Positions 1 to 64,000 of a stretch of DNA of 64,000 nucleotides are shown here, piece after piece. The stretch is from Burkholderiales bacterium 70-64. GTDB lineage: Bacteria; Pseudomonadota; Gammaproteobacteria; Burkholderiales; Burkholderiaceae_E. The position numbers and the translations under genes were made by a program. Below the pieces are notes generated by a model. That model did no database searches. It was not told the origin of the DNA and saw nothing but the letters and a program-made list of their open reading frames with translations. The stretch covers positions 1 to 64,000 of the forward strand of contig MKUQ01000040.1 in NCBI GenBank assembly GCA_001898645.1, given 5' to 3'. The stretch's first letter is position 1. Every line of letters begins with the position of its first letter.

Positions 1-135
1 GACGTGGAAGGCGCGCGCACCGAGCTGCCGTTCCCGCACAAGTACGGCGCCGATACCCGGCGCGTGCTGGCCGAGGCGGGCATCGGCGACGACGAGTACA
101 CAACGTTGCGATCGCAGAACGTGGTCGCGGACTGA
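1..135 (+). CDS. C-terminus of a CaiB/BaiF family III CoA-transferase (5' truncated by window)
   Basis: The open frame runs from base 1 to a TGA at 133-135 and gives 44 residues. They resemble the usual C-terminal tail of family III acyl-CoA transferases: a GADTRRVLAEAGIGDDEY segment followed by a short LR..NVV end. Such enzymes move CoA between organic acids. The gene ends 25 bases before the SDR start and is probably the upstream member of the same operon. Only the tail is visible, so the call rests on a short match and could be wrong. Confidence 0.6.
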   Translation, partial: DVEGARTELPFPHKYGADTRRVLAEAGIGDDEYTTLRSQNVVAD

Positions 136-160
136 AATCCATCCAGAAAGGGGAAACACA

Positions 161-985
161 ATGCAGAGACTCCAGGGCAAGGTCGCGATCGTCACCGGTT
201 CGGGCCGCGGCATCGGCCAGGCCATCGCGGTGAAACTGGCCAGCGACGGCGCGCGCGTGATCGTCAACGATCTCGATGCCGCACCGGCCGAGGAAACCAT
301 CGGCCGCATCCGGCAGGCCGGCGGCGAAGCGGCCGCATGCCTGGGCGACGTGACCGCGCCGGACTTCGGCCAGCGCATCGTCGCCACGGCGCTCGAGCGC
401 TTCGGCGGCCTCGACATCATCGTCAACAACGCCGGCTACGCCTGGGACAACGTGGTCCAGAAGATGACCGACGAGCAGTGGTACGCGATGCTCGACGTCC
501 ACGCGACCGCGCCGTTCCGCATCCTGCGCGCCGCTGCCGACCACATCCGCGAGGCCGCGAAGAAGGAGAAGGCCGAAGGCCGCAGCGTGATGCGCAAGGT
601 GGTCAACATCTCGTCGATCGCCATCTACGGCCAGCCCGGACAGCTCGGCTACGCCGCCGGGAAGTCCGCGGTCATCGGCATGACCAAGACCATGGCCAAG
701 GAGTGGGGCCGCTACAACGTCAACGTCAACTGCGTCGCGTTCGGCCTGATCCACACCCGGATGACGCAGCCCATGGGCTCCGGCGAGGCGGTCGCGCGCA
801 TCGGCGAGCGCGAATTCAAGATCGGCATCCAGCCGGAATTCCTGGAGCACATGAACCGGTCGATCCCGCTCGGCCGCGGCGGCACGCCCGAGGAAGCCGC
901 CGGCGCCGTCTACCTGATGTGCATCCCCGAATCCGACTACATCACCGGCCAGATGGTGCTGGCGAGCGGCGGATTCGTCATGTAG
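161..985 (+). CDS. SDR-family NAD(P)-dependent oxidoreductase (FabG-like)
   Basis: This 274-residue protein is a classical short-chain dehydrogenase. The N-terminal TGSGRGIG (residues 12-19) is the cofactor-binding glycine motif. NNAG follows near residue 89, and the catalytic set is Ser152, Tyr164 and Lys168 (YAAGK). The C-terminal ITGQMVLASGG is typical of the fold. A ribosome site AAAGGGG lies 8-14 bases before the ATG. It follows a CoA-transferase and precedes binding proteins and a hydroxyacyl-CoA dehydrogenase, so it probably oxidises or reduces a hydroxy/oxo-acyl intermediate. The substrate cannot be read from sequence. An insertion around residues 125-140 (KKEKAEGRS) is slightly longer than in FabG itself. 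Confidence 0.85.
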   Translation: MQRLQGKVAIVTGSGRGIGQAIAVKLASDGARVIVNDLDAAPAEETIGRIRQAGGEAAACLGDVTAPDFGQRIVATALERFGGLDIIVNNAGYAWDNVVQKMTDEQWYAMLDVHATAPFRILRAAADHIREAAKKEKAEGRSVMRKVVNISSIAIYGQPGQLGYAAGKSAVIGMTKTMAKEWGRYNVNVNCVAFGLIHTRMTQPMGSGEAVARIGEREFKIGIQPEFLEHMNRSIPLGRGGTPEEAAGAVYLMCIPESDYITGQMVLASGGFVM

Positions 986-1051
986 CGCAACGAGGGCCCG
1001 CGGCCCGGAATCACTACACCTGACTACAACGACCAGAGAGGAGACGAAGAC

Positions 1052-2056
1052 ATGAGCACGAACGAACGGACCGCGCTCGGGCGGGTATTGGGCGCATTGT
1101 CGAGAACGGCCCTGGTGATCGCCGCTGCGGCGGCCACCTGCATTGCCCAGGCGCAGCCCTGGCCCGCGAAGAACGTGTCGATCATCGTGCCCTACCCGCC
1201 GGGCAGCGGGCCGGACGTCCTGGCGCGTGCGCTCGCCGAGCGGCTGTCCACGACGACCGGCAAGCCGGTGATCGTCGACAACCGCGCCGGCGCCAACGCC
1301 ATCATCGGCTCCGAGGCGGTGGCGAAGGCGGCGCCGGACGGCCATACCTTGCTGCTGGTCGACCGGCTGACCCTGTCGGTGAACCCGCTGCTCTACTCGC
1401 GGCTCCCGTACAGCCCGCAGCAATTGACCGGCATCTCCGAGATCGCACGCGTGAACCTCCTGTGGGTCGCGCGCAGCGACGCCCCGTACACGACCTGGGC
1501 CGACATGGCCGCTTACGCGCGCAAGGGAAGCGATCCGGTCGCGGTGGGGACCGGCGGGCCGGGCAGCGTCCATCACCTGAGCCTCGAGCTGGTCAAGCGC
1601 CAGCTCGGTGCCTCGATGACGCACGTCCCCTATCGCGGCGTCGCGCCGGCCGTCATGGGCCTGCTCGCCGGCGACGTCCAGGGCGTGATCACCGGCCCGG
1701 AAACCGTGGTCGAGCACATCCGCGCCGGCAAGCTGCGCGCGCTCGCGGTCGGGGCCGAGCAGCGGCTGCCGCTGCTGCCGGACGTGCCGACCCTGAAGGA
1801 AGTGGGCGCGCCCGCCGACCTGCTCATCTCCACCTACTTCACCCTGCACGCTCCCGCGGCCACCCCGAAGGCGACCGTCGACGCCATCCATGCCGCGGTC
1901 GCCCCGATCCTGGCCGAGCCCGAGTTCGTCAAGCGATTCGCCGGGCGCGGCCTCATCGTGGGCGCGAGCGAACCGTCCAACGTCGAGGCCGGCATCAGCG
2001 CGGACAGCACCAGGCTGGCCAAGGTCATCCGGGAGGCCGGAATCAGGCTCGATTGA
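1052..2056 (+). CDS. Bug-family (TctC-like) tripartite tricarboxylate transporter substrate-binding protein
   Basis: This 334-residue secreted protein has an N-terminal hydrophobic signal (about residues 12-34, ending AQA-QPWPAKN). The Bug/TctC hallmarks follow: VSIIVPYPPGSGPDVLARALA, VIVDNRAGANAIIGSEAVAKAAPDGHTLL, and a late HIRAGKLRALAV..RLPLLPDVPT block. Family members bind carboxylates or other small organic acids in the periplasm. No TctA/TctB membrane partners lie in the window, as is common for the many orphan Bug proteins of Burkholderiales. GAGAGGAGACGAAGAC is a strong ribosome site. It is the first of two tandem paralogues. Confidence 0.9.
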   Translation: MSTNERTALGRVLGALSRTALVIAAAAATCIAQAQPWPAKNVSIIVPYPPGSGPDVLARALAERLSTTTGKPVIVDNRAGANAIIGSEAVAKAAPDGHTLLLVDRLTLSVNPLLYSRLPYSPQQLTGISEIARVNLLWVARSDAPYTTWADMAAYARKGSDPVAVGTGGPGSVHHLSLELVKRQLGASMTHVPYRGVAPAVMGLLAGDVQGVITGPETVVEHIRAGKLRALAVGAEQRLPLLPDVPTLKEVGAPADLLISTYFTLHAPAATPKATVDAIHAAVAPILAEPEFVKRFAGRGLIVGASEPSNVEAGISADSTRLAKVIREAGIRLD

Positions 2057-2082
2057 AGTCCTCGACTGCACGGGAGGCCCCC

Positions 2083-3090
2083 ATGAAGACGCAATCACCG
2101 GCCGCGAGGCCGAGGGCCGCGGCCAGCCTGGCGATCGCCGCGATCGTCGCAGCCGCGGCGCTGATCAACCCGACCGCCGAGGCCCAGCAGTGGCCGTCGA
2201 AGAACGTGCAGATCATCGTGCCCGCCCCGCCGGGCGGCGGGCCCGACCTGCTGGCACGCGCGCTCGCCGAGCGGCTGTCGGCCCGTACCGGCAAGGCCGT
2301 CGTGGTCGAGAACCGGCCCGGCGCCAATGCAATCATCGGCATCCAGACGACCGCGAACTCGACGCCGGACGGTCATACCCTGCTGCTCGTCGACCGGCTG
2401 ATCCTGGCCGTGAACCCGCTGCTGTACGCCAAGCTGCCGTACGACACGCGGCAACTCACCGGCATCACCGAAGTCGCGCGCGTCAATCTGCTGTGGGTAG
2501 CGCGTACGGACGCTCCGTACAAGACCTGGGGCGAAATGGTCACCCGGATGCAGGAGCGCCGTGAGCCCATCACGGTCGGCACTTCGGCGCCCGGCAGCGC
2601 CCCCCACCTGAGCCTCGAGCTGATCCGCCAGCACCTGGGGGGCGCTTCGTTGACGGCGGTGCCGTACCGCGGCGTATCGCAGGCGGTGGTGGGCCTTCTT
2701 GCCGGCGACGTCCAGGGGATGATCACCGGCCCGGTGCCGGTGCTCGAGCACATCCGTGCCGGCAAGCTGCGTGGGCTGGCCGTCGGGGCCGACACCCGCA
2801 TGCCGCTACTGCCGGACGTGCCCACCCTGCGGGAGCTCGGCCTGCCCGACGATCTGCTGATCCCCACCTATTTCACCCTGCACGCGCCGGCGGCGACTCC
2901 CGCAGCGACGGTGGAGGCGATCCGGGCTGCAGTCGCCCCCATTCTCGGCGATCCGGATTTCGCCGGCCAGTTCGCGGGGCGCGGACTGGCCGTCAAGGCC
3001 AGCTCGCCGGCCGAGGTGGAGGCAGGCATCGCCGCCGACGGCGCGCGGGTAGCGAAAGTGATCCGCGATGCCGGAATCAAGCTCGAGTGA
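2083..3090 (+). CDS. Bug-family (TctC-like) substrate-binding protein, tandem paralogue
   Basis: This 335-residue protein closely follows the preceding gene in sequence: same IIVPAPPGGGPDLLARALAERLS opening, same GHTLLLVDRL and RVNLLWVAR blocks, same HIRAGKLRGLAVGA end. The two look like a local duplication. The start is placed at ATG 2083, after CGGGAGGCCCCC, because a typical signal peptide begins there (hydrophobic to about residue 37, ending AEAQQ). A longer in-frame extension upstream would overlap the previous gene and is rejected. Its predicted role is periplasmic capture of an organic acid. The pair may differ in ligand preference, which is not visible in the sequence. Confidence 0.9.
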   Translation: MKTQSPAARPRAAASLAIAAIVAAAALINPTAEAQQWPSKNVQIIVPAPPGGGPDLLARALAERLSARTGKAVVVENRPGANAIIGIQTTANSTPDGHTLLLVDRLILAVNPLLYAKLPYDTRQLTGITEVARVNLLWVARTDAPYKTWGEMVTRMQERREPITVGTSAPGSAPHLSLELIRQHLGGASLTAVPYRGVSQAVVGLLAGDVQGMITGPVPVLEHIRAGKLRGLAVGADTRMPLLPDVPTLRELGLPDDLLIPTYFTLHAPAATPAATVEAIRAAVAPILGDPDFAGQFAGRGLAVKASSPAEVEAGIAADGARVAKVIRDAGIKLE

Positions 3091-3102
3091 CGAAGGCCAC
3101 AC

Positions 3103-4179
3103 ATGAAAGTCACCGTGCTCGGCGGCGGCCACGGCGGTCATGCCGCGGCCGCCGACTTCGCGCTGCAAGGCCATGAGGTGGCGTTCTGGCGGCGCGACGC
3201 GGCAGCATTGGCCGGGTTGCGCACCGCGCCGCAACTGACCTGGATCGACGCGGACGGGGAACGGCAGGCGACGCTGCGCCTCGCGACATCCGACCTCGGC
3301 GAGGCGATGCGCGATGCCGAGCTCGTCGTGGCCGCGATGCCGGCCACGGCGCACGAGGATCTCGCGCGAGCGCTCGCTCCTCACCTTCGCGACGGCCAGG
3401 TCGTCTACCTGCCCCCCGGAACGTTCGGCAGCTATCTGATCGCACGGCGCGTCAGGGAGCACGGCTGCACGGCCCGCGTCAGCTTCGCCGAGACCGGCAC
3501 CCTGCCCTATCTCGCGCGCAAGCAGGGCCCCTCGTGCGTTCGCGTGTCCGCGACCGCCACCAACCTGCCCACCGGCGTGTTCCCCGCGTCGGACATGCAG
3601 CGCGCGCTGGCCATCATCCGGCAGGCCTATCCGTGCGCGCATCCGGTCGAGGACGCGCTGTCGGCGGCCCTGCTGAACGCAGGACCGGTCATCCATCCGC
3701 CACTGATCCTCCTGAACGCGGGCCCGCTGAACCGATCGCGGGATTTCGACATCCACAACGAAGGGACGCAGCCGGTCGTGCGGCGCGTGGCCGAGCGCCT
3801 CGACCGCGAGCGGATCGCGACGCGCGAGGCGCTGGGCTATCGATCGCATCACTATCCGCTGCGCGACCACTACGAGGGGCGCGACTGGATGTACGGCCCG
3901 CGGTCGCGCTCCAGCCTGGTCGAAAGCGGAGACTGGCGCGAGCCCGTCGACCTGTTCTCGCATCGCTACATGCGCGAGGACGTGGCGCTGGGGCTGGCGT
4001 TCCTGGTCTCCGTCGCCGGCTGGGCCGGCTGCGAAGTGCCGGTGGCCCGCGCGCTGCTCGAGATCGCCGGAGCGCTGTGCGACGAGAGATTCGAAGACGG
4101 AGAAAGGTCGCTGCATCGCCTGGGGCTGGCCCGGCACGGCCGGGAACAGATGAGCCGCTTGCTGCAGCACGGCTTCTGA
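3103..4179 (+). CDS. NAD/NADP octopine/nopaline dehydrogenase-family protein
   Basis: This 358-residue protein starts with the Rossmann motif VTVLGGGHGGHAAAADFALQGHEV (glycines at residues 7-12). The C-terminal half carries NAGPVIHPPLILLNAGP and an HNEGTQP segment, which match the opine dehydrogenase C-terminal domain. Such enzymes reductively condense, or oxidatively split, an amino acid and a 2-oxo acid through a secondary amine. The gene sits 12 bases after a binding-protein gene and 19 bases before a hydroxyacyl-CoA dehydrogenase gene. Its presence beside amine-related genes further downstream suggests an N-alkylated amino acid or opine-like substrate, which is inference. Confidence 0.8.
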   Translation: MKVTVLGGGHGGHAAAADFALQGHEVAFWRRDAAALAGLRTAPQLTWIDADGERQATLRLATSDLGEAMRDAELVVAAMPATAHEDLARALAPHLRDGQVVYLPPGTFGSYLIARRVREHGCTARVSFAETGTLPYLARKQGPSCVRVSATATNLPTGVFPASDMQRALAIIRQAYPCAHPVEDALSAALLNAGPVIHPPLILLNAGPLNRSRDFDIHNEGTQPVVRRVAERLDRERIATREALGYRSHHYPLRDHYEGRDWMYGPRSRSSLVESGDWREPVDLFSHRYMREDVALGLAFLVSVAGWAGCEVPVARALLEIAGALCDERFEDGERSLHRLGLARHGREQMSRLLQHGF

Positions 4180-4198
4180 CGAACAGACGGAGGCCGCC

Positions 4199-5260
4199 AT
4201 GCCGGCATTGATCGGACTGATCGGCGCAGGGCGTATGGGGCGCGGCATCGCCCAGGCGTTCGCGTTCGCCGGACACGAAGCGATCCTGATCGACATCAAG
4301 CGGCGTCCGGCCGACCAGGTCGACGCCCTGCGGCGCGAATGCCTCGCGGAGATCGATGCCGGGGTGTCGATGATGGCCCGGCTCGGCGCCATCGCGGATC
4401 AGGACCGCGCCCGGGTGCTCGAGCGCACGCGCTTCGCGGCCTGGGCCGACGCTCCCGAGGCGCTCGGCCGTTGCGACGTGCTGTTCGAATGCGTGCCCGA
4501 AACGCTCGAGGCCAAGCGCTCGGCGTTCGCCGCCGCCTGCCCCGCCATCCGCGACGACGCGGTGATCGCCTCGACCACCTCGACGATGCTCTCATCGGAC
4601 CTCGCCGCGCTGGTCGGCCGCCCCGAGCGCTTCCTGAACGCGCACTGGCTCAACCCCGCGTTCCTGGTGCCCATCGTCGAGCTGTCGCCGCACGCCACCA
4701 CCAGCCCGCAAGCATTGCAGGCGCTGGAATCGATCCTGCGGGGAATCGGCAAGCGGCCCGTGCGGTGCGCGACCTCGCCGGGCTACATCGTGCCCAGGCT
4801 GCAATCGCTGATCCTGAACGAGGCGGCGCGGATGGTCGAAGAAGGCGTCGCCTCGCCCGAGCAGATCGACGAGGCGATCCGGCTCGGGTTCGGCTTCCGC
4901 TACGCGACGATGGGTGCGCTCGAGTTCATCGACTTCGGCGGGCTCGACATCCTCTATCACGCGAACCGGTACCTGGAACGCACGCTGGGCGAGCGCTATC
5001 GCCTGGCTCCGGTGGTCGAGCGCTACATGGCCGAAGGCCGTCTCGGCGTGCGCACCGGTCGCGGGTTCTACAGCTACGGCGAGCGCGATCTCGCCGATTA
5101 CCGGTTCGAGGTCTGCCGGCGCCAGTTCCGGCTCCTCGAGCAGCTCGGCGCCGCGCCGCAGGCCGACGCCGCCTTGCGTTCCCCCGGCTCCCCCGCGGCG
5201 CCGGGGGCCACGACCCCGCAGCCCGACGGGCTGCCTGCCCACCGGAGTCCGAAGCCATGA
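4199..5260 (+). CDS. 3-hydroxyacyl-CoA dehydrogenase family protein
   Basis: This 353-residue protein has the NAD-binding motif GLIGAGRMGRGIAQAFAFAGHEAILID (GAGRMG at residues 8-13). A central TSTMLSSDLAALVGRPERFLNAHWLNP segment carries the family's conserved His, and the C-terminal helical domain ends with GRLGVRTGRGFYSYG. It should oxidise a 3-hydroxyacyl-CoA or a related beta-hydroxy acid with NAD+. The last 40 residues are proline- and alanine-rich and probably disordered. The stop codon overlaps the next ATG (ATGA), so translation of the downstream binding protein is likely coupled. Carnitine or hydroxyacid dehydrogenase activity is an alternative within the same family. Confidence 0.8.
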   Translation: MPALIGLIGAGRMGRGIAQAFAFAGHEAILIDIKRRPADQVDALRRECLAEIDAGVSMMARLGAIADQDRARVLERTRFAAWADAPEALGRCDVLFECVPETLEAKRSAFAAACPAIRDDAVIASTTSTMLSSDLAALVGRPERFLNAHWLNPAFLVPIVELSPHATTSPQALQALESILRGIGKRPVRCATSPGYIVPRLQSLILNEAARMVEEGVASPEQIDEAIRLGFGFRYATMGALEFIDFGGLDILYHANRYLERTLGERYRLAPVVERYMAEGRLGVRTGRGFYSYGERDLADYRFEVCRRQFRLLEQLGAAPQADAALRSPGSPAAPGATTPQPDGLPAHRSPKP

Positions 5261-6228
5261 AATCGTCGATACGCCGGATGCTCGCCGCAGCGGCGCTGCT
5301 GCTGATCTCCGCGGCCGCGCCCGCGCAGGACATCCAGAGCAAGCCGATCCGCATCGTGGTGCCGTTTCCTCCCGGCGGCATCGCCGACGGCCTCGCGCGA
5401 GGGCTGGCCGAGCGCATGGGGAAGAACATGCGCCAGACGGTCGTCGTCGACAACCGCCCCGGCGGCAACACCATCATCGCGGCCGAGGCCGTGAGCACGG
5501 CGGCGCCGGACGGCCACACGCTGATGATGGCGACCGACGCCACGCTGTCGGTCCTCCCGCTGATCTACAGCAAGCTGCCGTTCGATCCCGCGGCGCTCGT
5601 TCCCGTGAGCATCGTCGCGCACACCACCGAGTTTCTCGTGGTGACCGCGGACGTGCCGGCCAGCGACGTCGCCGGGCTCGTGCGCCTGGCCAGGGACAAG
5701 CCGGGCACCCTCTCCTACGGTTCGCAGGGGCTGGGCAGCAACGGCCACCTGGCCGGGGCGACCTTCGCCAGGATGGCCGGCGTCGAGCTGACGCACGTTC
5801 CGTACAAGGGCCTGATCGACGTCGTCAATGCGATGCTGGGCAATCACACCCAGATCGTGTTCGCAGGCGTGCTCCCGATGCTGCCTCATATCCGGGCCGG
5901 CAAGCTCAGGCCGCTGGCGGTGATCGACACGAAACGCTCGCCGCTGCTCCCCGACGTCCCGACGATCGCCGAAGCCGGATTTCCGGCGCTCGAGTCGATG
6001 GCCTGGTTCGGGCTGGTCGCACCGCCGCACACGCCGAAGGCGATCGTCGACCGGCTGGCTGCCGAGGTGCGCCGCGTCGTCGACGACACCGAGTTCCGCC
6101 AGAAGTACATCGTCGACGTCGGCCTGACGGCGGTCGGCAGCGGACCGTCGGAATTCGCGTCCTTCCTCGCCAGGGATCGCGAGAAATACGTCGTGCAGGT
6201 CCGCAACGCCGGGGTCAGGCTGGACTGA
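5257..6228 (+). CDS. Bug-family (TctC-like) substrate-binding protein
   Basis: This 323-residue protein is the third Bug binding protein in the operon. A signal peptide (residues 1-24, ending APAQD) is followed by KPIRIVVPFPPGGIADGLARGLAERMG, VVVDNRPGGNTIIAAEAV, HVPYKGLIDVVNAMLG and HIRAGKLRPLAV. The ATG at 5257 overlaps the previous stop by four bases. A longer upstream extension in the same frame is antisense-like shadow and is rejected. It is more distant from the two tandem copies at 1052 and 2083 than they are from each other. The predicted role is periplasmic binding of a carboxylate-type ligand. Confidence 0.9.
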   Translation: MKSSIRRMLAAAALLLISAAAPAQDIQSKPIRIVVPFPPGGIADGLARGLAERMGKNMRQTVVVDNRPGGNTIIAAEAVSTAAPDGHTLMMATDATLSVLPLIYSKLPFDPAALVPVSIVAHTTEFLVVTADVPASDVAGLVRLARDKPGTLSYGSQGLGSNGHLAGATFARMAGVELTHVPYKGLIDVVNAMLGNHTQIVFAGVLPMLPHIRAGKLRPLAVIDTKRSPLLPDVPTIAEAGFPALESMAWFGLVAPPHTPKAIVDRLAAEVRRVVDDTEFRQKYIVDVGLTAVGSGPSEFASFLARDREKYVVQVRNAGVRLD

Positions 6229-6236
6229 AGACGGCG

Positions 6237-6279
6237 TGCCGATCCGGGATACCGCATGGGGCGAGGCGCCTCCTAGACT
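6237..6279 (+). promoter_or_regulatory. Predicted AraC/XylS-type promoter S1 (TGCC-N6-GGATA element plus -10)
   Basis: TGCCGATCCGGGATACC at 6237-6253 matches the TGC-N6-GGNTA half-site pattern of XylS/BenR-type activators. A -10-like TAGACT follows at 6274-6279, 20 bases after the element. The same arrangement occurs at 8963, 11951 and 28111. It would start transcription about 60 bases before the permease ATG. No good -35 hexamer is present, which fits activator dependence. Confidence 0.6.
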
Positions 6280-6346
6280 GGCCGCCGAAAGAGACCTCTC
6301 GTCTCTTTGCGCGTTCTCGTCCCGGCGCGTGCGGGAAAGCAGAGCC

Positions 6347-7819
6347 ATGGAAGCGATGAAGGATACGTTGGAGCGCCTCCGGGAGGCCGTCCCCGGCGGT
6401 TCGACCGAACTGCGCCGCGCCACTCTCGGCGCCGGATTCATCACGCTGCTGGTGATCTCGGCGGCCAGCCCGTTGAGCGTGGTCGCCGGCGGCTTCCCGC
6501 TCGGCATCATGCTCGGCAACGGCGCGGGCACCCCGTCGCTGGTGATCGTCGCGCTGGCCCTGTTGCTGCTGTTCGCCGCGGGGTACACCGCGATGGCGAC
6601 CTGCGTGACCAGCGCCGGCGGCTTCTATGCCATGGCCGCACGGGGGCTGGGCGGATCGGCAGGCGGCGTGACGGCCATGATCGCCGTCCTCGGCTACGTG
6701 GCGCTGCAGACGGGGCTCTACGGCCTGCTGGGCGCCGTGACTTCGGAAGCACTCCTGGCGCAGTTCGGCCTGAGCATCCCCTGGTGGAGCTGCGCCTTCG
6801 TCGCCATGGCCACCGTCGCCTGGTTCGGCTATCACCAGATCGACTTCTCGGCCAGGATCCTGGCGTGCTTCGTGGTCGCCGAGTACGCCGTCGTGCTGAC
6901 GCTGGATTTCCTGATCCTCGGGCACGGCGGCGCGCGGGGGATCGACTTCCATTCGTTCGCGCCGCAAGTGGTCTCGGGCGGCAATCCGTTCATCGGGCTG
7001 CTGTTCTGCTTCGCCGCCTTCATCGGGTTCGAAGCGACGACCATCTACGGCGAGGAAGCCAGGGATCCGAAGCGCAGCATCCCGATCGCCACCTACGCGG
7101 CGCTCCTGCTGGTGGGCGGCTTCTACTCCTTCTCCCTGTGGTGCCTGGTGCTCGGCGCCGGCAGCGACGCCGTGGTCGCCACGATCTCCGCGTTGAGCGA
7201 TCCGACCAACTTCATCTACACGATCTCCGACCGGTACGCCAGCCCGCACCTGACCATGGTGCTGCGCGGCATGTTCGTCATGAGCATCTACGCCGGCCTG
7301 GTCGCCTTCCACAACTCGACGGCGCGCTACTTCTTCTCGATGGGGCGCGAGGGCCTGCTGCCGTCGCCTCTCGGTCTAACCCATCCGCAGCACAAGAGTC
7401 CGCACGTCGCCTCGCTGTTCCAGACGCTGGTCTGCGCGACGCTGGTGACCTGCTTCGCGATGGCCGGAGCCGACCCCGTGCTGACGCTCTTCGCCTGGCT
7501 GAGCAACATGGCCACGCTGTGCGTGCTGGCCCTGATGATCGTCACCGCGATTGCGGTGATCGTCTTCTTCCGCGGCGGATCGCATGGGTACGGCGCCGGC
7601 AGGACCCTCTTCCTTCCGGCGCTGGCCTGCGCGGGGCTGTGCGCCGTGCTGGCGCTCGCTGCGGCGAATTTCCACGTGCTGACCGGCGCCAGCACGCGGA
7701 TCTCCATCGCCCTGGTGAGCCTCGTGCCCGTCGCCGGCGTCGCGGGCTGGCTGGCGGCCCGGCGGCTGCTGCAACGCGAACCCGCGCGCTATACGCGCCT
7801 CGGCCAGGATCGAAGCTAG
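6347..7819 (+). CDS. APC-family amino acid/amine permease
   Basis: This 490-residue integral membrane protein has about twelve hydrophobic segments. The APC signature is near the N-terminus: ATLGAGFITLLVISAASPLSVVAGGFPLGIMLGNGAGTP, followed by GGFYAMAARGLGG. The mid-protein GFEATTIYGEEARDPKRSIP is the conserved APC segment. ATG 6347 is chosen because the permease core starts shortly after it; the frame stays open 37 codons further upstream but over the promoter element. The likely role is proton- or cation-coupled uptake of an amino acid, polyamine or ethanolamine-like amine. It is related to the permease at 21417-22934 but clearly diverged from it. Confidence 0.85.
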   Translation: MEAMKDTLERLREAVPGGSTELRRATLGAGFITLLVISAASPLSVVAGGFPLGIMLGNGAGTPSLVIVALALLLLFAAGYTAMATCVTSAGGFYAMAARGLGGSAGGVTAMIAVLGYVALQTGLYGLLGAVTSEALLAQFGLSIPWWSCAFVAMATVAWFGYHQIDFSARILACFVVAEYAVVLTLDFLILGHGGARGIDFHSFAPQVVSGGNPFIGLLFCFAAFIGFEATTIYGEEARDPKRSIPIATYAALLLVGGFYSFSLWCLVLGAGSDAVVATISALSDPTNFIYTISDRYASPHLTMVLRGMFVMSIYAGLVAFHNSTARYFFSMGREGLLPSPLGLTHPQHKSPHVASLFQTLVCATLVTCFAMAGADPVLTLFAWLSNMATLCVLALMIVTAIAVIVFFRGGSHGYGAGRTLFLPALACAGLCAVLALAAANFHVLTGASTRISIALVSLVPVAGVAGWLAARRLLQREPARYTRLGQDRS

Positions 7820-7886
7820 CCTGAACGCGCTCGGGTCGCCGGGCAGCGCGCAGCCGTGCCGCAGGACGCGATGCTGCGCCGCCCGA

Positions 7887-8852
7887 TCACTGGAGCCAAG
7901 CGTCGGCGCGCCGGGTCTGGGACGGTAGCTCGCCGAACAGCTCCCGGTAGTCCACGGCGAAGTGGCTCAGGTGGAGAAACCCCCATCGGGCCGCGGCATC
8001 GCCGATCGGGAGTTTCGCGGAAGTCGTCGACATCAGCTCCCGGCGGACGCCGTTGAGCCGGATCGACCGGATGTAGTTCACCGGCGTCGTCTCGGCGACG
8101 CTGCGGAAGCTGTTCTGGACGGTACGCCGGCTGACGCGAAGACGCTGGCACAGCTCGATCACGTTGGGCGCGTTGGCGGCATCGAGGACGGTCATGCGGT
8201 GACACTTCTCGACGATGAAGCTGCGCAGCGAGCTGGGTTGGCGCTGGGTGCGGTCGCAGGCCGGATCGCTCAGCAACTGCAGGAGCTCCTCGAGCATGGC
8301 CTGCTCGAGCTGCCGTTCCCGGTCCGGCGAGCTCGTCATCTCGTCGTTGGCGAGCGATTCGGAAAACAGGGCCAGCAGGCGCCGGCGCGTCTCGGCGAGC
8401 CGGCGGACCGGCAGGCGGATCACCGGCTGCTTCATCAGGGTCGTGATCTCGGCCGTCCAGGGCGTGCTCGACAGGGCTTCCTCGAAGGCGCCGCGCTCGA
8501 ACGTGATCCCGAGCATGTCCATGTCCATCGGCATGTGGAACATGAACTCCTCGCCGCCGCGAAGCACGAAGATGCTGTTGTCGTCGGCCTCGCGTCCCTG
8601 CATCCGGATCGCTCCGGGAACCAGAAGCGGAACGGCAAAACACACCCTGCGCCGGGGCGCCTCGCCATGCTGCACGACGCGCTGGTTGATCTTCTCGCGA
8701 AAGACATGGAACCGGGGCGTGGCGACCTGCGCCAGCGAGCTGCTGACCGCTCCGGCCGTGATCTGGCTGTAGGTCTGCTTCCAGTCACGTACGGCAGACG
8801 CGTGGAGATGGACATCCTCGAAGCAATCGACCTTGAATCTACAGATCGACAT
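7887..8852 (-). CDS. AraC-family transcriptional regulator (EutR-like architecture)
   Basis: This protein of about 321 residues has an unclassified N-terminal sensing domain and a C-terminal AraC double helix-turn-helix (about residues 215-320; SRRTVQNSFRSVAETTPVNYIRSIRLNGVRREL, then IGDAAARWGFLHLSHFAVDYRELFGELPSQ). The start at 8852 (MSICRFK) is preferred because it aligns with the paralogue at 18687; seven more codons exist upstream. It shares FEDVHLHA, INQRVVQHGEAP and MQGREAD with that paralogue. It is read divergently from the aminotransferase gene. It is a candidate activator for the TGC-N6-GGNTA promoters described here. Confidence 0.85.
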   Translation of the reverse strand: MSICRFKVDCFEDVHLHASAVRDWKQTYSQITAGAVSSSLAQVATPRFHVFREKINQRVVQHGEAPRRRVCFAVPLLVPGAIRMQGREADDNSIFVLRGGEEFMFHMPMDMDMLGITFERGAFEEALSSTPWTAEITTLMKQPVIRLPVRRLAETRRRLLALFSESLANDEMTSSPDRERQLEQAMLEELLQLLSDPACDRTQRQPSSLRSFIVEKCHRMTVLDAANAPNVIELCQRLRVSRRTVQNSFRSVAETTPVNYIRSIRLNGVRRELMSTTSAKLPIGDAAARWGFLHLSHFAVDYRELFGELPSQTRRADAWLQ

Positions 8853-8962
8853 CGTCTCCCCCAAGCCATCCATTTATTCGAAGAATTATTGGGCACTGCT
8901 TCGAACGATCATACATCAGGCCAAACCCGATGGATCGCAGCCGGGCGCTGCGTCTTTCAGGG

Positions 8963-9005
8963 TGCTGATTTGGGCTAACGGATTCGCTGCGGTCGCGTCG
9001 AAACT
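8963..9005 (+). promoter_or_regulatory. Predicted AraC/XylS-type promoter S2
   Basis: TGCTGATTTGGGCTAAC at 8963-8979 fits TGC(C/T)-N6-GG(A/C)TA. GAAACT at 9000-9005, 20 bases downstream, is a weak -10 at the same spacing as in S1 and S4. It lies in the 238-base gap between the divergent AraC gene and the aminotransferase gene. The gap also has two TTCGAA palindromes at 8877-8882 and 8900-8905, of unknown meaning. Confidence 0.5.
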
Positions 9006-9090
9006 GTCCATGCCTGCCCGATCGGGCAACGAGTTTCTCTTTCCTCAGTTCGACGCACCCACGGCGCGCCCTGTCCTGCCCGGAGACCCG

Positions 9091-10434
9091 ATGACCTACG
9101 AGAACGCCCGCTTCTGGCATCCCATGATGCACCCGGCCGCCATGAAGGAGCGCAAGCCGCTGCGCATCGTGCGTGGCGAGGGGTGCCACGTCTTCGACGA
9201 TGCCGGCAACAAGTTCGTGGACGGTGTCGGCGGCCTGTGGAACGTCAACGTCGGCCACAACCGCCCCGAGATCAAGGCGGCCATCGTCAGGCAGCTCGAC
9301 CAGCTGGAGTATTTCCAGCTGTTCGACGGTGTCTCCAATCCTCCGGCCGAGGCGCTGTCCGCCCGGCTGGTCGAGGTGCTCGCGCCCGAGGCGATGAAGC
9401 GGGTGGTCTACGGCTCCAACGGCTCCGATGCGACCGAGACCGCGCTCAAGCTGGCGCGCCAGTACTGGAAGGTGCTGGGCCAGAAGGACCGCACCAAGTT
9501 CATCTCGCTGAAGGAGGGCTACCACGGCAGCCACTTCCTCAGCGCTTCGGTCAACGGCAACGCCGTCTTCCGCCGCAACTACGAGCCCCTGATGCCCGGC
9601 TGCTTCCAGGTGCAGAACCCCTGGGTGTACCGCAACCCGTTCACTCACGACCCCGAGGAGCTCTCGGAGCTGTGCGCAAGGATGCTCGAGCGCGAGATCG
9701 AGTTCCAGGGGCCGGACACCGTGGCCGCCTTCATCGCCGAGCCGGTGCAGGGCGCCGGCGGCGTGATCGTGCCGCCGGCCAGCTTCTGGCCCAAGGTCCG
9801 CGCGATCTGCGACAAGCATGGCGTGCTGCTGGTCGCCGACGAGGTGGTCACGGGGTTCGGGCGCACCGGCAGCCTGTTCGGCGCGCGTGCCTGGGGCGTC
9901 AAGCCCGACTTCATGTGCTTCGCCAAGGGGCTGTCATCGGGCTACGTGCCGCTGGCAGCCACCGCGTTCAACGGGCGCGTGGCCGAGGCATTCGAGACCA
10001 ATGCGGATGCCAGCGGCCTGGTCATGCACGGCTACACCTATGCGGGGCACCCGGTGGGGTGCGCGGCAGCCCTCGCCAGCCTGGACATCGTGCTCGAGGA
10101 AGACCTGCCCGGCAACGCCGGCCGGCAGGGCGCCCACCTGCTCGAGGCGCTGCAGCCCTTCGTCGATCGCCATGCGTCGATCGGCGAAGTGCGCGGCAAG
10201 GGCCTGATGCTGGCCATCGACCTGGTCAACGACAAGAAGACCCGCGAGTCGATCGACCCGACGTCGGGCTACGCCTACGCGGTGGCCGAGGCGGCGCGCC
10301 GCCACGGCGCCATCGTGCGCCCGGTGGGCACCAAGATCATCCTGTCGCCCCCGCTCGTGATCCAGCGCCCCGAGATCGACCGCATCGTGGCCGCGCTCGA
10401 CGCCGCGTTCGAGGAAGTTCCGTTCACCCGCTGA
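9091..10434 (+). CDS. Class III (omega) aminotransferase, PLP-dependent
   Basis: This 447-residue enzyme matches class III omega-amino acid:pyruvate aminotransferases. It has GLWNVNVGHNRPEI near the N-terminus, YGSNGSDATETALKLARQYW for phosphate binding, DEVVTGFGRTG, and the PLP lysine Lys279 in FAKGLSSGY. It should transfer an amino group from an amine or omega-amino acid to a keto acid, giving an aldehyde that the next gene's dehydrogenase could oxidise. ATG 9091 follows CGGAGACCC; the frame stays open 86 codons upstream but covers the promoter region and lacks homology. It lies 40 bases before the aldehyde dehydrogenase gene and is surely co-transcribed with it. Confidence 0.9.
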   Translation: MTYENARFWHPMMHPAAMKERKPLRIVRGEGCHVFDDAGNKFVDGVGGLWNVNVGHNRPEIKAAIVRQLDQLEYFQLFDGVSNPPAEALSARLVEVLAPEAMKRVVYGSNGSDATETALKLARQYWKVLGQKDRTKFISLKEGYHGSHFLSASVNGNAVFRRNYEPLMPGCFQVQNPWVYRNPFTHDPEELSELCARMLEREIEFQGPDTVAAFIAEPVQGAGGVIVPPASFWPKVRAICDKHGVLLVADEVVTGFGRTGSLFGARAWGVKPDFMCFAKGLSSGYVPLAATAFNGRVAEAFETNADASGLVMHGYTYAGHPVGCAAALASLDIVLEEDLPGNAGRQGAHLLEALQPFVDRHASIGEVRGKGLMLAIDLVNDKKTRESIDPTSGYAYAVAEAARRHGAIVRPVGTKIILSPPLVIQRPEIDRIVAALDAAFEEVPFTR

Positions 10435-10474
10435 AGGCCGTGCGCCTGCGGCACCCGTTTCCGGCAGATCCGAA

Positions 10475-11929
10475 ATGACCCAGCACCTGAAGCACTTCAT
10501 CGAGGGCGCGCACGTCGAAGCGTCCGACGGCGCCCGCATGAGCCTCGTGAATCCCGTCGACGAGCAGGAGTACGCCACGGCCGCGCGCGGCACCGCCGAG
10601 GACGTCGAGCATGCCGTCGCGGCGGCCCGGGCGCAGCTCGACGGCGGCGCCTGGAGCAGGCTCGGCGGTGCCCAGCGCGGCCTGCTGCTGAGCAGGCTGG
10701 CCGACCTGGTCGAGCGCGACGCCGAGCGGCTGGCGGACATGGACGCCACGGCCATCGGGCGCTCGCCGATGGAGCCGCGCATGATGGACGTGCCCAACGC
10801 GGTGGCCAACCTGCGCGCCGCCGCCGGCTGGGCCAACCAGATCGAGGGGCGCACCATCCCCACCGGCGGCTACATGGGCGTCAGGACGCTGTCGTACACG
10901 GTGCGCGAGCCCGTTGGCGTGGTCGGCGCCATCGTGCCGTGGAACGCCCCGTTGATGATCACGACGTGGAAGGTGGCCGCACTGCTCGCCGCCGGCTGCA
11001 CGGTCGTCATCAAGCCCTCGGAGGAGACGCCGCAGTCGGCGCTGCACCTGGCCGTGCTGTGCCAGGAGGCGGGCCTGCCCGACGGCGTGGTCAACGTCGT
11101 CACCGGCTACGGCGAAATGGTGGGGCGAGCCCTGTGCGCGCATCGCGACGTCGCCAAGATCAGCTTCACCGGCAGCCCGGAAGCGGGGCAGGCCATCCAG
11201 CGCATCGCCGGCCCGCTGTTCAAGCGCGTGACGCTGGAGCTGGGCGGCAAGAGCCCGCAAATCGTGTTCGACGATGCCCCCTTCGAGGATGCGGTGCGCG
11301 GCTGCGCGCTCGGCCTGTTCATCAACCAGGGTCAGGTCTGCGCGGCGGGATCGCGCATCCTGGTGCAGCGGGGCATCGCCCCGCGCTTTGCCGCGGCGCT
11401 GGCCGAGGCGGCCGGCGCCGTCACGGTGGGCGATCCCCGCCAGCCCGGCGTGCAGATGGGGCCGCTGGCCAAGAAGGCCCAGTTCGAGCGCGTCAACCGC
11501 TACATCCAGCTCGGCCTCGACGAAGGGGCGCGGCTGCTGGCAGGCGGAGTGGCGCGCCCCGGGCGCGGCTGGTTCGTCACGCCCACGATCTTCGCCGACG
11601 CCACCAACGAGATGACCATCGCCCGCGAGGAGATCTTCGGACCGGTGGGCACGATCATCGAGTTCGACTCGGAGGAAGAAGCCGTCGCGCTGGCCAACGA
11701 TTCCGACTACGGCCTGGCCGCCACGGTGTGGACCACCCACCTCGCCCGCGCCCACCGCGTGGCCGGCGCAGTCAGGGCCGGCGCGATCGGCGTGAACTGC
11801 TGGAGCCCGCTGGACGCCAACCTGCCCTGGGGCGGCGTGAAGACCAGCGGCATCGGCCGCGAAGGCGGCCTCGCCGGCGCCCTCGCCTACACCGAAGAGA
11901 AGGTCGTCACCGTCCTGCTGCCTTCCTGA
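10475..11929 (+). CDS. NAD(P)+-dependent aldehyde dehydrogenase
   Basis: This 484-residue protein is a standard aldehyde dehydrogenase. It has PWNAPLMITTWKVAALLAAGCTVVIKPSE for cofactor binding, the general base Glu255 in LELGGKSP, and the catalytic Cys289 in NQGQVCAAGSR. EEIFGPVG and the C-terminal WGGVKTSGIGREGG complete the family pattern. It probably oxidises the aldehyde produced by the adjacent aminotransferase. A gap-containing inverted repeat overlaps its stop codon (11926-11949) and may weakly insulate it from the S3 promoter. Confidence 0.9.
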   Translation: MTQHLKHFIEGAHVEASDGARMSLVNPVDEQEYATAARGTAEDVEHAVAAARAQLDGGAWSRLGGAQRGLLLSRLADLVERDAERLADMDATAIGRSPMEPRMMDVPNAVANLRAAAGWANQIEGRTIPTGGYMGVRTLSYTVREPVGVVGAIVPWNAPLMITTWKVAALLAAGCTVVIKPSEETPQSALHLAVLCQEAGLPDGVVNVVTGYGEMVGRALCAHRDVAKISFTGSPEAGQAIQRIAGPLFKRVTLELGGKSPQIVFDDAPFEDAVRGCALGLFINQGQVCAAGSRILVQRGIAPRFAAALAEAAGAVTVGDPRQPGVQMGPLAKKAQFERVNRYIQLGLDEGARLLAGGVARPGRGWFVTPTIFADATNEMTIAREEIFGPVGTIIEFDSEEEAVALANDSDYGLAATVWTTHLARAHRVAGAVRAGAIGVNCWSPLDANLPWGGVKTSGIGREGGLAGALAYTEEKVVTVLLPS

Positions 11930-11950
11930 CGGCGTCCGCCGTTCGTCAGG

Positions 11951-11992
11951 TGCCGATCTCGGATACCGGTTCCGGGTCGGCACCACTAAATT
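11951..11992 (+). promoter_or_regulatory. Predicted AraC/XylS-type promoter S3
   Basis: TGCCGATCTCGGATACC at 11951-11967 differs from S1 at only two positions. TAAATT at 11987-11992 lies 19 bases downstream and serves as a -10. It precedes the DUF1329 gene by about 95 bases and should drive the five-gene envelope operon. Confidence 0.6.
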
Positions 11993-12087
11993 GAGCGGCG
12001 CCCTCTTTCGAACCACAACATCGGGGCGGACCCGGACACCCGACGTCGTTCGGGCGGGCCAACCGGGGCCGCGCCACAGGAGACCAC

Positions 12088-13491
12088 ATGACCACGAGCA
12101 GCCCGCGAACCACGCTCATCGCGCGAACGACCCTGGCGGCGGCCCTCGTCGCCTGCCTGCTCGGCATCGACCATCCGGCCGTCGCCGCCGACCTGGCGCA
12201 ACTGGACAAGCTCACTCCGTCGGGCGCGGAGAAGGAAGGCAGCAAGGACGGGACCATCCCGGCCTGGCAAGGCGCCGAGCCGCCCCTGCCCGGCTGGGAA
12301 TGGGGCAAGCTGCGCCGCGACTACTGGAAGCACAAGGACGAGAAGCCGCTGTTCACGATCGATGCATCCAACGTCGACAAGTACGCCGGCAAGCTCTCGG
12401 CCGGCCAGGTGGCCATGGTCAAGCAGCGCAAGGGCTACCGCATGGACGTCTATCCGTCGCACCGCACCTGCGGCGTGCCGGACTTCGTCGCCGGCAACAC
12501 CAGGAAGAACCTCGGCACCGCCAGGCTCAACGATGACGGCTGGAGCCTGAAGGAAGCGACGGTTCCCGGCTACCCCTTCCCCATCCCGTCCACCGGCGTC
12601 GAGGCGATGTGGAACGCCAAGATGCGCTATCGCGGCGTGGGCATCGACTTCAAGAACCTGATCGTGGCCGTGTCACCGCGGCGCGGCAGCAGCGAATGGA
12701 TCCGCGCAGGTACCGAGCAGACACTTTACTTTCCCTGGGGAGCAAAGGGATCGAATCAGCTGTCGTCGTTCCCGCCGGTCGAGTTCTATACCTACTTCGC
12801 CTACGTCTCGCCGACGGCGCTGGCCGGCCAGGCCCTGGCCATCACTCAGTACCTGAACCAGGCGGAGAACGAGACCTTCTACTACTTCCCCGGCCAGCGC
12901 CGCGTGCGCCGCATGCCGACCTATTCGCACGATGCGCCCCAGATCGGCATGGAGAACCAGTACACGCTCGACGAGCCCAACGTCTTCAACGGCGCGCTGG
13001 ATCGCTTCGACTGGAAGCTGGTGGGCAAGAAGGAGATGTACGTCCCCTACAACGCCTTCGGTGCCTACGACTTCCAGGCCAGGTTCGAGGACGTCGCGCG
13101 CGACGACTTCATCGTGCAGAGCCACCGGCGCTACGAGCTGCACCGAGTGTGGGTGATCGAGGCCACCGTGAAGGCCGGCATGCGGCACTCGACGCCCAAG
13201 CGCACCGTCTACCTCGACGAGGACAGCTGGGCACCGGTGCTGATGGACGACTTCGACGGACAGAGCTCGCTCGTGAAGATGCGCGAAGGCTTCCTCGTCC
13301 CCGTCTACGAGACCGGCACCTGCGACGTCATGGCGATGGTGCAGAACAACCTGGCCGAAGGCCGCTACGTGGTGGACTCGCACGCCATCGGCGCCGGCAA
13401 GGACATCCGCTGGGTCACCGAGGCCAGCGGCCCGAGGATGCGATCGAGCTTCTACACGGCCGACAACCTGCGCACCATCAGCGAGCGCTGA
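12088..13491 (+). CDS. DUF1329 periplasmic protein (LolA-like superfamily)
   Basis: This 467-residue protein has a cleavable signal peptide (residues 1-34, ending AVAAD) and then the full DUF1329 pattern: LTPSGAEKEGSKDGTIPAWQG, KGYRMDVYPSHRTCGVPDFVAGNTRKN, YYFPGQRRVRRMPTYSHDAPQIG and KRTVYLDEDSWAPVLMDDFDGQ. DUF1329 proteins belong to the lipoprotein-carrier (LolA-like) fold group, are found next to DUF1302 barrels and MMPL transporters, and are thought to act in envelope lipid or hydrophobe traffic. Its own cargo is unknown. CAGGAGACCAC is the ribosome site. A paralogue is encoded at 26581-27951. Confidence 0.85.
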   Translation: MTTSSPRTTLIARTTLAAALVACLLGIDHPAVAADLAQLDKLTPSGAEKEGSKDGTIPAWQGAEPPLPGWEWGKLRRDYWKHKDEKPLFTIDASNVDKYAGKLSAGQVAMVKQRKGYRMDVYPSHRTCGVPDFVAGNTRKNLGTARLNDDGWSLKEATVPGYPFPIPSTGVEAMWNAKMRYRGVGIDFKNLIVAVSPRRGSSEWIRAGTEQTLYFPWGAKGSNQLSSFPPVEFYTYFAYVSPTALAGQALAITQYLNQAENETFYYFPGQRRVRRMPTYSHDAPQIGMENQYTLDEPNVFNGALDRFDWKLVGKKEMYVPYNAFGAYDFQARFEDVARDDFIVQSHRRYELHRVWVIEATVKAGMRHSTPKRTVYLDEDSWAPVLMDDFDGQSSLVKMREGFLVPVYETGTCDVMAMVQNNLAEGRYVVDSHAIGAGKDIRWVTEASGPRMRSSFYTADNLRTISER

Positions 13492-13542
13492 TCCGGCAAC
13501 GAGCCGACACGAACACAAACCAACAGATCGAGGAGACCAGCA

Positions 13543-15198
13543 ATGATCGGAGCCGATTCGTTTCCGGCACGCGCGGCGGCAGCCGCCGCCTGCGCCCTGC
13601 TCGGCGCAGGCACGGCCCAGGCCATGACCTTCGAGTTCGAGAACGTGCGCGGCAATTTCGACTCGACCATCACGGTGGGCACGGGCATCCGCGCCAAGAG
13701 CCCGTCCTGTGGCCTGATCACGGCCGGCGCCAGCGGCGCAGGCGCGCCTGCGGGATGCCTGGCCCCGACGTCGGCCATGGGCGACCAGGGCAACCTGAAC
13801 TACGCCAGGGGCGACGCCTTCACCACCTACATCAAGGGCAGCCACGAGCTGCTGTTGAAGATGCCCGACGACCTGACCTTCCTCGGCCGGGTCAACTGGA
13901 TGAAGGACTTCACCGCCACCGATACCACCGGCTACATCAGCGCGACGACCCCTCCGTCGCTGACCGACGGCCTCGCCGACGATGCGCGCAGGGACCTGCG
14001 CTTCAAGGCGCGCCTGCTCGACCTGTGGGTGAGCAAGTCGTTCCAGCTGGGCGAGGAAACCGCACGCGTGCGCGTCGGCAACCAGGTCATCAGCTGGGGC
14101 GAGAGTCTGTTCCTGCCCGGCGGCATCAACAGCATCAATGCCGTCGACGTGATGCGCCTGTCCCAGCCCGGCACGCAGCTCAAGGAAGTGTTCCTGCCGG
14201 CACCGATGGCCAGCTTCGCCACCGGGCTCGGCCACGGCCTGAACTTCGAGGCCTACGTGCAGGCGCGCTGGAATGCCAACTACATGCCGCCGTCGGGCAG
14301 CTTCTGGTCCGTCGCCAACGGCATGGGCAAGGGCCACGATGCCTACGGCCTGGCCGAGGTCGAACCCAGGAAGAACGGCGGCCAGTGGGGCGCCGCGCTG
14401 CGCTGGCAACCGGCCGGCACGCAGGTGAATCTCGGCGCGTACGTGATGAACTACCATGACAAGGCGCCGAACTTCAGCGTCGATGCGGGCGGCACCGGCC
14501 AACCGGGATGGGCCTACGCAGAGGATCGCCGCCTGTACGGGATCAGCGCCAACATGCCGATCGGCGACTGGGCGGTCGGCACCGAGCTGTCCTACCGCCC
14601 GAGGGATGCCGTGGCGCTCAACCCCGCCGTCAGCGGCTGCGCCTCGCAGAACGGCAACTGCTGGGTCGACGAGAAGAAGTTCCAGTGGCACCTGACCGGC
14701 CTGCTCAGCCTGACGCCCAGCAACGGCGCCCGCGTGCTCGAACTGCTGGGCGCGGACACGGCGACCCTGATGCTCGAGTCGGTGGTGGTGCGCTATCCGG
14801 GCCTCAAGCAGTTCTACGACGGCGACCCCATCGCGGCCGGCGGCTGGGGCTGGGGGCAGGAGTTCGATCCCACGGCAGCGCCGGTTCCCAAGGGCACCAG
14901 GACGTCCTGGGGGTTCAACCTCGACTTCAGCTGGGTCTACGACGGCACGCTGATCCCGGGCTGGCAGGTGATCCCCGAGATCTACTATTTCCAGGCCGTC
15001 AAGGGCCGTACCCCGAACGCCGCCGGCCAGTTCATGGAAGGCGCCAAATCGGTCAACCTGATCGTGACGTTCATGCAGAACCCCGCGACCTGGCAGGCGT
15101 CGATCAACTACGCCGCCTTCTTCGGCGGCAAGAGCGTGCTCGACCAGCCGTACCGCGACCGCAACTTCGTTGGCCTGACCCTGTCGCGCAACTTCTGA
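13543..15198 (+). CDS. DUF1302 outer-membrane beta-barrel protein
   Basis: This 551-residue protein has a signal peptide (residues 1-27, ending AQAM). It then shows alternating, aromatic-rich strands ending in NFVGLTLSRNF, a C-terminal Phe typical of outer-membrane barrels. NQVISWGESLFLPGGIN and AVDVMRLSQPGTQLKE are diagnostic for DUF1302. Two Cys-bearing loops (SCGLITAG near residue 50; CASQNGNCW near residue 366) could form extracellular disulphides. It follows the DUF1329 gene by 51 bases with CGAGGAGACC as ribosome site. It probably forms the outer-membrane channel or receptor of the envelope system. The paralogue at 19628-21271 looks about three-quarters identical. Confidence 0.88.
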   Translation: MIGADSFPARAAAAAACALLGAGTAQAMTFEFENVRGNFDSTITVGTGIRAKSPSCGLITAGASGAGAPAGCLAPTSAMGDQGNLNYARGDAFTTYIKGSHELLLKMPDDLTFLGRVNWMKDFTATDTTGYISATTPPSLTDGLADDARRDLRFKARLLDLWVSKSFQLGEETARVRVGNQVISWGESLFLPGGINSINAVDVMRLSQPGTQLKEVFLPAPMASFATGLGHGLNFEAYVQARWNANYMPPSGSFWSVANGMGKGHDAYGLAEVEPRKNGGQWGAALRWQPAGTQVNLGAYVMNYHDKAPNFSVDAGGTGQPGWAYAEDRRLYGISANMPIGDWAVGTELSYRPRDAVALNPAVSGCASQNGNCWVDEKKFQWHLTGLLSLTPSNGARVLELLGADTATLMLESVVVRYPGLKQFYDGDPIAAGGWGWGQEFDPTAAPVPKGTRTSWGFNLDFSWVYDGTLIPGWQVIPEIYYFQAVKGRTPNAAGQFMEGAKSVNLIVTFMQNPATWQASINYAAFFGGKSVLDQPYRDRNFVGLTLSRNF

Positions 15199-15206
15199 GC
15201 GGATCG

Positions 15207-15230
15207 GACCGCCGGGCCGGGACGGCGGTC
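15207..15230 (+). terminator. GC hairpin between DUF1302 and MMPL genes (weak terminator or attenuator)
   Basis: GACCGCC (15207-15213) pairs with GGCGGTC (15224-15230) around a 10-base loop and is followed by TTCCT. The T-tract is poor, so partial attenuation or message stabilisation is more likely than full termination. Confidence 0.35.
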
Positions 15231-15250
15231 TTCCTGCTGAAAGGTTCTTC

Positions 15251-17638
15251 GTGCCTGCATCCTCCGACAACGGGTCGGCCCTGCTGCGCGCCGTCCACCG
15301 CTTCGAGACGTTCGCCTTCTCCAACCGGAGGGCCGTGCTCGCCGTCATGGCCGTCTTCACGCTGGCCATGGGGTACTTCGCGATCCAGCTGCGCATGGAT
15401 GCCGGCTTCGACAAGCAGATGCCCGTCGGCCACGAATACATCCAGACCTTCCAGACCTATCGCGAGGACGTGCTCGGCGCCAACCGGCTCAACATCGTCG
15501 TCAAGGCCCGCCGGGGCAGCATCTGGAACGCGGCGGCGCTCGAGCGCCTCTACGACGTCACCCAGGCCGTCACCTTCCTGCCCAACATCGAGCGGCTCGG
15601 GGTGCAGTCGCTGTGGACGCCCAACAGCTTCGTCAACGAGATCACCGAGGAGGGGTTTCGCGCCGACCCGCTGATCGACGCCACCATCACGCCCGGGCAG
15701 CTCACCGACGAAACCGTCGCCGACATCCGGCGCGCTGCCGCGCAGGGCGGCTTCGTCGGCACGCTGGTCTCGCGCGACGAAACCGCTGCGATGATCACCG
15801 CCGAGCTGATCGAGTACGACGCCCAAGGCGCCAAGCTCGACTACATCGACTACAACCACCTCCTCGAGGAACGCATCCGCTCGAAGTTCGAGGACGCCGA
15901 CTTCGAGATCCAGATCATCGGCTTCGCCAAGCAGATCGGCGACATCGCCGACGGCGCGCAGTCGGTCCTGAAGTTCTGCGCGATCGCCCTGCTGCTCACC
16001 GCCGCCGCGGTGTACTGGTACTGCCGCTCGCTGCGCTTCACCCTGCTGGCGATCGCCTGCTCGCTGACCTCGCTGGTGTGGCAGTTCGGCACGCTGCGCC
16101 TGCTCGGCTTCGGGCTGGATCCGCTGGCCGTGCTGGTGCCCTTCCTGGTGTTCGCGATCGGCGTCTCGCACGGCGTGCAGCAGATCAACTACATCGTGCG
16201 GCGGATCTCCTACGGGCAGTCCAACTTCGACGCCTGCCGCGACAGCTTCACCGGCCTGCTGATCCCGGGGACGCTGGCGCTCGTGACGGCCTTCGTCTCC
16301 TTCGTCACCCTGCTGCTGATCCCGATCCCCATGGTCCGCGAGCTCGCCATCGCGGCCTCGCTCGGCGTGGCCTACAAGATCGTCACCAACCTGGTGATGC
16401 TGCCCGTGGCCGCCTCCTTCTTCGACGTGAGCAAGGACTACGCCGACCAGGCGGTGGTCCAGCGCGAGCGGCGCTCCGGCTGGCTGCGCGTGCTGGCCAA
16501 GGTCGCCGAGCCGCGCAATGCGCTGCTCATGCTGGCCGTGACCGCGACCGTCTTCGCGGCCGCCGCCTGGCAGAGCCGCGACCGCGTGGTCGGCACCCTG
16601 CAGCCCGGGGCGCCCGAGCTGCGCGAGGACGCACGCTTCAACCGCGACGCCGTGGCCATCTCGAGCAACTTCGACACCGGGCTCGATTGGCTGACCGTGA
16701 TCTTCGAGGCTCCGCCCGACAGCTGCGAGAACGTCAACATCGGCCTCTACCAGGACCGCTTCACCTGGGCCATGCACCCCGTCGAAGGCGTGCTCTCGGT
16801 GGCGTCCTATTCCGGCCAGCTGCGGCTCTACAACGAGGGCTACAACGAGGGCAACCCCAAGATGAGCGTGGTGCCGATCGACCCCGGCAACTACGCCGCG
16901 CTGTCGACCGAGATCGCCCGCATCCGCGGCACGATGCGCAAGGACTGCAGCATGACCGCGGTCAACCTCTTCCTCACCGACCACAAGGCGACGACGATCC
17001 AGCGGGTGATCGATGCCGTCAAGGAGTTCCGCGGCAGGAACACGCTGCCCGGCGTGAGCATCCGGCTGGCCTCGGGCAATGCCGGCGTGCTCGCGGCGAT
17101 CGACGACGAGGTGGAGAAGAGCGAGCTGCCGATGATGCTGTACGTCTACGCGGCGATCGTGGTCCTGGTGTTCCTGGTCTACCGCGACCTGCGCGCCGTG
17201 ATCGCCTGCTGCCTGCCGCTGACGGTGGGCACATTCGTCGGCTACTGGTTCATGAAGGAGCTGCAGATCGGCCTCACGGTGGCGACGCTGCCGGTGATGG
17301 TGCTGGCGGTGGGCATCGGGGTGGACTATGCCTTCTACATCTACAACCGCCTGCTGCTGCACATGGCCGCCGGGCAGCCGATCGTGAAGTCGATCGAGCA
17401 CGCGCTCCTCGAGGTCGGCATGGCGACCATCTTCACCGCGATCACGCTGGCGATCGGCGTGGCCACCTGGTCGTTCTCGCAGCTCAAGTTCCAGGCCGAC
17501 ATGGGCAAGCTGCTGGCCTTCATGTTCATGGTGAACATGGTGATGGCGATGACCGCGCTGCCCGCCATGGCCGTGTGGCTCGAGAAGCTCTTTCCGCGCC
17601 GCCGTCCGGTGCGGGCGACCGGCCTTCAACATCACTGA
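15251..17638 (+). CDS. MMPL/RND-superfamily transporter
   Basis: This 795-residue inner-membrane protein has one N-terminal membrane helix (about residues 24-44), a periplasmic loop, and five clustered helices near residues 235-400 (VLKFCAIALLLTAAAVYW, ..LAVLVPFLVFAIGVSHGVQQINY..). A second loop and a second helix cluster (about 630-785, with VATLPVMVLAVGIGVDYAFYIYNR) follow. The duplicated layout and the GxGVDYAFY segment are typical of MMPL/RND exporters, which move hydrophobic or lipid-like molecules using the proton gradient. GTG 15251 is the start, with AAAGG just upstream. No membrane-fusion protein gene is present; the neighbouring DUF1329/DUF1302/YCF48 proteins probably replace it. 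Confidence 0.85.
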   Translation: MPASSDNGSALLRAVHRFETFAFSNRRAVLAVMAVFTLAMGYFAIQLRMDAGFDKQMPVGHEYIQTFQTYREDVLGANRLNIVVKARRGSIWNAAALERLYDVTQAVTFLPNIERLGVQSLWTPNSFVNEITEEGFRADPLIDATITPGQLTDETVADIRRAAAQGGFVGTLVSRDETAAMITAELIEYDAQGAKLDYIDYNHLLEERIRSKFEDADFEIQIIGFAKQIGDIADGAQSVLKFCAIALLLTAAAVYWYCRSLRFTLLAIACSLTSLVWQFGTLRLLGFGLDPLAVLVPFLVFAIGVSHGVQQINYIVRRISYGQSNFDACRDSFTGLLIPGTLALVTAFVSFVTLLLIPIPMVRELAIAASLGVAYKIVTNLVMLPVAASFFDVSKDYADQAVVQRERRSGWLRVLAKVAEPRNALLMLAVTATVFAAAAWQSRDRVVGTLQPGAPELREDARFNRDAVAISSNFDTGLDWLTVIFEAPPDSCENVNIGLYQDRFTWAMHPVEGVLSVASYSGQLRLYNEGYNEGNPKMSVVPIDPGNYAALSTEIARIRGTMRKDCSMTAVNLFLTDHKATTIQRVIDAVKEFRGRNTLPGVSIRLASGNAGVLAAIDDEVEKSELPMMLYVYAAIVVLVFLVYRDLRAVIACCLPLTVGTFVGYWFMKELQIGLTVATLPVMVLAVGIGVDYAFYIYNRLLLHMAAGQPIVKSIEHALLEVGMATIFTAITLAIGVATWSFSQLKFQADMGKLLAFMFMVNMVMAMTALPAMAVWLEKLFPRRRPVRATGLQHH

Positions 17639-17648
17639 TGCCCCGGGC

Positions 17649-18656
17649 ATGAAGACCGCGCTCTCCACTCTCGCCCTCGCCTGCCAGCTCGCCCTGGCGG
17701 CACCCTGGGCCGCCCAGGCCGCCCGCGATGCCGATGCGGTGCCGCAGGCGCCCATCGCCGCGCCGGCGGCGCGCGTGCCGCACGCCGCCCAGGCGGCCAT
17801 GCTCGCGAGCGTGCGCGCGGGATCGCGCATCGTGGCCGTCGGCGACCACGGCGTGGTGCTGCTGTCGGACGACGGCGGAAAGACCCACCGGCAGGCGCAG
17901 CAGGTGCCGGTGGACGTGACCCTGACCTCGGTGTCCTTCGTCGACGAGCGCCGCGGATGGGCCGTCGGCCACTGGGGCGTGGTGCTGAACACTGTCGACG
18001 GCGGCGAGACCTGGCGCGTCCAGCGCAGCGACACGCACGAGGACCGGCCCCTGTTCGCCGTGCACTTCTTCGACGCGAGCCAGGGCGTCGCGGTCGGCCT
18101 GTGGTCCCTGGTGCTGGTGACCTCCGACGGCGGCGCCCACTGGCAGGCTGTGGAAATGCCGGCACCCGAGGGCGCCCGGCGCGCCGACCTCAACCTGCTG
18201 GGCCTGTTCGCCGACGCCCGCGGCCGCCTCTTCGCGCCCGCCGAACGGGGCATGGTGCTGCGCTCCGACGACCGCGGGCAGCACTGGCGCTACCTGGGCA
18301 CCGGGTACACGGGATCGTTCTGGACCGGCATCGCCGCACCGGACGGAGCCCTGCTGGTGGCCGGCCTGCGCGGCTCGATGTACCGCAGCGGCGACGACGG
18401 GCAGACGTGGCAGCGCATCGACACCCACAGCAAGTCGTCGATCACGGCGCTCGCGCTCGCCGGTGCCGGCATCGTCGGCGTCGGGCTGGACGGACTCATG
18501 CTGCGCAGCAGGGACGGCGGCGTCTCGTTCGAGACCGAGATACGCACCGACCGCCTGCCGCTGACCGCCGTGACGCTCGACGGCGAGGGCCATCCGGTCA
18601 TGTACTCCCGGCAAGGGATCGTCAAGGCCGAGGGCGCCGGCGCCTCGGGCAGGTGA
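17649..18656 (+). CDS. YCF48/BNR-repeat beta-propeller periplasmic protein
   Basis: This 335-residue protein has a signal peptide (residues 1-26, ending AQAAR). About six Asp-box-like repeats follow: SDDGGKT, TVDGGETW, TSDGGAHW, RSDDRGQHW, RSGDDGQTW and RSRDGGVSF, spaced 40-50 residues apart. This is the beta-propeller architecture of YCF48/HCF136-like photosystem assembly factors, which recur next to MMPL and DUF1302 genes in non-photosynthetic bacteria. A scaffold or assembly role for the envelope transporter is inferred. The start lies 10 bases after the transporter stop. Confidence 0.82.
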   Translation: MKTALSTLALACQLALAAPWAAQAARDADAVPQAPIAAPAARVPHAAQAAMLASVRAGSRIVAVGDHGVVLLSDDGGKTHRQAQQVPVDVTLTSVSFVDERRGWAVGHWGVVLNTVDGGETWRVQRSDTHEDRPLFAVHFFDASQGVAVGLWSLVLVTSDGGAHWQAVEMPAPEGARRADLNLLGLFADARGRLFAPAERGMVLRSDDRGQHWRYLGTGYTGSFWTGIAAPDGALLVAGLRGSMYRSGDDGQTWQRIDTHSKSSITALALAGAGIVGVGLDGLMLRSRDGGVSFETEIRTDRLPLTAVTLDGEGHPVMYSRQGIVKAEGAGASGR

Positions 18657-18672
18657 GGCAAGAGAGGCGCCC

Positions 18673-18690
18673 ATGCGTCGTCTTCCGTGA
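18673..18690 (+). other. Possible 5-codon leader peptide overlapping the AraC start
   Basis: After AAGAGAGGCGCCC, a good ribosome site, ATG 18673 opens the frame MRRLP and stops at TGA 18688-18690. That stop overlaps the GTG start of the AraC gene in GTGA. The regulator's own GTG has no ribosome site of its own, so termination-reinitiation on this minicistron could set its translation. Expression of the leader is inferred. Confidence 0.35.
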
Positions 18691-19631
18691 AGTGCCAGAC
18701 CAAGAGCTTCGAGGACGTACATCTGCACGCGGCGGCCGTGCGCGGCTGGAATCAGACCTATAGCCAGCTCACCCGCGGCTCGCTGAAGAGCAGGTTGTCC
18801 GAGCTCAGGGGATCACGGGTGGAGATCCTCTGGGAACAGCTGAACCAGCGCGTCGTGCAGCATGGCGAAGCGCCGATGGGCAGGATAGGCATCGCGATCC
18901 CGATCGTGGTTCCCGGCACGGCCCGCATGCAGGGGCGCGAAGCGGACGGCAGCAGCCTCTACATCCTGAGAGGCGGCGACGAATTCATGTTCCACACGCC
19001 GGCGGGCATGGAAATGCTGGCCTGCACCTTCGATCGCGAGCTCTTTCAAGAGGCCGTCTCGCGAACCGCCGCGCCCGAGGTGATCGGCAGCTTGCTGAGC
19101 CATCCGGTGGTGAAGATCGCGCCGCGGCGCCTGGCGGAGTGCCGGGACCGGATCCTGGCGCTGTTCGCGACATTCCCCCTGAATGCCGAGGTGGCCGACT
19201 GCAGCGATGCGGAACAGAGGCTCGAACGCGGCCTGCTTCACGAGTTGCTGAGCCTCGTCAGCGATTCGAGTTGCAACTCTCCGCGGCGCCCGAGCAGCTC
19301 CTGCGGCAGTTTCATGGTCGACAAGTGCCATCGCCTCACGATCGGCAACGCATCGAACCCGCCTTCCGTGCTCGACTTGTGCCGGCATCTGCGCTCGAGC
19401 CGCCGCGCCATACAACGAGGGTTCCGCAGTGTTGCCAACACCACGCCGGTCAACTACATCCGCTCGATTCGCCTGAATGCCGTGCGGCGGGAGCTCATCA
19501 ATTCCCGCGCATCGGATGCGTCGATCGGCGACATCGCAGCGAAGTGGGGGTTCTTCCACCTCAGTCACTTCGCATCCGAGTACCGAACGCTGTTCGGCGA
19601 GCTGCCGTCGCAGACCAGGCGTAAACGTTAG
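18687..19631 (+). CDS. AraC-family transcriptional regulator, paralogue of 7887-8852
   Basis: This 314-residue regulator has a C-terminal AraC DNA-binding domain (about residues 205-312; SRRAIQRGFRSVANTTPVNYIRSIRLNAVRREL and IGDIAAKWGFFHLSHFASEYRTLFGELPSQ). The N-terminal domain shares SFEDVHLHAA, QRVVQHGEAP and MQGREADGS with the regulator at 7887-8852. GTG 18687 is chosen because the alignment with that paralogue begins at the next residue. It ends the DUF1329-DUF1302-MMPL-YCF48 operon, a position that suggests positive feedback through promoter S3. It overlaps the convergent DUF1302 gene by four bases. Confidence 0.85.
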   Translation: MKCQTKSFEDVHLHAAAVRGWNQTYSQLTRGSLKSRLSELRGSRVEILWEQLNQRVVQHGEAPMGRIGIAIPIVVPGTARMQGREADGSSLYILRGGDEFMFHTPAGMEMLACTFDRELFQEAVSRTAAPEVIGSLLSHPVVKIAPRRLAECRDRILALFATFPLNAEVADCSDAEQRLERGLLHELLSLVSDSSCNSPRRPSSSCGSFMVDKCHRLTIGNASNPPSVLDLCRHLRSSRRAIQRGFRSVANTTPVNYIRSIRLNAVRRELINSRASDASIGDIAAKWGFFHLSHFASEYRTLFGELPSQTRRKR

Positions 19632-21271
19632 AAGTTGCGCGACAGCGTCAGGCCGACGAAGTCGCGATCACGGTATGGTTGGTCGAATACCCGCTTACCG
19701 CCACGGAAGGTCGCGTAGTTGATCGATGCTTGCCACGTCCCCGGGTTCTTGATGAAGCTCACGATGAAGTTCGCCGACTTCGCTCCCTCCATGAAGGTCG
19801 CGCCGGCGCTCGGCGTGCGGCCCCTCACGGCCTGGAAGTAGTAGATCTCCGGAACGACCTGCCAGCCCGGAATCAGGGTGCCGTCGTAGACCCAGCTGAA
19901 GTCGAGGTTGAATCCCCAGGACGTCTTCGTCCCCACCGCCTCGGGCGATGCCGCCGGATCGAATTCCTGTCCCCAGCCCCATCCGCCGGCGCTGATCGGG
20001 TCACCGCCATACGATTGCCGCAACTTGGGGTAGTGCACGACCGCGACTTCAGCCAGCAGGGTGGCGGTGCCGGCGCCGAGGAAATCCAGGAACGCGCCGC
20101 CGTTGCCGGGCGAGAGACTGTACATGCCGGTGAGCTGCCATTGGAGACGCTTCTCATCGACCCAGCAGTTGCCGTCCTGCGAGGTGCAACCGCTGTTCGC
20201 GTTGAGCGCCACCGCATCCTTGGGACGATAGGAAAGCTCGGTGCCGACCGACCAGTCGCCGACAGGGAAATTCGCACTCAGGCCGAAGAGACGGCGGTTG
20301 CGAGGAAAGACGAATCCGAGGTCATTGTTGCCGCTCGCGTTGAAGCTGAAGCTGGGCGACTTGTCGTGATAGTTCATCGCATAGGCGCCCAGAACCAGCT
20401 GTTCACCCGGCGGTTGATAACGCAACGCCGCCCCCCACTGACCCGCGTCCCTGGGCTTGACCTCGACCAACCCATAGGCCTCGTGGCCCTTGCCGAGGCC
20501 GTTGGAGACGGACCAGTAGCTCCCGGTGGGCGGCATGTAGGAAGCGTTCCAGCGCCCCTGCACGTACGCTTCGACGTTGAGGCCATGGCCGAGCCCGGTA
20601 GCGATGCTCGCGATCGGCGCAGGCAGGAACACCTCCTTGAGCTGCGTCCCGGGCTGAGACAATCGCATCACGTCGACAGCGTTGGTGCTGTTGATGCCGC
20701 CGGGCAGGAAGAGACTCTCGCCCCAGCTGATCACCTGGTTGCCGACGCGGATGCGGGCCTGCTGCTCGCCGACCTGGAAGGTCTTGCTCACCCACAGGTC
20801 CAGCACCCGCGCCTTGAAGCGCAGGTCCCTGCGCGCATCGTCGGCAAGGCCGTCGGTGAGGGGCGGGGGGGTCGTCGCGCTGACGTAGCCGGTGGTATCG
20901 GTGGCGGTGAAATCCCGGAGCCAGTTCACGCGCCCCATGAACATGACCTCGCTGGGGAGGTTGAGCACCAGCTCGTGGCTCCCTTTCACATAGGTCGTGA
21001 AACTGTCGCCCTTACCGTAGTTCAGGTTGCCCTGATCGCCGATGCCGGCAGTAGGCGCCAGGCAACCGGACGGCGCGCCGGCACCGGCGGCTCCCCCGGT
21101 GATCAGGGTACAGGCGGGATCCTTGAGGCGAACCCCGGTGCCCACCGTCACGGTCGAATCGAAGCTCCCGCGTACGCTCTCGAATTCGAACGTCACTGCG
21201 TGTGCGCCGGCACCGTGCAGCGCGCAGACAGCCAATACGGCCGATGCTCTCGGCAGGGTCAATGTGCTCAT
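19628..21271 (-). CDS. DUF1302 outer-membrane beta-barrel protein, second copy
   Basis: This 547-residue protein follows the + strand DUF1302 protein nearly residue for residue: TFEFESVRGSFDSTVTVGTG, DTTGYVSATTPPPLTDGLADDARRDLRF, NQVISWGESLFLPGGIN, and the terminal DFVGLTLSRNF with its outer-membrane Phe. The start at 21271 follows TGGAGGG and opens a normal signal peptide (MSTLTLPRASAVLAVC..GAHA). An open extension of 108 codons further upstream has no homology and is rejected. It is the last gene of the - strand cluster, 145 bases after the permease gene, and its stop overlaps the AraC stop by four bases on the other strand. Confidence 0.88.
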   Translation of the reverse strand: MSTLTLPRASAVLAVCALHGAGAHAVTFEFESVRGSFDSTVTVGTGVRLKDPACTLITGGAAGAGAPSGCLAPTAGIGDQGNLNYGKGDSFTTYVKGSHELVLNLPSEVMFMGRVNWLRDFTATDTTGYVSATTPPPLTDGLADDARRDLRFKARVLDLWVSKTFQVGEQQARIRVGNQVISWGESLFLPGGINSTNAVDVMRLSQPGTQLKEVFLPAPIASIATGLGHGLNVEAYVQGRWNASYMPPTGSYWSVSNGLGKGHEAYGLVEVKPRDAGQWGAALRYQPPGEQLVLGAYAMNYHDKSPSFSFNASGNNDLGFVFPRNRRLFGLSANFPVGDWSVGTELSYRPKDAVALNANSGCTSQDGNCWVDEKRLQWQLTGMYSLSPGNGGAFLDFLGAGTATLLAEVAVVHYPKLRQSYGGDPISAGGWGWGQEFDPAASPEAVGTKTSWGFNLDFSWVYDGTLIPGWQVVPEIYYFQAVRGRTPSAGATFMEGAKSANFIVSFIKNPGTWQASINYATFRGGKRVFDQPYRDRDFVGLTLSRNF

Positions 21272-21416
21272 GGATACCCTCCAGGTCAAGGACGGACTGT
21301 CGAATCCACCCATGGCTCCGCCCGATCGAGGCCACTCGTCTGGCGACGAGATGAGCCTGCGATGCAGCGTCGTCTCGGGCGGGGTCTGCCGGCAGGGACC
21401 GCGCGGACGCGATCCG

Positions 21417-22934
21417 TCAGGCGTTACAACCGATGGCGGCGCATCGGGCCTCCTCCCGGAGCGGAGGTTTCTCGGGCCAGATTCCGGCATAGACATCCGG
21501 ATGCCGGGCGCGCAGGTACAGCATGACGCCTGCACCGAGCACGATGGCAGGCACGAGCACCCACGGAAGCTCGTTGATCCACGCCGTCTCCACACCCGTC
21601 ACGAGGTGGTACCGCGTCAAGGCGAGATAAAGACACGCGCTCATGGAGACGAGGGCAACGACGGGCAACACGAAGGTCTGCCACCATCTCGGGTCCGCGG
21701 TCCGGCGAAAGTAGACGATGAACGCGAGGGAGGTTGCCACCCACGTGGCCAATGTCCCGATGATGATCAGGCCGGAAAGGCTCGCAAAGAAGGTCCGCAG
21801 CGGATCGCCGCCGACCGCGCCGAATGCCGCCGTGATCGCTGCTGCCACGGCAATCGCTGCGGCACTGGCGCGTTGCGGGACCTTGTGGCGAGGATGGAGG
21901 GAGGCCAGGCCCCGCGGCAGAAGCCGGTCTCGTGCAAGCGCCACGACATACCTGGAGATGCCCAGGTGGATCCCGACCATCGATGCCAGCAGGCCGGCGA
22001 TCACGAGCACCGCAGCGAGCACCTGCACGGTCGGGCCCATCAGTTGCCCGAAGACGTCGAAGGCGAGCTCTCCGGGCGACTCGAGCGCTCGCTGCTGGAC
22101 GCGCCCGGCTCCGACCGAAACGATCACGCACCAGGAGGCCACCAGATAGATGCCGCCGATCGCCAGCACCGATGCGTACGTGGCTCGACCGATGGCCTTC
22201 TGCGGATCTCTCGCCTCCTCGGCGTATACCGCAGCCATCTCGATGCCGCCGAAGAGAAAGAAGGCGAACATCATGGCGATCGAAAAACCGTTCCATCCTC
22301 CGGACGAGATCGCTGCAGGGCTGAATGAAGCGCGCCAGGAGAACGCCGCAAAGCCGTGGTGGGCGACCGTGGCAACGACGAAAGCCAGCAGCAGGGCGAT
22401 CTGCAGCACGAGCAGGCCCACCAGCACGCGCGCCCCGATGTCGACGTGCCGCCGTCCGAGGAAGGCAATGATCCCGAGTGCCGCCGCCGTGTAGACCCAC
22501 CACGGCGCATCGAAGCCGGACAACCGGTGCACCAGGGCCCAGCTGAAATAGCCGATGGCGCCGCACATGCCGCAGAACCCTGCGTTGTAGCTCAGCAGGG
22601 CCACGAACGCACCCGCACCGCCGGCGGGTCGACCGAGCCCCTTCGTGATGTATGCATAGAACGCCCCCGTTTCCGAAACCCGGCTCGACATGGCTGCGTA
22701 GCCGGCTCCGAAGCACAACATGACTGCGGTGGCGATCAGGAATGCTCCCGGCAATCCGGCACCGTTGCCGAGCGCGAAGCCCAGCGCGAGCGGGCCCGCA
22801 ACGCCAGTGATGGGAGCAAGCATCGCGAGCACCAGGCACATGATCGTCGGGGTGCCCAGCTGCCCCCGCAGGCGATCCGCCTTGGCCTCCGGCACGGATC
22901 CGGCACATTCTCGAGCGGTTCTTTCGGTGTTCAT
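21417..22934 (-). CDS. APC-family amino acid/amine permease
   Basis: This 505-residue polytopic protein has about twelve membrane segments and APC motifs: TPTIMCLVLAMLAPITGVAGPLALGFALGNGAGLPGAF, ETGAFYAYITKGLGRPAGG and GGIEMAAVYAEEARDPQKAIG. The N-terminal 30 residues (ECAGSVPEAKADRLRGQ) are cytosolic. It overlaps the preceding gene by four bases (ATGA), so it is translated with the ATC-hydrolase-like protein. It is probably the importer for whatever the three upstream enzymes process. It differs from the permease at 6347, which suggests a second ligand or affinity. Confidence 0.85.
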   Translation of the reverse strand: MNTERTARECAGSVPEAKADRLRGQLGTPTIMCLVLAMLAPITGVAGPLALGFALGNGAGLPGAFLIATAVMLCFGAGYAAMSSRVSETGAFYAYITKGLGRPAGGAGAFVALLSYNAGFCGMCGAIGYFSWALVHRLSGFDAPWWVYTAAALGIIAFLGRRHVDIGARVLVGLLVLQIALLLAFVVATVAHHGFAAFSWRASFSPAAISSGGWNGFSIAMMFAFFLFGGIEMAAVYAEEARDPQKAIGRATYASVLAIGGIYLVASWCVIVSVGAGRVQQRALESPGELAFDVFGQLMGPTVQVLAAVLVIAGLLASMVGIHLGISRYVVALARDRLLPRGLASLHPRHKVPQRASAAAIAVAAAITAAFGAVGGDPLRTFFASLSGLIIIGTLATWVATSLAFIVYFRRTADPRWWQTFVLPVVALVSMSACLYLALTRYHLVTGVETAWINELPWVLVPAIVLGAGVMLYLRARHPDVYAGIWPEKPPLREEARCAAIGCNA

Positions 22935-24241
22935 GCCGGAACCTTCTCCGCGACGGGCGGCTCGCGCACGATCCGGACGACCTTCTCTTCCGGCTCATCG
23001 CTTTCGACGATCCACCGGCAGAGCTTGTCGCCCCGTCCCAGGCAATGGGTGAAGGTACAGGAGACGGTCCTGTTCATCGCGCCGGCATCCGCGGTATGCC
23101 AGGCGGAGCACCACAGGCTGATCCCTTCGAGCCTGTCTTCCAGGCCGGACTGCCTTGCGAGGTCGACGATGGGACAGGTTCGCGCCACGCCCTCGACGCG
23201 GTTTCTGCTCCAGCGGACGATCTGGTGATCATCGAAGCCCATGCCGCTCATGCCGATGTTCATCAGCACGGCGCCGTCGCGCGCCGTCGTTCCGGTAATG
23301 CCCCATTTCGTCCCGACGTTGCGCGCCATCTCCCGGATCTTCGGGATCTGCTTCTCGATCATGCCGTTGATGAACCTCTCCCAGCCGATCAACTCCGAGC
23401 CGATCAGAATCGTGGACACCGCGATGCGGGCCTGGATCTGATTGCCCATCCGCAGCTGCTGCTCCTGGGAAAGCCCGGCGCTCTCCAGCTTCTTCAGCAC
23501 CGCGAAAGCAGGCGCCCAGAGATTGCCGACATCGCCGCCGGCTTCCTCTTCGGCTTCCTGTCGCTTCACGTCGCGCAGCCTGCTCAGCGTGCCGTAGTAG
23601 TTCTCGCCGGGCAGCACGTCGCGACTGTCGATGCAGAACCGGCAGTATTTGTCGCCGCGTCCGAGGCAATGGGTGTGCGTGAACCAGATGTCCGAGCTGG
23701 TCGCGCGCACTTCCATGTTGTCGTAGGTGTCGCACCACAGCATCATGTCTTCGACCAGGGGGTGATCCTCGTAGCCGAAATCCCGGATGCCCTGGACGAT
23801 GGGACATCCGCGCTGCATGCCGACCTCCCGCTCGTCGGTGTGCTCGATGATGGTGGCGTAGTCGAACCCGATGCCGGTGATCCCCGTCACGCTGACCATC
23901 GTCACCGAGTCGAGATCGCTGCCCGTGACGCCCTGCTGCTCACGGTACCGATTGGCGGCGTCCTGAATGCCGGCCTTCTGCCTGCGCTCGAGCTCGAGTA
24001 TCCATTTCTCCCAGCCGACGACCTCGGCGACCTTGAGCACGTCGCTCCAGGAGAACCGATGCCACTTCCGGACGCCTTCGCGCAGAACCTCGACCGGATC
24101 CCAGCCCATGCCCGCGACATGAGCACCCGTCATCACCTGCGGCAGCCATACCCCTTCGGTGAACTTCGGCTCAGGTTCCGACTTCCGTTTCTCGTCGCGC
24201 GCCCTGACCAGGGCCTGGTAATAATTCATCGTCGAGCTCAT
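22931..24241 (-). CDS. Tandem ATC-hydrolase-like (L-2-amino-thiazoline-4-carboxylate hydrolase fold) protein
   Basis: This 436-residue protein is built as two repeats. Each has a CPIV segment (RGCPIVQG; RTCPIVDL), an LWC segment (MMLWCDTYDN; ISLWCSAWHT) and a Cys/His/Asp motif THCLGRGDK-x-CR (near residues 205-215 and 415-425). This ordered C...C...GD..C pattern resembles ATC-hydrolase-family domains, some of which open a thiazoline ring in cysteine synthesis or degradation. The repeated layout and aerobic host are unusual, so the reaction is open. ATG 24241 lies four bases after the upstream stop; an alternative GTG at 24262 adds seven residues. No signal peptide is visible. Confidence 0.6.
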   Translation of the reverse strand: MSSTMNYYQALVRARDEKRKSEPEPKFTEGVWLPQVMTGAHVAGMGWDPVEVLREGVRKWHRFSWSDVLKVAEVVGWEKWILELERRQKAGIQDAANRYREQQGVTGSDLDSVTMVSVTGITGIGFDYATIIEHTDEREVGMQRGCPIVQGIRDFGYEDHPLVEDMMLWCDTYDNMEVRATSSDIWFTHTHCLGRGDKYCRFCIDSRDVLPGENYYGTLSRLRDVKRQEAEEEAGGDVGNLWAPAFAVLKKLESAGLSQEQQLRMGNQIQARIAVSTILIGSELIGWERFINGMIEKQIPKIREMARNVGTKWGITGTTARDGAVLMNIGMSGMGFDDHQIVRWSRNRVEGVARTCPIVDLARQSGLEDRLEGISLWCSAWHTADAGAMNRTVSCTFTHCLGRGDKLCRWIVESDEPEEKVVRIVREPPVAEKVPA

Positions 24242-24245
24242 GTCT

Positions 24246-25301
24246 TCATCCCGTTGCTTCACATGAAATGCCGGCCCTCACATAGGCATGCAAGGGATAC
24301 GGCCGGTACTTGATTCGAGGGAGTTCCTGCGCGGGCACGAATCCAGGCGCAGCATTGATGACGTCCGGAACGCGGTTCACGGCGATGGTGCAGGTCCCGA
24401 TCTTTCCGGGCATGGCCGGAATCACGACCGTAGCGTTCGGGAATCCTTCGATCTGCCATCGGCAGTGATCGGTCTCTCCAGGCTCGTACACCTTGACGTG
24501 AAAGGCTCCGCTGAAGAGAGGCCCCTCGACCGTCTCCACCTCATCGACGTGAGAAGTTCCGATCACTTCGCCTTCCCGAATCACCCGCTGAAGGGCCACA
24601 GAGGGCGTATCGCGGGCCGCCAGGATCGGCACGACGCGCTGGCGGCTGCCGGAGAGCGTCAGCCCCAGGTCGGCGACGAGACCCTGAAGGGCGACCCCGA
24701 AAGGCGTCGGCGGCTGCCGCGTCTCGGCGAACCGGGTTTCGAAGGCAGCGGGCGTCAGCCCCAGGCCCGCGCTCGTCGCTGCCGCCGGACCGAACTCGTC
24801 GATATTGGCGCTTGCTTCACCCGATACCGAATCGATCTTGTGGCACACGGCCGACAGCGTCGAAACCAGGTTCAACCAGATCAGGTCCTGGATGCCGGTG
24901 CCGGTGACCGTGACGCCATGGCGTCTGGCGAGCCGGTCGAGCTCGCTCGCCCTTCGGGAGAACAGGCCCCAGGGGTAGAACGACTCGTCGGTGATCGAGA
25001 CGACATTCATTCCGTTCTCGATGCATCGGCATGCAGCCGGAAACATCGTCTCCATGTCCGAGCAGAAGGACATCAGCACGACATCGGCAGCCGACGACGA
25101 CAGGACACGTTCGGCGTCGTTGTCGATGGGCACGCCGAGAGAACGGCCGAGGCCGGCGACCTCCCCGAGATCCCGTCCGATATTGTTCCTGTTCCCGATC
25201 GCACCGACGATCCGCACACCCTTGTCGACGAGTAGCCGGGTCGTGATCCTTCCCATTTCGCCAACGCCGTAGACGATGGCTCGTATGTGCTGCGCCCGCA
25301 T
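24246..25301 (-). CDS. 2,4-diaminopentanoate-dehydrogenase-like (dihydrodipicolinate reductase fold) oxidoreductase
   Basis: This 351-residue protein opens with a Rossmann motif AIVYGVGEMGRITTRLLVDKGVRIVGAIG. It then has GMNVVSITDESFYPW, GTGIQDLIWLNLVSTLSAV, and a C-terminal VINAAPGFVPAQELPRI segment. This layout fits the NAD(P)H-dependent amine dehydrogenases related to DapB, such as 2,4-diaminopentanoate dehydrogenase of ornithine fermentation. The start ATG shares one base with the upstream stop (TGATG), implying coupled translation. In this operon it probably deaminates or reduces an amino compound handled also by the saccharopine-dehydrogenase-like protein. The exact substrate is unknown. 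Confidence 0.65.
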   Translation of the reverse strand: MRAQHIRAIVYGVGEMGRITTRLLVDKGVRIVGAIGNRNNIGRDLGEVAGLGRSLGVPIDNDAERVLSSSAADVVLMSFCSDMETMFPAACRCIENGMNVVSITDESFYPWGLFSRRASELDRLARRHGVTVTGTGIQDLIWLNLVSTLSAVCHKIDSVSGEASANIDEFGPAAATSAGLGLTPAAFETRFAETRQPPTPFGVALQGLVADLGLTLSGSRQRVVPILAARDTPSVALQRVIREGEVIGTSHVDEVETVEGPLFSGAFHVKVYEPGETDHCRWQIEGFPNATVVIPAMPGKIGTCTIAVNRVPDVINAAPGFVPAQELPRIKYRPYPLHAYVRAGISCEATG

Positions 25302-26554
25302 CACCGGCTCTCGCACCCTTGCGGCACATCCCGGAGCACCTCTTCGCCGAGAACATGCCCGCGTCTGGCGACTCCCTCGAGAATCTCGGCGGCGTTGTCC
25401 AGGTCGGTGACGCGCCGCACGCCGCGCTGCGGAATCCGGCCTCTCCCCATCGCGAGCACGTACTCGACCGGGGTGTTGCCGATGGAGCTGTAGACCGCCG
25501 GCCAGGCCCAGGGCAAATGCCGCCGCGTCGACTCCAACGTGGTGATGGACCAGTTTCTGCTGGTGCATGGCCGACCATCCATCGTGCCCCTGACCTCGAT
25601 GACCACCGTGAAGTGATCGTCCCTGATCTTTCCTTCCCGCAGGAGGCGCGGATATTCGGTCGGGAGTACGAACGCCTCGGCCATGGCCTCGACGATGCTC
25701 GTCTCCGTGCGCGCATGGCCTTGCTTCTCGCAGGCTCTTGCGAGCGCCTTTATCCAGATCTCCGCGGTGTCCAGGCGGCCGAGCCCCAGGGCCATCTTGG
25801 ACTCGAGGCGGCGAATCGACTTGCCGGCGAAATCGGGAATCATCGCGATGTCGCCGAGCACGTTCATGGTGTAGACGCGCCGCTTTCCCGCCGGGCCCGG
25901 AAACTCGTAGTCTTCCGCGCTGGCGAGCAGGTCCACGGTCGTGAGCACGCCTCCCAGGTTGGCCAGAGGACCCGGAGGCCCGAAGAACATCGACATCTGG
26001 ACGATGGGCGCGACGGGTGCGATGAACTCGTCGGTATCGATGTGCGCACAGCAGTAGAACAGCACCTCGTCGACGGTTTCCATGCCGTCGATGGCGCGCT
26101 TTACGACGAGGCTGCTCCATCCGCCGGCCAGCCCGACATACGGAATGGCGAGCGCACCGGCCTGCCTGAACGCATCGTCCAGCTCCAGCTGAGCGGAGTA
26201 AGTCTCTTCTTTCGGGGTACCGGACGCATCCGGCAGGGCCAGCAGATCGGTGTAATGCACCGCCTCCCGAACGCATGCCTTCATGATCGGGATGTTGAAC
26301 TTCGGAAGTATGGCGTTGACGGCGACGTCCGCGCCGGAGATCAGGCGCGCCACGTCATCGACATCGGCGGCATCGACTCGACGACAGGCGATCCTTCCGA
26401 TGTCGGCACCGGCAGAGGACAACGTGCCGTGCGCTTGATCCAGGGCACGAACGTCATGGTCGGCCAGCACAATGTCGTCGACGTCGCGTTCGCGGACGAG
26501 CAAGTCCGCCAATCCCGTGCCTTGACCGCCGGCACCTATGATCACGACCTTCAC
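25301..26554 (-). CDS. Saccharopine-dehydrogenase-family oxidoreductase
   Basis: This 417-residue protein starts with KVVIIGAGGQGTGLADLLVRERDVDDIVLADHD, the NAD(P)-binding fold of saccharopine/carboxynorspermidine/lysine-6-dehydrogenase relatives. VDAADVDDVARLISGADVAVNAILPKFNIPIMKACVREAVHYTDLL is the conserved second block, and YVGLAGGWSSLVVKRAID the third. Such enzymes form or split a C-N bond between an amino acid and a 2-oxo acid or semialdehyde. It lies 26 bases after the DUF1329 gene and is tightly coupled to the next reductase. With the opine-dehydrogenase homologue at 3103 it gives the locus two secondary-amine-type enzymes. Confidence 0.75.
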   Translation of the reverse strand: MKVVIIGAGGQGTGLADLLVRERDVDDIVLADHDVRALDQAHGTLSSAGADIGRIACRRVDAADVDDVARLISGADVAVNAILPKFNIPIMKACVREAVHYTDLLALPDASGTPKEETYSAQLELDDAFRQAGALAIPYVGLAGGWSSLVVKRAIDGMETVDEVLFYCCAHIDTDEFIAPVAPIVQMSMFFGPPGPLANLGGVLTTVDLLASAEDYEFPGPAGKRRVYTMNVLGDIAMIPDFAGKSIRRLESKMALGLGRLDTAEIWIKALARACEKQGHARTETSIVEAMAEAFVLPTEYPRLLREGKIRDDHFTVVIEVRGTMDGRPCTSRNWSITTLESTRRHLPWAWPAVYSSIGNTPVEYVLAMGRGRIPQRGVRRVTDLDNAAEILEGVARRGHVLGEEVLRDVPQGCESR

Positions 26555-26580
26555 GGGCGACTCCTCTGATCAGGAGCTGT

Positions 26581-27951
26581 TCAACGTGAGCTGATCGCTC
26601 GCAGATTCTCGGCGGTATAGAAGCCGGACTTGAATCGAGGGCCATCCGACTCGACGACCCAGCGAATGTCCTTGCCGCCGCCTATGGGATGTCCATCGAA
26701 GAGGTACCGCCCCTCTCCCAGGTTGTACTGGACGAGCGCAGAGACGTCGCAGGTACCCGTTTCATAGACGGGAATCAGGTAGCCCTCGCGGTACTTCACC
26801 AAGCGACCCTGGGCGTCGTGGTCCTCGGCCATGACGAGGTTCCAGCTGTCTTCATCGAAGTAGAAGCTCCGTTTCGGAGCGTTGTGGCGCACTCCCTGCT
26901 TGAGACTCGCCTCGACGACCCAGATCCGATGCAGCTCGTAGCGGCGGTTTGCCGGATTGATGGAATCCTCCCGGGCAACCTCCTCGATATTCGCCGTGAA
27001 GTCATACATGCCGAACGAGTTGTAGGGGATGTAGATCTCCTTCTTGCCGACGATCTTCCAATCGAACCGGTCCATCGATCCGTTGAAGAGCCAGGCCTCA
27101 TCCATCGTGTATTGGTTCTCCGTCCCGATCTGCGGGGCATCGTAGGCGTAGGACGGCATGCGCCTGACCCTTCGTTGTCCGGGGAAGTAGTAGAAGACCT
27201 CGTTTCCGGGCTGGTCGAGAAAGACGGACACGGATATCGCCTGCCCCGCCTGAGCTGCGGGCGCGACGAAGGCGAAGTAGGCATAGGACTCCACCTGCGG
27301 CAGCTTGCTCAGGAAGTTCGAGCCCTTGGCACCCCAGGGATAGAAGACCGTCTGCTCGACAATCGATCTATACCATTCGGTGCTGCCGCGACGCGGCGAC
27401 AACGCGAAGATGAGCTTCGGGTAGTCGACACCGAGGCCGCGGTAACGCATCTTGGCGTTCCACATGACCTCCGCGCCGTTCGCCGGGAAGGGGAAGGGAT
27501 AGCCGGGCACGACGGCCTCTTTCAGGCTCCAGCCGTCCGCTCCGAGCTTCGCGACGCCAACGTTCTTCCTGGTGTTCTCGGCCACGAAGTCCGGTATTCC
27601 GCAACCCCGGTGGGAAGGGTAGACGTCCATGCGGTAACCCTTGATCTGCCTGATTGCCGCGATCTGGCCGGGCGTCAACTTCTGCGCATGCTTGTCGACG
27701 TTGGTCGCGTCGATCGAGAACAGCGGTTTCTCGCCCTTGTACTTCCACGCGTCGCCGCGACTCTTGCCGTAGGTCCAACCCGTTTCCGCGCTCTCGTGCC
27801 CATTCCACCGCGGAATGCTGCCTTCCTTGTTCGCCCCTGCCTCCGCACCGGAAGGAGTCAGATCCTTCCCGAGGCGCGTGATGTCCTGCGCTGCGGCGAG
27901 ATGCAATACGGCAGCGGCAGCAGCGGCAATTGCAAACCGATACGTCTTCAT
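26581..27951 (-). CDS. DUF1329 periplasmic protein, second copy
   Basis: This 456-residue protein has a signal peptide (MKTYRFAIAAAAAAVLHLAAA-QD). It then shows the same ordered blocks as the copy at 12088: LTPSGAEAGANKEGSIPRWNG, KGYRMDVYPSHRGCGIPDFVAENTRKN, YYFPGQRRVRRMPSYAYDAPQIG and KRSFYFDEDSWNLVMAEDHDAQ. ATG 27951 is preferred, with GGAGG upstream; nine extra codons are possible. It heads a six-gene - strand cluster whose promoter may be S5. In the + strand module the partner DUF1302 gene is adjacent, whereas here three enzyme genes and a permease gene lie between them. Confidence 0.85.
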   Translation of the reverse strand: MKTYRFAIAAAAAAVLHLAAAQDITRLGKDLTPSGAEAGANKEGSIPRWNGHESAETGWTYGKSRGDAWKYKGEKPLFSIDATNVDKHAQKLTPGQIAAIRQIKGYRMDVYPSHRGCGIPDFVAENTRKNVGVAKLGADGWSLKEAVVPGYPFPFPANGAEVMWNAKMRYRGLGVDYPKLIFALSPRRGSTEWYRSIVEQTVFYPWGAKGSNFLSKLPQVESYAYFAFVAPAAQAGQAISVSVFLDQPGNEVFYYFPGQRRVRRMPSYAYDAPQIGTENQYTMDEAWLFNGSMDRFDWKIVGKKEIYIPYNSFGMYDFTANIEEVAREDSINPANRRYELHRIWVVEASLKQGVRHNAPKRSFYFDEDSWNLVMAEDHDAQGRLVKYREGYLIPVYETGTCDVSALVQYNLGEGRYLFDGHPIGGGKDIRWVVESDGPRFKSGFYTAENLRAISSR

Positions 27952-28025
27952 TCGCCAATATCCTCCGCGTACGGACACTCAAGCCGAGAGCGCGCTCGAA
28001 ACCGAAAGCATCGCCTCGGCACGGA

Positions 28026-28068
28026 AGTGTGTTGCAGGCGGATCGGCGGCCAGTAGCCCAAATTGGAC
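28026..28068 (-). promoter_or_regulatory. Possible AraC/XylS-type promoter S5 (divergent partner of S4)
   Basis: On the - strand, GTCCAATTTGGGCTACT (28068 to 28052) keeps the GGCTA half and the ATTTG spacer of S2 but has lost the leading TGC. CACACT lies 20 bases further on, at the -10 position of the other elements. It would drive the DUF1329 operon starting at 27951. Because half the site is degenerate, this call is tentative. Confidence 0.35.
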
Positions 28069-28110
28069 TGTTGCACTGCGGCAAGGTCGCCCGGCATCTG
28101 CGGAGCGCTA

Positions 28111-28153
28111 TGCCAAATCCGGCTAACTCCGGCCCGGAGTCGCGACATAGAGT
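28111..28153 (+). promoter_or_regulatory. Predicted AraC/XylS-type promoter S4
   Basis: TGCCAAATCCGGCTAAC at 28111-28127 fits TGCC-N6-GGCTA, and TAGAGT at 28148-28153 is 20 bases downstream. The start of transcription would fall near 28160, leaving a short leader before the flavoprotein ATG at 28183. Confidence 0.55.
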
Positions 28154-28182
28154 GCGGCAGGCCATTCCGGAGACCAAGCTCG

Positions 28183-30186
28183 ATGAACAGAGATGCCAGG
28201 GGATCCCTTCCCCGACCCAGCGGAATCCCGAATCTGTCGCAACGCGAAACCCAACTGCTCGGCATGAACACGCCGATCACGCGACGTGACTTCGTAGGGT
28301 CCACGTTGCTGGGCGCCGGAGCCGCCTTGCTCGGAGCCGCCGCACCGGGTGCGATCGGTGGCGCCTCGGCTCAAACGGTCGACCTCCCGCTGAGCGGGCT
28401 GGATGCCGGCTGGACCGGCCCGGGCGGCATCGGCGACTACGCGAAGTCCAACGGCAATACCCACGAGGTGCTCAATGCGGCGCACGGGCACCTCCGCAAT
28501 CGCGACCTGGACGCCTGGCTGGACTCGGCGAGCGATACCGGAGAAGTCTTCGATCTGCTGGTCGTCGGCTGCGGAATATCCGGCCTGTCATCCGCCTACA
28601 CGTATCACAAGCACCGGCCCAACAGCCCGGTTCTGCTTCTCGACCAGCACCCCGTGTTCGGCGGCGAGGCCAAGCAGAACGAATTCGAGGTGGACGGGGT
28701 CCACCTGTGGGCACCCCAAGGATCGACGGGGATGGTGTTCCCGCTGAAGCGGGCGAAGGAATACAACTTCTATTCGGACTTCTACGACGAGCTCGATTTC
28801 CCGCAGGAGTTCGAGTTCCAGCAGCCGCGCAGCCTGGCGACGAAGGACTTGCTGGTCCCCGGCGACATCTGGGGGCCGATGCACATCCAATGGGAGGCGG
28901 CCGACATCGGCTACTTCTTCGAGTCGAAGGGCTTCGTCAGGAACATGTGGCGGGACGGCCTGCGCAACACCCCTTTCAGCGAGAAGGAACGGATCGACTT
29001 CATGACGGCGGAGCTGTTTCGCACGCCCAATCGCCGCCCCGACTGGGAGAGGTGGCTCGATTCGATGACGTATTCGCAGTACCTGCGAAACGAGCTCGGC
29101 ATCGACAGCCCCGCGTTCGAGAAGTACATCAGCCCGGTCAGTGCGGCCATGGGCTGTGGGCTGGGATCCGATGTGATATCGGCATATTCGGCCTTCAACT
29201 TCATGGCGCCCGGCCCGGTCGCCCAGGGCCGTGACCTGGCAAAAGGGTATGCCGACCCTGCGGACCAGGTCTACCTGGTGACGCTGCCCGGCGGGAACGC
29301 GAGCATCGCGCGACGCCTGGTGCAGAAGATGGTGCCGGGAGCATTCAAGGGGAAGCGGCTGACCGAGGTCCTGCTCGACAGGATCAGCTTCACGGCGCTC
29401 GATCGACCGGGCAATGCCGTGCGTATCCGTCTCTCGAGCACGGTCGTGGCGGTCAAGCACGCCGGTGATCCGGCCAAGGCGAAGAAGGTCACGGTCTGGT
29501 ACGAGCGCGCAGGACGCCTCTACAAGGTCAGTGCCAAAGGGGTGGTCCTGGCCGGTCAGCAGCATGTGAACCGCCATCTCTGCCGCGACGTCCCGCAGGC
29601 GTATCGCGACGCGATGGCGACCTTTCATCATGCACCGATGCTCACGGTCAACGTCGCGCTGCGCAACTGGCGATTCCTGGACAGGCTGGGCATCAGCTGT
29701 GCGCGCTGGTTCGAAGGATTCGGATGGTGGACCGGCCTGCGTCGCAACGTCCGCCTGGACGGCAGGGAGACCATGCCGCTGGATCCAGGCAAGCCGGTCG
29801 TCCTGACGCAGTACAACCCGTTCCTGCTTCCGGGCTTGCCGTTTCCGCAACAGTGCACTGCCGCGCGCATGCAGTTGTTCGGAATGACATATGCCGAGAT
29901 CGAATCCGCGGTGCGCGCGCAATTCACCAGGATGTTCTCCTCGGCCGGGTTCGACGCCGCGCGCGACATCGCGGGAATCACGACCAATCGTTGGGGTCAC
30001 GCCTACGCGGTGGCTCCGCCGGGTTTCTTCTTCGGCGAGAACGGGCAGCCTGCGCCACGCGAGACGCTGCGCAAGCGCTTCAACCGCATCGCGTTCTCCC
30101 ATTCCGAGCTCACCGGTGCCCAGATGTGGGAGTCTGCCGCCGACGAGGGACAACGAGCCGCGCGCCAATTGCTCGAGGTGATCTGA
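28183..30186 (+). CDS. Tat-exported FAD-dependent amine oxidoreductase (spermidine-dehydrogenase-like)
   Basis: This 667-residue flavoprotein has a twin-arginine signal (TRRDFVGSTLLGAGAALLGAAAPG, about residues 33-57). The preceding ETQLLGMNTPITRRDF resembles the N-terminus of the SpdH group, which is why start 28183, with GGAGACC upstream, is favoured over ATG 28264. FDLLVVGCGISGLSSAYTYHKH is the FAD-binding fold and QHPVFGGEAKQNEF follows it. A periplasmic enzyme oxidising a polyamine or other amine to an aldehyde would fit the aminotransferase, aldehyde dehydrogenase and permease genes nearby. It is about 45 residues longer than the known spermidine dehydrogenase. Substrate identity is inferred. 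Confidence 0.72.
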   Translation: MNRDARGSLPRPSGIPNLSQRETQLLGMNTPITRRDFVGSTLLGAGAALLGAAAPGAIGGASAQTVDLPLSGLDAGWTGPGGIGDYAKSNGNTHEVLNAAHGHLRNRDLDAWLDSASDTGEVFDLLVVGCGISGLSSAYTYHKHRPNSPVLLLDQHPVFGGEAKQNEFEVDGVHLWAPQGSTGMVFPLKRAKEYNFYSDFYDELDFPQEFEFQQPRSLATKDLLVPGDIWGPMHIQWEAADIGYFFESKGFVRNMWRDGLRNTPFSEKERIDFMTAELFRTPNRRPDWERWLDSMTYSQYLRNELGIDSPAFEKYISPVSAAMGCGLGSDVISAYSAFNFMAPGPVAQGRDLAKGYADPADQVYLVTLPGGNASIARRLVQKMVPGAFKGKRLTEVLLDRISFTALDRPGNAVRIRLSSTVVAVKHAGDPAKAKKVTVWYERAGRLYKVSAKGVVLAGQQHVNRHLCRDVPQAYRDAMATFHHAPMLTVNVALRNWRFLDRLGISCARWFEGFGWWTGLRRNVRLDGRETMPLDPGKPVVLTQYNPFLLPGLPFPQQCTAARMQLFGMTYAEIESAVRAQFTRMFSSAGFDAARDIAGITTNRWGHAYAVAPPGFFFGENGQPAPRETLRKRFNRIAFSHSELTGAQMWESAADEGQRAARQLLEVI

Positions 30187-30265
30187 GCGGCCACGCGCTC
30201 GAATCCCGACTCCCGCACGAATCGCTTCGACCCTCCCGTCAATCAGTCAACCGAGTGCCGATGAC

Positions 30266-30793
30266 ATGAAGCTGCTGCTCCGGATTGCGTTCACCACCCT
30301 TATCGCCATGTCGACGTGGATCCCTGCGGCCGGTGCCGAGATCGCTTCTCCGCCGGGCAGCCAGGCGGATTCGGACGCCCTGCAGGCATTCAGGAAGGCC
30401 ATTCGAGCCCAGTACGACCTCAAGGAGCGCGCCTGGGCTGCCCGGGACTACAGAAGCCTGGTGACCGGCTTCTATTCGCCGTCCGCCTTCACTGCGGCGG
30501 AAGGCGAGCCCAAGTTCTTCGCGATGGGCAGGGACCAGTTTCTCGAGTTGTACAAGACGTACGTCGCCGACACCGACAGGATCCGCATCGAGTCGGTGCA
30601 CACGCATGTGAATGGGAACATGGGCTGGGACTGGACGAACTTCTACGCCGACGTCAAGCCGGAGAAGGCGAAGGACTATCCGCCGTCGCCGGTCCGCATC
30701 CTGTTCGTGTGGGAAAAAATCGACGGCAAGTGGATGTGCGCGGGCGACGTCGTCCTGCTCGGGAGCTTCGACGGGACGCCCGGGCGCAAGTGA
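30266..30793 (+). CDS. Secreted NTF2-like/SnoaL-type small protein
   Basis: This 175-residue protein has a signal peptide (residues 1-23, ending AGAE). A single alpha+beta domain of NTF2-like size follows: ALQAFRKAIRAQYDLKERAWAARDYRSLVTGFYSPSAFTAAEG resembles the N-terminal helices, and PVRILFVWEKIDGKWMCAGDVVLLG the closing strands. Some members bind small hydrophobic ligands or act as isomerases. It lies 79 bases after the flavoprotein gene and is probably co-expressed with it. It may deliver or process a product in the periplasm; no catalytic residues are obvious. Confidence 0.65.
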   Translation: MKLLLRIAFTTLIAMSTWIPAAGAEIASPPGSQADSDALQAFRKAIRAQYDLKERAWAARDYRSLVTGFYSPSAFTAAEGEPKFFAMGRDQFLELYKTYVADTDRIRIESVHTHVNGNMGWDWTNFYADVKPEKAKDYPPSPVRILFVWEKIDGKWMCAGDVVLLGSFDGTPGRK

Positions 30794-30803
30794 TCCCCTT
30801 GCG

Positions 30804-31865
30804 TCAGTCGAGCGCCCGGACGCGGCGCAGTGTCTCGGACGGCAGCTCGCCGAAGAGGTGCCGATAGTCGTGGCTGAAACGGCTCAGGTGCCAGAAGCCG
30901 AAAGCCTCGACCGCATCCCTGACCCGCATGCCGGCCGTCCCGCTCGAGAGCATGCGTCGCGCTCCGCCGAGCCTCATGAAGCGCAGGTAGGCCAGGGGGC
31001 CGATCCCCAATACTTCGTTGAAGCTCTGCTGCAACCAGCGACGGGAAACGCCCAGCACCCGGCACAAGTCGAGCACTCGGGGCGGGTCGTCGCTGCGCTC
31101 GCGCAAGTACTCGCGGGCGCGGCGAACCACCTGCAGATGGGCAAGCTCGCGCCGCACCGTCTTGTCTGCGCGCAGACGGTCGGAAACCAGAGGACCCAGG
31201 ATTTCGAGCACGCCGTGCTGAAGGCTGCGACGTACGGCAGGCGCTCTCAGTGAAGGGACGGATCCCGGGTCCGTACTCTGGAGAGCATGCAGCCTTTCGC
31301 CCAATCGCGTCGCAAGCGATGCGTCATTGACGACGGCAGGTCCCTCGGACAGCCAGTGCTCGAGGTCCGCGTGCTCCGTATGCCACACGTATTCGCTCAG
31401 CACTTGGCGATTCACGACGACCGAGACCAGATGCATCGGCGGCACGATCGAATCGAGTTCGCGGCGGGTATCGAACGCACTGACCCCGTCGCGCCACGCC
31501 ACGCCGTTGAGCAAACCTGCACCCTTCATTCCCCGCGCGACGCCAAAGCTGATCGACCCTGCCGGAGCACACCCGAAATGATTGGTCGTCACGTTGCGGA
31601 ACTCCTCGAACAGCACCTGAATGTGCGGCAGGTGCAAGTCCACGGAGTATCCGGCCAGCTCTCCGGCAGTGATCTGCAGGCATTGGATGTTCCAGCCCGG
31701 AATGCACTGGATCGATTCCGTGTCGACGGCGAATCGACGTATCCGACGCGATGGAGAAGGGGTCGAATCGGGACTGCGACCCTGCCCCTCGGGGAGCCGC
31801 CTGGACGTCTTCCCCTGGTGTGAGCCCGAGCGCGGTCCGGGTTGCTTCATGGCCGGGATGTTCAC
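30804..31865 (-). CDS. AraC-family transcriptional regulator
   Basis: This protein of up to 353 residues has a C-terminal AraC domain (about residues 245-350; VLDLCRVLGVSRRWLQQSFNEVLGIGPLAYLRFMRLGGARRML and VRDAVEAFGFWHLSRFSHDYRHLFGELPSETL). Its N-terminal domain is unlike that of the two paralogues at 7887 and 18687, so it senses something else. The frame opens at GTG 31865; ATG 31850 is equally possible and neither has a clear ribosome site. The first 40 residues are basic and Ser/Pro-rich. It converges on the NTF2-like gene and diverges from the old-yellow-enzyme gene across a 74-base gap with a strong palindrome. Confidence 0.82.
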   Translation of the reverse strand: MNIPAMKQPGPRSGSHQGKTSRRLPEGQGRSPDSTPSPSRRIRRFAVDTESIQCIPGWNIQCLQITAGELAGYSVDLHLPHIQVLFEEFRNVTTNHFGCAPAGSISFGVARGMKGAGLLNGVAWRDGVSAFDTRRELDSIVPPMHLVSVVVNRQVLSEYVWHTEHADLEHWLSEGPAVVNDASLATRLGERLHALQSTDPGSVPSLRAPAVRRSLQHGVLEILGPLVSDRLRADKTVRRELAHLQVVRRAREYLRERSDDPPRVLDLCRVLGVSRRWLQQSFNEVLGIGPLAYLRFMRLGGARRMLSSGTAGMRVRDAVEAFGFWHLSRFSHDYRHLFGELPSETLRRVRALD

Positions 31866-31890
31866 TTGAAGAGGTGTTGCAGGTCAATTT

Positions 31891-31904
31891 GTTTAAGCTT
31901 AAAC
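31891..31904. promoter_or_regulatory. Perfect 14-bp palindrome, candidate operator
   Basis: GTTTAAGCTTAAAC is a perfect palindrome in the gap between the AraC gene and the old-yellow-enzyme gene, 36 bases before the latter's ATG. The gap is AT-rich against its surroundings. A dimeric regulator of the MarR or TetR type would suit such a symmetric site; AraC proteins usually bind direct repeats. No MarR gene lies in the window. Confidence 0.5.
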
Positions 31905-31939
31905 TACTTGCACGAGATACATGTTGCAAGGAACGACTC

Positions 31940-33403
<1,464 letters not shown>

Positions 33404-33441
33404 CCCCTCCCCCATTCCCGACATTCCGGACCCCCGTTGCC

Positions 33442-33765
33442 ATGGCCCACGTCGTTCTCGAATCCTGCATCCGTTGCCGCTACACCGACTGCGTCGACGT
33501 ATGCCCCGTCGACTGCTTCCGCATCGGCCCCAACATGCTCGTCATCGACCCCGACGAGTGCATCGACTGCGCCGTGTGCGTGCCCGAGTGCCCGGTCGAC
33601 GCCATCAAGGCCGAGGAGGACGTTCCGCCCGAGGGGCTGCCCCTGGTGGCCCTGAACGCCGAGCTTGCCCGCGACTGGCCCGCCATCACGCGCAAGCAGG
33701 ACCCGCTGCCCGAAGCCGAGGAATGGAAGGACGCCCCCGGCAAGCTGGCCTACCTGGAACGCTGA
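33442..33765 (+). CDS. fdxA: 7Fe-8S ferredoxin (FdxA type)
   Basis: This 107-residue protein has an N-terminal [18 protein letters not shown] segment and a second [16 protein letters not shown] segment. This is the layout of FdxA ferredoxins carrying one 3Fe-4S and one 4Fe-4S cluster. The conserved tail ([26 protein letters not shown]) is also typical. It sits one base before the large flavoprotein's ATG, which points to a dedicated electron carrier for that enzyme or for the old yellow enzyme homologue upstream. Confidence 0.92.
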
Positions 33766-33766
33766 G

Positions 33767-36700
33767 ATGACCGCCGAGCTCGCCCTCGCCTGGGGCCTGC
33801 GCCTGGAGGACCTGTACTCCTCCGAAGGGCTGGCGCATGTCGACGCGACGTTCGTCGCGCGCCTGCGCCGATCCGATGCGGCGCTGGCGCAGCGGCTGCT
33901 CGAGGCGCGCCGCCAGGCCGCGGCGGAGCCGCCCGCCGAGGGCGCCTCCGGGGCGCGCAGCGACGCCGCGCTGCTGACCGAGCTGGGCCCGCACGTCGAC
34001 GCCTTCGTGGCGCGCCTGTTTGGCATCGTCGACGATCTGGCCACCCTGCGCGAGGCGCACCGCACGCTCGACCCGCTGTACGAGGTCAAGCGGCAGTTCG
34101 TCAAGCGCCAGGCCGCGAAGCTGCCGCCCGCCGAGCTCGCCGGCTTCGACGCCGGCGCGGCGCTGCGCGAGATCGAATCGCGGCTCGGCCGGCCGTTCGA
34201 GGAGCTGGCCTTCGCGCGCGCGGTGCTCGCCTGGCAGCGCATCGAGGCCGACGAGACCGCCGATGCCGGAGAGCGCGAGGCGGCACGCGCACGGCTCGCG
34301 CTGGCGCTGCGCTATTGCGCATGGGCCGTCGCGAGCGAGGAAGGCCGCCGGCGCCATGCTGGCGGCGTGCTGTTCCGGCAGCCGGCCAAGGTCGATCCCC
34401 AGCGGCTGCTCGGGCACGCGCGCGAGCACGACGAGCACGGCGTGCGCGTGTTCACCATCGATCCGCAGCGCCTGCGCCGGCGCGAGGGCTTCGCGCTCAC
34501 CGACGACGGCACCGACCTGCGCGGCGCGCTCGACGAAGCCAACTACTGCATCTGGTGCCACGAGCAGGGCAAGGACTCCTGCTCGAAGGGGCTCAAGGAG
34601 AAGCCCGGCCCCACGGGCGAGGCGGCCTGGAAGCGCTCGCCCTTCGGCGTCAACCTCGCCGGCTGTCCGCTCGAGGAGCGCATCTCCGAGTTCCACCTGC
34701 TCAAGACGCAGGGCCACGCCATCGCCGCGCTGGCGATGATCACGGTCGACAACCCGATGCTGGCTGCCACCGGCCACCGCATCTGCAACGACTGCATGAA
34801 GGCGTGCATCTACCAGAAGCAGACGCCGGTGGACATCCCGCAGGCCGAGACGCGCACCCTGAAAGACGTGCTCGAGCTGCCCTGGGGCTTCGAGATCTAT
34901 TCGCTGCTCACGCGCTGGAACCCGCTCAACCTGCGCCGGCCGGTGCCCCGGCCCGACAGCGGCTATCGCGTCCTGGTGGCCGGCATGGGCCCGGCGGGCT
35001 TCACGCTGGCGCACCACCTGATGAACGAAGGCCACGGCGTGGTGGGCATCGACGGCTTGAAGATCGAGCCGCTCGACGAAGCCCTGAGCGGCGTGCGCGC
35101 CGACGGCTCGCGCGTGCCGTTCGAGCCGGTGCACGACGTGCGCACGCTCTACGAGCCGCTCGGCGAACGGGTGATGGCCGGCTTCGGCGGGGTGGCCGAG
35201 TACGGCATCACGGTGCGCTGGAACAAGAACTTCCTGAAGCTGGTCAGGCTGCTGCTGGTGCGGCGCGAGCGCTTCAGCCTGGTGGGCGGCGTGCGCTTCG
35301 GCAGCACGCTGGACGTGGACGACGCGCTCGCCCTCGGCTTCGATCACGTCGCGCTCGCCATGGGCGCAGGCAGGCCGACCACGCTGGACATCCCCAACGG
35401 CCTGGCGCGCGGGGTGCGCACGGCGAGCGACTTCCTCATGGCCCTGCAGCTCACCGGCGCCGCGCGCGTCGACTCGCTGGCCAACATGCAGCTGCGCCTG
35501 CCTGTGGTGGTGATCGGCGGCGGGCTCACCGCGATCGATACCGCCACCGAGTCGCTGGCCTACTACACGGTGCAGGTGGAGAAGTTCCTCGCGCGCCACG
35601 AGGCGCTCGCGGCGCGGCTGGGCGAGGCCGGCGCGCGCGCCGGCTGGAACGCCGAGGACGCGGCGATCGCCGAGGAGTTCATCGCGCATGCGCGCGCGAT
35701 CCGCGCCGAACGCGAGGCTGCCCGGCGCGAGCAGCGCGCGCCGCGCCTGGCCGAGCTGCTGCAGCGATGGGGCGGCGTGACCATCGCCTATCGCAAGCGC
35801 CTCGTCGACAGCCCCTCCTACACGCTGAATCACGAAGAGGTCGAGAAGGCGCTCGAGGAAGGGATCCGCTACGCCGAATGCCTCGCCCCGACCCGCATCG
35901 ACGTCGACGCGCACGGCGCGGTCGAATCGATCACCTTCGCCCGCCAGCACCGCGACGAGCAGGGCGGCTGGAGCGAGGGCGAGCCGTGGCGCGCGCCCGC
36001 GCGCACCGTGTTCGTGGCCGCGGGCACGCAGCCCAACACCGTGCTGGCGCGCGAGGACCCCACGCACTTCGCGCTCGACGGCCGCTACTTCCGCGCCGTC
36101 GACGCCGAGGGCCGGCCGGTCGCGCCGGTCCGCGCCAACGCCAAACCCGACGCCGCGCAGGTGCTGCTCGCGCGCCTCGACGACGGGCGCATGCTGTCGT
36201 TCTTCGGCGACCTGCACCCGAGCTACTTCGGCAACGTGGTGAAGGCCATGGCTTCGGCGCGCCACGGCTATCCGGTGGTGTGCCGCATGCTCGGCACGCG
36301 CCCGCCGGCCTGCGGCGAAGCCTTCGATGCGTTCGCGCGGCGCCTCGATGCGCTGCTGCGCCCGCGCATCGAGCGCGTCGAGCGGCTCACGCCCACCATC
36401 ATCGAGGTGGTGGTGCACGCGCCGATGGCCGCGCGGCGCTTTCGTCCCGGGCAGTTCTACCGGCTGCAGAACTTCGAATCGCGCGCCCCGCGCGCGCAGG
36501 TCGACGGCCGGAGCACCACGCTCGCCATGGAGGGCCTCGCGCTGACCGGCGCCTGGGTCGATCGCGAGCGCGGCCTGGTCTCCACCATCGTGCTCGAGAT
36601 GGGCGGCTCCTCCAACCTGTGCGCCGACCTCGCGCCGGGCGAGCCGGTGGTGCTGATGGGCCCGACCGGCTCGCCCACCGGCATCGCATCCGGCGAAACG

Positions 36701-37381
36701 GTGGTGCTGGTGGGCGGCGGGCTCGGCAACGCCGTGCTGTTCTCGATCGGCGCGGCGCTGCGCGCCGCCGGCTCGCGCGTGCTGTACTTCGCGGGCTACA
36801 AGAAGCGCATCGACCGCTACAAGGTGGCCGAGATCGAGGCCGCCGCCGACACCATCGTCTGGTGCTGCGACGAGGCGCCCGGCTTCGAACCGGGCCGCGC
36901 GCAGGACCGCAGCGTGGTCGGCAACATCGTGGATGCGATGGCGGCCTACGCCCGCGGCGAACTGTCCGACCTGTCAGTGGAGGGCGCGCTGCGCCTGCAG
37001 GACGCCGACCGGATCATCGCGATCGGCTCCGACCGGATGATGGCGGCGGTCGCTGCAGCGCGTCATGCAGTGCTGGCTCCCTACCTCAAGCCCTGCCATC
37101 GCGCCATCGGCTCCATCAACTCCCCGATGCAATGCATGATGAAGGAGATCTGCGCGCAGTGCCTGCAGCCGCACAAAGACCCTGAATCGGGGAAGGTCAG
37201 CTACGTTTTCTCGTGTTTCGACCAGGACCAGCCGCTGGACCAGGTCGATTTCCCCGCGCTGGGCCAGCGATTGGCCCAGAACCGGCTCCAGGAGCGGCAG
37301 ACGGCGGCCTGGATCGCCCTGTGCCGCAGCGGCGCCCGATCGCCGGCGCAGGCCCGGCCGTCGGCGCGGGCAAACCCGTGA
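33767..37381 (+). CDS. Fused NfnL-like/NfnS-like (GltD + PyrK type) iron-sulphur flavoprotein
   Basis: This 1204-residue protein has three parts. Residues 1-250 are helical and unassigned. Residues 255-830 follow the GltD/NfnL plan: Cys261, Cys264, Cys272 and Cys300 (GCPLEE), then Cys340, Cys343 and Cys347 for 4Fe-4S clusters; FAD motif GMGPAG at 406-411; pyridine-nucleotide motif GGGLTA at 584-589. Residues 870-1160 follow PyrK/NfnS: RFRPGQFYRLQN, VVLVGGGLGNAVLFSIGAAL, and a 2Fe-2S motif Cys1123, Cys1129, Cys1132, Cys1150. NfnSL couples NADH, NADPH and ferredoxin by electron bifurcation; the adjacent ferredoxin fits, but bifurcation here is inference. ATG 33767 follows the fdxA stop directly. 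Confidence 0.75.
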   Translation: MTAELALAWGLRLEDLYSSEGLAHVDATFVARLRRSDAALAQRLLEARRQAAAEPPAEGASGARSDAALLTELGPHVDAFVARLFGIVDDLATLREAHRTLDPLYEVKRQFVKRQAAKLPPAELAGFDAGAALREIESRLGRPFEELAFARAVLAWQRIEADETADAGEREAARARLALALRYCAWAVASEEGRRRHAGGVLFRQPAKVDPQRLLGHAREHDEHGVRVFTIDPQRLRRREGFALTDDGTDLRGALDEANYCIWCHEQGKDSCSKGLKEKPGPTGEAAWKRSPFGVNLAGCPLEERISEFHLLKTQGHAIAALAMITVDNPMLAATGHRICNDCMKACIYQKQTPVDIPQAETRTLKDVLELPWGFEIYSLLTRWNPLNLRRPVPRPDSGYRVLVAGMGPAGFTLAHHLMNEGHGVVGIDGLKIEPLDEALSGVRADGSRVPFEPVHDVRTLYEPLGERVMAGFGGVAEYGITVRWNKNFLKLVRLLLVRRERFSLVGGVRFGSTLDVDDALALGFDHVALAMGAGRPTTLDIPNGLARGVRTASDFLMALQLTGAARVDSLANMQLRLPVVVIGGGLTAIDTATESLAYYTVQVEKFLARHEALAARLGEAGARAGWNAEDAAIAEEFIAHARAIRAEREAARREQRAPRLAELLQRWGGVTIAYRKRLVDSPSYTLNHEEVEKALEEGIRYAECLAPTRIDVDAHGAVESITFARQHRDEQGGWSEGEPWRAPARTVFVAAGTQPNTVLAREDPTHFALDGRYFRAVDAEGRPVAPVRANAKPDAAQVLLARLDDGRMLSFFGDLHPSYFGNVVKAMASARHGYPVVCRMLGTRPPACGEAFDAFARRLDALLRPRIERVERLTPTIIEVVVHAPMAARRFRPGQFYRLQNFESRAPRAQVDGRSTTLAMEGLALTGAWVDRERGLVSTIVLEMGGSSNLCADLAPGEPVVLMGPTGSPTGIASGETVVLVGGGLGNAVLFSIGAALRAAGSRVLYFAGYKKRIDRYKVAEIEAAADTIVWCCDEAPGFEPGRAQDRSVVGNIVDAMAAYARGELSDLSVEGALRLQDADRIIAIGSDRMMAAVAAARHAVLAPYLKPCHRAIGSINSPMQCMMKEICAQCLQPHKDPESGKVSYVFSCFDQDQPLDQVDFPALGQRLAQNRLQERQTAAWIALCRSGARSPAQARPSARANP

Positions 37382-37413
37382 GGCATTTAGATGACACTGT
37401 GATGAAAGATCCC

Positions 37414-37441
37414 TTGCGCAGCGCAGCATCCCGAGGATAAT
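37414..37441 (+). promoter_or_regulatory. Sigma-70-like promoter of phaZ
   Basis: TTGCGC (37414-37419), a 16-base spacer and GATAAT (37436-37441) sit 33 bases before the phaZ ATG. TTGCGCAG at 37414-37421 and CTGCGCAA at 37443-37450 form an inverted repeat spanning the promoter, which may be a regulator site. Confidence 0.5.
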
Positions 37442-37473
37442 TCTGCGCAATCGATTTTTCTGCGGGAGATCGA

Positions 37474-38775
37474 ATGCTCTACGACATCCGCGAGGCTCAG
37501 CGAGCGATCCTGACGCCGCTGTCCAGCTGGGCAGACTCGATGAGTCAGCTTTACGCGAGTCCGTACAGTCCGCTCTCCTACATTCCTTTCGCGAACCGCA
37601 TCTCGGCCGGCCTGGAGCTGGTCCACCGCCTCGGCAAGGACTACCACAAGCCCGAGTTCGGGCTGGCCTCGATTCCCGTGCAGCGGCGCACGGTGCCGGT
37701 GGTCGAGCGCGTGGAGATGGCGCTGCCCTTCTGTCGGCTGCTGAAGTTCGAGCGCCAGCTGCCCGAATCGCTGGCGCAGCGGCGCGACGACCCGGCGGTG
37801 CTGGTGTTCGCCCCGCTGTCGGGGCATCACGCCACGCTGCTGCGCGACACGGTGCGCGCGCTGCTGCCCGAGCACGAGGTCTACATCACCGACTGGATCG
37901 ACGCGCGCATGGTGCCGCTGTCGCAGGGCAACTTCCAGCTCGACGACTACGTCGACTACGCGATCCGCTTCATGCGCCACCTGGGGCCGGATGTCCACGT
38001 GCTGTCGGTGTGCCAGCCGACCGTGCCGGTGCTGGGGGCGATCTCGCTGATGTCGACCCTCGGCGACCCGGCGCTGCCGCGCTCGATGACGATGATGGGC
38101 GGCCCCATCGATACGCGCCGCTCGCCGACCGAAGTGAACAACCTCGCCCAGACCCACAGCTTCGAGTGGTTCGAGCGCAACGTGATCTACCGCGTGCCGG
38201 CCCGCTACCCCGGCGCCGGGCGGCGCGTCTATCCGGGCTTCCTGCAGCACACCGGCTTCGTGGCGATGAACGCCGACCGCCACGTGCTGTCGCACTGGGA
38301 GTTCTACCAGAGCCTGGTGCAGGGCGACCTCGAGGACGCCAAGGCGCACCGCCGCTTCTACGACGAGTACAACGCGGTGCTCGACCTGCCCGCGGAGTTC
38401 TACCTCGACACCATCCGCACCGTGTTCCAGGAGTACGCGCTGCCGCAGGGCCGCTGGAACGTGTGGTTCGAGGGCCAGCGCCATCGCATCGTGCCGGCCG
38501 ACATCCGGCGCGTGCCGCTGTTCACCATCGAGGGCGAGCTCGACGACATCTCGGGCCAGGGCCAGACCCGGGCCGCTCACGAGCTGTGCGAGAACCTGCC
38601 CGCGGGCATGCAGCGCCATCTCACCGCGCAGGGAGCCGGCCACTACGGGATCTTCAGCGGCCGGCGCTGGCGCGAGATCATCTATCCCGAGGTGCGCGAG
38701 TTCATCGCCGAGCACCGCCAGCCGGCCAAGGCCCGCCGCCAGGAAGTCCGCCGGAGCCGAACCGAGCCCGCGTGA
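37474..38775 (+). CDS. phaZ: Intracellular poly(3-hydroxybutyrate) depolymerase
   Basis: This 433-residue protein matches the intracellular PhaZ group that uses Cys rather than Ser as nucleophile. The N-terminus [20 protein letters not shown] is typical, Cys180 sits in [13 protein letters not shown], and the Asp and His follow in [14 protein letters not shown] and [13 protein letters not shown]. It breaks down stored PHB granules in the cytoplasm to give 3-hydroxybutyrate units. The last 15 residues are basic. Its stop overlaps the start of the ferredoxin-like gene in GTGA, so the two are translated together. Confidence 0.92.
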
Positions 38776-39278
38776 GCCCCGCCGACACGATCGATGACGC
38801 CCCGCTGCCGCCGCAGATGCTCGGCGGCAGCGCCGAGCCGCGGCGTATCGCCCGGATCGACCCGGCCCTGTGCATCGGCTGCACCCGCTGCATCCAGGCC
38901 TGCCCGGTCGACGCCATCATCGGCGCGGCGCGGCGCATGCACACGGTGATCGGCGACTCGTGCATCGGCTGCGAGCTGTGCACGGCGCCGTGTCCGGTCG
39001 ACTGCATCGCGATGTCCATCGTCGAGCCGGCACGGCCGTGGACCGACGAGGACGCGCGCAGCGCGCGTGCGCGTCACGCGGCGCGCCGCATCCGGCTGGC
39101 GCGCCGGCGCGCCGAGGCCGCGGGCGAAGCGCCGCGGGCGGAGCGCAGCCGTGGCGCCGGCGACGCCGCGCCGCAGGATCCGGCGGCGCAGCGCAAGCGC
39201 GAGATCATCGCCGCGGCGATCCGCCGGGCGCGCGAGCGCGCGGCCAGCTGCGGCGGCAACGAGGGAGGCCGGCGTTGA
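38772..39278 (+). CDS. rsxB: RsxB/RnfB-like 2x[4Fe-4S] ferredoxin-domain protein
   Basis: This 168-residue protein has [53 protein letters not shown], the two-cluster domain of RnfB/RsxB. Unlike full RnfB it lacks the N-terminal membrane helix and extra Cys domain, and no rsxA/C/D/G/E genes are present. This short form next to nth is common in Burkholderiales. GTG 38772 overlaps the phaZ stop. The C-terminal half is Arg/Ala-rich and probably helical. Its role as a free electron carrier is inferred. Confidence 0.8.
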
Positions 39279-39931
39279 ACCCGGCGCGGCGCGAGGAGAT
39301 CTTCGCCCGCCTGCAGGCGCTCAACCCCCATCCGGCCAGCGAGCTGAAGTTCCGCACGCCGTTCGAGCTGCTGGTCGCGGTGATCCTGTCGGCGCAGGCG
39401 ACCGATCGCAGCGTGAACCTGGCGACGCGCGAGCTGTTCCGCGTCGCCGACACCCCGGCCCGGATGGCCGCGCTCGGCGTCGAGGGGCTGAGCAACTACA
39501 TCCGCACCATCGGGCTGTATCGCGCCAAGGCGAAGTACATCCAGGAGACCTGCCGCATCCTGCTGGACGAGCACGGCGGCGAGGTGCCGCGCGATCGCGA
39601 GGCGCTCGAGCGGCTGCCCGGGGTCGGGCGCAAGACCGCCAACGTGGTGCTCAACGGGGCGTTCGGCGAGCCCACCATCGCCGTGGACACGCACGTGTTC
39701 CGGGTGGCCAACCGCACCGGCATCGCGCCCGGCCGCACGCCGGCGGAAGTCGAGCAGCGCCTGCTGCGGCGGGTGCCGGCGCCCTACCTGCACGACGCTC
39801 ATCACTGGCTGATCCTGCACGGGCGCTACATATGCAAGGCGCGCGTTCCCGAGTGCTGGCGATGCCCCATCGCGGATCTGTGCGACTATCGGCACAAGAC
39901 TCCGGCGCCGCCGCAAACGGCCCGCACCTGA
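39275..39931 (+). CDS. nth: Endonuclease III (base-excision repair glycosylase/AP lyase)
   Basis: This 218-residue enzyme has the helix-hairpin-helix [16 protein letters not shown] with the catalytic Lys, then the catalytic Asp in [10 protein letters not shown]. The 4Fe-4S loop [17 protein letters not shown] has the exact C-x6-C-x2-C-x5-C spacing. It removes oxidised pyrimidines from DNA. It starts at TTG 39275, after GAGGGAGGCC, and overlaps the preceding stop (TTGA), so it is translationally coupled to the ferredoxin. Length is normal. Confidence 0.95.
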
Positions 39932-39982
39932 GGCCGGTCCGGCGGCGACGCCGGACGCGCCGCAATCCCCAGCGAACCCGCG

Positions 39983-40417
39983 ATGTTCGATCCCTCCCGC
40001 GCCGACGTGCGGCGCTTCTTCTGCGAGACCTGGCGCAAGCATCGCGAGCGCATCCCGCTCGAGCCGCTCGAGGCGCTGGCGCTCGACTGGATCGTCGAGC
40101 ACCCCGAGTACCACGGCCTGCTCGCCGCGCCCGAGGAAGCGATCGCCGCGGACTACGCCGTCGAGTCGGGACGCACCAATCCGTTCCTGCATCTGTCCAT
40201 GCACCTGGCAGTAGCCGAGCAGCTCCAGATCGACCAGCCCCCGGGCATCCGCGACGCCTGGCAGCGCCTGCTGCGGCGCACCGGCTCGCCCCACGAGGCG
40301 GCGCACGCGGTGATGGACTGCCTGGCGGAAGTGATCTGGCGCGCCCAGCGCGACGGCACCGCGCCCGACGGCGCGGCCTACCTCGAGTGCCTGGCGCGGC
40401 GCGCCTCGGGACGCTAG
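39983..40417 (+). CDS. DUF1841 family protein
   Basis: This 144-residue soluble protein has the family's N-terminal MFDPSRADVRRFFCETWRKHRE and central NPFLHLSMHLAVAEQLQIDQPPGIR. DUF1841 proteins are small, conserved in beta- and gammaproteobacteria, and usually lie beside nth, as here. No enzymatic motif is visible; the conserved His residues in HLSMHLAV could bind metal. It is 51 bases after nth and probably in the same transcript. Its function is unknown. Confidence 0.88.
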   Translation: MFDPSRADVRRFFCETWRKHRERIPLEPLEALALDWIVEHPEYHGLLAAPEEAIAADYAVESGRTNPFLHLSMHLAVAEQLQIDQPPGIRDAWQRLLRRTGSPHEAAHAVMDCLAEVIWRAQRDGTAPDGAAYLECLARRASGR

Positions 40418-40418
40418 G

Positions 40419-40463
40419 AGTCCGCCGGAGGCCGTCGGAGCCGAATCGAGCCCGCGTGAACCC
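40419..40463 (+). repeat. Short dispersed repeat, related to 38746-38780
   Basis: The stretch contains AGTCCGCCGGAG and then GGAGCCGAATCGAGCCCGCG. Nearly the same bases occur at 38746-38780, where they encode the PhaZ C-terminus, and a shorter relative follows the pit stop at 42228-42252. All three start at or near stop codons. Confidence 0.4.
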
Positions 40464-40465
40464 AG

Positions 40466-40490
40466 GGCCGGGCTGAACGGCCGCGCTTTT
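40466..40490 (+). terminator. Weak intrinsic terminator after DUF1841
   Basis: GGCCG (40466-40470) pairs with CGGCC (40478-40482) around a 7-base loop; GCGC and TTTT follow. The stem is short, so efficiency may be modest. It separates the nth group from the phosphate-transport pair. Confidence 0.4.
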
Positions 40491-40585
40491 CTGTTACGCT
40501 TCGCACCGACATTTCGCCGGCACGTCATCCGCCCGCCCCCATCACCCGCCCGCTGCCCCCGCTGCCACCCGCGCAGGAACGCCGC

Positions 40586-41221
40586 ATGTTCGGACGCCTG
40601 ATGCCCCGAGAGGGCAACTTCTTCGAGCTGTTCAACCAGCACGCCGATTGCATCGTCGAGGGCAGCCGCTCGCTGGCGGCGCTGATGAACAATTACGGCG
40701 ACGTGGCGGCGCGGCGGCGCCACATCGACGCCATCGACCGCTCCGAGAAGGACGCCGACAAGGTCACGCACGAGACGGTCACGCTGCTGCACAAGACCTT
40801 CATCACGCCCTTCGATCGCGACGACATCCACAAGCTGATCACGCACATGGACGACATCCTGGACCTGATCCAGGACGTCGCCGAGTCGGCGATGCTGTAC
40901 GACCTGCAGCGCATCTCGACCGAGGCGCAGCAGCTGGCCGAGCTCAACGAGATGTGCTGCGACCGCGTCAAGGCTTCGGTGAACCTGCTCGACAGCATGG
41001 AGAACGCCGAGACGATCCTGAAGATCTGCACCGAGATCGACCGCCTCGAGTCCGATGCCGACCGGGTCATGCGCTCGGCGATGTCCAAGCTGTTCCGCGA
41101 CGAGGACGACGTGCGCCAGCTGATCAAGCTCAAGGCGATCTACGAGCTGCTCGAGGCGGTCTCCGACAAGTGCGAGGACGTCGCCAACATCATCGAGGGC
41201 GTGGTTCTCGAGAACGCATGA
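40586..41221 (+). CDS. DUF47 (PhoU-like) Pit accessory protein
   Basis: This 211-residue all-helical protein matches the DUF47 family: NFFELFNQHADCIVEGSRSLAALM near the N-terminus, IDRSEKDADKVTHETVTLLHKTFITPFDRDDIHKLITHMDDILD in the middle, and EIDRLESDADRVMRSAMSKLFR later. DUF47 proteins bind metals through conserved Glu/Asp clusters and control the partner Pit transporter. The stop overlaps the pit ATG by four bases, as is usual for this pair. Confidence 0.92.
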   Translation: MFGRLMPREGNFFELFNQHADCIVEGSRSLAALMNNYGDVAARRRHIDAIDRSEKDADKVTHETVTLLHKTFITPFDRDDIHKLITHMDDILDLIQDVAESAMLYDLQRISTEAQQLAELNEMCCDRVKASVNLLDSMENAETILKICTEIDRLESDADRVMRSAMSKLFRDEDDVRQLIKLKAIYELLEAVSDKCEDVANIIEGVVLENA

Positions 41222-42228
41222 CCGCGCTGCAGATCAGCTTCTCGGTCGTGGTCCTGCTCGTGGCGCTGTCGCTGGCGTTCGATTTCATGAACGGCTTCCA
41301 CGACGCGGCGAACTCGATCGCCACCATCGTCTCGACCGGCGTGCTCAAGCCCTACCAGGCAGTGGTCTGGGCGGCATTCTTCAACTTCCTGGCGCTGTTC
41401 TTCTTCGAGCTGCGGGTGGCGGCCACCGTCGGCAAGGGCATCGTCGATCCGGCCGTCGTCGACCACGTGGTGATCTTCGGCGCGGTGCTGGGCGCGCTCG
41501 TCTGGAACATCGTCACCTGGTGGATCGGCATCCCGTCGAGCTCCTCGCACGCGCTGATCGGGGGGCTGATCGGCGCCACCATCGCCAAGGCGGGCAGCGG
41601 CTCGCTGCTGGCCGCCGGCATCGTCAAGGTGGCGCTGTTCATCGTGATCTCGCCGCTGCTCGGCTTCGTGCTCGGCTCGGCACTGATGCTGGGCGTGTCG
41701 TGGCTGTTCTTCCGCTCCACGCCGCGCAGCACCGACCGCTGGTTCCGCCGCCTGCAACTGCTGTCCTCGGCGCTGTACAGCCTGGGCCACGGCAGCAACG
41801 ACGCGCAGAAGACCATGGGCATCATCTGGCTGCTGCTGATCGCCGCCGGCATGAGCAGCACCCACGAGACGCATCCGCCCTACTGGGTGATCATGGCATG
41901 CTATCTGGCGATCGGCCTGGGCACGCTGTTCGGCGGGTGGCGCATCGTCAAGACCATGGGCCAGAAGATCACCAAGCTCAAGCCGGTCGGCGGCTTCTGC
42001 GCCGAGGCGGGCGGCGCGCTGACGCTGTTCGTCGCCTCGGGGTTCGGCATCCCGGTGTCGACCACCCACACCATCACCGGGGCGATCGTCGGCGTGGGCT
42101 CGTCGCAGAAGTTCTCCGCCGTGCGCTGGGGCCTGGCCGGCAGCATCGTCTGGGCATGGGTGCTCACCATCCCGGCCTCGGCGCTGATGGCGGCCATCGG
42201 CTGGTGGATCGGCAGCAAGTTTCTGTAG
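41218..42228 (+). CDS. pit: Low-affinity inorganic phosphate transporter (PiT family)
   Basis: This 336-residue membrane protein has about ten helices and both PiT signature repeats: SLAFDFMNGFHDAANSIATIVSTGVL near the N-terminus, and SALYSLGHGSNDAQKTMGII in the second half. GIPSSSSHALIGGLIGA and GIPVSTTHTITGAIVGVG are the paired Ser/Thr-rich loops. It imports metal-phosphate complexes with protons. It is shorter than E. coli PitA, as in the Pit/DUF47 subgroup. Confidence 0.93.
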   Translation: MTALQISFSVVVLLVALSLAFDFMNGFHDAANSIATIVSTGVLKPYQAVVWAAFFNFLALFFFELRVAATVGKGIVDPAVVDHVVIFGAVLGALVWNIVTWWIGIPSSSSHALIGGLIGATIAKAGSGSLLAAGIVKVALFIVISPLLGFVLGSALMLGVSWLFFRSTPRSTDRWFRRLQLLSSALYSLGHGSNDAQKTMGIIWLLLIAAGMSSTHETHPPYWVIMACYLAIGLGTLFGGWRIVKTMGQKITKLKPVGGFCAEAGGALTLFVASGFGIPVSTTHTITGAIVGVGSSQKFSAVRWGLAGSIVWAWVLTIPASALMAAIGWWIGSKFL

Positions 42229-42241
42229 GAGTCGGTCGGAG

Positions 42242-42937
42242 TTGGATCAAGGGCAAGCGGGCCGGCAGCTCTGGCTCGAACTGCCGCCGATGTCGGCGCA
42301 GGCGCCGCGGCGGCTGCTCGTGTTCCTGCACGGCGCAGGATCGTGCGTCGAGGCGTTCGTGCCGATCGCCATCGCCTGGCAGCTGAAGTTCCCGGGCGCC
42401 ACCGCGGTCATCCTCGAAGCGCTGCGCGAGGGAACACTGCGCCAGGGCAAGGAGTGGTTCGACGGTCGCGGCGTGGCGCTCGATCGCCTGCCGCGCCTCG
42501 AGGCCGCGCGTGCGGTAGTGGCGCAGCGCCTGGCGGCACTGCAGCGCGCCACCGGCCTGGACGGCGCGCGCACGATCATCGTCGGCTTCTCGCAGGGCGC
42601 CACGCTGGCGCTCGAGCTGGCGCGCTCGCAGCCCGCTCCGGCGGCGATCGTGGTGTCCTACGCGGGCCAGCTCGGACGTCCCATCGGCCCCGGCGAGCGC
42701 GTCACGCCCACCATCCACCTGCTGCACGGCGAGTTCGACAGCGTGGTGCCGGCGGCGCACGCGCAGCGCGCCTATCGCGGCCTGCTGCAGGCCGGCGCCG
42801 ACGTCACGCTCGACATCGCGGCCGACGAGGCGCACTCCATCGGCCAGGCGATGATCAACCTGGGCACCTGGCGCGTGCTGCGCACGCTGTTTCGCGGGCG
42901 CACCCGGCGCGCCCGCGGCGGATCGACCCTGCACTGA
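42242..42937 (+). CDS. Alpha/beta hydrolase, phospholipase/carboxylesterase family
   Basis: This 231-residue protein has the esterase plan: RRLLVFLHGAGSCVEAF (oxyanion-side motif), the nucleophile in IIVGFSQGATLALEL, the Asp in LLHGEFDSVVPAAH and the His in ADEAHSIGQAMI. It should hydrolyse small carboxylic esters or thioesters in the cytosol. TTG 42242 is taken as start after GGTCGGAG; ATG 42290 would remove 16 residues but still keep the domain. It lies 13 bases after pit, probably in the same transcript, and a strong inverted repeat starts at its stop codon. Confidence 0.8.
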   Translation: MDQGQAGRQLWLELPPMSAQAPRRLLVFLHGAGSCVEAFVPIAIAWQLKFPGATAVILEALREGTLRQGKEWFDGRGVALDRLPRLEAARAVVAQRLAALQRATGLDGARTIIVGFSQGATLALELARSQPAPAAIVVSYAGQLGRPIGPGERVTPTIHLLHGEFDSVVPAAHAQRAYRGLLQAGADVTLDIAADEAHSIGQAMINLGTWRVLRTLFRGRTRRARGGSTLH

Positions 42938-42975
42938 GAACGTGTGAGGGAATCTACGATTCCTTCACACGTTCT
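42937..42975. repeat. 18-bp inverted repeat overlapping the thiolase promoter
   Basis: AGAACGTGTGAGGGAATC (42937-42954) and GATTCCTTCACACGTTCT (42958-42975) are reverse complements with one mismatch, separated by TAC. The right arm contains the -35 of the thiolase promoter. There is no T-tract after the stem on either strand, so an operator is at least as likely as a terminator. Confidence 0.7.
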
Positions 42976-42991
42976 GAGGCCCCGCTAGAAT
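42964..42991 (+). promoter_or_regulatory. Sigma-70-like promoter of the thiolase gene
   Basis: TTCACA (42964-42969) and TAGAAT (42986-42991) are separated by 16 bases, and the thiolase ATG lies 49 bases downstream of the -10. Both hexamers match consensus at five of six positions. Confidence 0.55.
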
Positions 42992-43040
42992 TGGGGGCGC
43001 GCCGCGGCATGCCCCACCCCGAAAACCAGGAGGATCTGCC

Positions 43041-44225
43041 ATGAATCGTGAAGTCGTCATCGTCAGTGGAGTGCGTACCGCGGTCGGGACGTTCGGCGGC
43101 AGCCTGAAGGACCACACGCCGACACAGCTGGCCGCGATGGTGGTCCGCGAGGCCGCCGCGCGCGCCGGCGTGGGCCCCGCCGACGTGCACCACGTGGTGT
43201 TCGGGCACGTGATCAACACCGAGCCGCGCGACATGTACCTGGCGCGCGTGGCCGCGCTCGAGGGCGGCCTGTCGCAGGACGTCCCGGCGCTCACCGTCAA
43301 CCGGCTGTGCGGCTCGGGCATGCAGGCGATCGTGTCGGCGGCCCAGGCCATCCTGCTCGGCGACGCCGACGTGGCGCTGGCCGGCGGCGCCGAGGTGATG
43401 AGCCGCGGCCCCTACTCCATGCCCGCGGCGCGCTGGGGCGCGCGCATGGGCGACGCCAGGGTGCTCGACATGATGACCGGCGCCCTGCACGACCCGTTCC
43501 AGAACATCCACATGGGCGTCACCGCCGAGAACGTCGCGAAGAAATGGAGCATCTCGCGCGAGGACCAGGACGCGCTGGCCCTCGAGAGCCACCGGCGCGC
43601 CTCGGTGGCCACGCAGGAAGGCCGCTTCGCCTCGCAGATCCTCCCCATCGAGCTGAAGTCGCGCAAGGGCACGGTGAGCTTCGCGGCCGACGAGCACATC
43701 CGGCACGACGCGACGATCGAGGACATGCGCAAGCTCAAGCCGGCGTTCGTGAAGGAGGACGGCACCGTCACGCCGGGCAACGCATCGGGCATCAACGACG
43801 GCGCGGCCGCGCTGGTGCTGATGGAGCGGCGCACCTCCGAGGCGCGCGGCGCCAAGGCGCTGGCCCGGCTGGTGTCGTACGCCCACGCGGGGGTCGATCC
43901 GGCCTACATGGGGATCGGGCCGGTGCCGGCCAGCCGCAAGGCGCTCGAGAAGGCGGGCCTGAAGGCGCACCAGCTCGACCTCATCGAGGCCAACGAGGCC
44001 TTCGCCGCGCAGGCGCTCGCGGTCACGCGCCAGCTCGAGCTCGATCCGGCCAAGGTCAACCCGAACGGCTCGGGCATCTCGATCGGGCACCCGGTGGGAG
44101 CCACCGGCGCGCTGATCACGGTCAAGGCGATCCACGAGCTGCAGCGCACCGGCGGCCGCCATGCGCTGGTCACCATGTGCATCGGCGGCGGCCAGGGCAT
44201 CGCGGCGGTGTTCGAGCGCCTGTGA
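43041..44225 (+). CDS. Acetyl-CoA acetyltransferase (thiolase)
   Basis: This 394-residue protein is a biosynthetic/degradative thiolase with the full triad: Cys90 in NRLCGSGMQA, His350 in IGHPVGATGA and Cys380 in MCIGGGQG. NEAFAAQALAV carries the conserved Asn-Glu. It joins or cleaves acetoacetyl-CoA-type thioesters and may feed PHB synthesis or finish beta-oxidation. CAGGAGGATCTGCC gives a strong ribosome site. It stands alone behind its own promoter and inverted repeat, so its regulation is probably separate from its neighbours. Confidence 0.93.
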   Translation: MNREVVIVSGVRTAVGTFGGSLKDHTPTQLAAMVVREAAARAGVGPADVHHVVFGHVINTEPRDMYLARVAALEGGLSQDVPALTVNRLCGSGMQAIVSAAQAILLGDADVALAGGAEVMSRGPYSMPAARWGARMGDARVLDMMTGALHDPFQNIHMGVTAENVAKKWSISREDQDALALESHRRASVATQEGRFASQILPIELKSRKGTVSFAADEHIRHDATIEDMRKLKPAFVKEDGTVTPGNASGINDGAAALVLMERRTSEARGAKALARLVSYAHAGVDPAYMGIGPVPASRKALEKAGLKAHQLDLIEANEAFAAQALAVTRQLELDPAKVNPNGSGISIGHPVGATGALITVKAIHELQRTGGRHALVTMCIGGGQGIAAVFERL

Positions 44226-44300
44226 AGGCAGGCGCGCCGGCCGCGCCCGCAGCCGGCGCTCGGAACGAGTAAAGGAATCGCGGCGAGCCGCCCGGGGTCT

Positions 44301-45593
44301 TCAGGCCGGCACGGTACCGCGCCGGGCCAGCGGCTGCTGCTCGATCGGCGCGTGCACCAGCGCCGCGAACAGGCCGAAGGCGATGACCATGGCCCAGGCG
44401 TAGTCGTAGTTGCCGAAGGTGTCGTAGAAGCGCCCGCCCAGCCAGGCACCCAGGAAGCTGCCGATCTGGTGGCCGAAGAACACCACGCCGCCGAGCAGGC
44501 CGAGGTACTGCACGCCCCAGCGCTGGCCGACCAGGGCGTTGGTCAGCGGCACCGTGGACAGCCACAGGAAGCCGATCGCCGCGCTGAACACGTAGACCGA
44601 GGCGGTGCTCAGCGGCACCAGCAGGAACAGACCGATGACGATCGAGCGCAGCACGTAGATCGCCGCCAGCAGCCACTTGCGCGACAGCTTCTGGCCCAGC
44701 ACGCCGGACAGGAACGCGCCGGCGACGTTGAACAGGCCGATCAGCGCCACGGCGGTGGCGCCGACGTTGGCCGACATGCCCTTGTCGATCAGGTAGGCCG
44801 GCAGGTGCAGGGCGATGAACACGATCTGCAGGCCGCAGACGAAGTAGCCCCAGAACAGCAGGTGGAAGCTGCGGTCGCCGAGGGCGCCGCGCAGCGCATC
44901 GCCCAGGTGCACCGCGCCGCCGCGGGCGGCGGCCGCGCCGTCGCCGCGCAGCCCGAGGGCGAACAGCAGGATGGCCGCCACGATGGCCGCGTGCACCAGC
45001 AGCGCGGCCTGCCAGCCGATGCCCGCGATCAGCACACCGGCCAGGGGCAGGAACAGGAACTGGCCGAAGGAGCCGGCGGCCACGCCCACGCCGAAGGCCA
45101 GGCTGCGTTTCTCGGCCGGCACCATGCGCCCCAGCGTGGCCAGCACGATGCCGAAGCTGGTGCCGCCGATGGCCACGCCCATCACCAGGCCCGCCGACAG
45201 CGTGAGGGCGAGCCCGCTGTCGGCCCAGGCCATGCCGAGGAAGCCGAGCACGTAGAGCACGGCGCCCAGCAGCAGCGTGCGCATGGCACCGTACTTGTCG
45301 GCCATGGCGCCGAGGAACGAGCCGCCGATGCCCCACACCAGGTTCTGCAGCGCGATGGCCAGCGAGAAGGTCTCGCGCGACCAGCCGCGCGCCTGCGTCA
45401 TCTCGGGCAGGAACAGCCCGAACGAGGAGCGCGCGCCGGTCGACAGCAGCAGGATCGCGCAGCCGAAGAGCAGCACCGGCAGCCAGGCCGGCTGTTCGTG
45501 CGCCGCCTCGCCCGTCGGCACGGCATCGCCCGTCGGCATGGTCTCGCCCGTCGGCATGGTCTCGTCCATTGCTACGGCCTCTCCGCCCGTCAT
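44301..45593 (-). CDS. MFS transporter with Pro-Thr-Gly N-terminal repeats
   Basis: This 430-residue carrier has twelve membrane helices and MFS loop motifs (GSFLGAMADKYGAMRTLLLGA after the second helix). It resembles the oxalate/formate and monocarboxylate MFS branch (SSFGLFLPEMTQARGWSRETFSLAIALQNLVWGIGG). The N-terminal 30 residues contain three copies of a six-residue (M/V)PTG(E/D)x unit encoded by an 18-base tandem repeat. It follows hemL on the - strand by 11 bases. A carboxylate substrate is inferred. Confidence 0.82.
   Translation of the reverse strand: MTGGEAVAMDETMPTGETMPTGDAVPTGEAAHEQPAWLPVLLFGCAILLLSTGARSSFGLFLPEMTQARGWSRETFSLAIALQNLVWGIGGSFLGAMADKYGAMRTLLLGAVLYVLGFLGMAWADSGLALTLSAGLVMGVAIGGTSFGIVLATLGRMVPAEKRSLAFGVGVAAGSFGQFLFLPLAGVLIAGIGWQAALLVHAAIVAAILLFALGLRGDGAAAARGGAVHLGDALRGALGDRSFHLLFWGYFVCGLQIVFIALHLPAYLIDKGMSANVGATAVALIGLFNVAGAFLSGVLGQKLSRKWLLAAIYVLRSIVIGLFLLVPLSTASVYVFSAAIGFLWLSTVPLTNALVGQRWGVQYLGLLGGVVFFGHQIGSFLGAWLGGRFYDTFGNYDYAWAMVIAFGLFAALVHAPIEQQPLARRGTVPA
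45508..45561 (-). repeat. 18-bp tandem repeat (three copies) inside the MFS gene
   Basis: Three 18-base units start at 45508, 45526 and 45544. The second and third are identical on the + strand (TCGCCCGTCGGCATGGTC); the first differs at the 3' end. They encode (M/V)PTG repeats in the cytosolic N-terminus, so copy number can change without a frameshift. Confidence 0.85.
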
Positions 45594-45604
45594 GACCTGG
45601 CCCC

Positions 45605-46885
<1,281 letters not shown>

Positions 46886-46995
46886 GGGACGGGAGGGCTC
46901 CGGAAGGCGGCTGGAACCCCGAAGTCTACTGGAAGCCCCGTCGCGGTGCGGCAGGGCCTTGCCCGCTCCAGGGCCTGCTCACCCTGCGATCGTCC

Positions 46996-48627
<1,632 letters not shown>

Positions 48628-48645
48628 GGTCTCCTCCTCCGCGTC

Positions 48646-49461
48646 TCAGGCGCTCTTGTCGAGGAACTGCCTCACCAGCGCCTGGGTCTCGGCGAGGGCG
48701 AGCAGCGCGCCGCTGCCTTCGAGCTCGACCTCGTAGCCGTCCTGCTCCGGGTCGAGCGCGGCGCCGATGCAGCGCTTGCATTCGCGCAGCGCGGCGCCCG
48801 GCAGGCCGGCGATGCGCGCGGCGATGCTGCCGGCAAGCGCATGCAGCTCCTCGGGCGGGGCCTGCCATTGCGCCAGGCCCAGCGCGACCGCCTCGGTGCC
48901 GGCGATCACCTCAGCGCCCAGGATGAGGCGGCGGGCCACCGCTTCGCCGCAGATGCGCGTCATGCGCTGCGTGCCCCCGGCAGCCGGCAGCAGCCCGAGG
49001 CGCGCCTCCGGCAGGCCGAGCCGGGCCTGCCCGGACACCACGCGCAGATCGCAGGCGAGCGCCAGCTCGAAGCCGCCGCCGAGCGCCGCGCCCCCGATCT
49101 CGGCCAGCGACACCTTCGGGCTGCGCTCGATGCGCGCATAGGCCTCCTGCAGCCGGCGCGTGAAGGCGATCATGGCGGCACGCCCGGCCTCGGTGGCGAA
49201 GCGCTCGCGCATGAAGGAAAGGTCGGCGCCGGCGCAGAACACGCGCTGCGCGCTGCGGATCCACAGCACGCGCACGCGCGGATCGGCCTCGGCGAGGTCG
49301 AGCACCTCGTCGAGGCGGTGCAGCCAGTCGTCGTCGATCGCGTTGACCGGCGGCCGGCACAGCGTCACCACGGCGACCCCGCCGTCGATGGCCAGCGAGA
49401 TCGGCGTGGCCGGCACGGCGCCGGGGGGGGCCTCGATGCCGAGTGAACGTTCATTCGTCAT
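48646..49461 (-). CDS. Enoyl-CoA hydratase/isomerase (canonical crotonase)
   Basis: This 271-residue protein keeps both crotonase glutamates, in ALGGGFELALACD and LGLPEARLGLLPAAGGTQRM, so it should add water across an enoyl-CoA double bond. The first 20 residues are an extension of low complexity. A TetR-type palindrome (49441-49456) covers codons 3-7, which is an unusual place for an operator. It heads a two-gene unit with the acyl-CoA ligase. Confidence 0.88.
   Translation of the reverse strand: MTNERSLGIEAPPGAVPATPISLAIDGGVAVVTLCRPPVNAIDDDWLHRLDEVLDLAEADPRVRVLWIRSAQRVFCAGADLSFMRERFATEAGRAAMIAFTRRLQEAYARIERSPKVSLAEIGGAALGGGFELALACDLRVVSGQARLGLPEARLGLLPAAGGTQRMTRICGEAVARRLILGAEVIAGTEAVALGLAQWQAPPEELHALAGSIAARIAGLPGAALRECKRCIGAALDPEQDGYEVELEGSGALLALAETQALVRQFLDKSA
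49441..49456. promoter_or_regulatory. TetR-type operator A
   Basis: GAGTGAACGTTCATTC is a 16-base palindrome with one mismatched pair. It shares the GAATGA/TCATTC arms with sites B and C. It lies inside the first codons of the crotonase gene and 45 bases from the end of the TetR gene, so a bound repressor could block early elongation or initiation. Confidence 0.6.
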
Positions 49462-49501
49462 GGTGCAATGCCTGTCCGATGATGGGGTGCGCTGCGCAAC
49501 G

Positions 49502-50200
49502 TCAGCGCGGCGCGGTGCGCGCCGGTTCGTCGCGGAAGTCGTGGCTGCGGCGGCGCAGGGCGGCGAGCGCCGCCTTGCCCTTGGCCGTGAGGAAAGGCTC
49601 GACCATCAGCTTGACGCCCTCCGAGACGTACTCGGCAAGCGAGAAGCGGTCGCGCAGGGCCCAGTTCTTCAGCGCCCAGGCGTGGCAGAACAGCACCACC
49701 TGGTAGGCGAAGAGGAACTCGTCGACCTCGCGCATGTAGCCGCCCGCGACGCACTGGTGCACGCAGCCTTCGATGAGCAGGTTGGTCTTGCGCTCGGCGT
49801 CCTGGATCAGCGTGCGGCGATCGGCGCGCAGGGACTTGGTCGAGCGGTAGGTGAGCACTGCTGCATGGCGCAGCGCATCGACGATCGAGCAGTAGGCCCA
49901 GATGGCGGTGCACAGCCGGTCCACCGGATGCTCCACGCCTTCCAGGCGCGCCGGGATCTCCGTCTCGTAGCGATCGAGCACCAGCTTCAGCGACAGGAAG
50001 AGGATGTCGTCCTTGTCGCCGAAGTACTGGTAGATGAGCCCGATGCTGACGCCGCTGGCCTTGGCGATCTGCTGGATGGTGGTGACGTAGTAGCCGTTCT
50101 CGGAGAACAGCCTGACCGCGGCGTCGAGGATCTCCGCGCGCCGCTCCTCGACCAGCTTCGGGTCGCTGACGGCGCTCGCCACGTGCTCGGGAGATCTCAT
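49502..50200 (-). CDS. TetR/AcrR-family transcriptional repressor
   Basis: This 232-residue regulator has the TetR helix-turn-helix at about residues 17-62: RRAEILDAAVRLFSENGYYVTTIQQIAKASGVSIGLIYQYFGDKDDIL. The C-terminal domain is ligand-binding and has LCTAIWAYCSIVDALRHAAVLTYRSTKSL. ATG 50200 is chosen because GGAGACAGG lies upstream; GTG 50215 would add five residues and cover that site. Its position amid beta-oxidation genes and three like palindromes make it the probable repressor, relieved by an acyl-CoA ligand as in related FadR/PaaR-type TetR proteins. Confidence 0.88.
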   Translation of the reverse strand: MRSPEHVASAVSDPKLVEERRAEILDAAVRLFSENGYYVTTIQQIAKASGVSIGLIYQYFGDKDDILFLSLKLVLDRYETEIPARLEGVEHPVDRLCTAIWAYCSIVDALRHAAVLTYRSTKSLRADRRTLIQDAERKTNLLIEGCVHQCVAGGYMREVDEFLFAYQVVLFCHAWALKNWALRDRFSLAEYVSEGVKLMVEPFLTAKGKAALAALRRRSHDFRDEPARTAPR

Positions 50201-50270
50201 CGGGCCTGTCTCCACGTGCAGCCGGGCTTAGTACCCCGACCCGGGGTACCAGGGCCCGGCCGCCTCCGGC

Positions 50271-51089
50271 TCAGTTGCCTTCGAACTTCGGTTTTTCCTT
50301 GGCCACGAACGCGTTGTACGCGCGCGTGAAGTCCTGCGTCTGCATGCAGATCGCCTGGGCCTCGGCTTCCGTTTCCAGCGCCTGCTCGATGGTCTGGTTC
50401 CATTCCTGGTGCAGGCACTTCTTGGTCATGAAGTGGGCGAAGGCCGGGCCGTTGGCGAGCGACTGGGCCATGTCGTGCGCTTTCTTCAGCACCTGGTCGC
50501 CGGGGGCCAGGCCGTTGAAGTAGCCCCAGGCCAGGCCCTCGTCGGCGCTCATCGCGCGCCCGGTGTAGAGCAGCTCGCTGGCGCGGCCGTGGCCGATGAT
50601 GCGCGGCAGGATCGCGCACGCGCCCATGTCGCAGCCGGCCAGCCCGACGCGCACGAACAGGAACGCGGTCTTGGTCTCGGGCGTGGCGTAGCGCAGGTCG
50701 GAGGCCATGGAGACGATCGCGCCGGCGCCGGCGCACACGCCGTCGACCGCGGCGATGATCGGCTGCGGGCAGGTGCGCATCTCCTTGACCAGGTTGCCGG
50801 TCATGCGGGTGAAGGTGAGCAGCCCGTTCATGTCCATCTTGGTGAGCGGGCCGATGATCTCGTGCACGTCGCCGCCCGAGCAGAAGTTGCCGCCCTCCCC
50901 GGTGACCACGACCACGCGCACGTCCTCGGCGTACTGCAGGCGATGGAAGGTGTCGCGCAGCTCGGCGTAGCTCTCGAAAGTGAGCGGGTTCTTGCGCTCG
51001 GGACGGTTCAGCGTGATGGTGGCGACGTTGTCGCGCACCTGCCACTTGAAGTGCTGGGGCTGCCAGTCGGCGGCCTTGAGCTTGTACAT
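50271..51089 (-). CDS. Crotonase-family protein lacking both canonical glutamates
   Basis: This 272-residue protein has the crotonase fold: [26 protein letters not shown], then [14 protein letters not shown] for the oxyanion hole. At the two catalytic Glu positions it has [12 protein letters not shown] and [21 protein letters not shown] instead. An Asp (Asp154) in GCDMGA is the best candidate for the active site. It may therefore be a hydrolase, dehalogenase-like or ring-opening enzyme rather than a simple hydratase. The promoter region holds operator B, 44 bases before the start; the TetR gene follows 70 bases downstream. Confidence 0.8.
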
Positions 51090-51132
51090 GCGGTCTCTCC
51101 GGGGCGGGCGGGGTTGGGTGATAGATGGATTA

Positions 51133-51150
51133 TGAATGAGCGTTCATTCA
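51133..51150. promoter_or_regulatory. TetR-type operator B
   Basis: TGAATGAGCGTTCATTCA pairs at eight of nine positions. It is upstream of the crotonase-TetR operon, so it would give autoregulation of the repressor. It is the only marked element in the 196-base gap 51090-51285. Confidence 0.7.
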
Positions 51151-51285
51151 GGAAACGATATCACGCGCGACCGGCAAATACAAGCCGCCGCACACCGGCG
51201 CATTCCGGGGGCCGCGGCAGACGCCGCGGAAGGCGCGCCCCTTCACGAAGCCCGCCAGGTTCCCAGCCGAAGCCCCGTCGGATTC

Positions 51286-51873
51286 CTAACGCGATACCGG
51301 CGGCCCGAGGCCCATGGGCGCCGGCGTGAGGTTGACGATGCGCCGGAACAGCTGGCGAAACTCGCGCGTGACCGCGCTGCCGATCTGCGGATCCTCCCCG
51401 GAGCGCCAGGCGACGTCGATCTCCTGCCAGTCCTCGGGGGTGAGGTACTGCTCGGCCAGCGGCAGGAGCTGGCCCTCTTCCTTGTTGGTGTGCGCCCAGT
51501 TGAAGTCGGCGAACTCGCGCGCCCGCGTCGCGAAGCGCTCGAGCGCACCCTCGTGGTCGGTCTCGACGTCGGCCAGCGCCGCCTTGAGCGCCGAGATGAG
51601 CCGGTCGCCGTGGGCGTGCTCGCGCCCGAGATCGTCGATCAGGGGCCCTGCCTCGGGGTGGCGCCGGCGCAGGGCCGGCATGAGGTAGCGGTCTTCCTTG
51701 GGGGTGTGCAGGCCGTGCGGGAACGCCTCGATGTAGCGCACCATCGCCCACAGCGGCTCGGTGTCGCGCGCGACGCGCCCGGCGCGGATCTCCTCGGTGA
51801 CGAACAGCAGCGCCTCGAGCACCGACGCCATGGCGCGATGCTCGTCCCTGATGACCGAGACGACCGGGATCAT
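51286..51873 (-). CDS. Hemerythrin-domain protein
   Basis: This 195-residue helical protein has the hemerythrin-type metal ligands: DEHRAMASVLEAL, FPHGLHTPKEDRYLMPAL, LGREHAHGDRLIS, and FNWAHTNKEEGQLLPLAEQYL with its H-x3-E. It should hold a di-iron centre that binds oxygen or senses oxygen or nitric oxide. Its ATG overlaps the livF stop by four bases, so it is part of the transporter operon. A link between oxygen handling and uptake of the substrate is inferred. Confidence 0.85.
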   Translation of the reverse strand: MIPVVSVIRDEHRAMASVLEALLFVTEEIRAGRVARDTEPLWAMVRYIEAFPHGLHTPKEDRYLMPALRRRHPEAGPLIDDLGREHAHGDRLISALKAALADVETDHEGALERFATRAREFADFNWAHTNKEEGQLLPLAEQYLTPEDWQEIDVAWRSGEDPQIGSAVTREFRQLFRRIVNLTPAPMGLGPPVSR

Positions 51874-52592
51874 AGTGCCACTCCCTGTTCCTGGTGCACC
51901 GCCAGCAGGTGATCGAGCACCGCCGGCTCGCGCAGCAGGCTCTCGCTGTCGGAGGCATGCACGATGCGCCCGCGCTCGAGCACGATGGCGTTGCGCGTGA
52001 GCTCCAGCGCCAGCCTGGCATGCTGCTCGACCAGGATCACCGTGATGCCGCCCTCGGCGACCAGGTCGCGGATCACCTCCATGAGCTCCTGCACGATGAT
52101 CGGGGCCAGACCCTCCATCGGCTCGTCCAGCAGCAGCAGCCTGGGATTGACCATCAGCGCGCGCGCCAGCGCCAGCATCTGCTGCTCGCCGCCCGAGAGC
52201 TGGCCGCCGAGGTTGGAGCGGCGCCGCTTCAGGTGCGGAAACTGGGCATAGGCGCGCTCGAGCGTCCACGGGCCGGGGCGCGCCACCGCCAGCAGGTGCT
52301 CCTCGACGGTGAGCGAGGGGAACATGTAGCGTTCCTGGGGCACCCAGCCGATGCCGGCGCGCGCGCGCTGGTAGGTGGGCATGCTGCCGATCTCGGCGCC
52401 CTGCCAGCGAATCGAGCCGCCGTGGCGGCGGGCCAGGCCCATCAGCGTAAGCAGCAGGGTGGTCTTGCCCACGCCGTTGCGCCCGAGCAGCGCCAGGCTG
52501 TTGCCGTCCTCGATGGCGAACGAGATCTGCTCGAGCACCACCGAGGCGCCGTAGCCGGCGCTCACCCCATCGAGCACGAGCAGCTCAGACAC
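51870..52592 (-). CDS. livF: Branched-chain-type ABC transporter ATPase LivF
   Basis: This 240-residue ATPase has Walker A GRNGVGKTTLL, signature LSGGEQQMLALARAL, Walker B LLLLDEPMEGLAP and the LivF-type Q-loop VPQERYMFPSLTVEEHL. It energises the Liv (HAAT) importer along with LivG. It overlaps livG by eight bases and the hemerythrin gene by four. Confidence 0.95.
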   Translation of the reverse strand: MSELLVLDGVSAGYGASVVLEQISFAIEDGNSLALLGRNGVGKTTLLLTLMGLARRHGGSIRWQGAEIGSMPTYQRARAGIGWVPQERYMFPSLTVEEHLLAVARPGPWTLERAYAQFPHLKRRRSNLGGQLSGGEQQMLALARALMVNPRLLLLDEPMEGLAPIIVQELMEVIRDLVAEGGITVILVEQHARLALELTRNAIVLERGRIVHASDSESLLREPAVLDHLLAVHQEQGVAL

Positions 52593-53337
52593 GCTGCGCC
52601 TCCCCGAGGTAGACCTCGCGCACCCGCGGATCGGAGGCGATCTCGGCCGGCGTGCCCTGCATCAGCATGCGGCCGGACACCAGCACCGTGATGCGCTCGG
52701 CGAAGCGGAACACCAGCCCCATGTCGTGCTCGATGAAAAGGATCGTGACGTCGCGCGGCAGGCGCGAGATGACCTCGAACAGCTCGGCGCATTCGCTGGA
52801 CGGGATGCCGGCGGCCGGCTCGTCGAGCAGCAGGATCTTCGGGTGGGTGGCCAGCGCCAGGGCGATCTCGAGCAGGCGCTGCTTGCCGTACGGCAGGTTG
52901 CGGGTGACCGTGGACAGGTCGTGCTCGAGCTGCAGGGAAGCGAGCAGCGCACGCGCCTCGTCGATCTCCTCGCGCTGGCGGGAGAGCCCCGACCACCACA
53001 CGGCGGCACGCCGCTTGCGCACGCAGATGGCCATGAGCACCGACTCGAGCACGGTCAGGCCGGGAAACAGCGTGTTGATCTGGAAGGTGCGGGTCATGCC
53101 GCGCTGCACGCGATGGTGCTGCGACATGTGCGTGACCTTCTCCTCGCCGAGGAACACGTCGCCCGCGGTGGGCGCGAGGAAGCCGGTGAGCAGGTTGATG
53201 AAGGTGGTCTTGCCGGCGCCGTTGGGCCCGATGAGGGCGTGGCGCGAGCCGGCCTCGAGGGTGAAGTCGATGTCGGAATTCGCCTTGAAGCCGCCCCAGT
53301 GCTTGGACAGCCCCACCGTGCGCAGCGCGGCGCTCAT
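52585..53337 (-). CDS. livG: Branched-chain-type ABC transporter ATPase LivG
   Basis: This 250-residue ATPase has Walker A GPNGAGKTTFINLLTG, the LivG-type signature NLPYGKQRLLEIALAL and Walker B ILLLDEPAAGI. FRFAERITVLVSGRMLMQGTPAEI closes the domain. It pairs with LivF in the importer. It overlaps livM by four bases (ATGA). Confidence 0.95.
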   Translation of the reverse strand: MSAALRTVGLSKHWGGFKANSDIDFTLEAGSRHALIGPNGAGKTTFINLLTGFLAPTAGDVFLGEEKVTHMSQHHRVQRGMTRTFQINTLFPGLTVLESVLMAICVRKRRAAVWWSGLSRQREEIDEARALLASLQLEHDLSTVTRNLPYGKQRLLEIALALATHPKILLLDEPAAGIPSSECAELFEVISRLPRDVTILFIEHDMGLVFRFAERITVLVSGRMLMQGTPAEIASDPRVREVYLGEAQRV

Positions 53338-54356
53338 CGCGGCTTGCTCCCGAAGCGCTCGAGCAGCGTCGCAGCACCGCCCAGGATGCCACCGCGCGCG
53401 AACATGACGATCGCCACCAGCAGCAGGCCGATCCAGAACTGCCAGTAGACCGGGTTGATGCCGGCGAGGTAGTCCTGCGCGAGCATGAACACCGCGGTGC
53501 CGATCAGCGCGCCGTACAGCCGCCCGGTGCCGCCGAGCACCAGCATGATCAGCAGCTCGGCCGAACGCGTGAAGCCGAGCACCTCAAGACCGACGAACTG
53601 GGTCGTCTGCGCCAGCAGCGCGCCGGCGACCCCGGCAATGGCGGCGCCGATGGTGAACACCCTCACCTGCAGCCGCAGCACCGAGGCCCCGATGGCCGGC
53701 ATGCGCCGGGGCCCCTCGCGCAGGCCGCGCAGGGACAGGCCGAACGGCGAGTTCACCAGCCGGCGCAGCACCAGGAAGAGCAGGAACAGCACCACCAGGC
53801 TGTAGAGGTAGGCGACCTTGCCTGCCAGGCCGAACTCGAACACGCCCAGCAGCTTCCACATCGTCACGCCCGACAGGCCGTCGACGCCGCCGGTGATGAA
53901 GGCCGCCTTGTTGGCCGCCTCGAACAGCATCAGCCCGATGCCGAGCGTGACCATCAGCTGCGTGAGCTCGTGGCCGCGCACCACGATGAAGCTGACCACG
54001 AAGCCGAGCAGCGCCGCCGCCGCCGCCGCGATCAGCAGGCCCGAGATCGGCTCGCCCCAGCCGTGCACCGCGAGCAGCCCCGCGACGTAGGCGCCGACCC
54101 CGAAGAACGCGGCGTGGCCGAGGGACACGATGCCCGCGTAGCCGAGGATGAGGTCGAGCGAGAGCGCGAACAGGCCGACGATGAGGATCTGGCTGCCGAG
54201 CACCAGGTAGCCCGGGAACAGCGGCACGACGACGAGCGGCAGCAGCCAGAACACGATCTCCAGCGGATGCCAGCGTTCGCCGGTCAGCTGCGGCCGCGCG
54301 GCGCCGGCCTGCGTACGCGCCGGCGCCGGCGCGAGGGTGGCGGTCTTGTCGGCCAT
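53334..54356 (-). CDS. livM: Branched-chain-type ABC transporter permease LivM
   Basis: This 340-residue permease has about nine to ten helices after a 35-residue cytosolic lead. LDLILGYAGIVSLGHAAFFGVGAYVAGLL and LRGLREGPRRMPAIGASVLRLQVRVFTIGAAIAGVAGALLA are the LivM family segments, the latter holding the ATPase-contact loop. It forms the membrane channel with LivH and shares one base with the livH stop. Confidence 0.93.
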   Translation of the reverse strand: MADKTATLAPAPARTQAGAARPQLTGERWHPLEIVFWLLPLVVVPLFPGYLVLGSQILIVGLFALSLDLILGYAGIVSLGHAAFFGVGAYVAGLLAVHGWGEPISGLLIAAAAAALLGFVVSFIVVRGHELTQLMVTLGIGLMLFEAANKAAFITGGVDGLSGVTMWKLLGVFEFGLAGKVAYLYSLVVLFLLFLVLRRLVNSPFGLSLRGLREGPRRMPAIGASVLRLQVRVFTIGAAIAGVAGALLAQTTQFVGLEVLGFTRSAELLIMLVLGGTGRLYGALIGTAVFMLAQDYLAGINPVYWQFWIGLLLVAIVMFARGGILGGAATLLERFGSKPR

Positions 54357-55222
54357 CAGGCTTTCCTTCCGTACAGGCCGGCCGGGAACGGGATCAGCAG
54401 CAGCACCATCAGCGCGTAGATGATGAAGGCTCCGATCTCGGGCACGTAGTACTTGCCGGCCACGTCGAACACGCCGAGGATGACCGCGGCCACCAGCGAG
54501 CCCTTGATCGAGCCGGCACCGCCGACCGCCACCACCAGCAGGAAGTACACCATGTACTTCAGGGGGAAGGTCGGGTCCAGCCCCAGCACGTCGATGCCCA
54601 GCGCGCCGCCGATCCCGGCCAGCCCCGAGCCGAGGGCGAAGGTGACGGCGAACACCCGGTTGACGTTGATGCCCATGCCGGCCGAAGCCTGCTGGTTGTC
54701 GACCGAAGCGCGGACCTGCGCGCCGAAGCGCGTGCGCTCGAGCAGGTAGCCGAGCGCGAGCGTGATCGCCACCACCACCGCGATGAGGAACAGCCGGTAG
54801 ATGCCGAGATCGATGCCGAGCACGCGCACCTGCCCGATGAGGAACTGCGGCAGGTGCACCGGCTGCTGGCTGGGGCCGAAGGCGTAGCTCGCCGCTGCCA
54901 CGGCGATGAAGGTGAGGCCGATCGAGAACAGCACCTGGTCGAGCGCGCTCGCCTTGTACAGGCGCTGGTACAGGGTGCGCTCGAGCACCATCCCGACCAG
55001 CGCCGACACCACGAAGGCGATCGGCAGCGTGAGCAGGAAGGGCACGCCCAGCCGGTTCATCAGGATGACGCAGGCGTAGCCGCCGACCATGGCGAACGCG
55101 CCGTGGGCGAGGTTGACGAAGTTCATCAGGCCCATCGTGACCGACAGCCCGATGCTGATGACGAACATCAGGCTGCCGTAGGCGAGGCCGTCGAACAGGA
55201 CGCCGACGAGATTGCCGAACAT
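54356..55222 (-). CDS. livH: Branched-chain-type ABC transporter permease LivH
   Basis: This 288-residue permease has eight helices and the LivH pattern: GLAYGSLMFVISIGLSVTMGLMNFVNLAHGAFAMVGGY, then TRFGAQVRASVDNQQASAGMGINVNRVFAVTFALGSGLAGIGGAL. It follows the second binding-protein gene by 19 bases and leads into livM with a one-base overlap. Confidence 0.94.
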   Translation of the reverse strand: MFGNLVGVLFDGLAYGSLMFVISIGLSVTMGLMNFVNLAHGAFAMVGGYACVILMNRLGVPFLLTLPIAFVVSALVGMVLERTLYQRLYKASALDQVLFSIGLTFIAVAAASYAFGPSQQPVHLPQFLIGQVRVLGIDLGIYRLFLIAVVVAITLALGYLLERTRFGAQVRASVDNQQASAGMGINVNRVFAVTFALGSGLAGIGGALGIDVLGLDPTFPLKYMVYFLLVVAVGGAGSIKGSLVAAVILGVFDVAGKYYVPEIGAFIIYALMVLLLIPFPAGLYGRKA

Positions 55223-55241
55223 GGGCGCGCGCTCCGCAGCC

Positions 55242-56405
55242 CTACTTCGCAGGGTCCTTGAAGTCCGGGAACTTGTCGAACTCGATGTTGTACAGATGGC
55301 CGTCGCGCCGCTCGACCCGCCGCACGTACACCGTCTGCACGATGTCGCGCGTGGCCGGGTCGATGGAGATGGGCCCGCGCGGGCTCTCGAACTTCATCTG
55401 CTTGAACAGCTCCATGGCCTTGTCGGCGTCCATCTTGCCGCCGAGGCCCTTGACCACCTCGGCGATGGCGCGCATGCCGTCGTAACCGGCTACCGCCATG
55501 AAGTTGGGCCGCCCCGCCGACGGGTTGGCCTCGGCGAAGGCCTTCAGGAACGCCTTGTTCTCCGGGGAGTCGTGCGCCGCGGAGTAATGGAAGGTGTTGA
55601 TGATGCCGAGCACCGGATCGCCCATCGCGTCGATCACGTGGTCGTCGGTGAGGTCGCCGGTGGCGATCACCTTGATGCCGGCCGCCTTCAGACCGCGCTC
55701 CTGGAAGCTCTTCATGAAGGCGATGCCGAGCTCGCCGGCCGGCACGAAGACGAACACCGCATCGGGCTTGGCGTCCTTGATGCGCTGGATGAAGGGGGCG
55801 AACTCGGGGCCCTTCAGGGGCACGCGCACCGAACCGACGATCTCGCCGCCGCCGTCCTTGAAGAACTTGCTGAACCAGGTCTCGGAGTCGATGCCCGGGC
55901 CGTAGTCGGCCACCAGCGTGTACACGCGCTTGATGTCGTTCTTCACCGCCCACGTGCCCATGGGCGCCGAAATTTGCGGCAGCGTCATGGAGAAGCGCAC
56001 CGCATAGGGCGACCTGGTGGTGATCACCGAGGTGGCCGCATTCATGATCACCATCGGCGTCTTGGCCTGGGTGGCCACCGGCGCGACCGCCAATGCCTCG
56101 GGAGTGAGCCCGAAGCCGGCGAGGAAGTCCACCTTGTCGCGCACCACCAGCTCCTGCGCCAGCCGCTTGGCCACCTCGGGCGCCGGCCCGGTGGTGTCGC
56201 GCACCAGCAGCTCGACCTTGCGCCCGGCCACGGTGCCGCCGTTCTGTTTCAGCCAGGCCTTCATGCCTCCTTCGATCTGTTCGCCGTAGTCGGCGAACGG
56301 ACCCGAGAAGGACGCGACCACACCGATGCGCAGCGGCTCCTGGGCCTGTGCCGGCACCATTGCGGCGGCGGCCGCGATGCCCAATGCCACGACCAAACGC
56401 TTCAT
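55242..56405 (-). CDS. Liv-type ABC substrate-binding protein, copy 2
   Basis: This 387-residue protein starts with a signal peptide (MKRLVVALGIAAAAAMVPAQA-QEP) and then the type I periplasmic fold: IGVVASFSGPFADYGEQIEGGMKAWLKQNGG, LVADYGPGIDSETWFSKFFKD and AVAGYDGMRAIAEVVKGLGGKMDADKAMELF. In this HAAT family ligands range from branched amino acids to aromatic and alicyclic acids. It is very like its neighbour at 56517-57683 over its whole length, including the signal peptide. Start 56405 is used; further codons upstream lack homology. Confidence 0.92.
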   Translation of the reverse strand: MKRLVVALGIAAAAAMVPAQAQEPLRIGVVASFSGPFADYGEQIEGGMKAWLKQNGGTVAGRKVELLVRDTTGPAPEVAKRLAQELVVRDKVDFLAGFGLTPEALAVAPVATQAKTPMVIMNAATSVITTRSPYAVRFSMTLPQISAPMGTWAVKNDIKRVYTLVADYGPGIDSETWFSKFFKDGGGEIVGSVRVPLKGPEFAPFIQRIKDAKPDAVFVFVPAGELGIAFMKSFQERGLKAAGIKVIATGDLTDDHVIDAMGDPVLGIINTFHYSAAHDSPENKAFLKAFAEANPSAGRPNFMAVAGYDGMRAIAEVVKGLGGKMDADKAMELFKQMKFESPRGPISIDPATRDIVQTVYVRRVERRDGHLYNIEFDKFPDFKDPAK

Positions 56406-56479
56406 GATGTCTCCCCTCGATCGATCGGCCGATGTTGCGCAATCCGGCCCCGGCGTGTCAACCCGCCGGAACCGGACCG

Positions 56480-56497
56480 CCAACTCGCCGGAGTTGG
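56480..56497 (-). other. Short intergenic hairpin between the two binding-protein genes
   Basis: CCAACTC and GAGTTGG pair around four bases, just after the stop of the first binding-protein gene. There is no T-tract. It may protect or process the message so that the binding-protein part is more abundant than the permease part. Confidence 0.3.
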
Positions 56498-56516
56498 ATT
56501 GTCTGCCGCTGCCCGT

Positions 56517-57683
56517 CTACTTGGCAGGGTCTTTGAAGTTCGGGAACTTGTCGAACTCGACGTTGTACAGATGACCGTCGCGCCGCTCGACCTTGCGCGC
56601 GTAGATATTCTGGACGATGTCGCGCGTGGCCGGGTCGATGGAGATGGGTCCGCGTGGGCTTTCGAACTTCATCTGCTTGAACAGCTCCATGGCCTTGTCG
56701 GCGTCGAGCTTGCCGTTGAGGCTCTTGACCACCTCGGTGATGGCGCGCATGCCGTCGTAGCCGCCCACCGCCATGAAGTTGGGCCGTCCCCCCGACGGAT
56801 TGGCTTCGGCGAAGGCCTTCAGGAAAGCCTTGTTCTCCGGCGAGTCGTGCGCCACCGAGTAGTGGAACGTCGTGATGATGCCGAGCACCGGATCGCCCAT
56901 GCTGTCGAGCAGGTGATCGTCGGTGAGGTCGCCGGTGGCGATCACCTTGATGCCGGCCTCCTTCAGGCCACGCTCCTGGAAACCCTTCATGAAGGCGATG
57001 GTATGTTCGCCGGGGGGCAGGAACACGAACACCGCCTCGGGCTTGGCGTCCTTGATGCGCTGGATGAAGGGAGCGAACTCCGGGTTCTTCAGCGGCACGC
57101 GCACGGAGTCGATGATCTCGCCGCCGGCGTCCTTGAAGAACTTGCTGAACCAGGTCTCGGAATCGATGCCCGGGCCGTAGTCGGCCACCAGCGTATAGAC
57201 GCGCTTGATGCCGTTCTTGATCGCCCAGGTGCCCATGGGCGCCGAGTTCTGCGGCAGGGTCATGGAGAAGCGCACCGCATAGGGCGACCTGGTGGTGATC
57301 ACCGAGGTGGCCGCGTTCATGATCACCATCGGCGTCTTGGCCTGGGTGGCCACCGGCGCGACCGCCAGCGCCTCGGGGGTGAGCCCGAAGCCGGCGAGGA
57401 AATCCACCTTGTCGCGCACCACCAGCTCCTGCGCCAGCCGCTTGGCCACCTCGGGCGCCGGGCCGGTGGTGTCGCGCACCAGGATCTCGATCTTGCGCCC
57501 GGCATAGGTATCGCCGTTCTGCTTCAGCCAGGCCTTCATGCCTCCTTCGATCTGCTTGCCGTAGTCGGCGAACGGACCGGAGAACGGCCCGATCAGGCCG
57601 ATGCGCACCGGCTCCTGGGCCTGCGCCGGCGCCATTGCGGCGGCCGCCGCGATGCCCAGTGCCGCAACCAAACGCTTCATCAT
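56517..57683 (-). CDS. Liv-type ABC substrate-binding protein, copy 1
   Basis: This 388-residue protein has the same signal peptide and domains as the copy at 55242 (IGLIGPFSGPFADYGKQIEGGMKAWLKQNG, VMIMNAATSVITTRSPYAVRFSMTLPQ). The longest differences are short: DTYAGRKIEI against GTVAGRKVEL, and LPPGEHTIAFMKGF against VPAGELGIAFMKSF. Start 57683 follows AAGGAGGAGCTAC; the next Met (57680) is equally possible. It likely presents substrate to LivHM. Two near-identical receptors for one channel suggest related ligands. Confidence 0.92.
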   Translation of the reverse strand: MMKRLVAALGIAAAAAMAPAQAQEPVRIGLIGPFSGPFADYGKQIEGGMKAWLKQNGDTYAGRKIEILVRDTTGPAPEVAKRLAQELVVRDKVDFLAGFGLTPEALAVAPVATQAKTPMVIMNAATSVITTRSPYAVRFSMTLPQNSAPMGTWAIKNGIKRVYTLVADYGPGIDSETWFSKFFKDAGGEIIDSVRVPLKNPEFAPFIQRIKDAKPEAVFVFLPPGEHTIAFMKGFQERGLKEAGIKVIATGDLTDDHLLDSMGDPVLGIITTFHYSVAHDSPENKAFLKAFAEANPSGGRPNFMAVGGYDGMRAITEVVKSLNGKLDADKAMELFKQMKFESPRGPISIDPATRDIVQNIYARKVERRDGHLYNVEFDKFPNFKDPAK

Positions 57684-57755
57684 GTAGCTCCTCCTTCGTC
57701 GTGGATTCATCCTGCCCGGCTCATTCGATGCCGGGCACCGCACCGCACGCGGGCG

Positions 57756-58502
57756 TCAGCCTACCATCGTCAGCCCGCCGCTGACGCTCAGGACTTGCCC
57801 GGTGACGAAGTCGGCGCGGCCGCTCGCAAAGAACAGCACCGCATCGGCCACTTCCTCGGGCTTGGCGAGGCGGCGCATCGGGGTGACGCGCACGAACGCC
57901 TCCTGATGCTTCTCCGGCACCGCCCGCAGCAGCGGCGTATCGGTGGGCCCCGGGCACACGCAGTTCACGTTGATGCCGTAGCGCGCCACTTCGCGCGCGA
58001 GCGACTTGGCAAACGCGATCGCGCCGCCCTTGGCGCCCGAGTAGACCGTCTCGCCCATGCTGCCGACGCGCCCGGCGTCGCTGGCCACCACCACCACCTT
58101 GCCGGACTGGCGCTCGATCATCGGCCCGATCAGCGCGTGCGTCACCGCCACCGGCCCCATCAGGTTGAGGTCGACCACCTTGCGCCAGAAGTCGGGCTTG
58201 TTCTGCATGAACGGCTCGATCCTGCCCCAGCCCGCGACGTTGGCGATGATGTCGACCTGCCCCCCTTCGGCGAGCGCCCGGTCGCGGAAGGCCGCGATCG
58301 AGTCGAGGTCGGTGACGTCGAGCCTGAGCGCGCGCGCGTCGCTGCCGGCGGCGCGCAGCTCCGCGGCCACGGCCTCGCCGCCGCGTTCGTCGATGTCGCC
58401 GATGAGCACGCGCGCGCCTGCCTGCGCCAGGCCGCGCGCCACGGCGCGGCCGATGCCCGAAGCGCCGCCCGTGACCACCGCCGTCTTGCCGTCGATTTTC
58501 AT
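57756..58502 (-). CDS. SDR dehydrogenase resembling 2-hydroxycyclohexanecarboxyl-CoA dehydrogenase (BadH)
   Basis: This 248-residue short-chain dehydrogenase has TGGASGIG for cofactor binding, NVAGWGRIEPF, Tyr154 and Lys158 in YSGAK, and SDAGRVGSMGETVYSGAKGG plus GQVLSVSGGLTMVG. The last two segments are shared with BadH of alicyclic acid degradation. It would oxidise a ring hydroxyl on an acyl-CoA with NAD+. ATG 58502 follows GAGAGGAAGGAAC. It is the first gene of the eight-gene unit that runs through the two binding proteins and livHMGF to the hemerythrin gene, behind operator C. Confidence 0.8.
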   Translation of the reverse strand: MKIDGKTAVVTGGASGIGRAVARGLAQAGARVLIGDIDERGGEAVAAELRAAGSDARALRLDVTDLDSIAAFRDRALAEGGQVDIIANVAGWGRIEPFMQNKPDFWRKVVDLNLMGPVAVTHALIGPMIERQSGKVVVVASDAGRVGSMGETVYSGAKGGAIAFAKSLAREVARYGINVNCVCPGPTDTPLLRAVPEKHQEAFVRVTPMRRLAKPEEVADAVLFFASGRADFVTGQVLSVSGGLTMVG

Positions 58503-58550
58503 GACCGTTCCTTCCTCTCGAGGATTGCGCCGGCCGCCTGCCGGCTTGAC

Positions 58551-58568
58551 TGAATGAGCATTCATTCA
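58551..58568. promoter_or_regulatory. TetR-type operator C
   Basis: TGAATGAGCATTCATTCA pairs at seven of nine positions and equals site B except at one base. It lies in the divergent gap between the SDR operon and the acyl-CoA dehydrogenase gene, so one repressor dimer could control both directions. Confidence 0.7.
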
Positions 58569-58631
58569 TACGCTATACGTCTCGTGGTGGAAAATCAACC
58601 CCCCAGATCAACAGACTTGAAAGAGCGACCC

Positions 58632-59804
58632 ATGCGCGAACGTACGCACTACGACTGGCCCTTCCTCGACGATGTCCATCGCGCGCAGGCGAACGCGCTC
58701 GACCAGTGGGCCGCCGAGCACCTGAGCGATGCGCACGCCGAGGACGTGGATGCCGCCTGCCGCCAGCTGGCGGGCGAGCTCGGGCGCGCGGGCTGGCTGC
58801 GCTACTGCGCCGGCAAGGCCTGGGGCGGCGCTTTCGAGTCGATCGACACGCGCTCGCTGTGCGTGGCGCGCGAGACGCTGGCCTGGCACTCGGGGCTGGC
58901 CGATTTCGCCTTCGCGATGCAGGGCCTGGGCAGCGGCTCGATCTCGCTGGCGGGCACGCAGGCGCAGCAGCGCAAGTACCTGCCCGACGTGGTGACCGGA
59001 CGCCGGCTGGCCGCCTTCGCGCTCTCGGAGCCCGATGCCGGCTCCGACGTGGCGGCGATCGCCACCACCGCGCGCCGCGACGGCGCGCACTACGTGCTCG
59101 ACGGCTGCAAGACCTGGATCTCGAACGCCGGCATCGCCGACTTCTACTGCGTGTTCGCGCGCACCGGCGAGGCGCCCGGCAGCCGCGGCATCTCGGCCTT
59201 CGTGGTGGATGCGGACACGCCGGGGCTGGAAGTCGCCGAGCGCATCCCGGTGATGGCGCCGCACCCCCTGGGGACGCTGCGCTTCACCGGCTGCCGCGTG
59301 CCGGCCGAGGCGATGCTGGGCGCCCCGGGCGAAGGGTTCAAGATCGCCATGCGCAACCTCGACGTGTTCCGCACCAGCGTGGCGGCGGCCTCGCTCGGCT
59401 TCGCGCGCCGCGCGCTCGACGAGGCGCTCGGGCGCGTCACGCGCCGGCGCATGCTCGGCCAGACCCTGGCCGACTTCCAGCTCACCCAGGCCGCCCTGGC
59501 CGACATGGCCACCGGCATCGACGCGGCGGCCCTGCTCACCTACCGTGCCGCCTGGGTGCGCGACTGCAAGGGCCAGCGAGGCACGCGCGAGGTGGCCATG
59601 GCCAAGATGGTGGCCACCGAGACCGCCCAGCAGGTGATCGACAAGGCGGTGCAGCTCTTCGGCGGGCTGGGCGTGAAATCGGGCATGGCGGTCGAGCACC
59701 TCTACCGCGAGATCCGCCCGCTGCGCATCTACGAGGGCGCCACCGAGGTGCAGAAGCTGATCATCGGCCGCGACCTGATCAAGGCTGCGCGGCCAGCGGA
59801 GTGA
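58632..59804 (+). CDS. Acyl-CoA dehydrogenase
   Basis: This 390-residue flavoenzyme has the family blocks [74 protein letters not shown], and the catalytic base Glu368 in IYEGATE. It introduces a 2,3-double bond into an acyl-CoA and passes electrons to ETF. ATG 58632 is chosen at the natural N-terminus; an earlier in-frame ATG overlaps operator C. Its 3' end overlaps the convergent fdsA gene by 26 bases. Confidence 0.9.
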
Positions 59805-62565
59805 CGCGCACCGCGCAGTACTTGAACTCGGGGATCTTGCCGAAGGGATCGAGCACGGGATTGGTGAGCAGGTTGGCCGCGGCCTCGGCGTAGGCGAACG
59901 GCACGAACACGCTGCCTTCGGCCACCCCCCGGTCGGCCCGCACCCGCAGCGCGATCTCGCCGCGCCGCGAGGCGATGCGCGCCGACTCACCGGCGCGCAG
60001 GCCGAGACGCGCCAGCTCGCGCGGGTGCAGCGAGGCGGTGGCCTCCGGCTCGATGGCGTCGAGGGCCTGGGCCCGCCGCGTCATCGCGCCGGTGTGCCAG
60101 TGCTCGAGCTGGCGGCCGGTGATCAGCACGAGGGGGTAGTCCGCATCGGGCTGCTCGTCGGGCGCCACCAGCGCAGCCGGCACCAGGCGCGCGCGCCCGT
60201 CCGCGGTGGGAAAGCGCTCGATGAACACCACCGGCTGGCCGGGATCGTCCTCGCTGGCGCAGGGGTAGGTGACGCTGCCCTCGCGCTCGAGCCGCTCCCA
60301 GGAGATGCCGTGGATGGAGGCCATGCCGCTGCGCATCTCCTCGAACACCTCGCGCGGATGCTCGTAGCGCCAGTCGAGGCCCAGCCGGCGCGCCATCTGG
60401 ACGATGATCCACAGGTCCTGGCGCGCCTGCCCCGGCGGCTCGACGGCCTGGCGCGCCAGCTGCACCATGCGATCGGTGTTGGTGAACGAGCCGGTCTTCT
60501 CGGGGAAGGCCGAAGCGGGCAGGATCACGTCGGCGAGGTAGGCCGTCTCGGTGGGGAAGACGTCCTGCACCACCAGCAGCTCGAGCCCGGCCAGCGCCCG
60601 GCGCGCGTGGTGCAGGTCGGGGTCGGACATCGCCGGGTTCTCGCCCATGACGTACATGCCGCGGATCGTGCCGGCGATCGCCGCGTGCATGATCTCCACC
60701 ACCGTCAGGCCCGGGCGCCGGTCGAGCCGGGTGTTCCACAGGCGCTCGAACTTCGCCGCCGCGCGCTCGTCGTCGACGCGCCCGTAATCGGGCAGCATCA
60801 TCGGGATCAGGCCCGCATCGGAAGCCCCCTGCACGTTGTTCTGCCCGCGCAGAGGATGCAGGCCGGTGCCGGTCCGTCCGATCTGGCCGGTGACCAGCGC
60901 CAGCGCGATCAGGCAGCGCGCGTTGTCGGTGCCGTGCTTGTGCTGCGACACGCCCATGCCCCACAGCAGCATCGAGGCACGGCTGCGCGCATACAGCCGC
61001 GCGACCTCGCGGATGGTGGGGGCGGGGATGCCGCACACCGGCGCCATCGCCTCGGGCGAGAAGGCGGCCACGCGCTCGCGCAGCGCATCGAAGCCGGTGG
61101 TGCGCGCGGCCACGAACGCCCGGTCGACCAGGTCCTCGGCGATGATGGTGTGCAGCATCGCGTTGAGCAGCGCGACGTCGGAGCCGGAGCGGAACTGCAG
61201 GACATGCGTGGCGTAGCGCGCGAGATCGGTGCGCCGCGGATCGGCCACCACCAGCCGTGCGCCGCGGCGCACGGCGTTCTTGATGAAGCTGGCGGCCACC
61301 GGATGGTTGGCGGTGGGATTGGAGCCGATCACGAACACCACCTCGGCCTCGAGCACGTCCGAGACCTGATTCGACACCGCTCCCGAGCCGATGCCCTCGA
61401 GCAGCGCCGCCACCGAGGAGGCGTGGCACAGCCGGGTGCAGTGATCGACGTTGTTGGTGCCGAAGCCCACGCGCACCAGCTTCTGGAAGAGATACGCCTC
61501 CTCGTTGCTGCCCTTGGCCGAGCCGAAGCCAGCCAGCGCCGAGGGGCCCAAGGTGTCGCGCAGGCGCGCCAGCCCGTCGCCGGCGACGGCGAGCGCCTCG
61601 TCCCACGAAGCGGGGCGGAAATGGCTGCGCCAGTCGGGCGGCACGCGCGCGAAGTCGGGGTCCTTCGGCGCGCCCGGGCGACGGATCAGCGGCACGTCGA
61701 GCCGCTCGGGGCTGGCTGCGTAATCGAAGCCGAAGCGTCCCTTCACGCACAGCCGGCCGTGGTTGGCCGGCCCGTCGCGGCCCTCGACGAAGCGGATGCG
61801 GTTGTCCGATACGTGGAAGGTGAGCTGGCACCCCACGCCGCAGAACGGACACAGCGAATCGACCTGGCGCTGGCTGGCGCGCGGCGCGACGCGCCCGGCC
61901 TGCGGCGCGGCCACGCCGAGCAGGCGCGGCATGAGCGCGCCGGTCGGGCAGGCCTGCACGCACTCGCCGCAGCCGACGCAGCTCGAAGCGCCCATCGGGT
62001 CGTCGCAGTCGAAGACGATCTTCGCGTGCTCGCCGCGCCAGGCGTAGCCGATGACGTCGTTGACCTGCTCCTCGCGGCAGGCGCGCACGCAGCGCCCGCA
62101 CTGGATGCAGGCATCGAGCTGCACCGCGATCGCCGGGTGGCTGAGGTCGGGCGCGGTCTGCTCGCGCGCGGCGAAGCGCGACGCGCCCACGTCGAGCCGC
62201 TGCGCCCAGCGGCGCAGCTCGGAGTCTTCGCGGTGCCCGCCCTGCGGCGCGTCGGCGCTCAGCAGCTCGAGCACCATCCGCTGCGCGGCCAGCGCGCGCT
62301 CGCTGCGCGCGTGCACCTTCATGCCGGCGGCGGGCGCGCGACAGCACGAGGGCGCCAGCACGCGCTCGCCGTCGATCTCGACCACGCAGGCGCGGCAGTT
62401 GCCGTCGGGCCGGTAGCCCTCGTGATAGCACAGGCGGGGAATCTCGACGCCGTGGCGCTGCGCCGCCTGCAGGATGGACTCGCCGGCGCGCGCCTCGATG
62501 CAGCGGCCGTCGAGCTCGAACTCGACCACGGTGGGCGCGACCGGCGCCGGCAGCGGAGCGTTCAT
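59779..62565 (-). CDS. fdsA: NAD+-dependent formate dehydrogenase, catalytic alpha subunit
   Basis: This 928-residue molybdenum/tungsten enzyme subunit has an N-terminal 2Fe-2S domain ([23 protein letters not shown]). Two 4Fe-4S motifs follow ([15 protein letters not shown] and [17 protein letters not shown]), then the cluster next to the cofactor (CPFCGVGCQ). The metal ligand is Cys380 in RLCHASSV, so this is a Cys, not selenocysteine, enzyme. It oxidises formate to CO2 and gives electrons to FdsB. Its ATG overlaps the fdsB stop by four bases. The usual downstream fdsC and fdsD genes are absent here. Confidence 0.93.
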
Positions 62566-64000
62566 CGCGAGGCTCCCGCGGCCGGAGCGGCCGGGGTGGG
62601 CACGTCCGGCGCGAGCTCGTGGGGGAAGTAGCGCATCACCGTGGCCACCGGATTGGGGGCGGCCTGGCCCAGGCCGCAGATCGAGGCGTCCATCATCACC
62701 GCCGACAGCTCGCGCAGCAGCCCGGTGTTCCAGCGCGCGCCGGCGATCTCGCCCAGCGCCTTGGCCGTGCCGACGCGGCACGGCGTGCACTGCCCGCAGG
62801 ATTCGTCGCGGAAGAACGCCATCAGGTTGCGCGCGGCATCGACCGCGCTGTCGTGCTGCGAGAGCACGACGATCGCCGCCGAGCCGATCAGCGCGCCGTG
62901 CCGCTGCAGGGTGTCGAAGTCGAGCGGCTCGTCGGCCAGCGAGGCCGGCAGGATGCCGCCCGAGGCCCCTCCCGGCAGGTAGGCGTAGAGCTCGTGCCCT
63001 TCCGGCATGCCGCCGCAGTATTCGTCGATGAGCTCGCGCACGCTGATGCCCGCCGGGGCCAGCTTCACGCCGGGCTCGCGCACCCGGCCCGAGACCGAGA
63101 ACGAGCGCAGGCCGTGGCGCCCGCGCCGGCCGTGCGAAGCGAACCAGGCGGCGCCGCGATCCAGGATCTCGGGGATCCAGTAGAGCGTCTCGACGTTGTG
63201 CGACAGCGTCGGGCGCCCGAACAGGCCGACCTGGGCCACGTAGGGCGGGCGCAGCCGCGGCATGCCGCGCTTGCCTTCGATCGATTCGATCATGGCGCTT
63301 TCCTCGCCGCAGACGTAGGCGCCTGCGCCGCGGCGCAGGTGGATCTGCGGCAGCGCCATGCCGGCCACCGGCGGCGCGGCGCGCAGCGCCTCGAGCTCGC
63401 GCCCGAGCAGCGCGCGCACGCCGGCGTATTCGTCGCGCAGGTAGACGTAGCATGCCTCGCAGCCGACCACCGTGGCGGCGATGAGCATGCCCTCGAGCAT
63501 GCGATGCGGGGCGCGCTCGAGGTAGTGGCGATCCTTGAACGTGCCGGGCTCGCCCTCGTCGGCGTTGACCACCATCAGCCGCGGCCCCTCGTAGCCGGCC
63601 ACGGTGCGCCACTTGCGCGCCGCCGGGAACCCGGCGCCGCCGAGCCCGCGCAGGGTGGAGGCCTCGAGCTCGGCGAGCACCTGCTCGCGCCCGAGCGAGC
63701 CGTCGAGCACGCGCGCCAGCTGCGCGTACCCCCCCGCGGCGCGGTAGGCGTCGTAGTCCTGGGCCGCCGGCAGCGGACACTCGCGGCGGCCGTCGTCGAC
63801 GGCCGCCGCCACGGCCTGCACGGTGGCCGGCGCCACCGGCCGGCGCCCGACCACCGCGACGGGCGCCTCGGCGCAGCGCCCGACGCACGGCACGCGCTGC
63901 ACCCGCACCTCGGCGCCGAGACGCGCGGGCAGCCCGGCGATCAGCGCTTCCGCGCCGGCGAGCCGGCACGACAGCGAGTCGCACACCCGGACCGTCAGCG
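62562..64000 (-). CDS. fdsB: Formate dehydrogenase beta subunit, NAD+/FMN-binding (5' end outside window)
   Basis: The visible 479 residues continue upstream past the window edge (..LTVRVCDSLSC at the edge). The N-terminal thioredoxin-like 2Fe-2S part has CDSLSC and CVGRCAEAP. Then comes the NuoF-like core: RGLGGAGFPAARKW, NADEGEPGTFKDRHYLER and AGAYVCGEESAMIESIEGKRG for FMN and NAD, and the 4Fe-4S loop ESCGQCTPCRVGT with a later Cys in ASICGLG. It passes electrons from FdsA to NAD+. FdsG would lie beyond the edge. Confidence 0.93.
   Translation of the reverse strand, partial: LTVRVCDSLSCRLAGAEALIAGLPARLGAEVRVQRVPCVGRCAEAPVAVVGRRPVAPATVQAVAAAVDDGRRECPLPAAQDYDAYRAAGGYAQLARVLDGSLGREQVLAELEASTLRGLGGAGFPAARKWRTVAGYEGPRLMVVNADEGEPGTFKDRHYLERAPHRMLEGMLIAATVVGCEACYVYLRDEYAGVRALLGRELEALRAAPPVAGMALPQIHLRRGAGAYVCGEESAMIESIEGKRGMPRLRPPYVAQVGLFGRPTLSHNVETLYWIPEILDRGAAWFASHGRRGRHGLRSFSVSGRVREPGVKLAPAGISVRELIDEYCGGMPEGHELYAYLPGGASGGILPASLADEPLDFDTLQRHGALIGSAAIVVLSQHDSAVDAARNLMAFFRDESCGQCTPCRVGTAKALGEIAGARWNTGLLRELSAVMMDASICGLGQAAPNPVATVMRYFPHELAPDVPTPAAPAAGASR

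Follow-up and report, generated by a model that had tools for sequence, protein, structure and literature searches.

Four promoters in a 64,000-nt stretch of DNA (contig MKUQ01000040.1, positions 1 to 64,000; hereafter the window) carry one element, TGCYGATTYGGGMTAMC-N20-NANNNT, which most likely serves one clade of EutR-like AraC activators as their operator and would switch an amine-catabolic gene set. With high probability the element genuinely acts as a common switch for genes of amine use, and it is very probably an operator of a known general kind, yet not of the XylS/BenR type that was first proposed for it from the sequence. Its reader is very probably closest to EutR, and the element has no second half-site at any fixed distance, unlike XylS/BenR operators. 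For an AraC clade that is uncharacterised and occurs in many soil- and plant-associated Proteobacteria, the element gives a predicted operator that can be tested, down to its exact spacing. It would also bring the DUF1329-DUF1302-MMPL-YCF48 module, which is poorly understood, under an amine regulon, and provide a naturally occurring example of paralogues that seem to use the same operator.

The element in the window

We scanned both strands of the window for TGCY-N6-GGMTA and found four matches, all on the plus strand and each standing before a gene, with a -10-like hexamer 19-20 bases further on, just as the sequence-only reading had described. The sites are listed here with their hexamers and the genes around them; the gene starts behind the sites (6347, 9091, 12088, and 28183) are our own placement.

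6237..6253, +, operator site 1, TGCCGATCCGGGATACC, before the amino acid permease; 25.3 bits
6274..6279, +, -10-like hexamer TAGACT, N20 from site 1
6347..7819, +, APC amino acid permease (AA_permease), ATG at 6347
7887..8873, -, AraC_A, EutR-like AraC protein
8963..8979, +, operator site 2, TGCTGATTTGGGCTAAC, divergent from AraC_A, before the aminotransferase-ALDH (aldehyde dehydrogenase) unit; 30.7 bits
9000..9005, +, -10-like hexamer GAAACT, N20 from site 2
9091..10434, +, class III aminotransferase; PRK07481 model, 767.5 bits (cut-off 575)
10475..11929, +, aldehyde dehydrogenase; best model phenylacetaldehyde dehydrogenase StyD, 658 bits (cut-off 800)
11951..11967, +, operator site 3, TGCCGATCTCGGATACC, before DUF1329; 22.8 bits
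11987..11992, +, -10-like hexamer TAAATT, N19 from site 3
12088..13491, +, DUF1329 protein a
13543..15198, +, DUF1302 protein a
15251..17638, +, MMPL/RND transporter
17649..18656, +, YCF48-like (PSII_BNR) protein
18687..19631, +, AraC_B, last gene of the DUF1329 unit; 55% identical to AraC_A
28052..28068, -, possible fifth site, GTCCAATTTGGGCTACT, N20 then CACACT (28026-28031)
28111..28127, +, operator site 4, TGCCAAATCCGGCTAAC, before the SpdH-like gene; 16.4 bits
28148..28153, +, -10-like hexamer TAGAGT, N20 from site 4
28183..30186, +, spermidine dehydrogenase-like flavoprotein; PDB SpdH 7d9i, E 4e-55
30804..31865, -, AraC_D, EutR-like AraC, a further candidate reader

Across 100 dinucleotide shuffles of the window, TGCY-N6-GGMTA matched 0.70 times on average, and four matches were attained in one shuffle. 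Because this pattern was drawn after the sites were known, we turned to an independent matrix trained on 52 non-redundant sites, exclusively from species other than the window's own. Sites 2, 1, 3, and 4 took ranks 1-4 in the window scan (30.7, 25.3, 22.8, and 16.4 bits; chance expectation per window 2e-6, 3e-4, 1e-3, and 0.026, respectively), and the fifth-ranked score was 5.8 bits. Markov-1 copies of the window held a site of at least 16 bits in 2 of 50 cases, and matrices with permuted columns found between 0 and 5 matches above 6 bits in the window, versus four for the real matrix. The count above 6 bits is not decisive on its own; the score gap is. Site 4 is the weakest of the four. The possible fifth site, which is divergent and points towards a second DUF1329 gene (DUF1329b, 26581-27978), scored 4.7 + 4.1 bits with a chance expectation of 2.3 for the 17-mer, and is suggestive only.

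Conservation and genome-wide distribution of the element

In other Proteobacteria, the element stands upstream of genes orthologous to those for the permease, the aminotransferase, the aldehyde dehydrogenase, and DUF1329, and chemoreceptor genes there are preceded by it as well. The sequence-only reading had named such conservation as a check; for the SpdH-like gene it was not borne out, in that relatives of this gene are rare (3 of 369 genomes, own included) and, within the examined stretch, no site scored more than 2 bits for the two from other genomes. We counted 87 element matches versus 9 reversed-pattern matches in 59 AraC_A loci (1.16 Mb), and 84 exact matches versus 0 for the control in 46 whole genomes, which belong to 46 of the same 59 loci and were thus picked for holding AraC_A. 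The element lies within 600 bases of AraC_A in 55 of 59 loci; a site within this distance is divergently upstream in 52, downstream in 6, and neither in 4. Among the loci lacking a site, the sequence of L044 starts 200 bases before AraC_A, and L070 carries a version that differs by one letter; an adjacent site was not found in L025 and L080. The spacing is likewise conserved: a hexamer whose second letter is A and whose last is T stands at N19-20 in 78 of 83 sites, as compared with 0 to 20 at other shifts and 75 at the overlapping shift by one.

The element also tracks AraC_A in Pseudomonas (298 genomes), where it was present in 29 of 30 genomes with AraC_A versus 35 of 268 without (Fisher p 2e-21, kinship ignored). 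We inspected 20 of these 35 exceptions. In 18, the match had no such -10 and no AraC of the clade in the examined stretch; in the other two, which had the -10, it adjoins a gene for a EutR-like AraC of 36-37% identity.

In the window's own genome, TGCYN6GGMTAMC matched eight times, four of them in the window (reversed-pattern control, three). The tighter TGCYRATYYSGGMTAMC had five exact matches, namely sites 1-3 and one each on C20 and C22; one mismatch added four, including site 4 and three that lacked an N20 -10. With up to two mismatches there were 72 matches versus 16 for the reversed pattern, and such matches are so common that weak members cannot be called. A crude coding test rated 5 of 6 promoter sites among the own-genome matches as coding-like because long ORFs extend upstream of the true starts, and it was given no weight. 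Outside the window, the element stands before a chemoreceptor gene (C22) and a quinol NO reductase gene (C20), which would carry the regulon beyond the four units first proposed.

Contig C20 also encodes AraC_C, a fourth EutR-like AraC, beside a site of like kind. Relatives of AraC_C in eight other genomes of the genus (L019-L024, L203, and L210) adjoin TGCC[GA][AT]TTTCGGCTAAC-N20-TAGAAT, and aromatic amine dehydrogenase heavy-chain genes lie downstream of the element beside them. We looked beside these relatives for the NO reductase seen in the own genome and found no match; the gene there is that of the amine dehydrogenase heavy chain. Relatives of AraC_D adjoin the element in two genomes.

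Candidate readers and alternative explanations

The EutR model (NCBIfam NF007522) was the best model for AraC_A, AraC_B, AraC_C, and AraC_D (127.4, 122.7, 197.5, and 115.9 bits), although all four scores lie below its curated cut-off of 319. A C-terminal double helix-turn-helix (HTH_18) is present in AraC_A, AraC_B, and AraC_D. The four paralogues are about 30-55% identical and their recognition helices look alike. An orthologue of AraC_B was not found in the relatives' loci, and position and likeness are what suggest a role for it. The sequence-only reading had named AraC_A and AraC_B as the two readers of one regulon. What held up is a conserved operator-plus-minus-10 that precedes several units and tracks AraC proteins; the attribution was incomplete: as a full account, two readers had to be rejected, since AraC_C and AraC_D are further EutR-like proteins whose relatives likewise adjoin the element. 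For this reason, readers and targets cannot be paired by sequence.

AraC_D (or AraC_C) may be the main or an additional reader of the sites, with overlapping targets, the window being part of a cross-talk network instead of one regulon; this we consider possible but rather doubtful. The placement of the AraC_C and AraC_D relatives and the likeness of the recognition helices point that way, as does the C at position 10 of site 3, found also in the sites of AraC_C relatives. However, it is AraC_A that neighbours the window's target set in the 59 loci, and a C at position 10 is likewise seen ahead of DUF1329 genes that neighbour AraC_A (L036, L046, and L047). Ownership by another regulator is very improbable: IclR genes are present near AraC_A in L029 and L068, whereas the element also adjoins AraC_C, AraC_D, and the 36-37% identical AraC genes amid other gene sets. 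Least credible of all is a chance likeness of GC-rich intergenic sequence. The one shuffle with four loose-pattern matches and the two Markov copies with a 16-bit site speak for it, but the independent matrix, the reversed-pattern controls, and the AraC_A-adjacent sites contradict it; it is practically refuted for sites 1-3, and site 4 alone keeps its chance expectation of 0.026.

A true XylS/BenR-type regulon, as first proposed, would have two tandem TGCA-N6-GGNTA half-sites, as direct repeats spaced about 21 bases, and their reader would be a XylS-like dimer with an aromatic acid as its signal. The GGNTA of box B and the N6 spacing are identical to those of XylS/Pm and BenR operators, which share an AraC-type reader and, we assume, the place relative to the -10. 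Assuming a start 7 bases past the hexamer, we computed a place of -49 to -35, which we take to equal that of the proximal XylS half-site. The best upstream matches also score somewhat above shuffles (mean, 4.45 versus 2.30; above 6 bits, 9 of 55 versus 11.7%). Nevertheless, a second half-site above 5 bits at -20, -21, or -22 was found in 0 of 55 promoters, and at -21, TGC occurred in 2 of 55 and GGNTA in 1 of 55. We therefore rejected the tandem architecture: the element here would act as a single site, whereas section 4 of PMC5481539 and passages of PMC6449761 describe repeated sites for XylS and BenR. Box A is TGCY, not TGCA (position 4 in the four window sites is C or T, never A; in relatives, C/T at this position, N6, and GGNTA are imposed by the search pattern), and the middle is conserved. 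The best NCBIfam model is EutR, and the targets are amine genes. The gene families DUF1302/PF07044/COG1033/COG4447 favor an aromatic regulon, being listed together, as far as the available text of PMC6449761 goes, as a co-regulated module in Betaproteobacteria under the aromatic regulators AphS, AphR, and AphT; here, the same four families go with an AraC-type operator and amine genes. On balance, XylS/BenR identity is improbable.

A proposed model for amine-responsive control

Under the preferred reading, that of a EutR-like operator, one AraC protein would contact the DNA with both of its helix-turn-helix units, at box A (TGCYGAT) and at box B (GGGMTAMC). The operator would lie at the edge of a missing -35 region, and the AraC protein would recruit RNA polymerase to a weak -10 that follows after 20 (or 19) bases. 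AraC_A is predicted to activate a catabolic set for an amine, probably aromatic, and AraC_B, at the end of the DUF1329 unit, may be a feedback copy. The putative pathway would run from uptake by the permease through transamination or dehydrogenation to an aldehyde, which the StyD-like aldehyde dehydrogenase would oxidise; the outer-membrane and RND module and the chemoreceptor elsewhere in the genome may be further members. Sites of AraC_C relatives precede aromatic amine dehydrogenase-like genes; taken with the StyD-like aldehyde dehydrogenase of the window, this suggests an aromatic amine as the signal.

EutR offers the closest comparison, with the best model for all four proteins (below cut-off, as noted), an amine theme, and a site just upstream of the -35, where EutR binding is described in the accessible part of PMC5821096. 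The 292 bases preceding E. coli K-12 eutS contained no core match; a box A-like stretch, TGCCGA, is present there. No gene scanned from 3103 to 30793 passed a eut-model cut-off, and the permease matched the ethanolamine permease model weakly (30.6 bits; cut-off 381.75). Of the papers listed in a literature search with the operator letters, none dealt with an AraC operator of bacteria, judging by titles or abstract openings; searches for AraC with phenylethylamine, amine catabolism, or NO reductase gave nothing fitting among the matches listed. The hin histamine cluster of Pseudomonas likewise combines a permease, an aminotransferase, and an aldehyde dehydrogenase for the use of an amine, as outlined in passages of PMC8231116, with a LysR-type regulator, HinK, where the window has AraC.

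We tentatively offer a broader proposal, in which the EutR-like clade (A, B, C, and D) would have retained the same operator code across different, probably aromatic, amine routes: one 17-base site, fixed 20 bases from the -10. One genome might thereby wire amine catabolism, DUF1329/DUF1302/MMPL, chemotaxis, and quinol NO reductase through a cross-readable element. The amine routes in question are aminotransferase plus StyD-like aldehyde dehydrogenase with AraC_A, and aromatic amine dehydrogenase with the AraC_C relatives.

The element in the window and in relatives

The sequence-only reading had proposed a XylS/BenR-like element upstream of four transcription units. Its four sequences (sites 1-4, starting at 6237, 8963, 11951 and 28111, plus strand) are present as claimed and are the sole TGCY-N6-GGMTA matches on either strand of the window. 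All four stand upstream of gene starts, with a -10-like hexamer downstream at a spacing of N20 (N19 for 11951). The genes around them are:

6347-7819, APC permease
7887-8873, minus strand, AraC_A
9091-10434, class III aminotransferase
10475-11929, StyD-like aldehyde dehydrogenase (ALDH)
start 12088, DUF1329 protein
start 13543, DUF1302 protein
start 15251, MMPL protein
start 17649, YCF48-like protein
18687-19631, AraC_B
28183-30186, SpdH-like protein
30804-31865, minus strand, AraC_D, the third EutR-like AraC protein in the window

The count of four was reached by 1 of 100 dinucleotide shuffles of the window. Because the pattern had been fitted to the window sites, we built a scoring matrix from sites in other species only. 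The four sites ranked top under this matrix, at 30.7 (site 2), 25.3 (site 1), 22.8 (site 3) and 16.4 bits (site 4; next match in the window 5.8), with chance expectations in the window of 2e-6, 3e-4, 1e-3 and 0.026 in the same order. Relatives give no support for site 4, before the SpdH-like gene, and a candidate fifth site (28052-28068, minus strand) is, taken alone, at chance level.

A single scan yielded 59 AraC_A-like loci, in which TGCYN6GGMTAMC matched 87 times, versus 9 for the reversed pattern. The element lies upstream of orthologues of the ALDH (81-84% identity), DUF1329 (80-85%), aminotransferase (85-88%) and permease (35-77%) genes, and a Paraburkholderia locus shares the window's order, aminotransferase-ALDH-DUF1329-DUF1302-MMPL. 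It also precedes a different class III aminotransferase, divergent from AraC_A, in Pseudomonas, and chemoreceptors likewise lie downstream of it in relatives. Among 57 non-redundant sites, positions left free by the pattern are conserved (G5 in 46, T7 in 55, T8 in 46, G10 in 50), and the -10 A and T occur in 48 and 49, respectively; the A at position 6 was imposed by the site filter, and its conservation carries no weight as evidence. In 78 of 83 sites from the 59 loci, the hexamer at N19 or N20 has A in its second and T in its final position; this is a count rather than a probability, as the sites share descent. The same test in shifted windows gave 0 to 20, and 75 for the overlapping shift by one. 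In three loci (L114, L115, L130), a back-to-back pair of elements, ~60 bases apart, separates a permease gene from one that is PotF-like or DapA-like.

The window's own genome holds 8 TGCYN6GGMTAMC matches, 4 of them outside the window (reversed control, 3). Two of these four resemble the window sites in kind: on contig C20 (N20, TAGAAT) one precedes the gene for a quinol NO reductase of NorB/COX1 type and is divergent from a fourth paralogue, AraC_C; on C22 (N20, TAGACT) the other stands upstream of a chemoreceptor gene whose product has 4HB, HAMP and MCP domains. The matches on C14 and C36 are without the GAT middle. A tighter pattern with one mismatch allowed gains site 4 and three more own-genome matches, these three without an N20 -10; mismatched matches are too common for extending the regulon.

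Association with AraC proteins

AraC_A has a site within 600 bases in 55 of the 59 loci. Whole genomes were searched for 46 of these loci, picked for holding AraC_A; TGCYRATYYSGGMTAMC matched exactly 84 times, in 41 of the 46 (control, 0). As an unselected set we used 298 Pseudomonas genomes, 64 of which hold an element match (control, 3 matches). An AraC match at 1e-60 was found in 33, and the 30 below 1e-120 were counted as AraC_A. The element occurs in 29 of these 30 genomes versus 35 of the 268 others (Fisher p 2e-21, kinship ignored). We looked at a 4-6.5 kb stretch in each of 20 of those 35: 18 contained neither an A2/T6 -10 at N19-20 nor an AraC of the clade, and two contained both. Six Pseudomonas genomes carry TGCTGATTTGGGATAAC or a one-letter variant 136-139 bases upstream of a 319-codon ORF, without a -10 and with no AraC nearby.

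Of 74 genomes from the family to which the window belongs, 16 contain a match (control, 1 match). These provide 19 sites besides those of the own genome, and 15 of the 19 have the -10 (14 at N20, one at N19). Within the 3 kb examined, 11 of these 15 adjoin a relative of AraC_C or AraC_D and 4 do not; none of the four sites without a -10 adjoins one.

The sequence-only reading had assigned the regulon to AraC_A and AraC_B, which are 55% identical. An operator code common to the clade is well supported. Pairing individual proteins with particular promoters is not well supported, because relatives of AraC_C and AraC_D adjoin the element too and AraC_B, without an orthologue in the 59 AraC_A-like loci, branches alone inside the A clade on a long branch whose placement is not firm; AraC_D, moreover, also lies in the window.

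Promoter architecture

With the transcription start assumed 7 bases past the hexamer, the 15-base core spans -49 to -35, the place also taken by the proximal XylS half-site. The XylS/BenR-type repeat was not found: a second site at a fixed distance (offset -20 to -22) occurs in 0 of 55 promoters. XylS Pm, by contrast, is described as having two direct repeats of 15 bases each (PMC5481539) and the BenR sites are termed repeated (PMC6449761). In these 55 promoters, the best upstream match anywhere slightly exceeds mononucleotide shuffles (mean 4.45 versus 2.30), so there may still be a loose second contact; matches above 6 bits occur in 9 of 55, versus 11.7% of shuffles. We favor a reading in which a single predicted site bordering the -35 region would suffice for activation. 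Single-site activation occurs in other AraC proteins.

Candidate targets and substrates

In eight other genomes of the genus, an AraC_C relative is divergent from TGCC[GA][AT]TTTCGGCTAAC-N20-TAGAAT, and what follows the element there differs from the NO reductase of the own genome. Four of the eight were scanned with Pfam, and in each of these the gene encodes the heavy chain of an amine dehydrogenase (Me-amine-dh_H, 143-147 bits); the other four are similar at their starts. The one heavy chain compared with solved structures is nearest to aromatic amine dehydrogenase (2h3x, E 2e-88; methylamine dehydrogenase, 6e-34). A target appears to have been exchanged behind a retained operator, NO reductase in the own genome (C20:70777-74320, L015) versus an amine dehydrogenase heavy-chain-like gene in the eight relatives. 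AraC_D relatives adjoin the element in G002 and G003, where, 11.5-12.7 kb off on the same contig, the element precedes another such heavy chain. For one C/D-like site (L208, genome G069; hexamer TATGCT, spacing N20), the downstream gene is TrpB-like rather than a heavy chain, and the 3 kb examined contain no AraC of the clade.

An amine is the likely substrate theme, judging from the APC permease, class III aminotransferase, ALDH and SpdH-like protein, and from the PotF-like protein of relatives. We infer aromatic amines, for example phenylethylamine or tyramine, since this element also precedes aromatic amine dehydrogenase genes and StyD is the best-matching model for the ALDH. As described in PMC6449761, the DUF1302, PF07044, COG1033 and COG4447 genes are regulated together as a module within aromatic regulons, with a proposed role against toxic aromatics and solvent stress. 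An AraC-controlled catabolic regulon is of a known type; the predicted operator itself appears undescribed in the literature searched, which was mostly titles and abstracts and covered few subscription papers.

A cytochrome b561 gene adjoins the ALDH gene in L029 (6219-6848) and L036 (7541-8155); of the window genes covered by that scan, none carries this name. In the window, a second DUF1302 gene (19628-21595) and a second DUF1329 gene (26581-27978) flank minus-strand genes (region 19628-27978), including those for ATC hydrolase-like and 2,4-diaminopentanoate dehydrogenase-like proteins.
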